The notes below the pieces were generated by a model. That model was not told the DNA's origin, ran no database searches, and saw only the letters and a program-made list of their open reading frames with translations. Positions 1 through 64,000 of a stretch of 64,000 bases of DNA are shown here, piece by piece. Each line of letters starts with the position of its first letter. Positions within the stretch are counted from its first letter, which is position 1. The position numbers were made by a program, and so were the translations under genes. The stretch comes from Anadara kagoshimensis (lineage: Eukaryota; Mollusca; Bivalvia; Arcoida; Arcidae): contig CM037868.1 of assembly GCA_021292105.1 (NCBI GenBank), positions 30,412,821-30,476,820 on the forward strand, in the 5' to 3' direction.

Positions 1-173
1 ATAATATCCGGTTTCCGGAACTTCCCATTTTTGTACCCCGCTTACAACATTAAAAAGGCTTCCATTCCTTGGCCATACATCACCATACCACGTTCTACAA
101 CCAGAGAGGGTTGGTCCAGTAGGTCCACTAATGCGGCCACATGTCGTAAATGTTATGTTGAAAGCTGGAGAAC
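1..173 (-). CDS. Glycine-rich secreted-type protein, copy 1, 5' part of terminal exon (cut by window edge)
   Basis: The minus strand opens with a splice acceptor (TTACAG at 174-179) and reads in frame from a two-base partial codon to the window edge, about 57 codons. The start encodes the FTTCGRISGPTGPT stretch and a later WEVPETG. Both are shared with the three full copies at 2934-3787, 9009-9865 and 14254-15109. In the full copies this segment precedes a glycine-rich domain of the ALK/LTK receptor type. Over the visible part the sequence is closer to copies 3 and 4 than to the neighbouring copy 2. Integrity of the rest cannot be judged. No upstream exon was identified; the acceptor implies one at higher coordinates. 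Confidence 0.65.
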
Positions 174-197
174 CTGTAATGTAGATAAGGATAAAAT

Positions 198-425
198 GTA
201 GTGTTAAATAAGTAACACAAATTCACCACTTTGGACAAACAATTCAAACACAACTTAAGCATACAATGTAGTGTTTTAATTAAACATTGGACAAATTCAC
301 CACACTCCGACAAACAGCTAAAACACCTCCTAACCATACAATGTAGTGTTTAATTATTAATATTGGACAAATTCATCACACTCGGGCAATCAGTTTAAAC
401 ACCATCTAACCATTCAATGTAGTGA
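198..425. repeat. 76-bp minisatellite, unit 1 (about 3 copies)
   Basis: Three diverged copies of the 76-bp unit that fills 3811-6977. Recognisable elements are TGTAGTGTTTAATTATTAAC, TTGGACAAATTC and CAAACA. The array begins about 25 bp beyond the acceptor of the glycine-rich exon, so it lies in that gene's last intron. Confidence 0.85.
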
Positions 426-427
426 AA

Positions 428-712
428 CTTATTATTATTATTATTATTATTATTAGTGTTTTTGTTGTTGTAATTAATGTTGCTATTGATGCTGTAAGTG
501 AGGCCAATGTTTTATTACTGTCATTATGTTTGTTGTCATTCTGTTGTAGTTGTTATTATTGTTGTAGTATTGTTGTTGTCATTGTGATGTTATTGTTGTT
601 GTCATTATGTTGATATTGTTGTTATCATTATGTTGATATTGTTGTTGCCATTATGTTGATATTGTTGTTGTCATTTGCTGTAGTTGTTATTATAGTTGTT
701 GTCATTGTGTTG
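428..712. repeat. ATT/TTG low-complexity tract
   Basis: An (ATT)n run passes into degenerate TTG/TTA/CAT triplets. The plus-strand frame that looks like a leucine/isoleucine-rich peptide is a consequence of the triplet composition. The same tract follows the 76-bp array in each of the four units. Confidence 0.85.
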
Positions 713-982
713 ATTCACTTTTATAATTATCCTAAATAATTGTCTTAAACTTGAGATTCGTCGAGTAACATCACATATGTTAATGTAATGAGTAAAACAA
801 TATCAGCATAATTCCAACAATGTATAGTACCGATATATTTCGTGGTTGGTTACCATGGAAACGGATTTGCTTGGTTGGGGTATTCAGTCAATATAAAACA
901 TAATCAAATGTTTTTACCATAACATAATAAATGACTCTTTATGGTTTAATTTTGTATATTATAGAGATTGATATACCTATCA
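713..982. other. Conserved non-repetitive spacer
   Basis: About 270 bp without coding potential, found again in the second and third units (about 7280-7536 and 11315-11588). The best conserved part surrounds GGTTGGTTACCATGG. A minus-strand ATG falls inside that motif and is followed by GTAACC, but this is a poor donor and the frame closes quickly, so I do not call it a first exon. Confidence 0.5.
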
Positions 983-1198
983 TTTTGATATATAAATCAA
1001 GGTCACTGGTACAAAAGTGTAGGTCACAGATGTACATTTTGATATATCAATCAAGGTCACTGGTACAAAGGTGTAGGTCACAGATGTACATTTTGATATA
1101 TAAATCAAGGTCACTGGTACAAAGGTGTAGGTCACAGATGTACATTTTGATATATAAATCAAGGTCACTAGTTAAAAGGTCAAGGTCACAGATGTATA
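983..1198. repeat. 54-bp minisatellite, 4 units, with nuclear-receptor half-sites
   Basis: Exactly four 54-bp units. Each contains TCAAGGTCA, an extended AGGTCA half-site of the type bound by monomeric NR5A/ERR receptors, and a second GTAGGTCA. The last unit differs and carries AGGTCAAGGTCA (1177-1188), a perfect direct repeat with no spacer. Because 54 is divisible by three, both strands show open frames; these are not genes. Confidence 0.85.
1177..1188 (+). promoter_or_regulatory. Candidate DR0 nuclear-receptor site
   Basis: Two AGGTCA half-sites abut without spacer. The same sequence is in the second unit (7785-7796). The third unit (11675-11686) has a damaged second half-site, AGGTCC. 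Binding is not shown by sequence alone. Confidence 0.3.
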
Positions 1199-1539
1199 AG
1201 AATCATGAAAAGGTTAATAAACCGTGATCCAGTTACTTATACAGGTATGCACATGTATATGGGAATAGTATAGATATTTACAAAACATTCAAAAGTCATG
1301 GGTTCACGGTACATGCCCACAGACGTAATACTGTTATGTTTATGAGGTAACTGACAATGTAAAATGTTGGCAAACTTAAATAATTCATAGGTTATAATAT
1401 AACCAACAACTCTAAGGAATTCTGCAACTGTTTAACTTTTGTATATACACATTACATTTGTGTCTGGAATGCATTCCTAGCCTATGAGTTATTGAAGCTT
1501 GCCAACATTTTACATTGCCAATTTAACCATATCAGTATT

Positions 1540-1830
1540 ACAGTCACAGGTTCCGGTTTCACAATCATTTCTAAGCTAAGATTTTACTTTAACATAAATT
1601 TAGCAATATTTAGTCATCTCTTTTTGAAACTACTGATGAATATGTTTGTCAAAATAAAATGAAAATATTTTAATTTAGAAGTTATCTTAAAAATGACACT
1701 TTAAATTCCTGAATATCTTGAAAATCAACAAAATTATAAATGTTTGAAATTTTGCCAGATTTAACTTAAGGAAAATCTTAGTTAAGGATATGATTGTAAA
1801 ACCGGGATCTGATCACACAGGTGATTGTTA
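1540..1830. mobile_element. Inverted-repeat (MITE-like) element, copy in unit 1
   Basis: The left arm (CACAGGTTCCGGTTTCAC followed by CTAAGATTTTACTTTAAC) is repeated as an imperfect reverse complement at the right end (CTTAAGGAAAATCTTAGTTAAGG then ATTGTAAAACCGGG). Arms are about 60 bp around an AT-rich core of about 150 bp with no coding capacity. The right arm runs straight into the 69-bp array, whose unit contains the same terminal sequence. The transposase class is not recognisable. Confidence 0.6.
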
Positions 1831-2267
1831 AGGCTCACTGAGAATATTGTATAAGGATATAATTGTAAAACCGGGACCTGATCACACAGGTGATTGTTAA
1901 GGCCCACTGAGAATATTGTATAAGGATATGATTGTAAAACCGGGACCTGGACACACAGGTATTTGTTAAGGGTCACTGAGAATATTGTATAAGGATATGA
2001 TTGTAAAACCGGGACCAGATCACACAGGTGATCGTTAAGGCTCACTGAGAATATTGTATAAGGATATGATTGTAAACTAGGACCTGATCACACAGGTGAT
2101 TGTTAAGGCTCACTGAGAATATTGTATAAGGATATGATTGTAAAACCGGGACCAGATCACACAGGTGATTGTTAAGGCTCACTGAGAATATTGTATAAGG
2201 ATATGATTGTAAAACCGGGACCTGGTCACAGAGGTGACTGTTTAGGCTCATTGAGAATATTGTATAA
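1786..2267. repeat. 69-bp minisatellite, about 7 units
   Basis: Tandem units bearing GGATATGATTGTAAAACCGG, CTGATCACACAGGTGATTG and CACTGAGAATATTGTATAA. The unit starts with the terminal sequence of the adjacent inverted-repeat element. The unit length is divisible by three, which explains minus-strand open frames. Confidence 0.9.
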
Positions 2268-2419
2268 GGATAAGCATTAAATTAAACGTTTCTGGATAAT
2301 AAAAATAACCTTAGTTGTCAGAAGTATTCTGTAGATATGTGTTATGGATCAAACTGAAAAATGTGGTCAGAAAAATAACTGTTGGTTTTTAGTAAACATT
2401 ATACAGTACAGTACAGATA

Positions 2420-2599
2420 TGTCGAAAGTTTAACATTCAGCTAGAGGTATGACTGCTAATCGCCGAGATATGGGTTGTTGAGGATAAAAAAGATACAGAA
2501 AGCTGTCTAAAAGCTGTAGAGATATAAGTTTATAATATAAAACCGAGATAAAGTGCCGATTCGTCATTTCTTTGTTACCTTAGTGTTAAACTTTCGACA
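2420..2599. mobile_element. Short terminal-inverted-repeat element (TGTCGAAAGTTTAACA)
   Basis: A 180-bp segment starts TGTCGAAAGTTTAACA and ends with its exact reverse complement TGTTAAACTTTCGACA. Weaker complementarity continues outward (GTACA on both sides) and inward. It has no coding capacity. It is present in the same position in three units, so insertion preceded the segmental duplication. Confidence 0.65.
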
Positions 2600-2747
2600 G
2601 GACTGTAATGTACGCAGTTGTTTTACAACCATAAGGATTAACTTACAAAGGATTAATTTGTGTATCTAACTTAAGATAATTTATAATTACAAGAGAAGTT
2701 ATTGCATTTAAAACATAATACAAAAAAAGAAAAAGATTTTAGATTTT

Positions 2748-2753
2748 TTTATT
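2748..2753 (-). terminator. Candidate polyadenylation signal for glycine-rich copy 2
   Basis: AATAAA on the minus strand about 180 nt after the stop codon of copy 2. The equivalent hexamer is present downstream of copies 3 and 4. Confidence 0.45.
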
Positions 2754-2933
2754 GAATATGTAATGGCTAATTACGTAAATTACAAAAGGGTCAACTGTAT
2801 AAGTGAATTTGTTATAACATTTGTAAGAAGTTCTCGTTCCATAGATTTTTTTGGCAGCATTATAATTATTCAAATCTGTTCTACATTCAACAAAAACATA
2901 TTTGTCAAATACTAGGCATGATATATCATTTAT

Positions 2934-3787
2934 TTAATTTTTGGTCACAATAACGTATCCAGCTCCATCATTATATCCGGATGTATTTATTTGGTTACTT
3001 CCGTTATTGTAGGATCCACCGCCACTTCCGCCCCAAAATGTTCTGGTCGATACACTCATTCCTTCTCCCCCTGTGTAACCACCCCCTCCCTCACCGCCAT
3101 TAGTAACCACACCACTTCCTCCTCCACCAAAGCCTCCAGCACCTGTTGGAGTTGCCGGTGATATACCTCCGTTCCAGCGATTTCCATGGTTTCCTTTGTC
3201 GGAGCCGAAGTTGCTTCCACCGGATCCCAACCAACCGGCTCCCGCAGTTGTAACATTTCCACCCTTACCACCACGACCACTATTACCAACTACACCAATT
3301 GATGACAAGGATAGCTGTCCAATATATCCATCATACCCTCTATGTGTATCTTCCTCCCCTGATCCACCCCCTCCCCCAACGGCGATAAGTAAACCCGATC
3401 CACCGACATTCCCTATGTAAACAAACGTTCCCCCTCCACCACCTCCGGATTCAGAATTGCCACCATTTTGACCCTTTTGTCCAACAACAACATTTAGAAC
3501 GGAATGGGCATTCAAGTAGAAAGTTCCTTTGATTCTCGCTCCAAGGCCGCCGGTTAAGGTGTATGTCATGTTATTGTTACCATAGCCACCAGCCGCACCA
3601 TACGCATCAATAGTATAATATCCAGTTTCCGGAACTTCCCATTTTTGTATTCCACCTACAACATTAAATAGGCTTCCATTCCTTGGCCATACATCACCAT
3701 ACCACGTTCTACAACCAGAGAGAGTTGGTCCAGTAGGTCCACTAATGCGGCCACATGTCGTAAATGTTATGTTGAAAGTTAGAGAAC
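2934..3787 (-). CDS. Glycine-rich protein with ALK/LTK-type glycine-rich domain, copy 2, terminal exon
   Basis: An open exon of 854 nt: acceptor TTACAG at 3788-3793, a two-base partial codon, 283 codons and a TAA stop. The N-terminal part carries two cysteines (FTTCG and SGC) and WEVPETGYYTIDAYGAAGG. The C-terminal two thirds is glycine-rich with GGGGGGTFVYIG, LLIAVGGGGGSG and repeated GGxG blocks, ending YVIVTKN. This layout resembles the glycine-rich region of ALK/LTK receptors (Pfam Gly_rich), here without transmembrane or kinase parts. A signal peptide would have to be on an upstream exon, which I did not find; the ATG inside the exon is not a credible start because the frame is open up to the acceptor. 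A candidate poly(A) signal follows. The molecular role is unknown; homology is from recognised motifs only. Confidence 0.75.
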
Positions 3788-3810
3788 CTGTAATGTAGAT
3801 AAAGATAAAA

Positions 3811-6800
3811 TGTAGTGTTTAATAGTTAACACAAATTCACCACCTTTGGACAAACAAATCAAACACCACCTAACCATAAAATGTAGTGTTTATTAGTTAA
3901 CACAAATTTACCACACTCAGACAAACAGCTCAAACACCTCCTAACCATACAATGTAGTGTTTATTAGTTAACACAAATTTACCACACTCAGACAAACAGC
4001 TCAAACACCTCCTAACCATACAATGTAGTGTTTAATTATTAACATTGGACAAATTTACCACACCCAGACAAACAGCTCAGACACTACCTAACCATACAAT
4101 GTAGTGTTTAATTATTAACATTGGACAAATTTACCACACTCAGACAAACAGCTCAAACACCTCCTAACCATACATTGAAGTTTTTAATTATTAACATTGG
4201 ACAAATTTACCACACTCAGACAAACAGCTCAGACACTACCTAACCATACAATGTAGTGTTTAATTATTAACATTGGACAAATTTACCACACTCAGACAAA
4301 CAGCTCAAACACCTCCTAACCATACAATGTAGTGTTTAATTATTAACATTGGACAAATTTACCACACTCAGACAAACAGCTCAAACACTACCTAACCATA
4401 CATTGTAGTGTTTAATTATTAACATTGGACAAATTCGCCACACTCAAACAAACAGCTCAAACACTACCTAACCATTCATTGTAGTGTTAAATAATTAACA
4501 TTGGACAAATTTACCACACTCAGACAAACAGCTCAAACACTACCTAACCATTCAATGTAGTGTTTAATAATTAACATTGGACAAATTTACCACACTCAGA
4601 CAAACAGCTCAAACACACTACCTAACCATTCATTGTAGTGTTTAATAATTAACATTGGACAAATTCGCCACACTCAGACAAACAGCTCAAACACTACCTA
4701 ACCATTCAATGTAGTGTTTAATTATTAACATTGGACAAATTCGCCACACTCAAACAGCTCAAACACTACCTAACCATTCAATGAAGTGTTTAATTATTAA
4801 CATTGGACAAATTCGCCACACTCAAACAGCTCAAACACTACCTAACCATACATTGTAGTGTTTAATTATTAACATTGGACAAATTCATCACACTCAGACA
4901 AACAGCTCAAACACTACCTAACCATTCAATGTAGTGTTTAATTATTAACATTGGACAAATTCGCCACACTCAAACAAACAGCTCAAACACTACCTAACCA
5001 TTCATTGTAGTGTTAAATAATTAACATTGGACAAATTTACCACACTCAGACAAACAGCTCAAACACTACCTAACCATTCAATGTAGTGTTTAATAATTAA
5101 CATTGGACAAATTTACCACACTCAGACAAACAGCTCAAACACTACCTAACCATTCATTGTAGTGTTTAATAATTAACATTGGACAAATTCGCCACACTCA
5201 GACAAACAGCTCAAACACTACCTAACCATTCAATGTAGTGTTTAATTATTAACATTGGACAAATTCGCCACACTCAAACAGCTCAAACGCTACCTAACCA
5301 TTCAATGAAGTGTTTAGTTATTAACATTGGACAAATTCACCACACTCAGACAAACAGCTCAAACACTACCTAACCATTCAATGTAGTGTTTAATTATTAA
5401 CATTGGACAAATTCGCCACACTCAAACAAACAGCTCAAACACTACCTAACCATTCAATGTAGTGTTTAATTATTAACATTGGACAAATTCGCCACACTCA
5501 GACAAACAGCTCAAACACTACCTAACCATTCAATGTAGTGTTTAATAATTAACATTGGACAAATTCGCCACACTCAGACAAACAGCTCAAACACTACCTA
5601 ACCATTCATTGTAGTGTTTAATAATTAACATTGGACAAATTCGCCACACTCAGACAAACAGCTCAAACACTACCTAACCATTCATTGTAGTGTTTAATTA
5701 TTAACATTGGACAAATTCACCACACTCAGACAAACAGCTCAAACACTACCTAACCATTCATTGTAGTGTTTAATAATTAACATTGGACAAATTTACCACA
5801 CTCATACAAACTGCTCAAACACTACCTAACCATTCAATGTAGTGTTTAATTATTAACATTGGACAAATTTACCACACTCAGACAAACAGCTCAAACACTA
5901 CCTAACCATTCAATGTAGTGTTTAATTATTAACATTGGACAAATTCGCCACACTCAAACAAACAGCTCAAACACTACCTAACCATTCATTGTAGTGTTAA
6001 ATAATTAACATTGGACAAATTTACCACACTCAGACAAACAGCTCAAACACTACCTAACCATTCAATGTAGTGTTTAATAATTAACATTGGACAAATTTAC
6101 CACACTCAGACAAACAGCTCAAACACTACCTAACCATTCATTGTAGTGTTTAATAATTAACATTGGACAAATTCGCCACACTCAGACAAACAGCTCAAAC
6201 ACTACCTAACCATTCAATGTAGTGTTTAATTATTAACATTGGACAAATTCGCCACACTCAAACAGCTCAAACGCTACCTAACCATTCAATGAAGTGTTTA
6301 GTTATTAACATTGGACAAATTCACCACACTCAGACAAACAGCTCAAACACTACCTAACCATTCAATGTAGTGTTTAATTATTAACATTGGACAAATTCGC
6401 CACACTCAAACAAACAGCTCAAACACTACCTAACCATTCAATGTAGTGTTAAATAATTAACATTGGACAAATTTACCACACTCAGACAAACAGCTCAAAC
6501 ACTACCTAACCATTCAATGTAGTGTTTAATAATTAACATTGGACAAATTTACCACACTCAGACAAACAGCTCAAACACTACCTAACCATTCATTGTAGTG
6601 TTTAATAATTAACATTGGACAAATTCGCCACACTCAGACAAATAGCTCAAACACTACCTAACCATTCAATGTAGTGTTTAATTATTAACATTGGACAAAT
6701 TCGCCACACTCAAACAGCTCAAACGCTACCTAACCATTCAATGAAGTGTTTAGTTATTAACATTGGACAAATTCACCACACTCAGACAAACAGCTCAAAC

Positions 6801-6977
6801 ACTACCTAACCATTCAATGTAGTGTTTAATTGTTAACATTGGACAAATTCACCACACTCAGACAAACAGCTCAAACACTACCTAACCATACAATGTAGTG
6901 TTTAATTATTAACATTGGACAAATTCGCCACACTCGGACAATCAGCTTAAACACCATCTAACCATTCAATGTAGTGA
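3811..6977. repeat. 76-bp minisatellite, unit 2 (about 41 copies)
   Basis: Long array of 76-bp units. A higher-order pattern is visible: the variant GTTAAATAATTAAC recurs near 4480, 5010, 5990 and 6450, and the variant CAATGAAGTGTTTAGTTATT near 5305, 6290 and 6745. Blocks of roughly 455 to 985 bp have therefore been duplicated. It lies in the last intron of glycine-rich copy 2. Confidence 0.95.
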
Positions 6978-6980
6978 AAC

Positions 6981-7029
<49 letters not shown>

Positions 7030-7279
7030 CATTATTATTATTATTATTATTATTAATTTTTTTAGTGTTTTTGTTGTTGTAATTAATGTTGTTATTGATG
7101 CTGTAAGTGGCGCCAATGTTTTATTACTGTCATTATGTTGCTGTTGTCATTCTGCTGTAGTTGTTATTATTGTTGTATTATTATTGTTGTCATTGTGATG
7201 TTTTTGTTGTTGTCATTATGTTGATACTGTTATTGTCATTTTGCTGTAGTTGTTATTATTGTTGTTGTCATTGTGTTGA
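6978..7279. repeat. ATT/TTG low-complexity tract, unit 2
   Basis: Longest pure (ATT)n run of the four tracts, then degenerate TTG triplets. No coding meaning. Confidence 0.85.
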
Positions 7280-7536
7280 TTCACTTTTATAATTATCCTA
7301 AATAATTGTCTCAAACTTGAGATTCGTCGAGTAACATCGCATGAGTAAAGCAATATCAGCATAATAGGAACAATGTCTAGTACTGATATATTTCGTGGTT
7401 GGTTACCATGGACACGGATTTGCTTGGTTGGGGTATTCAGTCAATATAAAACATAACCAAATGTTTTTTATCAAAACATAATAAATGACTCTTTATGGTT
7501 TAATTTTGTATATTGTAGGTATTGATATACCTATCA
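7280..7536. other. Conserved non-repetitive spacer, unit 2
   Basis: Homologous to 713-982, with the GGTTGGTTACCATGG motif. Nothing coding is seen. Confidence 0.5.
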
Positions 7537-7806
7537 TTTTGATATGTAAATCAAGGTCACTGGTACAAAGGTGTAGGTCACAGATGTACATTTTGATATA
7601 TAAATCAAGGTCACTGGTACAAAGGTGTAGGTCACAGATGTACATTTTGATATATAAATCAAGGTCACTGGTACAAAGGTGTAGGTCACAGATGTACATT
7701 TTGATATATAAATCAAGGTCACTGGTACAAAGGTGTAGGTCACAGATGTACATTTTGATATATAAATCAAGGTCACTGGTTAAAAGGTCAAGGTCACAGA
7801 TGTATA
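7537..7806. repeat. 54-bp minisatellite, 5 units
   Basis: Five exact-length 54-bp units with TCAAGGTCA and GTAGGTCA half-sites; the last unit has the AGGTCAAGGTCA direct repeat at 7785-7796. Open frames on both strands are artefacts of the unit length. Confidence 0.88.
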
Positions 7807-7934
7807 AGAATGAATAATTCTATAACTGTTTAACTTTTGTATAGGTATATATACATTACATATTTGTCTGCAATACATTCCTAGCCTATGAGTTATTGAC
7901 GCTTGCCAACATTTTCCATTGCCAATTTAACCAT

Positions 7935-8225
7935 ATCAGAATAACAGTCACAGGTCCCGATTTCACAATTATTCCTTAGCTAAGATTTTACTTTAGCACA
8001 AATTTAGCAAAATTTAGTCATCTCTTTTTGAAACTATTGATAAATATGTTTGTCAAAATAAAATGAAAATATTTTATTTAGAAGTTATCTAACAAATGAC
8101 CCTTTAAATTCCTGATTATCTTGAAAATTAAAACAATTATAAATGTTTGAAATTTTGCCAGATTTAACTTAAGGAAAGTCTTCGTTAAGGAATGATTGTG
8201 AAACTGGGACCTGATCACACAGGTG
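7935..8225. mobile_element. Inverted-repeat (MITE-like) element, copy in unit 2
   Basis: Homologous to 1540-1830. The arms are clearer here: CAGGTCCCGATTTCACAAT on the left against the reverse complement of GTGAAACTGGGACCTG on the right. The right arm coincides with the first 69-bp unit. Confidence 0.62.
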
Positions 8226-8325
8226 ATTGTTAAGGCTCACTGATGATATTGTATAAGGATATGATTGTGAAACCGGGACCTGATCACACAGGTAACTGTT
8301 AAGGCCCACTAACAATATTGTATAA
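8189..8325. repeat. 69-bp minisatellite, 2 units
   Basis: The shortest of the three 69-bp arrays, and probably closest to the unexpanded state. Confidence 0.85.
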
Positions 8326-8481
8326 GGATAAGCATTAAATTAAACGTTTCTGGATAATAAAAGGAACCTTATTTGTCAAATCTATTCTGTAGATATGTGT
8401 TATGGAATTAATCAAACAAAAAATTGTGTTAGGAAAAAAACTGTTGGTTGTTAGTAAACATTATACAGTACAGTACAAAAA

Positions 8482-8663
8482 TGTCGAAAGTTTAACATTC
8501 AGCTAGAGGTATGACTGACAAATCGCCGAGATATGGGTTGTTGAGGATAAAAAAGATACAGAAAGCTGTCTAAAAGCTGTAGAGATATAGGTTTATAATA
8601 TAAATCCGAGATAAAGTGCCGATTCGACATTTTTTTCGTTACCTTAGTGTTAAACTTTCGACA
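8482..8663. mobile_element. Short terminal-inverted-repeat element, copy in unit 2
   Basis: Homologous to 2420-2599, with the same TGTCGAAAGTTTAACA terminal repeats. The minus-strand open frame that crosses it is not a gene. Confidence 0.65.
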
Positions 8664-8821
8664 GGACTGTAATGTACGCATATATATAGCAGTTTTTTTA
8701 CAACCATAAGGATTTACTTACCAAGGATTAATTTGTGTATCTTACTTAAGATAATTTATAATTACAAGACACGTTATTGCATTTAAAACATAATACAAAA
8801 AGAAAAAGATTTTAGATATAT

Positions 8822-8827
8822 TTTATT
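8822..8827 (-). terminator. Candidate polyadenylation signal for glycine-rich copy 3
   Basis: AATAAA on the minus strand about 180 nt past the stop codon, positionally conserved with copies 2 and 4. Confidence 0.45.
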
Positions 8828-9008
8828 TAATATGTAATGGCTAATTACGTAAATTACAAAGAGATAAAATGATAATATAAGTAATTTTGTTATAATATTT
8901 GTAAGACTTTCTCTTGTTGTTCCATAGATTTTTTGGTAGCATAACAGTTATTCAAATATGTTCTACAATGAACAAAAATATTTTGTCAAATACAAGGCAT
9001 ATTATAAC

Positions 9009-9865
9009 TTATTTAATTTTGGTCACAATAACGAATCCAGGCCCATCATTATATCCGGATGTATTTATTTGGTTGCTTCCGTTATTGTAGGATCCACCGC
9101 CACTTCCGCCCCACAATGTTCTGTTTGATACACTCATTCCTTCTCCTCCTGTGTAACCACCCCCTCCCCCACCGCCATTAGTATCCACACCACTTCCTCC
9201 TCCACCAAAGCCTCCAGCACCTGTTGGAGTTGCCGGTGATATACCTCCTTTCCAGCGACTTCCAGGGTTTCCTCTGTCGGAGCCAAAGTTGCTTCCACCG
9301 GATCCCAACCAACCAGCTCCCGCAGTTGTAACATTTCCACCCCTACCACCACGACCACTATTACCGACTACACCAATTGATGACAAGGATAGCTGCCCAC
9401 TATATCCATCATACCCTCTATGTGTATTTTCCTCCCCGGATCCACCCCCTCCTCCAGCGGCGATAAGTAAACCCGATCCACCGATATTTCCTGTGAAGAC
9501 AAACGTTCCCCCTCCACCACCTCCTGATTCAGAATTGCCACCATTTTGGCCCTTTTGTCCAACAACAATATATAAAACAGAATGGGCATTCAAGTAGAAA
9601 GTTCCTTTGATTCTCGCTCCGAGTCCGCCGGTTAAGTTGTGTGTTATGTTGTTGTTACCATAGCCACCAGCCGCACCATACGCATCAAAAGTATAATATC
9701 CGGTTTCCGGAACTTCCCATTTTTGTACCCCGCTTACAACATTAAAAAGGCTTCCATTCCTTGGCCATACATCACCATACCACGTTCTACAACCAGAGAG
9801 GGTTGGTCCAGTAGGTCCACTAATGCGGCCACATGTCGTAAATGTTATGTTGAAAGCTGGAGAAC
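9009..9865 (-). CDS. Glycine-rich protein with ALK/LTK-type glycine-rich domain, copy 3, terminal exon
   Basis: An open exon of 857 nt: acceptor TTACAG directly above 9865, partial codon, 284 codons, TAA. The order matches copy 2: N-terminal cysteine-containing segment (FTTCG, SGC), WEVPETGYYTFDAYG, then a glycine-rich domain with GGGGGGTFVFTG, LLIAAGGGGGSG and GGFGGGGSG, ending FVIVTKIK. The methionine that opens copy 2's second segment is isoleucine here, which confirms that this position is internal. Complete reading frame with conservative differences from copy 2 suggests purifying selection, but this was not calculated. The upstream exon supplying the start and any signal peptide was not found. 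Confidence 0.75.
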
Positions 9866-9888
9866 CTGTAATGTAGATAAGGATAAAA

Positions 9889-11086
9889 TGTAGTGTTTAA
9901 CAGTTAACACAAATTCACTACCTTTGGACAAACAACTCAAACACCACCTAACCATACAATGTAGTGTTTATTAGTTAACACAAATTTACCACACTCAGAC
10001 AAACAGCTCAAACACCCCCTAACCATACAATGTAGTGTTTATTAGTTAACACAAATTTACCACACTCAGAAAAACAGCTCAAACACCTCCTAACCATTCA
10101 ATGTAGTGTTTAATAGTTAACACAAATTTACCACACTCAGACAAACAGCTCAAACACCTCCTAACCATACAATGTAGTGTTTATTAGTTAACACAAATTT
10201 ACCACACTCAGACAAACAGCTCAAACACCTCCTAACCATACAATGTAGTGTTTAATTATTAACATTGGACAAATTCACCATACTCAGACAAACGGCTCAA
10301 ACACTACCTAACCATTCAATGTAGTGTTTAATTATTAACATTGGACAAATTCACCACACTCAGACAAACAGCTCAAACACTACCTAACCATTCATTGTAG
10401 TGTTTAATTATTAACATTGGACAAATTTACCACACTCAGACAAACAGCTCAGACACTACCTAACTATTCAATGAAGTGTTTAATTATTAACATTGGACAA
10501 ATTCACCACACTCGGACAAACAGCTCAAACACTACCTAACCATACATTGTAGTGTTTAATTATTAACATTGGACAAATTCACCACACTCAAACAAACAGC
10601 TCAAACACTACCTAACCATTCATTGTAGTGTTTAATTATTAACATTGGACAAATTTACCACACTCAGACAAACAGCTCAAACACTACCTAACTATTCATT
10701 GTAGTGTTTAATTATTAACATTGGACAAATTTACCACACTCAGACAAACAGCTCAAACACTACCTAACCATTCATTGTAGTGTTTAATTATTAACATTGG
10801 ACAAATTTACCACACTCAGACAAACAGCTCAAACACTACCTAACTATTCAATGAAGTGTTTAATTATTAACATTGGACAAATTCACCACACTCAGACAAA
10901 CAGCTCAAACACTACCTAACCATACATTGTAGTGTTTAATTATTAACATTGGACAAATTCACCACACTCAGACAAACAGCTCAAACACCTCCTAACCATA
11001 CATTGTAGTGTTTAATTATTAACATTGGACAAATTCACCACACTCGGACAATCAGCTTAAATACCATCTAACCATTCAATGTAGTG
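9889..11086. repeat. 76-bp minisatellite, unit 3 (about 16 copies)
   Basis: Same unit and orientation as 3811-6977; the first five units carry the variant TTATTAGTTAACACAAATT. It lies in the last intron of glycine-rich copy 3. Confidence 0.93.
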
Positions 11087-11087
11087 A

Positions 11088-11314
11088 AACTTATTATTAT
11101 TATTATTATTATTGTTTTTGTTGTTGTAATTAATGTTGTTATTGATGCTGTAAGTGAGGCCAATGTTTTATTACTGTCATTATGTTGTTGTTGTCATTCT
11201 GCTGTAGTTGTTATTATTGTTGTTGTCATTGTGATGTTATTGTTGTTGTCATTATGTTGATATTGGTGTTGTCATTTTGCTGTAGTTTTTATTATAGTTG
11301 TTGTCATTGTGTTG
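11088..11314. repeat. ATT/TTG low-complexity tract, unit 3
   Basis: Short (ATT)n run and degenerate TTG triplets, as in the other units. Confidence 0.85.
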
Positions 11315-11588
11315 ATTCACTTTTATTATAATTATCCTAAATAATTGTCTCAAACTTGAGATTCGTCGAGTAACATTACATATGTTAATGTAATGAGTAA
11401 AGCAATATCAGCATAATACTAAGAATGTTTAGTACTGATATATTTCGTGGTTGGTTACCATGGAAACGGATTTGCTTGGTTGGGATATTCAGTCAATATA
11501 AAACATAATCAAATGTTTTTATAATAACATAATAAATGACTCTTTATGGTTAAATTTTTGTATATTGTAGGTATTGATATATCTATCA
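11315..11588. other. Conserved non-repetitive spacer, unit 3
   Basis: Homologous to 713-982 and 7280-7536; no gene seen. Confidence 0.5.
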
Positions 11589-11696
11589 TTTTGATATATA
11601 AATCAAGGTCACTGGTACAGAGGTGTAGGTCACAGATGTACATTTTGATATATAAATCAAGGTCACTGGTTAAAAGGTCAAGGTCCCAGATGTATA
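11589..11696. repeat. 54-bp minisatellite, 2 units
   Basis: Two 54-bp units; the second half-site of the terminal direct repeat is altered to AGGTCC. Confidence 0.85.
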
Positions 11697-11830
11697 AGAA
11701 TGAATAATTCTACAACTGTTAACTTTTGTATAAAAATATACACATAACATATTTGTCTGAAATACATTTCTGGCCTATAAGTTATTGAAGCTTGTCAACA
11801 TTTTACATTGCCAATTTAACCATATCAGTA

Positions 11831-12112
11831 TTACAGTCACATGTCCCGATTTCACAATTATTCCTTAGCTAAGATTTTACTTTAGCACAAATTTAGCAAA
11901 ATTTAGTCATCTCTTTTTGAAACTATTGATAAATATGTTTGTCAAAATAAAATGGAAATATTTTAATTTAGAAGTTATCTAACAAATGACCCTTTAAATT
12001 CCTGATTATCCTGAAAATTAACAAAATTATAAATTTTTGAAATTTTGCCAGATTTAACTTAAGGAAAGTCTCAGTTAAGGATATGATTGTGAAACCGGGA
12101 CCTGATCACACA
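11831..12112. mobile_element. Inverted-repeat (MITE-like) element, copy in unit 3
   Basis: Homologous to 1540-1830 and 7935-8225; its right arm is the first unit of the 69-bp array. Confidence 0.6.
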
Positions 12113-13647
12113 GGTAACTGTTAAGGCTGACTGATGATATTGTATAAGGATATGATTGTGAAACCGGGACCTGATCACACAGGTGATTGTTAAGGCTCAC
12201 TGATGATATTGTATAAGGATATGATTGTAAAACCGGGACCTGATCACACAGGTGATTGTTAAGGCTCACTGAGAATATTGTATAAGGATATGATTGTAAA
12301 ACCGGGACCTGGTCACAGGAGTGATTGTTAAGGCTCACTGAGAATATTGTATAAGGAAATGATTGTAAAACCGGGACCTGATCACACAGGTGGCTCACTG
12401 AGAATATTGTATAAGGATATGATTGTAAAACTGGGACCTGGTCACACAGGTGATTATTAAGGCTCACTGAGAATATTGTATAAGGATATGATTGTGAAAC
12501 CGGGACCTGGTCACACATGTGACTGTTAACGCTCACTGAGAATATTGTATAAGGATATGATTGTAAAACCGGGACCTGATCACACAGGTGGCTCACTGAG
12601 AATATTGTATAAGGATATGATTGTAAAACCGGGACCTGATCACACAGGTGATTGTTAAGGCTCACTGAGAATATTGTATAAGGATATAATTGTAAAACTG
12701 GGACCTGATCACACAGGTGATTGTTAAGGCCCACTAACAATATTGTATAAGGATATGATTGTAAAACCGGGACCTGATCACACAGGTAACTGTTAAGGCT
12801 CACTGAGAATATTGTATAAGGATATGATTGTAAAACCGGGACCTGATCACACAGGTAACTGTTAAGGCTCACTGAGAATATTGTATAAGGATATGATTGT
12901 AAAACCGGGACCTGATCACACAGGTAACTGTTAAGGCTCACTGAGAATATTGTATAAGGATATGATTGTAAAACCGGGACCTGATCATACAGGTGATTGT
13001 TAAGGCTCACTGAGAATATTGTATAAGGATATGATTGTAAAACCGGGACCTGATCATACAGGTGATTGTTAAGGCTCACTGAGAATATTGTATAAGGATA
13101 TGATTGTAAAACCGGGACCTGATCATACAGGTGATTGTTAAGGCTCACTGAGAATATTGTATAAGGATATGATTGTAAAACCGGGACCTGATCACACAGG
13201 TAACTGTTAAGGCTCACTGAGAATATTGTATAAGGATATGATTGTAAAACCGGGACCTGGTCACACAGGTGATTATTAAGGCTCACTGAGAATATTGTAT
13301 AAGGATATGATTGTAAAACCGGGACCTGATCATACAGGTGATTGTTAAGGCTCACTGAGAATATTGTATAAGGATATGATTGTAAAACCGGGACCTGATC
13401 ATACAGGTGATTGTTAAGGCTCACTGAGAATATTGTATAAGGATATGATTGTAAAACTGGGACCTGATCATACAGGTGATTGTTAAGGCTCACTGAGAAT
13501 ATTGTATAAGGATATGATTGTAAAACCGGGACCTGATCACACAGGTGATTATTAAGGCTCACTGAGAATATTGTATAAGGATATGATTGTAAAACCGGGA
13601 CCTGATCACACAGGTGATTATTAACGCTCACTGAGAATATTGTATAA
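12079..13647. repeat. 69-bp minisatellite, about 23 units
   Basis: Expanded version of the 69-bp array. Two units share the same 12-bp deletion (CACAGGTGGCTCACTG), so a block containing it was itself duplicated. The 518-codon minus-strand open frame over this array repeats a 23-residue translation of the unit. It has no signal of a real gene. Confidence 0.95.
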
Positions 13648-13799
13648 GGATAAGCATTTAATTTAACATTTCTGGATAATAAAAATAACCTTACTTGTCA
13701 GAACTTTTCTGTAGATATGTGTTATGGATCAAACCGAAAAATGTGGTCAGAAAAAAAACTGTTGGTTGTTAGTAAACATTATACAGTACAGTACAGACA

Positions 13800-13923
13800 T
13801 GTCGAAAGTTTAACATTCAGCTAGAGGTATGACTGACAAATCGCCGAGATATGGGTTGTTGAAGATAAAAAAGATACAGAAAGCTGTCTTTTTCTTTGTT
13901 ACCTGAGTGTTAAACTTTCGGCA
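13800..13923. mobile_element. Short terminal-inverted-repeat element, internally deleted copy
   Basis: Homologous to 2420-2599 with both terminal repeats present but nearly 60 bp of the interior missing. Confidence 0.6.
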
Positions 13924-14069
13924 GGATTGTAATGTACGCAGTTTCTTACAACCAGTAGGATTAACTTACAAAGGATTAATTTGTGTATCTAACTCAAGAT
14001 AATTTATTATTACAAGACAAGTTATTGCATTTAAAACATAATACAAAAAAGAAAAAGATTTTAGATATT

Positions 14070-14075
14070 TTTATT
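14070..14075 (-). terminator. Candidate polyadenylation signal for glycine-rich copy 4
   Basis: Minus-strand AATAAA about 180 nt after the ancestral stop position, as in copies 2 and 3. Confidence 0.4.
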
Positions 14076-14253
14076 GAATATGTAATGGCTAATTACGTAA
14101 ATTACAAACAGGTCAACTGTATAAGTGAATTTGTTATAACATTTGTATGACGTTCTCTTGTTCCATAGATTTTTTGGTAGCATAACAATTATTCAAATAT
14201 GTTCTACAATGAACAAAAAATATATTTGTCAAATACAAGGCATGATATATCAT

Positions 14254-15109
14254 TTATTTAATTTTGGTCACAATAACGAATCCAGGCCCATCATTATATC
14301 CGGGCGTATTTATTTGGTTACTTCCGTTATTGTAGGATCCACCGCCACTTCCGCCCCACAATGTTCTGTTTGATACACTCATTCCTTCTCCCCCTGTGTA
14401 ACCACCGCCTCCCCCCCGCCATTAGTGTACACACCACTTCCTCCTCCACCAAAGCCTCCAGCACCTGTTGGAGTTGCCGGTGATATACCTCCTTTCCAGC
14501 GACTTCCAGGGTTTCCTCTGTCGGAGCCGAAGTTGCTTCCACCGGATCCCAACCAACCGGCTCCCGCAGATGTAACATTTCCACCCCTACCACCACGACC
14601 ACTATTACCGACTACACCAATTGATGACAAGGATAGCAGTCCACTATATCCATCATACCCTCTATGTGTATCTTCCTCCCCGGATCCACCCCCTCCCCCA
14701 GCGGCGATAAGTAAACCCGATCCACCGATATTCCCTGTGTAAACAAACGTTCCCCCTCCACCACCTCCGGATTCAGAATTGCCACCATTTTGGCCCTTTT
14801 GTCCAACAACAATATATAGAACAGAATGGGCATTCAAGTAGAAAGTTCCTTTGATTCTCGCTCCGAGTCCGCCGGTTAAGTTGTGTGTTATGTTGTTGTT
14901 ACCATAGCCACCAGCCGCACCATACGCATCAAAAGTATAATATCCGGTTTCCGGAACTTCCCATTTTTGTACCCCGCTTACAACATTAAAAAGGCTTCCA
15001 TTCCTTGGCCATACATTACCATACCACGTTCTACAACCAGAGAGAGTTGGTCCAGTAGGTCCACTAATGCGGCCACATGTCGTAAATGTTATGTTGAAAG
15101 CTGGAGAAC
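14254..15109 (-). pseudogene. Glycine-rich protein copy 4, terminal exon with one-base frameshift
   Basis: Same acceptor, exon structure and encoded order as copy 3, but 856 nt instead of 857. The difference falls in a G-run near 14407-14422. Copy 3 reads GGCGGTGGGGGAGG there; copy 4 has GGCGGGGGGGAGG. The frame then ends at 14379, removing the last 40-odd residues; the ancestral C-terminus (ending FVIVTKIK) is still readable in the next frame to 14254. Everything upstream of the deletion is open. Because the change is one base in a homopolymer, a sequencing error is as likely as a real inactivation. Confidence 0.65.
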
Positions 15110-15132
15110 CTGTAATGTAGATAAGGATAAAA

Positions 15133-15951
15133 TGTAGTGTTTAATAGTTAACACAAATTTACCACACTCAGACAAACAGCTCAAACACTACCTAACCATT
15201 CATTGTAGTGTTTAATTATTAACATTGGACAAATTTACCACACTCAGACAAACGGCTCAAACACCACCTAACCATACAATGTAGTGTTTATTAGTTAACA
15301 CAAATTTACCACACTCAGACAAACGGCTCAAAGACCACCTAACCATACAATGTAGTGTTTATTAGTTAACACAAATTCACCACACTCAGACAAACAGCTC
15401 AAACACCACCTAACCATTCAATGTAGTGTTTAATAATTAACACAAATTCACCACACTCAGACAAACAGCTCAAACACTACCTAACCATTCAATGTAGTGT
15501 TTAATTATTAACATTGGACAAATTCGCCACACTCAAACAAACAGCTCAAACACTACCTAACCATTCATTGTAGTGTTTAATTATTAACATTGGACAAATT
15601 CGCCACACTCAAACAAACAGCTCAAACACTACCTAACCATTCATTGTAGTGTTTAATTATTAACATTGGACAAATTTACCACACTCAGACAAACAGCTCA
15701 AACACTACCTAACCATTCATTGTAGTGTTTAATTATTAACATTGGACAAATTCGCCACACTCAAACAAACAGCTCAAACACCACCTAACCATACAATGTA
15801 GTGTTTAATTATTAACATTGGACAAATTCGCCACACTCAAACAAACAGCTCAAACACCACCTAACCATTCAATGTAGTGTTTAATTATTAACATTGGACA
15901 AATTCGCCACACTCGAATAGCTCTAACTCCACCTAGACATACAATGTAGTG
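15133..15951. repeat. 76-bp minisatellite, unit 4 (about 11 copies)
   Basis: Last of the four 76-bp arrays, about 25 bp beyond the acceptor of glycine-rich copy 4. Confidence 0.92.
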
Positions 15952-15952
15952 G

Positions 15953-16425
15953 AAATTATTATTGTGTTGTTGTTGTTGTTGTTTGTGTTGTTAGTTTTGT
16001 TGTCATTGTGTTGCTTTTGTTGTTATCGTTGTTGTTGTTGTTTTCATTGTGTCGTCGTTGTTGTTGTCATTGTGTCGTTGTTATTGTTGTTGTCATTGTG
16101 TTGTTATTGTTGCTGTTATTATTGTTGTTATTGTATTGTTGTTATTGTATTGTTGTTATTGTGTTGCTGTTATCATTGTGTTGTTTTCATTGTGTCACAT
16201 TTTGTTGTTATTGACATTGTGTTGTAATTGTTGTTTTCATTGTGTTGTTATTAATGTTATTGGTATAGTTGTTGCCATTGTGTTGTCGGCATTGTCTTGT
16301 TTTTATTGTTGTTGTTATTGTGCTTTTGTTTTTACTGTTGAAGTTAATGTTAAAATTGTTATTGATTTTAGTGTTGTTATTGTGCTTTTGTTGTCATTAT
16401 GTTGTTAATGTTGTTGCAGTTTTTT
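15953..16425. repeat. TTG/TTA low-complexity tract, unit 4
   Basis: The longest TTG-type tract. Open frames rich in leucine, valine and cysteine in all three plus frames are composition artefacts. The duplicated segment ends here: no 54- or 69-bp array follows. Confidence 0.85.
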
Positions 16426-16796
16426 TATGATATTGTGTTTGATAATGTTGTCAACTTTATTCTTCTTCTTTATTTGGTTCTCAATATAGCTTAAGTATAG
16501 TATATATTTGATACGGTACACGTCTGCAATCTAAACAACGTTTTCATCATCACAGTGTCTCTATTTGAATCATTACCATTTGGTGTGGATAAAACAACTT
16601 TGACCTGTCCGCTTGACCTTTTATTAGGAATATCCATATATTATGATGCATTATACACGGGTAACGTTAGGATTTGTAGTTAATACATTAACAATACAAA
16701 TGTGTGTTTCTCATTTTCCAATGATGCAGACGAAATTTACACCTGTTCTTTTCTATAAATAAATATACTGGTCCATAATAAATATGTCAAAGTCAA
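16426..16796. other. Unique sequence, no gene recognised
   Basis: About 370 bp of AT-rich single-copy sequence upstream of the glycine-rich cluster on its coding strand. A minus-strand ATGATGAAAACG starts a short frame without a convincing signal peptide or donor, so it is not called as a first exon. Confidence 0.4.
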
Positions 16797-17505
16797 GAAG
16801 ACAGGGCAATGTTGTTTAGTTCGATGTAAATATTCATTTGCCTGTCAAAGTTGACTTGGTTCTTTATGAGGACCGGGCAATGTTGTTTAGTTCGATGTAA
16901 ATATTCATTTGCCTGTCAAAGTTGACTTGGTTCTTTATGAGGACCGGGCAATGTTGTTTAGTTCGATGTAAATATTCATTTGCCTGTCAAAGTTGACTTG
17001 GTTCTTTATGAGGACCGGACACTGTTGTTTAGTTCGATGTAAATATTCATTTGCCTGTCAAAGTTGAATTGGTTCTTTATGAGAACCGGGCAATGTTGTT
17101 TATTTCGATGTAAATATTCATTTGCCTGTCAAAGTTGACTTGGTTCTTTATGAGGACCGGGCAATGTTGTTTAGTTCGATTTAAATATTCATTTGCCTGT
17201 CAAAATTGACTTGGTTCTTTATGAGGACCGGGCAATGTTGTTTAGTTCGATGTAAATATTCATTTGCCTGTCAAAGTTGACTTGGTCCTTATTAGGACCG
17301 GGCAATGTTGTTTAGCTTTATGTAAATATTCATTTGCCTGTCAAAGTTGATTTGGTTCTTTATGAGGACCGGGCAATGTTGTTTAGCTCTATGTAAATAT
17401 TCATTTGCCTGTCAAAGTTGACTTGGTTCTTTATGAGGACCGGGCAATGTGGTTTAACCCTATGTAAATATACATTTGCTTGTCAAAGTTGACTTGGTTC
17501 TTTTT
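16797..17505. repeat. 71-bp minisatellite, 10 units
   Basis: Ten units with GACCGGGCAATGTTGTTTAG, AAATATTCATTTGCCTGTC and TTGACTTGG. Units near the right end are more diverged, as is usual at array edges. Confidence 0.93.
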
Positions 17506-18205
17506 AATGTATTGTGGTTCAGGATTCAGTGTCACGAGTATTGCAATTCCCGCGAAAGACAATTGGGGTTACGACCCTTAATGTGTATCAATTTTCCCGC
17601 AATATTACTTCATGTCCTACACAGGGGGTCACTGGTCATGTAAGATACGCCGATCTCGCACCTATCTCACATGTGCAGGTATGGAAGAAATAGTGCCAAG
17701 GGTTAAAACAAATCAAAATATATATTAAAAGAATTGTAAATATAAGAAATGACATTTCTGCTCATGGTATTTCAACGGGTAATTGCAAGATAGTGTGGTG
17801 CATGTCAAAATTCAAAATTAGGGGCTTTGCCCTTCATCGAATTTGGCACACGCCACACTATATTACATTACCCCTTGAAATACAATGATAAGAATGTCTT
17901 TTCTTAATTATTGTCAGAAATATACTTTTGTCTAAATTTGCTGCAATTTTAAATTTGAAATTCCTCAAAAACTACTAAAGGTTTACTCCCTCATGCAAAA
18001 TATTTCCTTAGCTAAATTTGGTAAAATATATTTTGTTCCTTTGGTAATCTTTTCAACATCCTGTAAATAATTTTGGTTTCTCAATTTTGGTCCAAGCACT
18101 AACGTTACTGATGAGGAATTGTATTTCAAAACGGTCGTCTAGTGCTGTAAAATTAAATCTAGTATAATATGCAACTTAACTTAGACTTCCCACAACTAAA
18201 ATCTG
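17506..18205. other. Unique sequence between arrays
   Basis: No gene is recognised on either strand. It contains the inverted-repeat element at 17743-17906. Confidence 0.4.
17743..17906. mobile_element. Inverted-repeat element (about 164 bp)
   Basis: Imperfect arms of about 70 bp: GTATTTCAACGGGTAAT and ATAGTGTGG on the left match the reverse complement of the right arm (GTATTTCAAGGGGTAAT, ATAGTGTGG). There is no coding capacity. Probably a foldback-type non-autonomous element. Confidence 0.55.
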
Positions 18206-21200
18206 TCGACCACAGTGGCACTCTCCGCCTAGGTTTAATAAATTTGTCGATCACAGTGGCACTCCCCGCCTAGGTTTAATAAATTTGTCGATCACGGTGG
18301 CACTCCCCGCCTAGGTTTAATAAATTTGTCGATCACGGTGGCACTCCCCGCCTAGGTTTAATAAATTTGTCGATCACGGTGACACTCCGCGCCTAGGTTT
18401 AATAAATTTGTCGATCACAGTGGCACTCCCCGCCTAGGTTTAATAAATCTGTCGACCACAGTGGCACTCCCCGCCTAGGTTTAATAAATTATTCGATCAC
18501 GGTGACACTCCCCGCCTAGGTTTAATAAATTTGTCGATCACGGTGACACTCCCTGCCTAGTTTTAATAAATTGTCGATCACAGTGGCACTCCCCGCCTAG
18601 GTTTAACAAATTTGCCGATCACGGTGGCACTCCCCGCCTAGGTTTAATAAATTTGTCGATCACGGTGGCACTCCCTGCCTAGGTTATAAATTTGTCGATC
18701 ATAGTGGCACTCCCCGCCTAGGTTCAATAAATCTGTCGATCACGGTGACACTCCCTGCCTAGTTTTAATAAATTTGTCGATCACAGTGGCACTCCCCGCC
18801 TAGTTTTAATAAATTTGTCGATCAAGGTGGCACTCCCCGCCTAGATTTAATAAATTTGTCGATCACAGTGACACTCCCTGCCTAGTGTTTAATAAATTTG
18901 TCGATCACAGTGGCACTCCCCGCCTAGGTTTAATAAATTTGTCGATCACAGTGGCACTCCCGCCTAGGTTCAATAAATCTGTCGATCACGGTGACACTCC
19001 CCGCTAGGTTTAATAAATTTGTCGATCACGGTGACACTCCCCGCCTAGGTTTAATAAATTTGTCGATCACGGTGGCACTCCCCGCCTAGGTTTAATAAAT
19101 TTGTCGATCACGGTGGCACTCCCTGCCTAGGTTTAATAAATTTGTCGATCATAGTGGCACTCCCCGCCTAGGTTCAATAAATCTGTCGATAACAGTGGCA
19201 CTCCCCGCCTAGGTTTAATAAATCTGTCGATCACAGTGGCACTCCCGCCTAGGTTTAATAAATCTGTCGACCACAGTGGCACTCTCCGCCTAGGTTTAAT
19301 AAATTTGTCGATCACAGTGGCACTCCCCGCCTAGGTTTAATAAATTTGTCGATCACGGTGGCACTCCCCGCCTAGGTTTAAAAATTTGTCGATCACGGTG
19401 ACACTCCCCGCCTAGGTTTAATAAATTTGTCGATCACAGTGGCACTCCCCGCCTAGGTTTAATAAATCTGTCGACCACAGTGGCACCCCGCCTAGGTTTA
19501 ATAAATTATTCGATCACGGTGACACTCCCCGCCTAGGTTTAATAAATTTGTCGATCACGGTGACACTCCCTGCCTAGTTTTAATAAATTTGTCGATCACA
19601 GTGGCATTCCCCGCCTAGTTTAACAAATTTGCCGATCACGGTGGCACTCCCCGCCTAGGTTTAATAAATTTGTCGATCACGGTGGCACTCCCTGCCTAGG
19701 TTTAATAAATTTGTCGATCATAGTGGCACTCCCCGCCTAGGTTCAATAAATCTGTCGATCACGGTGACACTCCCTGCCTAGTTTTAATAAATTTGTCGAT
19801 CACAGTGGCACTCCCCGCCTAGTTTTAATAAATTTGTCGATCAAGGTGGCACTCCCCGCCTAGATTTAATAAATTTGTCGATCACAGTGACACTCCCTGC
19901 CTAGTTTTAATAAATTTGTCGATCACAGTGGCACTCCCCGCCTAGGTTTAAAAATTTGTCGATCACAGTGGCACTCCCCGCCTAGGTTCAATAAATCTGT
20001 CGATCACGGTGACACTCCCCGCCTAGGTTTAATAAATTTGTCGATCACGGTGACACTCCCCGCCTAGGTTTAATAAATTTGTCGATCACGGTGGCACTCC
20101 CGCCTAGGTTTAATAAATTTGTCGATCACGGTGGCACTCCCTGCCTAGGTTTAATAAATTTGTCGATCATAGTGGCACTCCCCGCCTAGGTTCAATAAAT
20201 CTGTCGATCACAGTGGCACTCCCCGCCTAGGTTTAATAAATCTGTCGATCACAGTGGCACTCCCCGCCTAGGTTTAATAAATCTGTCGATCACAGTGGCA
20301 CTCCCCGCCTAGGTTTAATAAATCTGTCGATCATAGTGGCACTCCCCGCCTAGGTTTAACAAATCTGTCGATCACAGTGGCACTCCCCGCCTAGGTTCAA
20401 TAAATTTGTCGATCACAGTGGCACTCCCCGCCTAGGTTTAATAAATCTGTCGATCACAGTGGCACTCCCCGCCTAGGTTTAATAAATTATTCGATCACGG
20501 TGACACTCCCCGCCTAGGTTTAATAAATTTGTCGATCACGGTGACACTCCCCGCCTAGGTTTAATAAATTTGTCGATCACGGTGGCACTCCCCGCCTAGG
20601 TTCAATAAATCTGTCGATCACGGTGACACTCCCCGCCTAGGTTTAATAAATTTGTCGATCACAGTGGCACTCCCCGCCTAGGTTCAATAAATTTGTCGAT
20701 CACGGTGGCACTCCCCGCCTAGGTACAATAAATTTGTCGATCACGGTGACACTCCCCGCCTAGGTTCAATAAATTTGTCGATCACGGTGGCACTCCCCGC
20801 CTAGGTTTAATAAATTATTCGATCACGGTGACACTCCCCGCCTAGGTTCAATAAATCTGTCGATAACAGTGGCACTCCCCGCCTAGGTTTAATAAATCTG
20901 TCGATCACAGTGGCACTCCCGCCTAGGTTTAATAAATCTGTCGATCACAGTGGCACTCCCCGCCTAGGTTTAATAAATCTGTCGATCATAGTGGCACTCC
21001 CCGCCTAGGATAACAAATCTGTCGATCACAGTGGCACTCCCCGCCTAGGTTCAATAAATTTGTCGATCACAGTGGCACTCCCCGCCTAGGTTTAATAAAT
21101 CTGTCGATCACAGTGGCACTCCCGCCTAGGTTTAATAAATTATTCGATCACGGTGACACTCCCCGCCTAGGTTTAATAAATTTGTCGATCACGGTGGCAC

Positions 21201-21664
21201 TCCCCGCCTAGGTTCAATAAATTTGTCGATCACGGTGACACTCCCCGCCTAGGTTTAATAAATTTGTCGATCACAGTGGCACTCCCCGCCTAGGTTCAAT
21301 AAATTTGTCGATCACGGTGGCACTCCCCGCCTAGGTACAATAAATTTGTCGATCACGGTGACACTCCCCGCCTAGGTGCAATAAATTTGTCGATCACGGT
21401 GGCACTCCCCGCCTAGGTTTAATAATTATTCGATCACGGTGACACTCCCCGCCTAGGTTTAATAAATTTGTCGATCACGGTGGCACTCCCCGCCTAGGTT
21501 CAATAAATTTGTCGATCACGGTGACACTCCCCGCCTAGGTTTAATAAATCTGTCGATCACGGTGGCACTCCCCGCCTAGGTTCAATAAATTTGTCGATCA
21601 CAGTGGCACTCCCCGCCTAGGTTTAATAAATGTGTCAATCACGGTGACACTCCCCGCCTAGGTT
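18206..21664. repeat. 41-bp satellite, about 84 units
   Basis: Units contain TCGATCACAGTGGCACTCC, CCGCCTAGG and TTTAATAAATTTG. Higher-order structure is visible. The variant TCGACCACAGTGGCACTCTCC occurs at 18206 and about 19267, giving a period of about 1.06 kb. The TTATTCGATCACGG variant recurs at about 18490, 19507, 20475, 20815, 21140 and 21425. No gene. Confidence 0.95.
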
Positions 21665-21803
21665 CCCTGCGTTTAGCCCGATTGAATGTATAAAATCAAA
21701 TTCCGATATCAGATACAGGCAAGCACGCATTTTTGCACACTCTGCCATATCCTATGTATGAAGGACAAGATCTACATATAACCTTGGCAATTAAGAATAC
21801 TAT

Positions 21804-24800
21804 GGTAACTGAATGTAATCACATGTAAGTGAGTACTTACTAGTGATTGTATAAGGTGGGTAAGTACTGTTCCTGTAAGTCGGGTAGGTACTGGTACGAT
21901 AGTAGCTGAATGTAATTAAGTGAGTACTTACTAGTGGTTGTATAAGGTGGGTAAGTACTGTTCCTGTAAGTCGGGTAGGTACTGGTAAGATAGTAGCTGA
22001 ATGTAATTAAGTGAGTACTTACTAGTGGTTGTTTAAGGTGGGTAAGTACTGATCCAGTAGGTCGGGTGGGTACTTGTACGATAGTAGCTGAATGTAATTA
22101 AGTGAGTACTTACTAGTGGTTGTATAAGGTGGGTAAGTACTGATCCAGTAGATCGGGTAGGTACTGGTACGATAGTAGCTGAATGTAATTAAGTGAGTAC
22201 TTACTAGTGATTGTATAAGGTGGGTAAGTACTGTTCCTGTAAGTCGGGTGGGTACTGTACGATAGTAACTGAATGTAATTAAGTGAGTACTTACTAGTGG
22301 TTGTTTTAGGTTGGGTAAGTACTGTTCCTGTAAGTCGGGTAGGTACTGGTACGATAGTAACTGAATGTAATTAAGTGAGTACTTACTAGTGATTGTATAA
22401 GGTGGGTAAGTACTGTTCCTGTAAGTCGGGTAGGTACTTGTACGATAGTAACTGAATGTAATTAAGTGAGTACTTACTAGTGGTTGTTTTAGGTTGGGTA
22501 AGTACTGTTCCTGTAAGTCGGGTAGGTACTGGTAAGATAGTAACTGAATGTAATTAAGTGAGTACTTACTAGTGGTTGTTTTAGGTTGGGTAAGTACTCT
22601 TCCTGTAGGTCGGGTGGGTACTTGTACGATAGTAACTGAATGTAATTAAGTGAGTACTTACTAGTGGTTGTTTTAGGTTGGGTAAGTACTGTTCCTGTAA
22701 GTCGGGTAGGTACTGGTAAGATAGTAACTGAATGTAATTAAGTGAGTACTTACTAGTGATTGTATAAGGTGGGTAAGTACTGTTCCTGTAAGTCGGGTAG
22801 GTACTGGTACGATAGTAACTGAATGTAATTAAGTGAGTACTTACTAGTGGTTGTTTTAGGTTGGGTAAGTACTGTTCCTGTAGGTCGGGTAGGTACTGGT
22901 AAGATAGTAACTGAATGTAATTAAGTGAGTACTTACTAGTGGTTGTTTTAGGTTGGGTAAGTACTGTTCCTGTAAGTCGGGTAGGTACTGGTAAGATAGT
23001 AACTGAATGTAATTAAGTGAGTACTTACTAGTGGTTGTTTTAGGTTGGGTAAGTACTGTTCCTGTAGGTCGGGTGGGTACTTGTACGATAGTAACTGAAT
23101 GTAATTAAGTGAGTACTTACTAGTGGTTGTTTTAGGTTGGGTAAGTACTGATCCAGTAGTCGGGTGGGTACTTGTACGATAGTAACTGAATGTAATTAAG
23201 TGAGTACTTACTAGTGATTGTATAAGGTGGGTAAGTACTGTTGCTGTAAGTCGGGTAGGTACTGGTAAGATAGTAACTGAATGTAATTAAGTGAGTACTT
23301 ACTAGTGGTTGTTTTAGGTTGGGTAAGTACTGTTCCTGTAAGTCGGGTAGGTACTGGTAAGATAGTAACTGAATGTAATTAAGTGAGTACTTACTAGTGA
23401 TTGTATAAGGTGGGTAAGTACTGTTCCTGTAAGTCGGGTAGGTACTGGTACGATAGTAGCTGAATGTAATTAAGTGAGTACTTACTAGTGGTTGTTTTAG
23501 GTTGGGTAAGTACTGTTCCTGTAAGTCGGGTAGGTACTGGTAAGATAGTAGCTGAATGTAATTAAGTGAGTACTTACTAGTGGTTGATTTAGGTTGGGTA
23601 AGTACTGTTCCTGTAAGTCGGGTAGGTACTGGTAAGATAGTAGCTGAATGTAATTAAGTGAGTACTTACTAGTGGTTGTTTTAGGTTGGGTAAGTACTGT
23701 TCCTGTAGGTCGGGTGGGTACTTGTACGATAGTAACTGAATGTAATTAAGTGAGTACTTACTAGTGGTTGTTTTAGGTTGGGTAAGTACTGATCCAGTAG
23801 GTCGGGTGGGTACTTGTACGATAGTAACTGAATGTAATTAAGTGAGTACTTACTAGTGATTGTATAAGGTGGGTAAGTACTGTTCCTGTAAGTCGGGTAG
23901 GTACTGGTACGATAGTAACTGAATGTAATTAAGTGAGTACTTACTAGTGGTTGTATAAGGTGGGTAAGTACTGATCCAGTAGGTCGGATAGGTACTGGTA
24001 AGATAGTAGCTGAATGTAATTAAGTGAGTACTTACTAGTGGTTGTATAAGGTGGGTAAGTACTGATCCTGTAAGTCGGGTAGGTACTGGTAAGATAGTAA
24101 CTGAATGTAATTAAGTGAGTACTTACTAGTGATTGTATAAGGTGGGTAAGTACTGTTCCTGTAAGTCGGGTAGGTACTGGTAAGATAGTAACTGAATGTA
24201 ATTAAGTGAGTACTTACTAGTGGTTGTATAAGGTGGGTAAGTACTGTTCCTGTAAGTCGGGTAGGTACTGGTACGATAGTAGCTGAATGTAATTAAGTGA
24301 GTACTTACTAGTGGTGTTTTAGGTGGGTAAGTACTGTTCCTGTAAGTCGGGTAGGTACTGGTAAGATAGTAGCTGAATGTAATTAAGTGAGTACTTACTA
24401 GTGGTTGTATAAGGTGGGTAAGTACTGTTCCTGTAAGTCGGGTAGGTACTGGTACGATAGTAACTGAATGTAATTAAGTGAGTACTTACTAGTGGTTGTT
24501 TTAGGTTGGGTAAGTACTGTTCCTGTAAGTCGGGTAGGTACTGGTAAGATAGTAGCTGAATGTAATTAAGTGAGTACTTACTAGTGGTTGTTTTAGGTTG
24601 GGTAAGTACTGTTCCTGTAAGTCGGGTAGGTACTGGTACGATAGTAACTGAATGTAATTAAGTGAGTACTTACTAGTGGTTGTTTTAGGTTGGGTAAGTA
24701 CTGTTCCTGTAAGTCGGGTAGGTACTGGTACGATAGTAACTGAATGTAATTAAGTGAGTACTTACTAGTGGTTGTTTTAGGTTGGGTAAGTACTGTTCCT

Positions 24801-27800
24801 GTAAGTCGGGTAGGTACTGGTAAGATAGTAACTGAATATAATTAAGTGAGTACTTACTAGTGGTTGTATAAGGTGGGTAAGTACTGTTCCTGTAAGTCGG
24901 GTAGGTACTGGTAAGATAGTAGCTGAATGTAAATAAGTGAGTACTTACTAGTGGTTGTTTTAGGTTGGGTAAGTACTGTTCCTGTAAGTCGGGTAGGTAC
25001 TGGTAAGATAGTAGCTGAATGTAATTAAGTGAGTACTTACTAGTGGTTGATTTAGGTTGGGTAAGTACTGTTCCTGTAGGTCGGGTAGGTACTGGTAAGA
25101 TAGTAACTGAATGTAATTAAGTGAGTACTTACTAGTGGTTGATTTAGGTTGGGTAAGTACTGTTCCTGTAAGTCGGGTAGGTACTGGTAAGATAGTAACT
25201 GAATGTAATTAAGTGAGTACTTACTAGTGGTTGATTTAGGTTGGGTAAGTACTGTTCCTGTAAGTCGGGTAGGTACTGGTAAGATAGTAGCTGAATGTTA
25301 TTAAGTGAGTACTTACTAGTGGTTGATTTAGGTTGGGTAAGTACTGTTCCTGTAAGTCGGGTAGGTACTGGTAAGATAGTAGCTGAATGTAATTAAGTGA
25401 GTACTTACTAGTGGTTGTATAAGGTGGGTAAGTACTGATCCTGTAGGTCGGGTAGGTACTGGTACGATAGTAACTGAATGTAATTAAGTGAGTACTTACT
25501 GGTGGTTGTATAAGGTGGGTAAGTACTGATCCAGTAGGTCGGGTGGGTACTGGTACGATAGTAACTGAATGTAATTAAGTGAGTACTTACTAGTGGTTGT
25601 ATAAGGTGGGTAAGTACTGGTCCAGTAGGTCGGGTAGGTACTGGTAAGATAGTAACTGAATGTAATTAAGTGAGTACTTACTAGTGGTTGTTTTAGGTTG
25701 GGTAAGTACTGTTCCTGTAAGTCGGGTAGGTACTGGTAAGATAGTAACTGAATGTTATTAAGTGAGTACTTACTAGTGGTTGTTTTAGGTTGGGTAAGTA
25801 CTGTTCCTGTAAGTCGGGTAGGTACTGGTAAGATAGTAGCTGAATGTAATTAAGTGAGTACTTACTAATGGTTGTATAAGGTGGGTAAGTACTGATCCTG
25901 TAGGTCGGGTAGGTACTGGTACGATAGTAACTGAATGTAATTAAGTGAGTACTTACTGGTGGTTGTATAAGGTGGGTAAGTACTGATCCAGTAGGTCGGG
26001 TGGGTACTGGTACGATAGTAACTGAATGTAATTAAGTGAGTACTTACTAGTGGTTGTATAAGGTGGGTAAGTACTGATCCAGTAGGTCGGGTAGGTACTG
26101 GTAAGATAGTAACTGAATGTAATTAATTGAGTACTTACTAGTGGTTGTTTTAGGTTGGGTAAGTACTGTTCCTGTAAGTCGGGTAGGTACTGGTAAGATA
26201 GTAACTGAATGTAATTAAGTGAGTACTTACTAGTGGTTGTTTTAGGTTGGGTAAGTACTGTTCCTGTAAGTCGGGTAGGTACTGTAAGATAGTAACTGAA
26301 TGTAATTAAGTGAGTACTTACTAGTGGTTGTTTTAGGTTGGGTAAGTACTGTTCCTGTAAGTCGGGTAGGTACTGGTACGATAGTAGCTGAATGTAATTA
26401 AGTGAGTACTTACTAGTGGTTGTTTTAGGTTGGGTAAGTACTGTTCCTGTAAGTCGGGTAGGTACTTGTACGATAGTAACTGAATGTAATTAAGTGAGTA
26501 CTTACTAGTGGTTGTTTTAGGTTGGGTAAGTACTGTTCCTGTAAGTCGGGTAGGTACTGGTAAGATAGTAGCTGAATGTAATTAAGTGAGTACTTACTAG
26601 GTTGTTTAGGTTGGGTAAGTACTGTTCCTGTAAATCGGGTAGGTACTGGTAAGATAGTAGCTGAATGTAATTAAGTGAGTACTTACTAGTGGTTGTATAA
26701 GGTGGGTAAGTACTGATCCTGTAGGTCGGGTAGGTACTGGTACGATAGTAACTGAATGTAATTAAGTGAGTACTTACTGGTGGTTGTATAAGGTGGGTAA
26801 GTACTGATCCAGTAGGTCGGGTGGGTACTGGTACGATAGTAACTGAATGTAATTAAGTGAGTACTTACTAGTGGTTGTATAAGGTGGGTAAGTACTGATC
26901 CAGTAGGTCGGGTAGGTACTGGTAAGATAGTAACTGAATGTAATTAAGTGAGTACTTACTAGTGGTTGTTTTAGGTTGGGTAAGTACTGTTCCTGTAAGT
27001 CGGGTAGGTACTGGTAAGATAGTAACTGAATGTAATTAAGTGAGTACTTACTAGTGGTTGTTTTAGGTTGGGTAAGTACTGTTCCTGTAAGTCGGGTAGG
27101 TACTGGTAAGATAGTAACTGAATGTAATTAAGTGAGTACTTACTAGTGGTTGTTTTAGGTTGGGTAAGTACTGTTCCTGTAAGTCGGGTAGGTACTGGTA
27201 CGATAGTAGCTGAATGTAATTAAGTGAGTACTTACTAGTGGTTGTTTTAGGTTGGGTAAGTACTGTTCCTGTAAGTCGGGTAGGTACTTGTACGATAGTA
27301 ACTGAATGTAATTAAGTGAGTACTTACTAGTGGTTGTTTTAGGTTGGGTAAGTACTGTTCCTGTAAGTCGGGTAGGTACTGGTAAGATAGTAGCTGAATG
27401 TAATTAAGTGAGTACTTACTAGTGGTTGTATAAGGTGGGTAAGTACTGTTCCTGTAAGTCGGGTAGGTACTGGTACGATAGTAACTGAATGTAATTAAGT
27501 GAGTACTTACTAGTGGTTGTTTTAGGTTGGGTAAGTACTGATCCTGTAAGTCGGGTAGGTACTGTACGATAGTAACTGAATGTAATTAAGTGAGTACTTA
27601 CTAGTGGTTGTTTTAGGTTGGGTAAGTACTGTTCCTGTAAGTCGGGTAGGTACTTGTACGATAGTAACTGAATATAATTAAGTGAGTACTTACTAGTGGT
27701 TGTATAAGGTGGGTAAGTACTGATCCTGTAAGTCGGGTGGGTACTGGTACGATAGTAACTGAATATAATTAAGTGAGTACTTACTAGTGGTTGTATAAGG

Positions 27801-30800
27801 TGGGTAAGTACTGATCCTGTAAGTCGGGTGGGTACTGGTAGATAGTAACTGAATGTTATTAAGTGAGTACTTACTAGTGGTTTTAGGTTGGGTAAGTACT
27901 GTTCCTGTAAGTCGGGTAGGTACTAGTAGATAGTAGTACTGAATGTAATTAAGTGAGTACTTACTAGTGTTGTATAAGGTGGGTAAGTACTGATCCTGTA
28001 GTCGGGTAGGTTCTGGTACGATAGTAACTGAATGTAATTAAGTGAGTACTTACTGGTGGTTGTATCAGGTGGGTAAGTACTGATCCAGTAGTCGGGTAGG
28101 TACTGGTAAGATAGTACTGAATGTAATTAAGTGAGTACTTACTAGTGGTTGTTTTAGGTTGGGTAAGTACTGTTCCTGTAAGTCGGGTAGGTACTGGTAA
28201 GATAGTAACTGAATGTAATTAAGTGAGTACTTACTAGTGGTTGTTTTAGGTTGGGTAAGTACTGTTCCTGTAAGTCGGGTAGGTACTGGTAAGATAGTAC
28301 TGAATGTAATTAAGTGAGTACTTACTAGTGTTTTAGGTGGGTAAGTACTGTTCCTGTAAGTCGGGTAGGTACTGGTACGATAGTAGCTGAATGTAATTAA
28401 GTGAGTACTTACTAGTGGTTGTTTAGGTTGGGTAAGTACTGTTCCTGTAAGTCGGGTAGGTACTTGTACGATAGTAACTGAATGTAATTAAGTGAGTACT
28501 TACTAGTGTTGTTTTAGGTTGGGTAAGTACTGATCCTGTAAGTCGGGTAGGTACTGGTAAGATAGTACTGAATGTAATTAAGTGAGTACTTACTAGTGTT
28601 GTTTTAGGTGGGTAAGTACTGATCCTGTAAGTCGGGTAGGTACTTGTAAGATAGTAGCTGAATGTAATTAAGTGAGTACTTACTAGTGGTTGTATAAGGT
28701 GGGTAAGTACTGATCCTGTAGTCGGGTAGGTACTGGTACGATAGTAACTGAATGTAATTAAGTGAGTACTTACTGGTGGTTGTATAAGGTGGGTAAGTAC
28801 TGATCCAGTAGTCGGGGGTACTGTACGATGGTAACTGAATGTAATTAAGTGAGTACTTACTAGTGGTTGTATAAGGTGGGTAAGTACTGATCCTGTAGGT
28901 CGGGTAGGTACTGTAGATAGTAACTGAATGTAATTAAGTGAGTACTTACTAGTGGTTGTTTTAGGTTGGGTAAGTACTGTTCCTGTAAGTCGGGTAGGTA
29001 CTGGTAAGATAGTAACTGAATGTAATTAAGTGAGTACTTACTAGTGTTGTTTTAGGTTGGGTAAGTACTGTTCCTGTAAGTCGGGTAGGTACTGTAGATA
29101 GTAACTGAATGTAATTAAGTGAGTACTTACTAGTGGTTGTTTTAGGTTGGGTAAGTACTGTTCCTGTAAGTCGGGTAGGTACTGTACGATAGTACTGAAT
29201 GTAATTAAGTGAGTACTTACTAGTGGTTGTTTTAGGTTGGGTAAGTACTGTTCCTGTAAGTCGGGTAGGTACTGTACGATAGTAACTGAATGTAATTAAG
29301 TGAGTACTTACTAGTGGTTGTTTTAGGTGGGTAAGTACTTCCTGTAAGTCGGGTAGGTACTGGTACGATAGTACTGAATGTAATTAAGTGAGTACTTACT
29401 GGTGGTTGTATAAGGTGGGTAAGTACTGATCCAGTAGTCGGGTGGTACTGGTACGATAGTAACTGAATGTAATTAAGTGAGTACTTACTAGTGGTTGTAT
29501 AAGGTGGGTAAGTACTGATCCAGTAGTCGGGTAGGTACTGTAGATAGTAACTGAATGTAATTAAGTGAGTACTTACTAGTGGTTGTTTTAGGTTGGGTAA
29601 GTACTGTTCCTGTAAGTCGGGTAGGTACTGTAAGATAGTAACTGAATGTAATTAAGTGAGTACTTACTAGTGGTTTTAGGTTGGGTAAGTACTGTTCCTG
29701 TAAGTCGGGTAGGTACTGGTACGATAGTAACTGAATGTAATTAAGTGAGTACTTACTAGTGTTGTATAGGTGGGTAAGTACTGTTCCTGTAAGTCGGGTA
29801 GGTACTGGTACGATAGTAGCTGAATGTAATTAAGTGAGTACTTACTAGTGGTTGTTTTAGGTTGGGTAAGTACTGTTCCTGTAAGTCGGGTAGGTACTTG
29901 TACGATAGTAACTGAATGTAATTAAGTGAGTACTTACTAGTGGGTTTTAGGTGGGTAAGTACTGTTCCTGTAGTCGGGTAGGTACTGGTAAGATAGTAGC
30001 TGAATGTAATTAAGTGAGTACTTACTAGTGTGTTTTAGGTTGGGTAAGTACTGTTCCTGTAAGTCGGGTAGGTACTGTAAGATAGTAGCTGAATGTAATT
30101 AAGTGAGTACTTACTAGTGGTTGTATAAGGTGGGTAAGTACTGATCCTGTAGGTCGGGTAGGTACTGGTACGATAGTAACTGAATGTAATTAAGTGAGTA
30201 CTTACTGGTGGTTGTATAAGGTGGGTAAGTACTGATCCAGTAGGTCGGGTGGGTACTGGTACGATAGTAACTGAATGTAATTAAGTGAGTACTTACTAGT
30301 GGTTGTATAAGGTGGGTAAGTACTGATCCAGTAGTCGGGTAGGTACTGGTAAGATAGTAACTGAATGTAATTAAGTGAGTACTTACTAGTGGTTGTTTTA
30401 GGTGGGTAAGTACTGTTCCTGTAAGTCGGGTAGGTACTGGTAAGATAGTACTGAATGTAATTAAGTGAGTACTTACTAGTGGTTGTTTTAGGTTGGGTAA
30501 GTACTGTTCCTGTAAGTCGGGTAGGTACTGGAAGATAGTAACTGAATGTAATTAAGTGAGTACTTACTAGTGGTTGTTTTAGGTGGGTAAGTACTGTTCC
30601 TGTAAGTCGGGTAGGTACTGGTACGATAGTACTGAATGTAATTAAGTGAGTACTTACTAGTGGTTGTTTTAGGTTGGGTAAGTACTGTTCCTGTAAGTCG
30701 GGTAGGTACTTGTACGATAGTAACTGAATGTAATTAAGTGAGTACTTACTAGTGGTTGTTTTAGGTTGGGTAAGTACTTCCTGTAAGTCGGGTAGGTACT

Positions 30801-31810
30801 GGTAAGATAGTAGCTGAATGTAATTAAGTGAGTACTTACTAGTGGTTGTAAGGTGGGTAAGTACTGTTCCTGTAAGTCGGGTAGGTACTGGTACGATAGT
30901 AACTGAATGTAATTAAGTGAGTACTTACTAGTGGTTGTTTTAGGTTGGGTAAGTACTGTTCCTGTAAGTCGGGTAGGTACTTGTACGATAGTAACTGAAT
31001 ATAATTAAGTGAGTACTTACTAGTGGTTGTATAAGGTGGGTAAGTACTGATCCTGTAAGTCGGGTGGGTACTGGTACGATAGTAACTGAATATAATTAAG
31101 TGAGTACTTACTAGTTTGTATAAGGTTGGGGAAGTACTGATCCTGTAAGTCGGGTGGGTACTGGTACGATAGTAACTGAATGTAATTAAGTGAGTACTTA
31201 CTAGTGATTGTATAAGGTGGTAAGTACTGATCCAGTAAGTCGGGTGGGTACTGGTACGATAGTACTGAATGTAATTAAGTGAGTACTTACTAGTGATTGT
31301 ATAAGGTGGGTAAGTACTGATCCAGTAGTCGGTGGGTACTGGTACGATAGTACTGAATGTAATTAAGTGAGTACTTACTGTGTGTTGTATAAGGTGGGTA
31401 AGTACTGATCCTGTAGTCGGATAGGTACTTGTACGATAGTAACTGAATGTAATTAAGTGAGTACTTACTAATGGTTGTATAAGGTGGGTAAATACTGATC
31501 CAGTAGGTCGGGTAGGTACTGGTACGATAGTACTGAATAATTAAGTGAGTACTTACTTGGTGTGTATAAGGTGGGTAATACTGATCCTGTAGGTCGGGTA
31601 GGTACTGTACGATAGTAACTGAATATAATTAAGTGAGTACTTACTAGTGGTTGTATAAGGTGGTAAGTACTGATCCAGTAGGTCGGGTGGGTACTGGTAC
31701 TGAGTAACTGTGTGTGTAATTAAGTGAGTCTTACTGGTGGTTGTATAAGGTGGGTAAGTACTGATCCAGTAGGTCGGGTAGGTACTGGTTCGATAGTAAC
31801 TGAATTTAGT
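21804..31810. repeat. 92-bp satellite, about 109 units
   Basis: Ten kilobases of 91-92-bp units with AATTAAGTGAGTACTTACTA, GGTTGGGTAAGTACTG and AAGTCGGGTAGGTACTGG. Each unit carries consensus 5' splice-site sequence on both strands and can form a hairpin (AGTACTTAC against GTAAGTACT). Single-base deletions are much more frequent after about 27.8 kb. The array ends 23 bp past the stop codon of the Ly6-type gene, so any 3' UTR of that gene would be transcribed through it. Confidence 0.95.
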
Positions 31811-31832
31811 CGTGTAATATGGAGAATAGGAA

Positions 31833-31976
31833 CTATATCCGCCATTTTCCCCCACAATTGTCATTACACAAGTTGCTATTACAGCACTTTCTACAGTAAT
31901 TCGTTGATCTCTTCACAACTGAAAACTGGTCCCTTTTCTTACGACCAAATATGTCTGGATTTGTCGGGTCGCAAAC
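31833..31976 (-). CDS. Ly6-type gene, exon 8: domain 2 C-terminal part and stop
   Basis: Acceptor TTTTTGTCACAG, phase 0, 47 codons and TAG. Encodes YCRKCCNSNLCN near its end, equivalent to the CC-x4-CN signature of exon 5, then CGGKWRI. The RKKRD and VVKR stretches upstream are basic; a possible processing site is only speculation. The polypyrimidine tract of this acceptor is the edge of the 74-bp array. Confidence 0.85.
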   Translation of the reverse strand, partial: VCDPTNPDIFGRKKRDQFSVVKRSTNYCRKCCNSNLCNDNCGGKWRI

Positions 31977-34900
31977 CTGTGACAAAAATAAGGTATAACA
32001 TTGGATAAATCTCCGGACATTGACTCCCGTGATTGTATTGTGGTACTATACACAAAAATAAGGATATAACATTGGATAAATCTCCGGACATTGACTCCCG
32101 TGATTGTATTGTGATACTATACACAAAAATAAGGATATAACATTGGATAAATCTCCGGACATTGACTCCCGTGATTGTATTGTGATACTATACACAAAAA
32201 TAAGGATATAACATTGGATAAATCTCCGGACATTGACTCCCGTGATTGTATTGTGATACTATACACAAAAATAAGGATATAACATTGGATAAATCTCCGG
32301 ACATTGACTGATCCCGTGATTGTATTGTGATACTATACACAAAATAAGGATATAACATTGGATAAATCTCCGGACATTGACTGATCCCGTGATTGTATTG
32401 TGATACTATACACAAAAATAAGGATATAACATTGGATAAATCTCCGGACATTGACTGATCCCGTGATTGTATTGTGGTACTATACACAAAATAAGGATAT
32501 AACATTGGATAAATCTCCGGACATTGACTGATCCCGTGATTGCATTGTGATACTATACACAAAAATAAGGATATAACATTGGATAAATCTCCGGACATTG
32601 ACTGATCCCGTGATTGCATTGTGATACTCACAAAAATAAGGATATAACATTGGATAAATCTCCGGACATTGACTCCCGTGATTGTATTGTGGTACTATAC
32701 ACAAAAATAAGGATATAATTGGATAAATCTCCGGACATTGAATCCCGTGATTGTATTGTGGTACTATACACAAAAATAAGGATATAACATTGGATAAATC
32801 TCCGGACATTGACTCCCGTGATTGTATTGTGATACTATACACAAAAATAAGGATATAACATTGGATAAATCTCCGGACATTGACTGATCCCGTGATTCTA
32901 TTGTGATACTATACACAAAAATAAGGATATAACATTGGATAAATCTCCGGACATTGACTGATCCCGTGATTGTATTGTGGTACTATACACAAAAATAAGG
33001 ATATAACATTGGATAAATCTCCGGACATTGACTGATCCCGTGATTGTATTGTGGTACTATACACAAAAATAAGGATATAACATTGGATAAATCTCCGGAC
33101 ATTGACTGATCCCGTGATTGTATTGTGGTACTATACACAAAAATAAGGATATAACATTGGATAAATCTCCGGACATTGACTGATCCCGTGATTGTATTGT
33201 GGTACTATACACAAAAATAAGGATATAACATTGGATAAATCTCCGGACATTGACTGATCCCGTGATTGTATTGTGGTACTATACACAAAAATAAGTATAA
33301 CATTGGATAAATCTCCGGACATTGACTGATCCCGTGATTCTATTGTGATACTATACACAAAAATAAGGATATAACATTGGATAAATCTCCGGACATTGAC
33401 TGATCCCGTGATTGTATTGTGGTACTATACACAAAAATAAGGATATAACATTGGATAAATCTCCGGACATTGACTGATCCCGTGATTGTATTGTGGTACT
33501 ATACACAAAAATAAGGATATAACATTGGATAAATCTCCGGACATTGACTGATCCCGTGATTGTATTGTGGTACTATACACAAAAATAAGGATATAACATT
33601 GGATAAATCTCCGGACATTGACTCCCGTGATTGTATTGTGATACTATACACAAAAATAAGGATATAACATTGGATAAATCTCGGACATTGACTGATCCCG
33701 TGATTGTATTGTGGTACTTTACACAAAAATAAGGATATAACATTGGATTAATCTCCGGACATTGAATCCCGTGATTGTATTGGGGTACTATACACAAAAA
33801 TAAGGATATAACATTGGATAAATCTCCGGGCATTGACTCCCGTGATTGTATTGTGATACTATACACAAAAATAAGGATATAACATTGGATAAATCTCCGG
33901 ACATTGACTGATCCCGTGATTGTATTGTGATACTATACACAAAAATAAGGATATAACATTGGATAAATCTCCGGACATTGAATCCCGTGATTGTATTGGG
34001 GTACTATACACAAAAATAAGGATATAACATTGGATTAATCTCCGGACATTGACTGATCCCGTGATTGTATTGTGGTACTATACACAAAAATAAGGATATA
34101 ACATTGGGTAAATCTCCGGACATTGACTCCCGTGATTGTATTGTGATACTATACACAAAAATAAGGATATAACATTGGATAAATCTCCGGACATTGACTT
34201 CCGTGATTGTATTGTGATACTATACACAAAAATAAGGATATAACATTGGATAAATCTCCGGACATTGAATCCCGTGATTGTATTGTGGTACTATACAGGC
34301 ATAACTATACAACAGATATAACTATTTCATAAATAAAATTCGTATAGATTCTTAAAATGTAACAAGAGCAACGTCTTGAAAGACAAATACCCCCGTCCCC
34401 TGCGACCAGACAAACAAACAGACTAACAGACGGACGGACGGACGGACGGGCATTGAATTGGTCATGCGACAGATCGCCTCATGTTGTTATGTGTCAAGTT
34501 TGACCAAAATCCGTCTAAAGACATAGGAGATATGGAGCGGACACGATATTAGGACGGACGACCTAAAGTTGTTTTGGGGAAGGGGGGTGTTAATTATTCT
34601 TTTTGACAGTAAATCTACGGCGACACGTGTAAAATATCTTTATATTGCGTGCGCAGGCATAGGCATAGAGTTCTTAGCATTCGCTTGAACACGCAATATA
34701 GCTTTCCGTGAGCACCCAATATAAATATATTTGTCAGCCGTAATACAATCAACACAAATTCGTGTAAATATGTTGATTTTATTTTGGTTTCATTTTGACA
34801 GTGAAGTATATCTACTTACGTGTCGCTGAACACATTTACTTGTAAACAACCTCATGTGGAACAAAATCTTCTCATCAATGTAACAAACCTGTAAATATTT

Positions 34901-37900
34901 ATTTATTTATTTATTTATATATATATATATATTTTTTTCGTCATTTTTGTTCTGCTAGATATTATATTTTTCTTGCATCCCAGATTAAAAAATCAGTCAA
35001 AAAAGAGTCGCGGAAGATATCTCTATCTGCACCCACTGTGCAAGATAACCTACAAGATCTTTTCCCGCCAAGAATATTAATGAAATCAGAAGTGTTCTGA
35101 ACTAAGTATAGTAGAACTGAGTCGGATTTAAATTTCCCTATCTGGTTCTACGTACTAAAAGTATTGATATAGATTAGGCCTATAGAAATACTATTTACAT
35201 CTTTGCATTGCCATACCACTTACTCGGTACCCAAAGTCTATAATACTGACTTAGGCTTAATCCATATAATTTCAGTCCAGTTATAGTCCATATAATTTCA
35301 GTCCAGTTATAGTCCATATAATTTTTGTTCATTTATAGTCCATATCATTTTTGTTCATTTATAATCCATATAATTTCAGTCCATTTATAGTCCATATCAT
35401 TTCAGTCCATTTATAGTCCATATCATTTTAGTCCATTTATAGTCCATAACCTTTCAGTCCATTTATAGTCAATAACATTTCAGTCTAATTATAGTTCATA
35501 TCATTTCAGTCCATTTATAGTCCATATCATTTCAGTCCAGTTATAGTCAATTCTATTTCAGTCCATTTATGGTCCATATCATTTCAGTCCTGTTAAAGTC
35601 CATATTATTTCAGTCCATTTATAGTCCATACCATTTCAATCCAGTTATAGTCAATTCTATTTCAGTCCATTTATGGTCCATATCATTTCAGTCCTGTTAA
35701 AGTCCATATTATTTCAGTCCATTTATAGTTCATATCATTCCCGTCCATTTATTATTTATATCATTCCCGTCCATTTATAATTTATATCATTCCTGTCCAT
35801 TTATAGTCCATATCATTTCAGTCCATTTATAGTCCATATCATTTCAGTCCATTTATGGTCAATATCATTTCGGTCCATTGATAGTCCTTATCATTTCCGT
35901 TCATTTATAGTCCATATAATTTCAGTTCATTTATAGGTCATATCTTTTTTGTTTATTTATGATCCATATCATTTCAGTCCGCTTAAAGTCCATATGATTT
36001 CGGTCCATTTATAGTCCATATCATTTTTGTTCATTTAGTCCATATAATTTTATATATATTTTAGTTATTAAAGTATTAACAGAAATGGATTACACTCAGT
36101 TGTCTCTAAAAAATTATTACTGAAAATTTTTTATTGTTTCTTAATAAAATATATTTATAATCAACCGGCCTAATATGCACTTTAGGCTTCCATAATATAT
36201 AGTTTGCTATAATCCAGCTTTACTGAGAAAAATTTCACAATTTTTGCAATGGTGAAAAATTAACAAAGTCTATTTACTCCGCCTTTTTCCCATGTAAGGC
36301 ATAATGATAGTTCATGACCTTTTTTCATCATATAACCAGTTTATTATGCAAGGAAGACTAATCAACCATGTGCTGTCCTGTATTAAGGCCACATCAAATC
36401 AAGTTCTGTTTAATGTTATTTTACCATAATGCATTAGATGGGAAAATGCTTATATATGAGCAAGTAGAGGGGAGTTAGGTATGTATCTGGAATTCATTTT
36501 TTTAATTCTCAGAAATATTTTATATATATACATCTCAAACCTAATACTACCTTTTTACCCCTAGCTTAATTAAGCAATTGATTAAAAAACAATTAGTGAT
36601 ACGCTGATGCTTTTGTAAACAGTTAAAAATAAACATGTATAAATTGCATTCACTTCAAATGCAAGTCATTTTGCAATTTACTTGACAGTTGTTGGATCTA
36701 TGTTACTCTCTCCATAACCTTATACACAGGTGTTTATTTTCCTTTGGCCTCATTTTGGTGTCATCAAGCTTCTGTCCAGTCTATAAGTCAATCATCTGTG
36801 ACACCTTTTAAACTTTGAATGAAACTCATAGTAAAAAGGGTTGGGTTTGTCATAAGAGGTGGAGTCAAAAACTTAGATTTTTTCAGCTTGAACATTTTTG
36901 ACAAAAATGTACACTATACAGAGGCAAAGTCTCAAGCGATAAAAAACTCAAACCATTATGATAAATTAGGCCGTGTCTTGTTATATACACAGCCAAATTT
37001 CTGTTTCTCAACTTCAACTGGTTTTTGAGAAAAATCCATAAAACTAAGTGTAATCCATTTCTGATTATACTTTTTTTAGATGTATTTGTTTTCCTGCTTA
37101 TATAGACCAATTTCATACAAATTGCAGTTTTTAACCTTTTTTTATAAAAAGGAAAATCGTCAGTTCTTCTTCTATCATTAAATATAAAAAGGACAAAACG
37201 TCAGTTTTTCTTCTATCATTGAATATAAAAAGGACAAACGTCAGTTCTTTATCTATCATTGAATATAAAAAGGACAAACGTCAGTTCTTTATCTATCATT
37301 GAATATAAAAAGGACAAACGTCAGTTCTTCTTCTATCATTAAATATAAAAAGGACAAACGTCAGTTCTTCTTCTATCATTAAATATAAAAAGGACAAACG
37401 TCAGTTCTTCTTCTATCATTAAATATAAAAAGGACAAACGTCAGTTCTTCTTCTATCATTAAATATAAAAAGGACAAACGTCAGTTCTTCTTCTATCATT
37501 AAATATAAAAAGGACAAAACGTCAGTTTTTCTTCTATCATTGAATATAAAAAGGACAAACGTCAGTTCTTTATCTATCATTGAATATAAAAAGGACAAAC
37601 GTCAGTTCTTTATCTATCATTGAATATAAAAAGGACAAACGTCAGTTCTTCTTCTATCATTAAATATAAAAAGGACAAACGTCAGTTCTTCTTCCATCAT
37701 TAAATATAAAAAGGACAAACGTCAGTTTTTCTTCTATCATTGAATATAAAAAGGACAAACGTCAGTTCTTTATCTATCATTGAATATAAAAAGGACAAAC
37801 GTCAGTTCTTTATCTATCATTGAATAAAAAGGACAAACGTCAGTTCTTCTTCTATCATTGAATATAAAAAGGACAAACGTCAGTTCTTCTTCTATCATTA

Positions 37901-40900
37901 AATATAAAAAGGACAAACGTCAGTTCTTCTTCTATCATTGAATATAAAAAGGACAAACGTCAGTTCTTTATCTATCATTGAATATAAAAAGGACAAACGT
38001 CAGTTCTTCTTCTATCATTGAATATAAAAAGGACAAACGTCAGTTCTTTATCTATCATTGAATATAAAAAGGACAAACGTCAGTTCTTCTTCTATCATTG
38101 AATATAAAAAGGACAAACGTCAGTTCTTCTTCTATCATTAAATATAAAAAGGACAAACGTCAGTTCTTCTTCTATCATTGAATATAAAAAGGACAAACGT
38201 CAGTTCTTTATCTATCATTGAATATAAAAAGGACAAACGTCAGTTCTTCTTCTATCATTAAATATAAAAAGGACAAACGTCAGTTCTTCTTCTATCATTG
38301 AATATAAAAAGGACAAACGTCAGTTCTTTATCTATCATTGAATATAAAAAGGACAAACGTCAGTTCTTCTTCCATCATTGAATATAAAAAGGACAAACGT
38401 CAGTTCTTCTTCTATCATTAAGTATAAAAAGGACAAACGTCAGTTCTTCTTCTATCATTAAGTATAAAAAGGACAAACGTCAGTTCTTCTTCTATCATTA
38501 AATATAAAAAGGACAAACGTCAGTTCTTCATCTATCATTAAGTATAAAAAGGACAAACGTCAGTTCTTCTTCCATCATTAAATATAAAAAGGACAAACGT
38601 CAGTTCTTCTTCTATCATTAAGTATAAAAAGGACAAACGTCAGTTCTTCTTCTATCATTGAATATAAAAAGGACAAACGTCAGTTCTTTATCTATCATTA
38701 AGTATAAAAAGGACAAACGTCAGTTCTTCTTCTATCATTAAGTATAAAAAGGACAAACGTCAGTTCTTCTTCCATCATTAAATATAAAAAGGACAAACGT
38801 CAGTTCTTCTTCTATCATTGAATATAAAAAGGACAAACGTCAGTTCTTCATCTATCATAAAATATAAAAAGGACAAACGTCAGTTCTTCTTCTATCATTA
38901 AGTATAAAAAGGACAAACGTCAGTTCTTCTTCTATCATTAAGTATAAAAAGGACAAACGTCAGTTCTTCATCTATCATAAAATATAAAAAGGACAAACGT
39001 CAGTTCTTCTTCTATCATTAAGTATAAAAAGGACAAACGTCAGTTCTTCTTCTATCATTAAGTATAAAAAGGACAAACGTCAGTTCTTCATCTAGCATTA
39101 AGTATAAAGAGGACAAACGTCAGTTCTTCTTCTATCATTAAATATAAAAAGGACAAACGTCAGTTCTTCTTCTATCATAAAATATAAAAAGGACAAACGT
39201 CAGTTCTTCATCTAGCATTAAGTATAAAGAGGACAAACGTCAGTTCTTCTTCTATCATTAAATATAAAAAGGACAAACGTCAGTTCTTTCTTCTATTATT
39301 AAGTATAAAAAGGACAAACGTCAGTTCTTCATCTATCATTAAGTATAAAAAGGACAAACGTCAGTTCTTCATCTATCATTAAGTATAAAAAGGACAAACG
39401 TCAGTTCTTCTTCTATCATAAAATATAAAAAGGACAAACGTCAGTTCTTCTATCATTAAATATAAAAGGACAAACATCAGATCTTCTTCTATCATAAAAT
39501 ATAAAAAGGACAAACGTCAGTTCTTCTTCTATCATTAAGTATAAAAAGGACAAACGTCAGTTCTTCTTCTATCATTAAGTATAAAAAGGACAAACGTCAG
39601 TTCTTCTTCTATCATAAAATATAAAAAGGACAAACGTCAGTTCTTCTTCTATCATTAAATATAAAAAGGACAAACGTCAGTTCTTCATCTATCATTAAAT
39701 ATAAAAAGGACAAACGTCAGTTCTTCTTCTATCATTAAATATAAAAAGGACAAACGTCAGTTCCTCTTCTATCATTAAGTATAAAAAGGACAAACGTCAG
39801 TTCTTCTTCTATCATTAAATATAAAAAGGACAAACGTCAGTTCTTCATCTATCATTAAATATAAAAGGACAAACGTCAGTTCTTCTTCTATCATTAAGTA
39901 TAAAAAGGACAAACGTCAGTTCTTCTTCTATCATAAAATATAAAAAGGACAAACGTCAGTTCTTCTTCTATCATTAAGTATAAAAAGGACAAACGTCAGT
40001 TCTTCTTCTATCATAAAATATAAAAAGGACAAACGTCAGTTCTTCTTCTATCATTAAATATAAAAAGGACAAACGTCAGTTCTTCATCTATCATTAAATA
40101 TAAAAAGGACAAACGTCAGTTCTTCTTCTATCATAAAATATAAAAAGGACAAACGTCAGTTCTTCTTCTATCATTAAATATAAAAAGGACAAACGTCAGT
40201 TCTTCATCTATCATTAAATATAAAAAGGACAAACGTCAGTTCTTCTTCTATCATTAAATATAAAAAGGACAAACGTCAGTTCTTCTTCTATCATTAAGTA
40301 TAAAAAGGACAAACGTCAGTTCTTCTTCTATCATTAAATATAAAAAGGACAAACGTCAGTTCTTCTTCTATCATTGAATATAAAAAGGAAAAAACGTCAG
40401 TTCTTCTTCTATCATTAAATATAAAAAGGACAAACGTCAGTTCTTCTTCTATCATTGAATATAAAAAGGACAAACGTCAGTTCTTCTTCTATCATTAAAT
40501 ATAAAAAGGACAAACGTCAGTTCTTCTATCATTGAATATAAAAAGGACAAACGTCAGTTCTTCTTCTATCATTGAATATAAAAAGGACAAACGTCAGTTC
40601 TTCTTCTATCATTAAATATAAAAAGGACAAACGTCAGTTCTTCTATCATTGAATATAAAAAGGACAAACGTCAGTTCTTCTTCTATCATTAAATATAAAA
40701 AGGACAAACGTCAGTTCTTCTTCTATCATTAAGTATAAAGAGGACAAACGTCAGTTCTTCTATCATTGAATATAAAAAGGACAAACGTCAGTTCTTCTAT
40801 CATTAAATATAAAAAGGACAAACGTCAGTTCTTCTTCTATCATTAAATATAAAAAGGACAAACGTCAGTTCTTCTTCTATCATTAAATATAAAAAGGACA

Positions 40901-43282
40901 AACGTCAGTTCTTCTATCATAAAATATAAAAAGGACAAACGTCAGTTCTTCTTCTATCATTGAATATAAACGACTGAAAGACTGGATCAAACCAAATAAT
41001 TAACACGCTTTACTTTCTAAACAACCTCGATAACAAAATGTGCGTCACTTCCGGTTGTGCAGACTGAGACTACCAAAGGGAGACAACTTCGTTTTCTCTA
41101 TAATTGGAAGATTTTATTTTCAGTTTAAAAAAGTGGATTTTTTAAAGACATAATTTTCTTCAAAATAAATATTATTATATTAAACTTTTCGGAAAATAAC
41201 ATAATAGAAAAACCTTTTCGGTAATCGTTGACCTTTAACAAAAGTTTCTACTAACGGCTAGTGAAAACTTTTTGCTTACTGACAACCCTTGGGATGGCTT
41301 TAATTAAAACATTCGCTATAAGAACTTACTCGTCGTCGTCACATGCCTTTATTTTATCACAATTTCGTGGATCGTTGACATTTTCACAGTCCATACACAC
41401 AGCACCAACATCAAACGGATAGCCTGAAACGTAAAGTGCAAACTGTTAGTTGTCTGGGGACAAACAGTGTCCAAGGTGTGTGTGTGTGTGTGTGTGAAAT
41501 TTAAACAATTTCGTATACCTTGTGAATGACTTATATATTGTACTAAAAGGATTTTAACCCATTTTACAACTTTTTACAATTGAAAAAAAACAAGATATTG
41601 ACATAATCATTGCTATGATCTTTTGTTATTTCTAGATTTGACCTGATGACCTTGACCCTTGACCTATACACTTACATTTGGTATACGACCCATAGTCTCA
41701 TGTTGGTTTATATTTGCTCTAAGTTTGATAAAAATCCACGGTAGTGAGGCGGGCAATCAGAATGACTCACATATACTTAACTTCGTTTGCGAGGGTTGGG
41801 GTTATAAAATTTATAAAAACATTTATATTTTGTTAAACGGTCTAAAGAACCGTAGGGATATCGTATAACGTTAGTTAAACTCAACTCAATTTTGTATTTT
41901 GTAGAATTAAGCGGCAAAGTGACTGACCTAAGCGGCAAAGTGACTGACTTACGCGGCAATGTGACTGACCTTAGCGGCATTGTGACTGACCTTAGCGGCA
42001 AAGTGACTGACTTGAGCGGCAAAGTGACTGACCTAATCGGAAATGCGACTGGCTTAAGCGGCAAAGAGACTTACTTAAGCGGCAATGAGACTGACTTAAG
42101 CGGCAAAGTGACTGAACTTAGCGGAAAAGTGACTGACTTAAGCGACAATGTAACTGACTTACGCGGTAATGTGACTTACTTAAGCTCAATGTAACTGACC
42201 TAAGCGGCAATGAGACTGACTTAAGCGTCAATGTGACTGACCTAAGCGTCAAAGTGACTGACCTAAGCGGCAATATGACTGACTTACGCGTCAGTGTATC
42301 TGACTTACGCGGCAATGTGACTGATCTAAGCGGCAATATGACTGAATTAAGCGGTAATGTGACTGACTTAAGCGTCAATGTGACTGGCCTAAGCGGAAAT
42401 GTGACTGACCTAAGCGGCAATATGACTGATTTAAGCGCCAATGTGACTGACTTACGCTGTAATGTGAGTGACCTTAGTGGCAATATGACTGAATTAAGCG
42501 GCAATGTGACTGACTTAAGCGTCAATGTGACTGGCCTAAGCGGAAATATGACTGAATTAAGCGGCAATGTGACTGACTTACGCGGTAATGTGACTGACTT
42601 AAGCGGCAGTGTGACTGACTTACGCGGCAATGTGACTGACCTAAGCGGCAATATGACTGAATTAAGCGGCAATGTGACTGACTTAAGCGTCAATGTGACT
42701 GACCTAAGCGGCAATATAACTGAATTAAGCGGCAATGTGACTGACTTACGCGGTAATATGACTGACTTAAGCGTCAGTGTAACTGACTTAAGGGGCAATG
42801 TGACCTTAGTGGCAACGTGACTGATTTAAGCGCCAATGTGTCTGACCTAAGCGGCAATGTGACCTTAGTGGCAACGTGACTGATATTACAGATATTACCT
42901 AATTGTCCACATCCGGCGGCATTACAGATGTCATTTTGACAACATTCATGACACAGTGTTGTATAAGTAGATGAGGTTTGTCCTGATCTGCTGGTCTTTG
43001 ACAAAGTTTTTCGGTTTCCAAAGTCGGTACATGTCTGAAATATTTATAAGGTCCGAAAACAATCATATCACAACCAGGTGTCTGACAATGTATCTGACAT
43101 GTGAAAACAACAAGTCAACAATTGTAGAAATATACGAGCTATGACCCTGGCGTTCGATTAGGGCCTTATAGATTTGATAAACATGGTTCTAGTTTCACAG
43201 TTTAATTACATGGATATCTTAAAAACTAGAAATGAAATTAATTGCTTCAGACATGATTTTTTATTTAATTTTTCAATTTAAT

Positions 43283-43338
<56 letters not shown>

Positions 43339-46300
43339 TGCTCTTCGTATATATATATTATATATATATGAACTAAATAGGCTCAAAATATATCCAATAA
43401 TTCCCATGATAACAACATGAACACAACACACCCACCTATTATTTATACAATAACCTACCTGTGTAGATTTACACCCCAGATTGTACAACACGTTACCGTT
43501 TTCATTTCTCACTTTCTCAATTCCACAAATCTGTAAACAAACATTTTATTGGAAATAATTTAATTGGCGTATCATCAGAAGAGGGAGGAGACGGAGACAG
43601 CTAAATATAAGTAATGATCAATCTAGAATGTATAGGCTGAATTCATGATAATTTAATTGGCGTATCATCAGAAGAGGGAGGAGACGGAGACAGATAAATA
43701 TAAGTAATGATCAACCTAGAATGTATAGGCTGAATTCATGATAATTTAATTGGCGTATCATCAGAAGAGGGAGGAGACGGAGACAGCTAAATATAAGTAA
43801 TGATCAACCTAGAATGTATAGGCTAAATTCATGATAATTTAATTGGCGTATCATCAGTAGAGGAAGGAGACGGGGACAGCTAAATATAAGTAATGATCAA
43901 CCTAGAATGTATAGGCTGAATTCATGATAATTTAATTGGTGTATCATCAGTAGAGTGAGGAGACGGAGACAGCTAAATATAAGTAATGATCAACCTAGAA
44001 TGTATAGGCTGAATTCATGATAATTTTATTGGCGTATCATCAGAAGAGGGAGAGGACGGAGGCAGATAAATATAAGTAATGATCAACCTAGAATGTATAG
44101 GCTGAATTCATGATAATTTAATTGGTGTATCATCAGTAGAGGGAGGAGACGGAGACAGCTAAATATAAGTAATGATCAATCTAGAATGTATAGGCTGAAT
44201 TCATGATAATTTAATTGGTGTATCATCAGTAGAGGGAGGAGACGGAGACAGCTAAATATAAGTAATGATCAACCTAGAATGTATACATGTAGGCTGAATT
44301 CATGATAATTTAATTGGCGTATCATCAGAAGAGGGAGGAGACGGAGACAGCTAAATATAAGTAATGATCAACCTAGAATGTATACATGTAGGCTGAATTC
44401 ATGATAATTTAATTGGCGTATCATCAGAAGAGGGAGAGGACGGAGACAGCTAAATATAAGTAATGATCAACCTAGAATGTATACATGTAGGCTGAATTCA
44501 TGATAATTTAATTGGCGTATCATCAGAAGAGGGAGAGGACGGAGACAGCTAAATATAAGTAATGATCAACCTAGAATGTATAGGCTGAATTCATGATAAT
44601 TTAATTGGTGTATCATCAGTAGAGGGAGGAGACGAGGACAGATAAATATAAGTGATGATCAACCTAGAATGTATAGGCTGAATTCATGATAATTTAATTG
44701 GTGTATCATCAGAAGAGGGAGAGGACGGAGACAGCTAAATATAAGTAATGATCAACCTAGAATGTATAGGCTGAATTCATGATAATTTAATTGGTGTATC
44801 ATCAGAAGAGGGAGGAGACGAGGACAGCTAAATATAAGTGATGATCAACCTAGAATGTATAGGCTGAATTCATGATAATTTAATTGGTGTATCATCAGAA
44901 GAGGGAGAGGACGGAGACAGATAAATATAAGTATTGATCAAACTAGAATGTATAGGCTGAATTCATGATAATTTAATTGGTGTATCATCAGTAGAGGGAG
45001 GAGACGAGGACAGATAAATATAAGTGATGATCAACCTAGAATGTATAGGCTGAATTCATGATAATTTAATTGGTGTATCATCAGAAGAGGGAGAGGACGG
45101 AGACAGCTAAATATAAGTAATGATCAACCTAGAATGTATAGGCTGAATTCATGATAATTTAATTGGTGTATCATCAGTAGAGGGAGGAGACGAGGACAGA
45201 TGAACATAAGTGATGATCAACCTAGAATGTATAGGCTGAATTCATGATAATTTAATTGGTGTATCATCAGAAGAGGGAGAGGACGGAGCCAGCTAAATAT
45301 AAGTAATGATCAACCTAGAATGTATAGGCTGAATTCATGATAATTTAATTGGTGTATCATCAGAAGAGGGAGGAGACGAGGACAGCTAAATATAAGTGAT
45401 GATCAACTAGAATGTATAGGCTGAATTCATGATAATTTAATTGGTGTATCATCAGAAGAGGGAGAGGACGGAGACAGATAAATATAAGTATTGATCAAAC
45501 TAGAATGTATAGGCTGAATTCATGATAATTTAATTGGCGTATCATCAGTAGAGGGAGAGGACGGAGACAGCTAAATATAAGTAATCATCAACCTAGAATG
45601 TATAGGCTGAATTCATGATAATTTAATTGGCGTATCATCAGTAGAGGGAGGAGACAGCTAAATATAAGTAATGATCAACCTAGAATGTATACATGTAGGC
45701 TGAATTCATGATAATTTAATTGGCGTATCATCAGTAGAGGGAGGAGACGGAGACAGCTAAATATAAGTAATGATCAACCTAGAATGTATAGGCTGAATTC
45801 ATGATAATTTAATTGGTGTATCATCAGAAGAGGGAGGAGACGAGGACAGCTAAATATAAGTAATGATCAACCTAGAATGTATAGGCTGAATTCATGATAA
45901 TTTAATTGGTGTATCATCAGAAGAGGGAGAGGACGGAGACAGCTAAATATAAGTAATGATCAACCTAGAATGTATAGGCTGAATTCATGATAATTTAATT
46001 GGCGTATCATCAGTAGAGGGAGGAGACAGCTAAATATAAGTAATGATCAACCTAGAATGTATACATGTAGGCTGAATTCATGATAATTTAATTGGCGTAT
46101 CATCAGAAGAGGGAGGAGACGAGGACAGCTAAATATAAGTGATGATCAACCTAGAATGTATAGGCTGAATTCATGATAATTTAATTGGTGTATCATCAGA
46201 AGAGGGAGAGGACGGAGACAGCTAAATATAAGTAATGATCAACCTAGAATGTATAGGCTGAATTCATGATAATTTAATTGGTGTATCATCAGAAGAGGGA

Positions 46301-49300
46301 GGAGACGAGGACAGCTAAATATAAGTGTGATCAACCTAGATGTATAGGCTGAATTCATGATAATTTAATTGGTGTATCATCAGAAGAGGGAGAGGACGGA
46401 GACAGATAAATATAAGTATTGATCAAACTAGAATGTATAGGCTGAATTCATGATAATTTAATTGGTGTATCATCAGAAGAGGGAGAGGACGGAGACAGAT
46501 AAATATAAGTATTGATCAACCTAGAATGTATAGGCTGAATTCATGATAATTTAATTGGTGTATCATCAGAAGAGGGAGAGGACGGAGACAGCTAAATATA
46601 AGTAATGATCAACCTAGAATGTATAGGCTGAATTCATGATAATTTAATTGGTGTATCATCAGAAGAGGGAGAGGACGGAGACAGTAAATATAAGTATTGA
46701 TCAACCTAGAATGTATAGGCTGAATTCATGATAATTTAATTGGTGTATCATCAGTAGAGGGAGGAGACGGAGACAGATAAATATAAGTAATGATCAACCT
46801 AGAATGTATACATGTAGGCTGAATTCAAGAATATTTAATTGGTGTATCATCAGTAGAGGGAGGAGACGGAGACAGCTAAATATAAGTAATGATCAACCTA
46901 GAATGTATACATATAGGCTGAATTCATGATAATTTAATTAGCGTATCATCAGAAGAGGGAGAGACGGAGACAGCTAAATATAAGTAATGATCAACCTAGA
47001 ATGTATACATGTAGGCTGAATTCATGATAATTTAATTGGCGTATCATCAGAAGAGGGAGAGGACGGAGACAGCTAAATATAAGTAATGATCAACCTAGAA
47101 TGTATAGGCTGAATTCATGATAATTTAATTGGTGTATCATCAGTAGAGGGAGGAGACGGAGACAGCTAAATATAAATAATGATCAACCTAGAATGTATAG
47201 GCTGAATTCATGACAATTTAATTGGCGTATCATCATTAGAGGGAGAGGACGGAGACAGCTAAATATAAGTAATGATCAACCTAGAATGTATACATGTAGG
47301 CTGAATTCATGATAATTTAATTGGCGTATCATCAGAAGAGGGAGGAGACGGAGACAGCTAAATATAAGTAATGATCAACCTAGAATGTATAGGCTGAATT
47401 CATGATAATTTAATTGGTGTATCATCAGTAGAGGGAGGAGACGGAGACAGCTAAATATAAGTAATGATCAACCTAGAATGTATAGGCTGAATTCATGATA
47501 ATTTAATTGGTGTATCATCAGAAGAGGGAGGAGACGAAGACAGATAAATATAAGTAATGATCAATCTAGAATGTATAGGCTGAATTCATGATAATTTAAT
47601 TGGTGTATCATCAGAAGAGGGAGGAGACGAGGACAGATAAATATAAGTAATTGTCAATCTAGAATGTATAGGCTGAATTCATGATATTTTAATTGGTGTA
47701 TCATCAGAAGAGGGAGGAGACGAGGACAGATAAATATAAGTAATGATCAACCTAGAATGTATAGGCTGAATTCATGATAATTTAATTGGTGTATCATCAG
47801 TAGAGGGAGAAGATGGAGACAGCTAAATATAAGTAATGATCAATCTAGAATGTATAGGCTGAATTCATGATAATTTAATTGGCGTATCATCAGTAGAGGG
47901 AGGAGACGGAGACAGCTAAATATAAGTAATGATCAACCTAGAATGTATAGGCTGAATTCATGATAATTTAATTGGTGTATCATCAGAAGAGGGAGGAGAC
48001 GAGGACAGATAAATATAAGTAATGATCAACCTAGAATGTATAGGCTGAATTTATGATAATTTAATTGGTGTATCATCAGTAGAGGGAGGAGACGGAGACA
48101 GCTAAATATAAGTAATGATCAACCTAGAATTATATGTAGGCTGAATTCATGATAATTTAATTGGCGTATCATCAGAAGAGGGAGAGGACGGAGACAGCTA
48201 AATATAAGTAATGATCAACCTAGAATGTATAGGCTGAATTCATGATAATTTAATTGGTGTATCATCAGAAGAGGGAGGACGGAGACAGCTAAATATAAGT
48301 AATGATCAACCTAGAATGTATAGGCTGAATTCATGATAATTTAATTGGTGTATCATCAGAAGAGGGAGGAGACGGAGACAGCTAAATATAAGTAATGATC
48401 AACCTAGAATGAATAGGCTGAATTCATGATAATTTAATTGGTGTATCATCAGAAGAGGGAGGAGACGGAGACAGCTAAATATAAGTAATGATCAACCTAG
48501 AATGTATAGGCTGAATTCATGATAATTTAATTGGTGTATCATCAGAAGAGGAAGGAGACAGGGACAGCTAAATATAAGTGATGATCAATCTAGAATGTAT
48601 AGGCTGAATTCATGATAATTTAATTGGTGTATCATCAGAAGAGGGAGAGGACGGAGACAGCTAAATATAAGTAATGATCAACCTAGAATGTATAGGCTGA
48701 ATTCATGATAATTTAATTGGTGTATCATCAGAAGAGGAAGGAGACAGGGACAGCTAAATATAAGTGATGATCAATCTAGAATGTATAGGCTGAATTCATG
48801 ATAATTTAATTGGCGTATCATCAGTAGAGGGAGAGGACGGAGACAGCTAAATATAAGTAATGATCAACCTAGAATGTATAGGCTGAATTCATGATAATTT
48901 AATTGGTGTATCATCAGAAGAAGGAGACGGAGACAGCTAAATATAAGTAATGATCAACCTAGAATTTATACATGTAGGCTGAATCATGATAATTTAATTG
49001 GCGTATCATCAGAAGAGGGAGAGGACGGAGACAGCTAATATAAGTAATGATCAACCTAGAATGTATAGGCTGAATTCATGATAATTTAATTGGTGTATCA
49101 TCAGAAGAGGGAGGAGACGGAGACAGCTAAATATAAGTAATGATCAACCTAGAATGTATAGGCTGAATTCATGATAATTTAATTGGTGTATCATCAGAAG
49201 AGGGAGGAGACGGAGACAGCTAAATATAAGTAATGATCAACCTAGAATGTATAGGCTGAATTCATGATAATTTAATTGGTGTATCATCAGTAGAGGGAGA

Positions 49301-52300
49301 AGATGGAGACAGCTAAATATAAGTAATGATCAATCTAGAATGTATAGGCTGAATTCATGATAATTTAATTGGCGTATCATCAGTAGAGGGAGGAGACGGA
49401 GACAGCTAATATAAGTAATGATCAACCTAGAATGTATAGGCTGAATTCATGATAATTTAATTGGTGTATCATCAGAAGAGGGAGGAGACGAGGACAGATA
49501 AATATAAGTAATGATCAACCTAGAATGTATAGGCTGAATTTATGATAATTTAATTGGTGTATCATCAGTAGAGGGAGGAGACGGAGACAGCTAAATATAA
49601 GTAATGATCAACCTAGAATTTATACATGTAGGCTGAATTCATGATAATTTAATTGGCGTATCATCAGAAGAGGGAGAGGACGGAGACAGCTAAATATAAG
49701 TAATGATCAACCTAGAATGTATAGGCTGAATTCATGATAATTTAATTGGTGTATCATCAGAAGAGGGAGGAGACGGAGACAGCTAAATATAAGTAATGAT
49801 CAACCTAGAATGTATAGGCTGAATTCATGATAATTTAATTGGTGTATCATCAGAAGAGGGAGGAGACGGAGACAGCTAAATATAAGTAATGATCAACCTA
49901 GAATATAGGCTGAATTCATGATAATTTAATTGGTGTATCATCAGAAGAGGGAGGAGACGGAGACAGCTAAATATAAGTAATGATCAACCTAGAATGTATA
50001 GGCTGAATTCATGATAATTTAATTGGTGTATCATCAGAAGAGGAAGGAGACAGGGACAGCTGAATATAAGTGATGATCAATCTAGAATGTATAGGCTGAA
50101 TTCATGATAATTTAATTGGTGTATCATCAGAAGAGGGAGAGGACGGAGACAGCTAAATATAAGTAATGATCAACCTAGAATGTATAGGCTGAATTCATGA
50201 TAATTTAATTGGTGTATCATCAGAAGAGGAGGAGACAGGGACAGCTAAATATAAGTGATGATCAATCTAGAATGTATAGGCTGAATTCATGATAATTTAA
50301 TTGGCGTATCATCAGTAGAGGGAGAGACGGAGACAGCTAAATATAAGTAATGATCAACCTAGAATGTATAGGCTGAATTCATGATAATTTAATTGGTGTA
50401 TCATCAGAAGAGGGAGGAGACGGAGACAGCTAAATATAAGTAATGATCAACCTAGAATTTACATGTAGGCTGAATTCATGATAATTTAATTGGCGTATCA
50501 TCAGAAGAGGGAGAGGACGGAGACAGCTAAATATAAGTAATGATCAACCTAGAATGTATAGGCTGAATTCATGATAATTTAATTGGTGTATCATCAGAAG
50601 AGGGAGGAGACGGAGACAGCTAAATATAAGTAATGATCAACCTAGAATGTATAGGCTGAATTCATGATAATTTAATTGGTGTATCATCAGAAGAGGGAGG
50701 AGACGGAGACAGCTAAATATAAGTAATGATCAACCTAGAATGTATAGGCTGAATTCATGATAATTTAATTGGTGTATCATCAGAAGAGGAAGGAGACAGG
50801 GACAGCTAAATATAAGTGATGATCAATCTAGAATGTATAGGCTGAATTCATGATAATTTAATTGGTGTATCATCAGAAGAGAGAGAGACGGAGACAGCTA
50901 AATATAAGTAATGATCAACCTAGAATGTATAGGCTGAATTCATGATAATTTAATTGGTGTATCATCAGAAGAGGAAGAGACAGGGACAGCTAAATATAAG
51001 TGATGATCAGTCTAGAATGTATAGGCTGAATTCATGATAATTTAATTGGCGTATCATCAGTAGAGGGAAGGACGGAGACAGCTAAATATAAGTAATGATC
51101 AACCTAGAATGTATAGGCTGAATTCATGATAATTTAATTGGGTATCATCAGAAGAGGAAGAGACAGGGACAGCTAAATATAAGTAATGATCAGTCTAGAA
51201 TGTATAGGCTGAATTCATGATAATTTAATTGGCGTATCATCAGTAGAGGGAGAGGACGGAGACAGCTAAATATAAGTAATGATCAACCTAGAATGTATAG
51301 GCTGAATTCATGATAATTTAATTGGTGTATCATCAGAAGAGGAAGGAGACGAGGACAGATAAATATAAATAATGATCAACCTAGAACGTATAGGCTGAAT
51401 TCATGATAATTTAATTGGCGTATCATCAGTAGAGGGAGGAGACGGAGACAGATAAATATAAATAATGATCAACCTAGAACGTATAGGCTGAATTCATGAT
51501 AATTTAATTGGCGTATCATCAGTAGAGGGAGAGGACGGAGACAGATAAATATAAGTAATGATCAACCTAGAACGTATAGGCTGAATTCATGATAATTTAA
51601 TTGGCGTATCATCAGTAGAGGGAGAGGACGGAGACAGCTAAATATAAGTAATGATCAACCTAGAATGTATAGGCTGAATTCATGATAATTTAATTGGTGT
51701 ATCATCAGAAGAGGGAGGAGACGGAGACAGCTAAATATAAGTAATGATCAACCTAGAATGTATAGGCTGAATTCATGATAATTTAATTGGCGTATCATCA
51801 GTAGAGGAGAGGACGGAGACAGCTAAATATAAGTAATGATCAACCTAGAATGTATAGGCTGAATTCATGATAATTTAATTGGCGTATCATCAGTAGAGGG
51901 AGAGGACGGAGACAGCTAAATATAAGTAATGATCAACCTAGAATGTATAGGCTGAATTCATGATAATTTAATTGGTGTATCATCAGAAGAGGGAGAGGAC
52001 GGAGACAGATAAATATAAATAATGATCAACCTAGAATGTATAGGCTGAATTCATGATAATTTAATTGGCGTATCATCAGTAGAGGGAGGAGACGGAGACA
52101 GATAAATATAAATAATGATCAACCTAGAACGTATAGGCTGAATTCATGATAATTTAATTGGCGTATCATCAGTAGAGGGAGGAGACGGAGACAGATAAAT
52201 ATAATAATGATCAACCTAGAACGTATAGGCTGAATTCATGATAATTTAATTGGCGTATCATCAGTAGAGGGAGGAGACGGAGACAGATAAATATAATAAT

Positions 52301-55300
52301 GATCAACCTAGAACGTATAGGCTGAATTCATGATAATTTAATTGGCGTATCATCAGTAGAGGGAGAGACGGAGACAGATAAATATAAATAATGATCAACC
52401 TAGAACGTATAGGCTGAATTCATGATAATTTAATTGGCGTATCATCAGTAGAGGGAGAGGACGGAGACAGATAAATATAAGTAATGATCAACCTAGAACG
52501 TATAGGCTGAATTCATGATAATTTAATTGGTATCATCAGTAGAGGGAGGACGGAGACAGCTAAATATAAGTAATGATCAACCTAGAATGTATAGGCTGAA
52601 TTCATGATAATTTAATTGGTGTATCATCAGAAGAGGGAGGAGACGGAGACAGCTCAAATATAAGTAATGATCAACCTGAATGTATAGGCTGAATTCATGA
52701 TATTTAATTGGCGTATCATCAGTAGAGGAGGAGACGGAGACAGATAAATATAAATAATGATCAACCTAGAACGTATAGGCTGAATTCATGATAATTTAAT
52801 TGGCGTATCATCAGTAGAGGGAGAGGACGGAGACAGATAAATATAAGTAATGATCAACCTAGAACGTATAGGCTGAATTCATGATAATTTAATTGGCGTA
52901 TCATCAGTAGAGGGAGAGGACGGAGACAGCTAAATATAAGTAATGATCAACCTAGAATGTATAGGCTGAATTCATGATAATTTAATTGGCGTATCATCAG
53001 TAGAGGAGAGGACGGAGACAGCTAAATATAAGTAATGATCAACCTAGAATGTATAGGCTGAATTCATGATAATTAATTGGTGTATCATCAGTAGAGGGAG
53101 GAGACGGAGACAGCTAAATATAAGTAATGATCAACCTAGAATGTATAGGCTGAATTCATGATAATTTAATTGGCGTATCATCAGTAGAGGGAGGAGACAG
53201 CTAAATATAAGTATGATCAACTATAGAATGTATACATGTAGGCTGAATTCATGATAATTTAATTGGCGTATCATCAGTAGAGGGAGGAGACGGAGACAGC
53301 TAAATAAGTATGATCAACCTAGAATATATAGGCTGAATTCATGATAATTTAATTGTGTATCATCAGAAGAGGGAGGAGACGAGGACAGCTAAATATAAGT
53401 AATGATCAACCTAGAACGTATAGGCTGAATTCATGATAATTTAATTGGTGTATCATCAGAAGAGGGAGGAGACGAGGACAGCTGAATATAAGTGATGATC
53501 AACCTAGAATGTATAGGCTGAATTCATGATAATTTAATTGGTGTATCATCAGAAGAGGGAGAGGACGGAGACAGCTAAATATAAGTAATGATCAACCTAG
53601 ATGTATAGCTGAATTCATGATAATTTAATTGGTGTATCATCAGAAGAGGGAGGAGACGAGGACAGCTAATATAAGTGATGATCAACCTAGAATGTATAGG
53701 CTGAATTCATGATAATTTAATTGGTGTATCATCAGAAGAGGGAGAGGACAGAGACAGCTAAATATAAGTATTGATCAATCTAGAATGTATAGGCTGAATA
53801 CATGATAATTTAATTGGTGTATCATCAGAAGAGGGAGAGGACGGAGACAGCTAAATATAAGTAATGATCAACCTAGAATGTATACATGTAGGCTGAATTC
53901 ATGATAATTTAATTGGCGTATCATCAGTAGAGGGAGGAGACGAGGACAGCTAAATATAAGTAATAATCAACCTAGAATGTATAGGCTGAATTCATGATAA
54001 TTTAATTGGTGTATCATCAGTAGAGGGAGGAGACGGAGACAGCTAATATAAGTAATGATCAACCTAGAATGTATAGGCTGAATTCATGATAATTTAATTG
54101 GTGTATCATCAGTAGAGGGAGGAGACGGAGACAGCTAAATATAAGTAATGATCAACCTAGAATGTATAGGCTGAATTCATGATAATTTAATTGGCGTATC
54201 ATCAGAAGAGGGAGGAGACGGAGACAGCTAAATATAAGTAATGATCAACCTAGAATGTATAGGCTGAATTCATGATAATTTAATTGGTGTATCATCAGTA
54301 GAGGGAGGAGACGGAGACAGATAAATATAAGTAATGATCAATCTAGAATGTATAGGCTGAATTCATGATAATTTAATTGGTGTATCATCAGAAGAGGGAG
54401 GAGACGAGGACAGCTAAATATAAGTAATGATCAACCTAGAATGTATAGGCTGAATTCATGATAATTTAATTGGTGTATCATCAGTAGAGGGAGAAGATGG
54501 AGACAGCTAAATATAAGTAATGATCAACCTAGAATGTATAGGCTGAATTCATGATAATTTAATTGGCGTATCATCAGAAGAGGGAGGAACGGAGACAGCT
54601 AAATATAAGTAATGATCAACCTAGAATGTATAGGCTGAATTCATGATAATTTAATTGGTGTATCATCAGTAGAGGGAGGAGACGGGGACAGCTAAATATA
54701 AGTAATGATCAACCTAGAATGTATAGGCTGAATTCATGATAATTTAATTGGTGTATCATCAGTAGAGGGAGGAGACGGAGACAGCTAAATATAAATAATG
54801 ATCAACCTAGAATGTATACATGTAGGCTGAATTCATGATAATTTAATTGGCGTATCATCAGAAGAGGGAGGAGACGAGGACAGCTAAATATAAGTAATGA
54901 TCAACCTAGAATGTATAGGCTGAATTCATGATAATTTAATTGGTGTATCATCAGAAGAGGGAGGAGACGAGGACAGATAAATATAAGTAATGATCAACCT
55001 AGAATGTATAGGCTGAATTCATGATAATTTAATTGGTGTATCATCAGTAGAGGGAGGAGACGGAGACAGCTAAATATAAGTAATGATCAACCTAGAATGT
55101 ATACATGTAGGCTGAATTCATGATAATTTAATTGGCGTATCATCAGAAGAGGGAGAGGACGGAGACAGCTAAATATAAGTAATGATCAACCTAGAATGTA
55201 TAGGCTGAATTCATGATAATTTAATTGGTGTATCATCAGAAGAGGGAGGAGACGGAGACAGCTAAATATAAGTAATGATCAACCTAGAATGTATAGGCTG

Positions 55301-58300
55301 AATTCATGATAATTTAATTGGTGTATCATCAGTAGAGGGAGGAGACGGGGACAGCTAAATATAAGTAATGATCAACCTAGAATGTATAGGCTGAATTCAT
55401 GATAATTTAATTGGTGTATCATCAGTAGAGGGGAGACGGAGACAGATAAATATCAGTTAAGATCAACCTAGAATGTATAGGCTGAATTCATGATAATTTA
55501 ATTGGCGTATCATCAGAAGAGGGAGGAGACGGAGACAGCTAAATATAAGTAATGATCAACCTAGAATGTATAGGCTGAATTCATGATAATTTAATTGGTG
55601 TATCATCAGTAGAGGGAGGAGACGGGGACAGCTAAATATAAGTAATGATCAACCTAGAATGTATAGGCTGAATTCATGATAATTTAATTGGTGTATCATC
55701 AGTAGAGGGAGGAGACGGAGACAGCTAAATATAATAATGATCAACCTAGAATGTATACATTAGGCTGAATTCATGATAATTTAATTGGCGTATCATCAGA
55801 AGAGGGAGGAGACGAGGACAGCTAAATATAAGTAATGATCAACCTAGAATGTATAGGCTGAATTCATGATAATTTAATTGGTGTATCATCAGAAGGGAGG
55901 AGACGGAGGACAGCTAAATATAAATAATGATCAACCTAGAATGTATACATGTAAGCTGAATTCATGATAATTTAATTGGTGTATCATCAGAAGGGAGGAG
56001 ACGGAGACAGCTAAATATAAGTAATGATCAATCTAGAATGTATAGGCTGAATTCATGATAATTTAATTGGTGTATCATCAGTAGAGGGAGGAGACGGAGA
56101 CAGCTAAATATAAGTAATGATCAACCTAGAATGTATAGGCTGAATTCATGATAATTTAATTGGTGTATCATCAGAAGAGGGAGGAGACGGAGACAGCTAA
56201 ATATAAGTAATGATCAACCTAGAATGTATAGGCTGAATTCATGATAATTTAATTGGTGTATCATCAGAAGAGGGAGGAGACGGAGACATCTAAATATAAA
56301 TAATGATCAACCTAGAATGTATAGGCTGAATTCATGATAATTTAATTGGTGTATCATCAGAAGAGGGAGGAGACGGAGACAGATAAATACAAGTAATGAT
56401 CAACCTAGAATGTATAGGCTGAATTCATGATAATTTAATTGGTGTATCATCAGAAGAGGAAGGAGACAGGGACAGCTAAATATAAGTAATGATCAACCTA
56501 GAATGTATAAGCTGAATTCATGATAATTTAATTGGTGTATCATCAGTAGAGGGAGAAGATGGAGACAGCTAAATATAAGTAATGATCAATCTAGAATGTA
56601 TAGGCTGAATTCATGATAATTTAATTGGCGTATCATCAGTAGAGGGAGGAGACGGAGACAGCTAAATATAAGTAATGATCAACCTAGAATGTATAGGCTG
56701 AATTCATGATAATTTAATTGTGTATCATCAGAGAGGGAGGAGACGAGACAGATAAATATAAGTAATGATCAACCTAGAATGTATAGGCTGAATTCATGAT
56801 AATTTAATTGGTGTATCATCAGTAGAGGGAGGAGACGGAGACAGCTAAATATAAGTAATGATCAACCTAGAATGTATACATGTAGGCTGAATTCATGATA
56901 ATTTAATTGGCGTATCATCAGAAGAGGGAGAGGACGGAGACAGCTAAATATAAGTAATGATCAACCTAGAATGTATAGGCTGAATTCATGATAATTTAAT
57001 TGGTGTATCATCAGAAGAGGGAGGAGACGGAGACAGCTAAATATAAGTAATGATCAACCTAGAATGTATAGGCTGAATTCATGATAATTTAATTGGTGTA
57101 TCATCAGTAGAGGGAGGAGACGGGGACAGCTAAATATAAGTAATGATCAACCTAGAATGTATAGGCTGAATTCATGATAATTTAATTGGTGTATCATCAG
57201 TAGAGGGAGGAGACGGAGACAGATAAATATCAGTTAAGATCAACCTAGAATGTATAGGCTGAATTCATGATAATTTAATTGGCGTATCATCAGAAGAGGG
57301 AGGAGACGGAGACAGCTAAATATAAGTAATGATCAACCTAGAATGTATAGGCTGAATTCATGATAATTTAATTGGTGTATCATCAGTAGAGGGAGGAGAC
57401 GGGGACAGCTAAATATAAGTAATGATCAACCTAGAATGTATAGGCTGAATTCATGATAATTCAATTGGTGTATCATCAGTAGAGGGAGGAGACGGAGACA
57501 GCTAAATATAAATAATGATCAACCTAGAATGTATACATGTAGGCTGAATTCATGATAATTTAATTGGCGTATCATCAGAAGAGGGAGGAGACGAGGACAG
57601 CTAAATATAAGTAATGATCAACCTAGAATGTATAGGCTGAATTCATGATAATTTAATTGGTGTATCATCAGTAGAGGGAGGAGACGGAGACAGCTAAATA
57701 TAAATAATGATCAACCTAGAATGTATACATGTAAGCTGAATTCATGATAATTTAATTGGTGTATCATCAGAAGAGGGAGGAGACGGAGACAGCTAAATAT
57801 AAGTAATGATCAATCTAGAATGTATAGGCTGAATTCATGATAATTTAATTGGTGTATCATCAGTAGAGGGAGGAGACGGAGACAGCTAAATATAAGTAAT
57901 GATCAACCTAGAATGTATAGGCTGAATTCATGATAATTTAATTGGTGTATCATCAGAAGAGGGAGGAGACGGAGACAGCTAAATATAAGTAATGATCAAC
58001 CTAGAATGTATAGGCTGAATTCATGATAATTTAATTGGTGTATCATCAGAAGAGGGAGGAGACGGAGACATCTAAATATAAATAATGATCAACCTAGAAT
58101 GTATAGGCTGAATTCATGATAATTTAATTGGTGTATCATCAGAAGAGGAAGGAGACAGGGACAGCTAAATATAAGTGATGATCAATCTAGAATGTATAGG
58201 CTGAATTCATGATAATTTAATTGGTGTATCATCAGAAGAGGAGGAACGGAGACAGATAAATACAAGTAATGATCAACCTAGAATGTATAGGCTGAATTCA

Positions 58301-60813
58301 TGATAATTTAATTGGTGTATCATCAGAAGAGGAGGAGACAGGGACAGCTAAATATAAGTAATGATCAACTAGAATGTATAGGCTGAATTCATGATAATTT
58401 AATTGGCGTATCATCAGAAGAGGGAGGAGACGGGAGACAGCTAATATAAGTATTGATCAATCTAGAATGTATAGGCTGAATTCATGATAATTTAATTGGT
58501 GTATCATCAGAAGAGGAAGGAGACAGGGACAGCTAAATATAAGTGATGATCAATCTAGAATGTATAGGCTGAATTCATGATAATTTAATTGGTATCATCA
58601 GAAGAGGAAGGAGACAGGGACAGCTAAATATAAGTGATGATCAATCTAGAATGTATAGGCTGAATTCATGATAATTTAATTGTGTATCATCAGAAGAGGG
58701 AGAAGACGGAGACAGCTAAATATAAGTGATGATCAATCTAAAATGTATAGGCTGAATTCATGATAATTTAATTGGCGTATCATCAGAAGGGGAAGGAAAC
58801 AGGGACAGCTAAATATAAGTGATGATCAATCTAGAATGTATAGGCTGAACCCAATAAAGCAAAGAAAATGCCCTTTACAAAAAGTCGACTTAAATGGAGT
58901 TTACATAGATTTAATAATTATATAAATATTTTCATATTTTGTATGTATAGTTAAATATGAATTCCATTTTACCTATTTGATATAAGTGAAATAATTTTGA
59001 CTTAGACGGAAAACCCCAATCAATCAATCAATCAATCAATTAATCAAATCAATCAATCAATCTCTGGTATTCTTCTGAACTTTCTCATACTAGTATTGCT
59101 TCCATATAAATAGTAATGAATTGCCAAAACATTGTGAACAGTAAAATCGAGTTACCTCCCCTGGACCACAAGTGGTAATGTAGTTGCACAGTATCGGGCT
59201 AAAAGCTTCATTGCATCGTAAACATCTCAAACCTAAAAAATAACAGCAATAAAAAAAAACCAAACAATATAAGTGATAAATAGTGATAAATGTCTGATGG
59301 ACTCGGATATCTGTGATAACTCATTTACCTCTGATGGACTCGGATATCATTTCATTATCTCTGAGGAATTCGGATATCTCTCATTACTCATTTATCTCTG
59401 AGGGACTCGGATATTTCTTCTGACTCATTCATTCTTTTTCTTTTACTAAAGTTCAAATTAATTGTTAATAATAAAAAGGTCAGTGTAGATTTGGAGAAAT
59501 TTCAATATACAAAACAACTGGTAAAGATTATTATATGAATAAAATAAAATAAAATAAAATAAAATAAAATAAAATAAAATAAAATAAAACAAAAATGTAG
59601 GAATGACAGAAATTCTGGACGTATTAAAATGGCCGCCGGGGACGATTATATAGACTTACCTGAAGTAACTGAAACGGCACTCAGCGATATTAACACAAAC
59701 GCTGAAACAGAAAGAAACATAAAAAATCACAGATTAATATACCTCTTACCAAGACTCCATTATACCCGGCTCACTGTCTCTAAATTTAGTAAACACTCAG
59801 CAATAATATTTAAAACAATGAATAAATACTTTTTACAAAACTATATACAAATGTTATAAGATTGAAGTAAAACGACACCTTTTAAATTTCCCGAGTATCT
59901 TTACAATTAACAATATTATAAACATTTCCAGTTTACAAATTCCTGGTCAAGATTGTAAAACTGGAGCTAGAAACGCGAAAGTGATATGACCTTTATATCG
60001 CATTGCTTACCTTTGGGTGTCCGCAGATGAAACATAAAAAATCAAAATCCGCGAAAATATTGGTTATTGGTTGGCTATGTCATATACCATTTTTTGAATG
60101 TATTTTCTGATTAAATTTAAAAAAATGGTATATGACAGCTAGATCAGTGTTTTGCGTCCAAGATTATTCCACTTATTTCGAGGTGGCATTGTAGAGGAAG
60201 CCGGACCGTAATTGTCCGCAAATTGTCGAACGTAGACATAAGCCTCATACGAGAGAATTTTGAATCTAGCCGGCGATCCGAATAGCTTTCAAACATTTAC
60301 GATTGAAAACAATAATTTCATCATAGCGTGGAACGTTTTAAACTTAAACATGTGTCATATACCATTTTTTGAATGTATTTTATGATTAAATTCAAAAAAT
60401 GGTATATGACACATGTAAACAACTCGTCGATATCTCCCTTATTTCGGCATGAATTTTTATAAAATTTTCGCATTAAGTCATATTTCAGTATGGAGAATAA
60501 CATATGTAAAAATCAAAAATCGTTACAGGTACTCTTTAATACTCGTTTGTTTATTTATCTAACGTTTGTAAATTAACAAAAGTCAAATTGATAGTTACAT
60601 CATACCAATAATTAGATTTCGTACCAAGAGTCTGTGACAACATTACTTACCGTACAAATACCATCAAATAGGCGATTAATTATGGTACATTTTAATGAAA
60701 CGTGGTAACTTGATAAATAATCAGAAAAATAACTTAATAAGTAAATATAAATAAATAAATAAATAAATAAATAAATTTCGTCTCTTACCTGTGAGAAGTT
60801 TCATCTTGAACAT
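31833..60813 (-). CDS. Secreted two-domain Ly6/uPAR-type (three-finger) protein gene, eight exons over 29 kb
   Basis: Eight exons can be joined with GT..AG sites and consistent phases, except at the exon 6 donor. They are: 60789-60813, 59660-59701, 59156-59232, 43459-43530, 42899-43034, 41330-41423, 34820-34888 and 31833-31976. The product is about 219 residues. It starts with a signal peptide (exons 1-2) and has two domains, each from an exon triplet (3-4-5 and 6-7-8). Each domain has 12 cysteines in the same order, opens with C-x2-C-x8-C-x5-C and closes with a CC-x4-CN motif, the Ly6/uPAR hallmark. No C-terminal hydrophobic GPI signal is seen, so a secreted protein is likely. Members of this fold act as receptors, modulators or binding proteins; this one's partner is unknown. 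Introns are nearly filled by satellites. Exon 6 appears to lack one G at its donor, so domain 2 is out of frame in this assembly. Confidence 0.82.
31990..34297. repeat. 71/74-bp satellite, about 31 units, in intron 7 of the Ly6-type gene
   Basis: Units contain GGATATAACATTGGATAAAT, CTCCGGACATTGACT and CACAAAAATAAGG. Two size classes differ by the presence of GAT in TGACTGATCCCG. On the gene's strand each unit includes CCTTATTTTTGTGTATAG, close to the true exon 8 acceptor. Minus-strand open frames are repeat artefacts. Confidence 0.95.
34340..34620. mobile_element. Dispersed repeat with GACGGACGGACGG and AAGTTTGACCAAAATCCG motifs
   Basis: Contains AACAAGAGCAACGTCTTG, a (GGAC)n run (about 34430-34450), CAAGTTTGACCAAAATCCG and GGAGATATGGAGCGGAC. 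This motif order is familiar from short dispersed elements common in molluscan introns. Ends are not defined and no coding capacity is visible. Confidence 0.45.
34621..34819. other. Intron sequence, nothing recognised
   Basis: Single-copy AT-rich intron 7 sequence next to exon 7. ACGCAATATA and its near complement occur twice; no gene. Confidence 0.35.
34820..34888 (-). CDS. Ly6-type gene, exon 7: domain 2 middle part
   Basis: Acceptor TATTTACAG, 23 codons in phase 0, strong donor GTAAGTAG. Encodes VCYIDEKILF at the start and SKCVQRH at the end, the positional equivalents of ICGIEKV and GCKSTQ in exon 4. The frame given is fixed by these cysteines and by the downstream exon 8 phase. Confidence 0.75.
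34889..35260. other. Intron 6 sequence, nothing recognised
   Basis: AT-rich, with a TTTA/TA microsatellite at about 34897-34932. No exon-like open segment with splice sites is seen. Confidence 0.4.
35261..36050. repeat. 26-bp minisatellite, about 30 diverged units
   Basis: Units of the form CATTTCAGTCCATTTATAGT-CCATAT. More diverged than the other arrays in the window, suggesting an older array. It lies in intron 6 of the Ly6-type gene. Confidence 0.88.
36080..37063. mobile_element. Non-autonomous element with long imperfect inverted ends (about 984 bp)
   Basis: CAGAAATGGATTACACTCAG at the left end is matched by the reverse complement of the right end (CAGAAATGGATTACACTTAG). Patchy homology continues inward, for example CGGCCTAAT about 85-95 bp from both ends. 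The interior has no recognisable transposase; two short frames on opposite strands near 36.8-37.1 kb are not credible genes. No target-site duplication is obvious. Confidence 0.5.
37143..40970. repeat. 40-bp satellite, about 95 units, in intron 6
   Basis: Units contain ATATAAAAAGGACAAACG and TCAGTTCTTCTTCTATCATT. Each unit pairs a TATA-box-like TATAAAAAGG with an ACGTCA half-site 10 bp later. Unit variants (TTTATC, TTCATC, AAGTATA) are interspersed in blocks. Confidence 0.95.
40971..41329. other. Intron 6 sequence next to exon 6, nothing recognised
   Basis: Single-copy AT-rich sequence. GTCACTTCCGGTTGTG near 41044 resembles an ETS site; no exon was found. Confidence 0.35.
41330..41423 (-). 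CDS. Ly6-type gene, exon 6: domain 2 N-terminal part, donor one base short
   Basis: Acceptor CGTTTCAG; enters in phase 1, joining the G of exon 5 to give glycine. Encodes YPFDVGAVCMDC and a C-x8-C-x5-C run with the same spacing as exon 3, ending CDDDE. Exon 3 ends GAG|GTAACT in phase 0. Here the sequence is GACGAGTAAGT, so the consensus donor GTAAGT leaves only GA and shifts exon 7 by one base. One extra G would restore phase 0. Either the assembly lost a G or the second domain is disabled. Confidence 0.78.
41476..41496. repeat. (GT)n microsatellite
   Basis: About ten GT dinucleotides in intron 5. Confidence 0.9.
41600..41870. mobile_element. Dispersed repeat with TGACCTTGACC motifs
   Basis: TTGACCTGATGACCTTGACC followed by GTTGGTTTAT and AAGTTTGATAAAAATCCA. 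This is the same type of ending as the dispersed repeat at 34.5 kb and resembles short elements common in bivalve introns. No coding capacity; ends undefined. Confidence 0.4.
41905..42884. repeat. 21-bp minisatellite, about 46 units, in intron 5
   Basis: Units of the form GACTGACTTAAGCGGCAATGT. The 21-bp period is three codons times seven, so both strands have long frames; the plus-strand one reads as heptads of LSGNVTD type. The array starts about 10-15 bp inside the intron from the exon 5 donor. I treat the frames as artefacts. Confidence 0.92.
42899..43034 (-). CDS. Ly6-type gene, exon 5: domain 1 C-terminal part
   Basis: Acceptor ATATTTCAG, 45 codons and one base, donor GTAATAT. Encodes TCTDFGNRKTLSKTS and then LCHECCQNDICNAAGCG, which holds the CC-x4-CN signature. 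The phase-1 end matches the start of exon 6. Confidence 0.86.
43284..43338. repeat. (CT)n microsatellite, followed by (TA)n
   Basis: About 27 CT dinucleotides in intron 4; a short TA run follows at about 43348-43368. Confidence 0.93.
43459..43530 (-). CDS. Ly6-type gene, exon 4: domain 1 middle part
   Basis: Acceptor TTGTTTACAG, 24 codons in phase 0, donor GTAGGT. Encodes ICGIEKVRNENGN and YNLGCKSTQ, a common Ly6-type middle segment with one cysteine at the start and one before the end. The acceptor lies about 25 bp from the 93-bp array. Confidence 0.86.
43555..58849. repeat. 93-bp satellite, about 164 units, filling intron 3
   Basis: The largest array in the window, 15.3 kb. Units contain AATTTAATTGGCGTATCATC, GAGGGAGGAGACGGAGACAG, TAATGATCAACCTAGAATG and GGCTGAATTCATGAT. 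Nearly every unit has an EcoRI site (GAATTC) and a BclI-type TGATCA. A longer variant has ATACATGTAGG in place of ATAGG. Blocks of variants recur, for example 47.8-48.2 kb resembling 49.3-49.7 kb, so higher-order duplication has occurred. No coding meaning. Confidence 0.96.
58850..59155. other. Unique intron 3 sequence with (AATC)n
   Basis: AT-rich sequence with an AATC tetranucleotide run at about 59016-59061. No exon is seen between the array and exon 3. Confidence 0.5.
59156..59232 (-). CDS. Ly6-type gene, exon 3: domain 1 N-terminal part
   Basis: Acceptor ATTTTTTAG, two bases completing a glycine codon, 25 codons, donor GTAACT in phase 0. Encodes LRCLRCNEAFSPILC and NYITTCGPGE: C-x2-C-x8-C-x5-C. 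The LxCxxC right after the signal peptide is typical of mature Ly6-type proteins. Confidence 0.85.
59288..59432. repeat. Short degenerate tandem repeat, about 4 units of roughly 35 bp
   Basis: GATGGACTCGGATATC recurs four times with variations (GAGGAATTCGGATATC, GAGGGACTCGGATATT). It lies in intron 2. Confidence 0.75.
59537..59589. repeat. (AAAAT)n microsatellite
   Basis: About ten AAAAT pentanucleotides in intron 2. Confidence 0.9.
59660..59701 (-). CDS. Ly6-type gene, exon 2: signal-peptide core
   Basis: Acceptor TTCTGTTTCAG, strong donor GTAAGTC, 42 nt with phase 1 at both ends. Joined to exon 1 it encodes AFVLISLSAVSVTS, a hydrophobic core and small-residue cleavage region, and ends in the G of the next glycine codon. 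Phase and content fit both neighbours, which is why I prefer it over the antisense plus-strand frame here. Confidence 0.82.
59862..59966. mobile_element. Diverged relic of the inverted-repeat element seen at 1540-1830
   Basis: CACCTTTTAAATTT, TATCTTTACAATTAACAATA, TTATAAACATTT and GATTGTAAAACTGG occur in the order found in the right half of the element in the glycine-rich units. It lies in intron 1 of the Ly6-type gene. Confidence 0.4.
60011..60035 (-). other. Possible alternative first coding exon
   Basis: ATGTTTCATCTGCGGACACC..AAAG followed by donor GTAAGC. It is 25 nt long with a phase-1 end, exactly like exon 1, and lies between exon 1 and exon 2. It could splice to exon 2, but this may be chance. 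Confidence 0.2.
60078..60137. repeat. Hairpin element A
   Basis: TGTCATATACCATTTTTT and its reverse complement flank a short loop. It is almost identical to the hairpin at 60348-60416. Confidence 0.7.
60348..60416. repeat. Hairpin element B
   Basis: Perfect arms from ACATGTGTCATATACC to its complement, with a loop of about 15 bp. It forms a pair with 60078-60137, separated by 210 bp of unique sequence. Confidence 0.72.
60745..60777. repeat. (AAAT)n microsatellite
   Basis: About eight AAAT tetranucleotides just inside intron 1. Confidence 0.88.
60789..60813 (-). CDS. Ly6-type gene, exon 1: start codon
   Basis: Encodes MFKMKLLT plus one base before donor GTAAGAGA. The ATG context is CAAAATGT. 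Lysines followed by leucines suit the start of a signal peptide completed by exon 2. The transcription start is not defined; the 340 bp up to the tRNA gene hold the presumed promoter, where I see no clear TATA box. Confidence 0.75.
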
Positions 60814-61140
60814 TTTGCTGGAGAACTGATTGGCTTGTCTGACTCTTGTCTTTAGTCTCTACCCAAGCGGATGTAACTACTCAAAACTGTTTATCTTCAA
60901 ATATTATCAAGCCGTTATGTCGAAATATTTATCAAGAACTGAAGTTGTGGATATTTCGTAAACGGAAAAATCTCCTTCTGTGTAGTAGAAGGCCAAATTC
61001 CAGATAAAGAAAATATTCTATATCGAGTAAATTATATAAAATATTCGTTAATATTAAACGTTTATAATGCCAAAAAGGACATGAATCGGTTATTTGACTT
61101 ATTATTGCATTTGATGAAGAGAAAAAAAATTTTGCCATAG

Positions 61141-61145
61141 AAAAA
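61141..61145 (-). terminator. RNA polymerase III terminator of tRNA-Trp
   Basis: TTTTT on the minus strand, five bases after the end of the tRNA. Confidence 0.75.
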
Positions 61146-61150
61146 TATTA

Positions 61151-61222
61151 TGACCCCGACGTGATTTGAACACGCAACCTTCTGATCTGGAGTCAGACGC
61201 GCTACCGTTGCGCCACGGAGTC
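61151..61222 (-). tRNA. tRNA-Trp (anticodon CCA)
   Basis: The cloverleaf is complete. The acceptor GACTCCG pairs with CGGGGTC (one T-G wobble), followed by discriminator A. The D stem is GCGC/GCGC. The anticodon stem TCTGA/TCAGA has loop CTCCAGA, which places CCA at 34-36. The T stem GCGTG/CACGT has loop TTCAAAT. The internal promoter boxes are present (TGGCGCAACGG; GTTCAAATC). There is no intron and no encoded CCA tail. A T-run terminator follows. It lies 338 bp upstream of the Ly6-type start codon on the same strand. Confidence 0.96.
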
Positions 61223-61494
61223 GTTATTCCATAATTTTGAATTTTAATATATAAAGACAGATATAAGGGCCGATAACTCTAATAAATGCTTGCCTACTGT
61301 AAATTGCTAAATTTAGTATTAAGCCAGAAACATTAATTTTTCATTGTCATGGATATCATATTGCCAAAATCATAATATTTCAATTTGATATTTTTCTTTA
61401 AATATTTTCATTTTTCTGACGCTTTCCTCTACAGGCTGGTGTTTGTTCTTTGTTCCCATGGTAGTTTTAAATAACGAACCATAATTTTTTTAGT

Positions 61495-61665
61495 TAAGGA
61501 TTGTTTGTCATTTTGTGTAAATTTATTGAAGTATAACATCACGATGACGGAAAACAAATTACGTATAAAATCGCTGCGCTACGCTACGCGATTTTATACA
61601 ATTTGTTTTCCGTCATCGTGATGTTATACTTCAATAAATTTACACAAAATGACAAACAATCCTTA
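61495..61665. mobile_element. Near-perfect palindromic MITE bounded by TA
   Basis: Two arms of about 78 bp, starting TAAGGATTGTTTGTCATTTT, are reverse complements with one 2-bp difference near the centre (TTACGTATAAAA against TTGTATAAAA). The tip is the GC-rich CTGCGCTACGCTACG. TA stands at both outer edges, as expected for a Tc1/mariner-type target duplication. No coding capacity. Confidence 0.75.
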
Positions 61666-61761
61666 TAATTACAAACCCTATCGTCGATGTGTAAGACCTT
61701 AAATAACGATCAAACTTCGAACTACTTTGTGTACTTTAGCGCAATAATACACATTGTTTAC

Positions 61762-61808
61762 CTCGGTTACATCGGTCACACTTGGATACCCGCCAAATAG
61801 GTCAGCAG
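61762..61808 (-). other. Exon-like 47-nt segment
   Basis: A good polypyrimidine tract and acceptor (CTTTTTCTCGCCTCTCAG) precede 47 open nucleotides encoding AADLFGGYPSVTDVTE and a GTAAAC donor. It has no cysteines and no recognised family. It might be a 5' exon of another transcript or chance. Confidence 0.2.
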
Positions 61809-61978
61809 CTGAGAGGCGAGAAAAAGTAAAATAATTATTTAAACGAGAATAAATAAGACAACCAGCGTTTTTGTGGATTCAGTATACCAATTAATTTTCA
61901 CAGCAAAATTAACAAAGAATTCATTGAAGATTTTTTAAATACAATGTATTAACGTGTGACGTCAACAAAGTTTCAAAT

Positions 61979-62410
61979 TCACAACAATTCAAATTTGTCA
62001 TCGGCAGCACAGTTTATACGTGGGGATGTGCTGTTGTCTAGATTAAATGATATCTTGCAGTTGTTAAATGATGCATTGTGTAGAAATCCTTTGGTTGTAC
62101 TTATTGAAGAGGACTAAGCGTATTTGTATTTGAAATGCTTTGTGTAAAAATAGCGTGCTTTTGAGGATGTAATGTAGCAGATTCCTGAAGTACTTCGTGG
62201 TTTGCGATGGATGATTCAAGTGATGTTTGTGGTATGTAGCTGGTTGTCGGTTTACTCAGCGTGTCACTTATGTTACGTTTTTGATTTGTTGAACAATCCC
62301 TGCTATAACTTCTAAGAGAAGCCTCACTTCGATGCCCAGACATTATCATAATGTGTCGTAGTTCTACCCCAGCATCGTTCAGAATTTGTGTAGCAGCGAA
62401 CTTGTAATAA
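61979..62410 (-). pseudogene. Crypton-type tyrosine recombinase, C-terminal relic
   Basis: The minus-strand frame reads FAATQILNDAGVELRHIM, then MSGHRSEASLRSYS, then QKRNISDTLSK. The GH..Y arrangement corresponds to the second catalytic histidine and the tyrosine nucleophile of tyrosine recombinases, and the surrounding sequence is of the Crypton/DUF3504 kind widespread in bivalves. After a stop at 62101, a second frame continues with FNNCKISFNLD, which resembles the cysteine-containing tail of the same family, so at least one frameshift or stop is present. The catalytic arginine region upstream is missing; the sequence turns AT-rich at about 62415. A dead fragment. Confidence 0.6.
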
Positions 62411-62414
62411 TCCT

Positions 62415-63120
62415 TTGAATTTTTTATTTTATATTATTTTAAATATTTTTAATAAATAAAAAAATTACTCATTCATTTTTTTCTATTTCATTTTTAAAAC
62501 GATTTTACCCATTATCTCCCGAGAGTTGACCTACATTATTTTCCCATTGTCAACATTAAATCTAAACACCGAAGGTAGTTCCGGCAAAACTGCAATGTTA
62601 TACAAAATAACATGTCAAAACTGACGTCATTTATATCCGAATTGACCAATCAAAATTTAAAAGTGACTTTAACCACGCCCAGTTTGTAATTATTAAGTAA
62701 TGATCACGTCTAGGAATTGTCTTGTTTTGTTTTTATTATGCTTTCGAAAGAAAACTTTACCTAAAATCAATTACTATAACTGCTTAACTACCTTCAATAC
62801 AATTTTTTTTACGATTGGTCACTTTCATATATGGTATGTTATTGATTTCAATACAATTAATATTGACCTCTTGTACAAATTTCCTACGTGTAGATGCCCT
62901 GCAAAGCAAGTTGTTTATTTAGAATAAAGCTGTCTTTAAGTAGTAGATTCAGTACATATACATTCACACTAACCGCCTTTATTGTGATATTCCGAGGCTA
63001 TTTTTTATCTACATGTACCATTATTTTTTTTATGTATTGAATAAATGAATTTGTTAATTCTTAAAATTAAGTTATTAAAAAGGTGTCATTTTAAAGATCA
63101 ATTGAAGCTTACAGCTATCA
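62415..63120. other. Unique AT-rich sequence, no gene recognised
   Basis: No convincing exon or RNA gene. A 75-codon plus-strand frame at 62700-62927 has no features of a real protein. Confidence 0.45.
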
Positions 63121-63225
63121 TTATTTTTTTTAATTTGAAGTAATGTAAAATGTTGCAAAAAGTTGTCAAATTTAAGTTAAGGAAAATCTTAGTTAAGAAA
63201 TGATTTTGAAACTCGGGCGCACTGT
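63120..63225. mobile_element. Partial copy of the inverted-repeat element of the glycine-rich units
   Basis: AAGTTAAGGAAAATCTTAG, TTAAGAAATGATTTTGAAAC and CTCGGG match the right arm of the element at 1540-1830 (AACTTAAGGAAAATCTTAG..ATGATTGTAAAACCGGG). It shows that the terminal sequence exists outside the tandem arrays. Confidence 0.5.
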
Positions 63226-63594
63226 CTTTTTTTTCTAGGTGGCTTGACCGTACCGACGATACCGCTCGATAAGATAAGACTCGATTTTCACAATACACAG
63301 CTAACAAACACTCAAACTGATAAATAATTGTAAACAAAGTCTTTTAAGTGATGTTGATGCCACCTTTGTACAACTTAAATATTTGATACAATCCTCTTCA
63401 TATCTTGAAGTTAAACTAAGTCAACTATGATAGCACAGAAGTGACATTGAATATATTATTGTTACTATTACATGAGCACGTATTCGGTAATACATGTACG
63501 TGCACGCGTAACCATTAGGTTCGCGCGTAATACACGGCACAATTTTTGATAGCTGCAAAATTATTAACCTAATATACAATAAATATACTACACA

Positions 63595-63810
63595 TTACAA
63601 ATGCGTTTTCCTAATCTAGTGGCATAATAGAAGTATTTTACTAATCATAACAACAGTGTGTTTGAATTAGAACTAATATTAAGATAATACAATTTTGATA
63701 AATTTGACCATGATTGTAGTTCCGTTGTAAATATTTCAATATTAAATTTCTGTAGGCGGGGCAAACTAAAAGGAAATGATATTCATCTTCTAACACGTGT
63801 AAATTACAAC
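63595..63810 (-). pseudogene. LINE (non-LTR retrotransposon) ORF2 C-terminal relic
   Basis: The minus strand encodes CNLHVLEDEYHFLLVCPAYR, the C..H..C-type segment found after the reverse transcriptase of many bivalve LINEs, then LKYLQRNY. A shift of frame is needed to read LVKYFYYATRLGKR, the usual end of such proteins. The upstream reverse transcriptase is absent. Truncated and frameshifted. Confidence 0.5.
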
Positions 63811-64000
63811 AAAACTACACCGTATACTCAACAAAGTAGTGTAAGACCACACCAAAAACAATATTTTTTTTTGTCTTTCAAAATTTTTATTCGATCCTTA
63901 ATAAATCCGATATATATTTCAAATCCAAATCACATATATACACGGCGTACATTTTCTTAACATAGATGCAAATATTATCCTGTGAAAACATATATATTAT
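63811..64000. other. Window end, nothing recognised
   Basis: AT-rich sequence without a recognisable exon, RNA or repeat family. Confidence 0.3.

Follow-up and report, generated by a model that had tools for sequence, protein, structure and literature searches.

Genes of the LU (Ly6/uPAR) family, as outlined in PMC6600238, consist of a signal exon and a typical two-exon domain set, which is generally flanked by phase-1 introns and is split by one intron at the loop 2 tip; multi-domain members repeat the exon set for each domain (PMC6600238). In Drosophila, the Y-linked genes kl-3 and kl-5 are described as having gigantic satellite introns, with megabases of simple repeats (e.g., (AATAT)n) that account for >99% of the locus (PMC6508621), and in Tribolium, dispersed TCAST satellite repeats are reported to be enriched in introns (PMC5844308). 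Given these Drosophila Y genes and Tribolium introns, satellite-filled introns are an already known kind of feature. In the Pacific oyster, satellite-like arrays of the Cg_HINE Helentrons are described as dispersed in the assembled genome, with some located in the non-coding parts of genes (PMC7492417).

The present analysis concerns a window of 64,000 nucleotides from Anadara kagoshimensis (the whole stretch of DNA that was analysed), in which a first-pass annotation had proposed a Ly6-type gene of eight tiny exons stretched over 29 kb of satellite DNA. Eight exons are predicted on the minus strand at 31833..60813, spread across ~29 kb of tandem-repeat DNA and sitting between the tandem arrays. 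The LU pattern, the splice borders, and the satellite content of that proposal were upheld, while the intact protein was not. The locus is, in our judgement, quite likely to be an animal gene, probably for a secreted double-LU (three-finger) protein, with introns lengthened in place by private arrays and a reading frame broken in this assembly. It is assigned to an animal on account of its domain types and its richness in introns. The predicted exons, in transcript order, are as follows:

Exon 1, 60789..60813, minus strand: ATG and the first part of a leader resembling a signal peptide; GTAAGA donor
Exon 2, 59660..59701, minus strand: hydrophobic core of the leader; TTTCAG acceptor and GTAAGT donor
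Exon 3, 59156..59232, minus strand: LU domain 1, cysteines 1-4; entered in phase 1 and left in phase 0, with a single frame open
Exon 4, 43459..43530, minus strand: LU domain 1, cysteines 5-6; both ends in phase 0
Exon 5, 42899..43034, minus strand: LU domain 1, cysteines 7-10, with CCQNDICN; CxxCC(4)CN signature
Exon 6, 41330..41423, minus strand: LU domain 2, cysteines 1-4; 94 nt, with an exit phase of 2 that is mismatched to exon 7
Exon 7, 34820..34888, minus strand: LU domain 2, cysteines 5-6; phase 0 is the only open frame
Exon 8, 31833..31976, minus strand: LU domain 2, cysteines 7-10, with CCNSNLCN, followed by the stop codon

Assembly of the stated exons into a minus-strand transcript showed GT/AG borders at all seven introns, with donors that begin GTAA at six of them. 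The joined exons code for an initial methionine, followed by a hydrophobic leader and then a cysteine-rich protein with two LU domains. Their lengths add up to 659 nt (25+42+77+72+136+94+69+144), not 660, and the frame across them is broken. From its appearance, the leader is a probable signal peptide and, together with the absence of a hydrophobic tail after domain 2, suggests that the product would be secreted. The gene was not revealed by a stop-to-stop ORF scan (at least 90 aa), as the first-pass annotation had noted, and exon 4 is the only exon found in its coding frame within a listed ORF (43273-43545, 90 aa). Genes of this type are readily missed, as every exon is <150 nt and is sandwiched by arrays. 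Downstream on the transcript strand, no AATAAA was found from the stop codon (31833) to 17104, and no ATTAAA from the stop codon until 21627, which lies inside a 41-bp array.

In the region upstream of the gene, a tRNA-Trp gene (CCA anticodon) was identified at 61151-61222 on the minus strand, ~340 bp from the start codon. A near-perfect palindrome of ~171 bp (61495-61665), in which 94% of 176 aligned positions are self-complementary, is perhaps a foldback or MITE-like element. In addition, a 110-aa open frame at 62101-62433 on the minus strand contains MSGHRSEASLRSYSR, a stretch resembling a tyrosine recombinase; a Pfam search of the frame to E 1 returned nothing.

Both domains carry the ten-cysteine pattern ending in CCx4CN, the motif with which LU domains end, and share one extra cysteine pair beyond the ten LU cysteines; the ten classical positions follow the CD59 numbering. 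Across the 17,435 non-array bases of the window, CxxCC(4)CN occurs twice, in exons 5 and 8, versus not once in 60 Markov resamples, and three sites match the pattern of cysteines 1-4, versus a mean of 0.05 in the resamples. Four of these five sites correspond to exons 3, 5, 6, and 8. The fifth, a four-cysteine site at 36636 on the plus strand, was rejected as an LU exon, being antisense to the gene within intron 6 and lacking the rest of a domain, and it looks like a chance match. No additional LU exons were found by pattern scans of the window, in which looser patterns also matched repeat DNA near 0.3 and 16 kb. A scan of a viral contig collection with the domain 1 pattern yielded 15 pattern matches, none of which was confirmed.

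The exon layout is likewise common to the two domains, comprising entry in phase 1, one junction between cysteines 4 and 5, and another just before cysteine 7. Exons 3 and 6 are both entered in phase 1, with the result that domain 1 is flanked by phase-1 introns on both sides, and domain 2 ends in the stop codon. The two internal junctions of domain 1 are in phase 0. In domain 2, the first internal junction, which was placed by alignment with domain 1, is the site of the frame break, and the second is a phase-0 junction when read in the frame shared by exons 7 and 8. Each domain thus contains two internal introns, not a single one at the tip of loop 2.

Pfam searches returned UPAR_LY6 as the top match for domain 1 (E 0.0087, 16.9 bits, profile 2-81 of 82) and for domain 2 (E 0.035, 15.0 bits, profile 5-81 of 82; the query was read across its break with X), as expected from the first-pass annotation, but both scores fall below the curated cut-off of 24.8 bits. 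The second match for each domain was the snake-toxin-like family Toxin_TOLIP (E 0.32 and 0.22, not significant), and exons 7-8 searched separately gave no LU match in Pfam, only an unrelated family at E 1.1. Among ten control shuffles in which the cysteines were preserved, none matched UPAR_LY6 and one matched an unrelated family at E 0.0042, indicating that E-values as large as these are not decisive by themselves. Alignment of domain 1 (exons 3-5) with domain 2 (exons 6-8) gave a BLOSUM62 score of 75, which full shuffling of domain 2 never reached in 2000 trials and which 27 of 2000 shuffles with its cysteines fixed did reach (best 94), suggesting that the cysteine pattern accounts for much of the similarity between the domains. 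Searches of the PDB yielded no chain at E up to 10 with a two-domain profile, and only an antibody heavy chain (E 0.45) with phmmer and exons 1-6.

The intact protein of 219 residues that had been proposed for this gene was rejected, as it is not encoded by the exons as assembled, which total 659 nt and do not form an open frame throughout due to a break at the exon 6/7 junction. In the literal join, the frame holds throughout exon 6 and shifts thereafter, soon meeting a stop. Testing of each exon in three frames revealed that exons 7 and 8 are open solely in phase 0, mismatched to the exit of exon 6. The splice alternatives considered comprised GT or GC donors at distances of up to ~395 nt from the exon 6 start, and AG acceptors in an interval running from 250 nt upstream of exon 7 to 60 nt within this exon. 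A total of 16 donor/acceptor pairs preserved the frame of exon 7 without a stop, and only two of them used a donor past cysteine 4 of domain 2, both losing the cysteine at the start of exon 7. None of the splice choices tested retained all ten core cysteines of domain 2, although a donor of non-standard type or a tiny exon that escaped notice might still bridge the break. Candidate sources of the break would be an assembly indel, a null allele, or a young pseudogene. Considering that there is one frame shift and the rest is intact, an assembly indel or a young null allele fits better than old decay, and an assembly indel or a recent loss-of-function allele is the most likely cause.

In addition to the exons, five intronic arrays and one array beyond the gene were delimited by Tandem Repeats Finder (TRF), with the aid of BLAST:

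43555..58849, intron 3: 93-bp satellite, ~164 copies, 93% matches (TRF); ends 24 nt from exon 4
41904..42883, intron 5: 21-bp satellite, ~46 copies (TRF, limits extended by BLAST); starts 15 nt after exon 5
37143..40970, intron 6: 40-bp satellite, ~96 copies (TRF)
35258..36050, intron 6: 26-bp satellite, ~30 copies (TRF, BLAST)
31982..34297, intron 7: 74-bp satellite, ~32 copies; the last copy supplies the polypyrimidine tract of exon 8
21798..31805, beyond the gene: 91-bp satellite, ~110 copies; begins 27 nt past the stop codon

The presence of five unrelated satellites of 0.8-15.3 kb in the introns, as claimed at first pass, was confirmed: the units differ (93, 21, 40, 26, and 74 bp), the arrays range from 0.79 to 15.3 kb, and no two units match each other over more than 15 bases. 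Each family is confined to one intron and was found nowhere else in the window. The five main arrays alone make up 80.0% of the gene span, and the merged TRF rows, in which microsatellites are counted, bring tandem repeats to 81.3% of 31833-60813 and to 73.3% of the window overall. Arrays form most of introns 3, 5, 6, and 7, and not of introns 1, 2, and 4. Neither AATAAA nor ATTAAA is present on the transcript strand of the 91-bp array, which has a high density of sequences resembling 5' splice sites, GTAAGT hexamers numbering 180 on its plus and 109 on its minus strand (21826-31805). Two satellite patterns gave no matches in the viral contig collection. In intron 6, the 26-bp array is separated from the 40-bp array by ~1 kb of unique DNA (36070-37073) bounded by a 32-nt inverted repeat (36070-36101 / 37042-37073, 91% complementary), which might be a small transposon between two arrays.

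Once limits had been extended by BLAST, three of the five intronic arrays stop close to an exon, at 5 nt in intron 7, 15 nt in intron 5, and 24 nt in intron 3; two of them abut acceptors and one abuts a donor. Both arrays of intron 6 lie >350 nt from any exon and fall outside this pattern. Compared with random placement within introns, for which 0.39 arrays are expected within 24 nt (P 0.003), 0.48 within 30 nt (P 0.006), and 0.80 within 50 nt (P 0.025), there is an excess of exon-abutting arrays, which is suggestive only because the threshold was picked after the data had been seen.

The closest contact between array and exon is at the acceptor of exon 8. On the transcript strand, the 74-bp unit includes CCTTATTTTTGTGTATAG, and intron 7 contains 29 CCTTATTTTTG tracts, 26 of which continue with TGTATAG, two of which are variants, and the last of which continues with TCACAG into exon 8. 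As this last tract runs into the exon, the exon 8 acceptor uses the final satellite copy as its polypyrimidine tract. Either the 74-bp satellite was amplified from the intron end, or the array expanded until it reached the splice signal. In front of exon 4, the final 24 nt lie outside the 93-bp satellite, and fusion of array and acceptor is therefore seen for one array only. It is conceivable, as a tentative and on balance unlikely generalization, that satellites in this genome are born at intron ends by tandem amplification of a short polypyrimidine-bearing segment, whereby introns would become chains of decoy 3' splice-site tracts in which the true acceptor is the last copy and growth would halt only where selection on the splice signal begins. 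A literature search of titles and abstract openings turned up no papers on arrays ending at splice acceptors, which is not proof of their absence from print. If the pattern were genome-wide, it would offer a way to follow intron lengthening by tandem amplification and to learn how the spliceosome chooses the last of ~30 near-identical acceptor tracts.

The region at 1-16 kb of the window is occupied by tandem copies of a glycine-rich exon (ALK/LTK GRD-like), three of them full:

1-194: end of a fourth glycine-rich exon copy
2934-3818, minus strand: full glycine-rich exon copy
9009-9896, minus strand: full glycine-rich exon copy
14379-15140, minus strand: full glycine-rich exon copy

The Pfam family ALK_LTK_GRD matched the middle full copy just above its cut-off (E 2.6e-05) and the other two below it (E 0.07 and 0.00048); in the first full copy it was outscored by Gly_rich_2 (E 0.036), and the third has a shorter open frame with a different end sequence. 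Outside the arrays, the single-copy segments of the three blocks show 89.6-94.5% pairwise identity, and over its 194 bases the partial fourth copy has 100% identity with the middle full copy, against 99.0% with the third and 94.8% with the first. Satellite families of 76, 54, and 69 bp recur across 195-15961, and a search of a genome contig collection with part of the 54-bp unit gave no matches. The 76-bp array beside each glycine-rich exon measures 230, 3168, 1200, and 831 bp (a 14-fold range), and within the blocks the 54-bp array measures 216, 270, and 108 bp (2.5-fold) and the 69-bp array 502, 145, and 1577 bp (11-fold). Exon ends that are identical across 194 bases adjoin 76-bp arrays of 230 versus 1200 bp. 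The occurrence of the same families at differing lengths beside near-identical exons indicates that array length turns over much faster than the surrounding DNA. Moreover, the 76-bp array halts ~21 nt upstream of TTACAG, taken as the acceptor, in all three full copies. The earlier view that introns such as those of the Ly6-type gene are unusual in kind was thus overstated, considering that 73% of the window is tandem repeat, that the glycine-rich neighbours are arranged likewise, and that the Drosophila Y introns described in PMC6508621 are far larger.

Read as a double-LU gene, the locus would comprise two tandem LU domains of three exons each, entered via a phase-1 intron, and its product may serve as an extracellular three-finger binding protein. 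Private tandem-repeat arrays would have grown in place within the introns via slippage or unequal exchange, reaching the minimal splice signals in three cases, and with the break at exon 6/7, domain 2 would be unmakeable from the assembled copy as written. Growth in place is supported by the confinement of each family to its intron, the merging of the last 74-bp copy with the acceptor, the arrays near exons, and the length differences among the neighbours. Points against this reading are the Pfam scores below cut-off, the missing LU match for exons 7-8 alone, the share of the domain similarity that is cysteine pattern, the PDB searches without a related chain, the two internal introns per domain versus the published one, the 10 kb downstream of the stop in which no common polyadenylation signal occurs, and the intron 6 arrays that do not abut exons.

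It is rather unlikely, yet the most credible of the alternatives, that the locus is a pseudogene in decay, which satellites overran because selection on intron size and splicing had ceased. The broken frame, the failure of every tested splice choice to keep the ten cysteines of domain 2, the array 27 nt past the stop, and the 10 kb free of common polyadenylation signals are all consistent with such decay. However, the remaining splice borders and frames are intact, with exons 7 and 8 open in the right frame, where more lesions would be expected from older decay, and the glycine-rich neighbours carry arrays by their apparent acceptors too, indicating that arrays are no mark of a dead gene here. 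That splice-like sites in AT-rich DNA were strung together into this gene model by chance, as its tiny exons and sub-threshold Pfam match might suggest, is very improbable, since the two CxxCC(4)CN signatures, versus none in the 60 resamples, both lie inside the model and the domains and phases match each other.

As to the origin of the arrays, it appears improbable that they were delivered by non-autonomous elements of the Helentron type (HINE/Pearl), which in oysters have tandem repeats at their centre. In Crassostrea gigas, the 13 most abundant satellite-like array clusters (49% of those detected) are all reported to lie within such elements, some of them inside genes (PMC7492417), and the 32-nt inverted repeat at both ends of the intron 6 unique DNA could be seen in the same light. 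Nevertheless, that repeat surrounds unique DNA and not an array (inverted repeats were sought in parts of intron 6), the arrays located 5, 15, and 24 nt from an exon leave no space for a terminal module on the exon side, and the single-copy intron segments match nowhere else in the window, save for repeats within the same intron. Helentron modules on both sides were rejected for the three exon-abutting arrays; such transport is possible for the two arrays of intron 6 and does not easily explain the others.

A double-LU gene with introns lengthened in place can be set beside the systems already described. Similar to the multi-LU genes outlined in PMC6600238 (LYPD3, PLAUR, and the two-LU zebrafish cluster), it has a leader encoded by separate exons, phase-1 entry, and a repeated exon set, whereas each of its domains contains two internal introns (phase 0) in place of the one at the loop 2 tip given there for published genes, and it further differs in the extra cysteine pair, the absence of a hydrophobic tail, and the broken frame. 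Like Drosophila kl-3 and kl-5 (PMC6508621), its coding sequence is split by introns that are mostly satellite, but here these span kilobases only, and each array has a separate unit of 21-93 bp. Unlike the Cg_HINE arrays, three of the five arrays leave no exon-side space for a terminal module, and in contrast to the TCAST repeats of Tribolium, described as mostly single repeats (PMC5844308), they are long and private. The gene itself, a probable double-LU protein gene apparently broken in the assembly, is an ordinary finding, and the locus is best read as a multi-LU gene of an ordinary kind, set in an animal genome that is rich in repeats.
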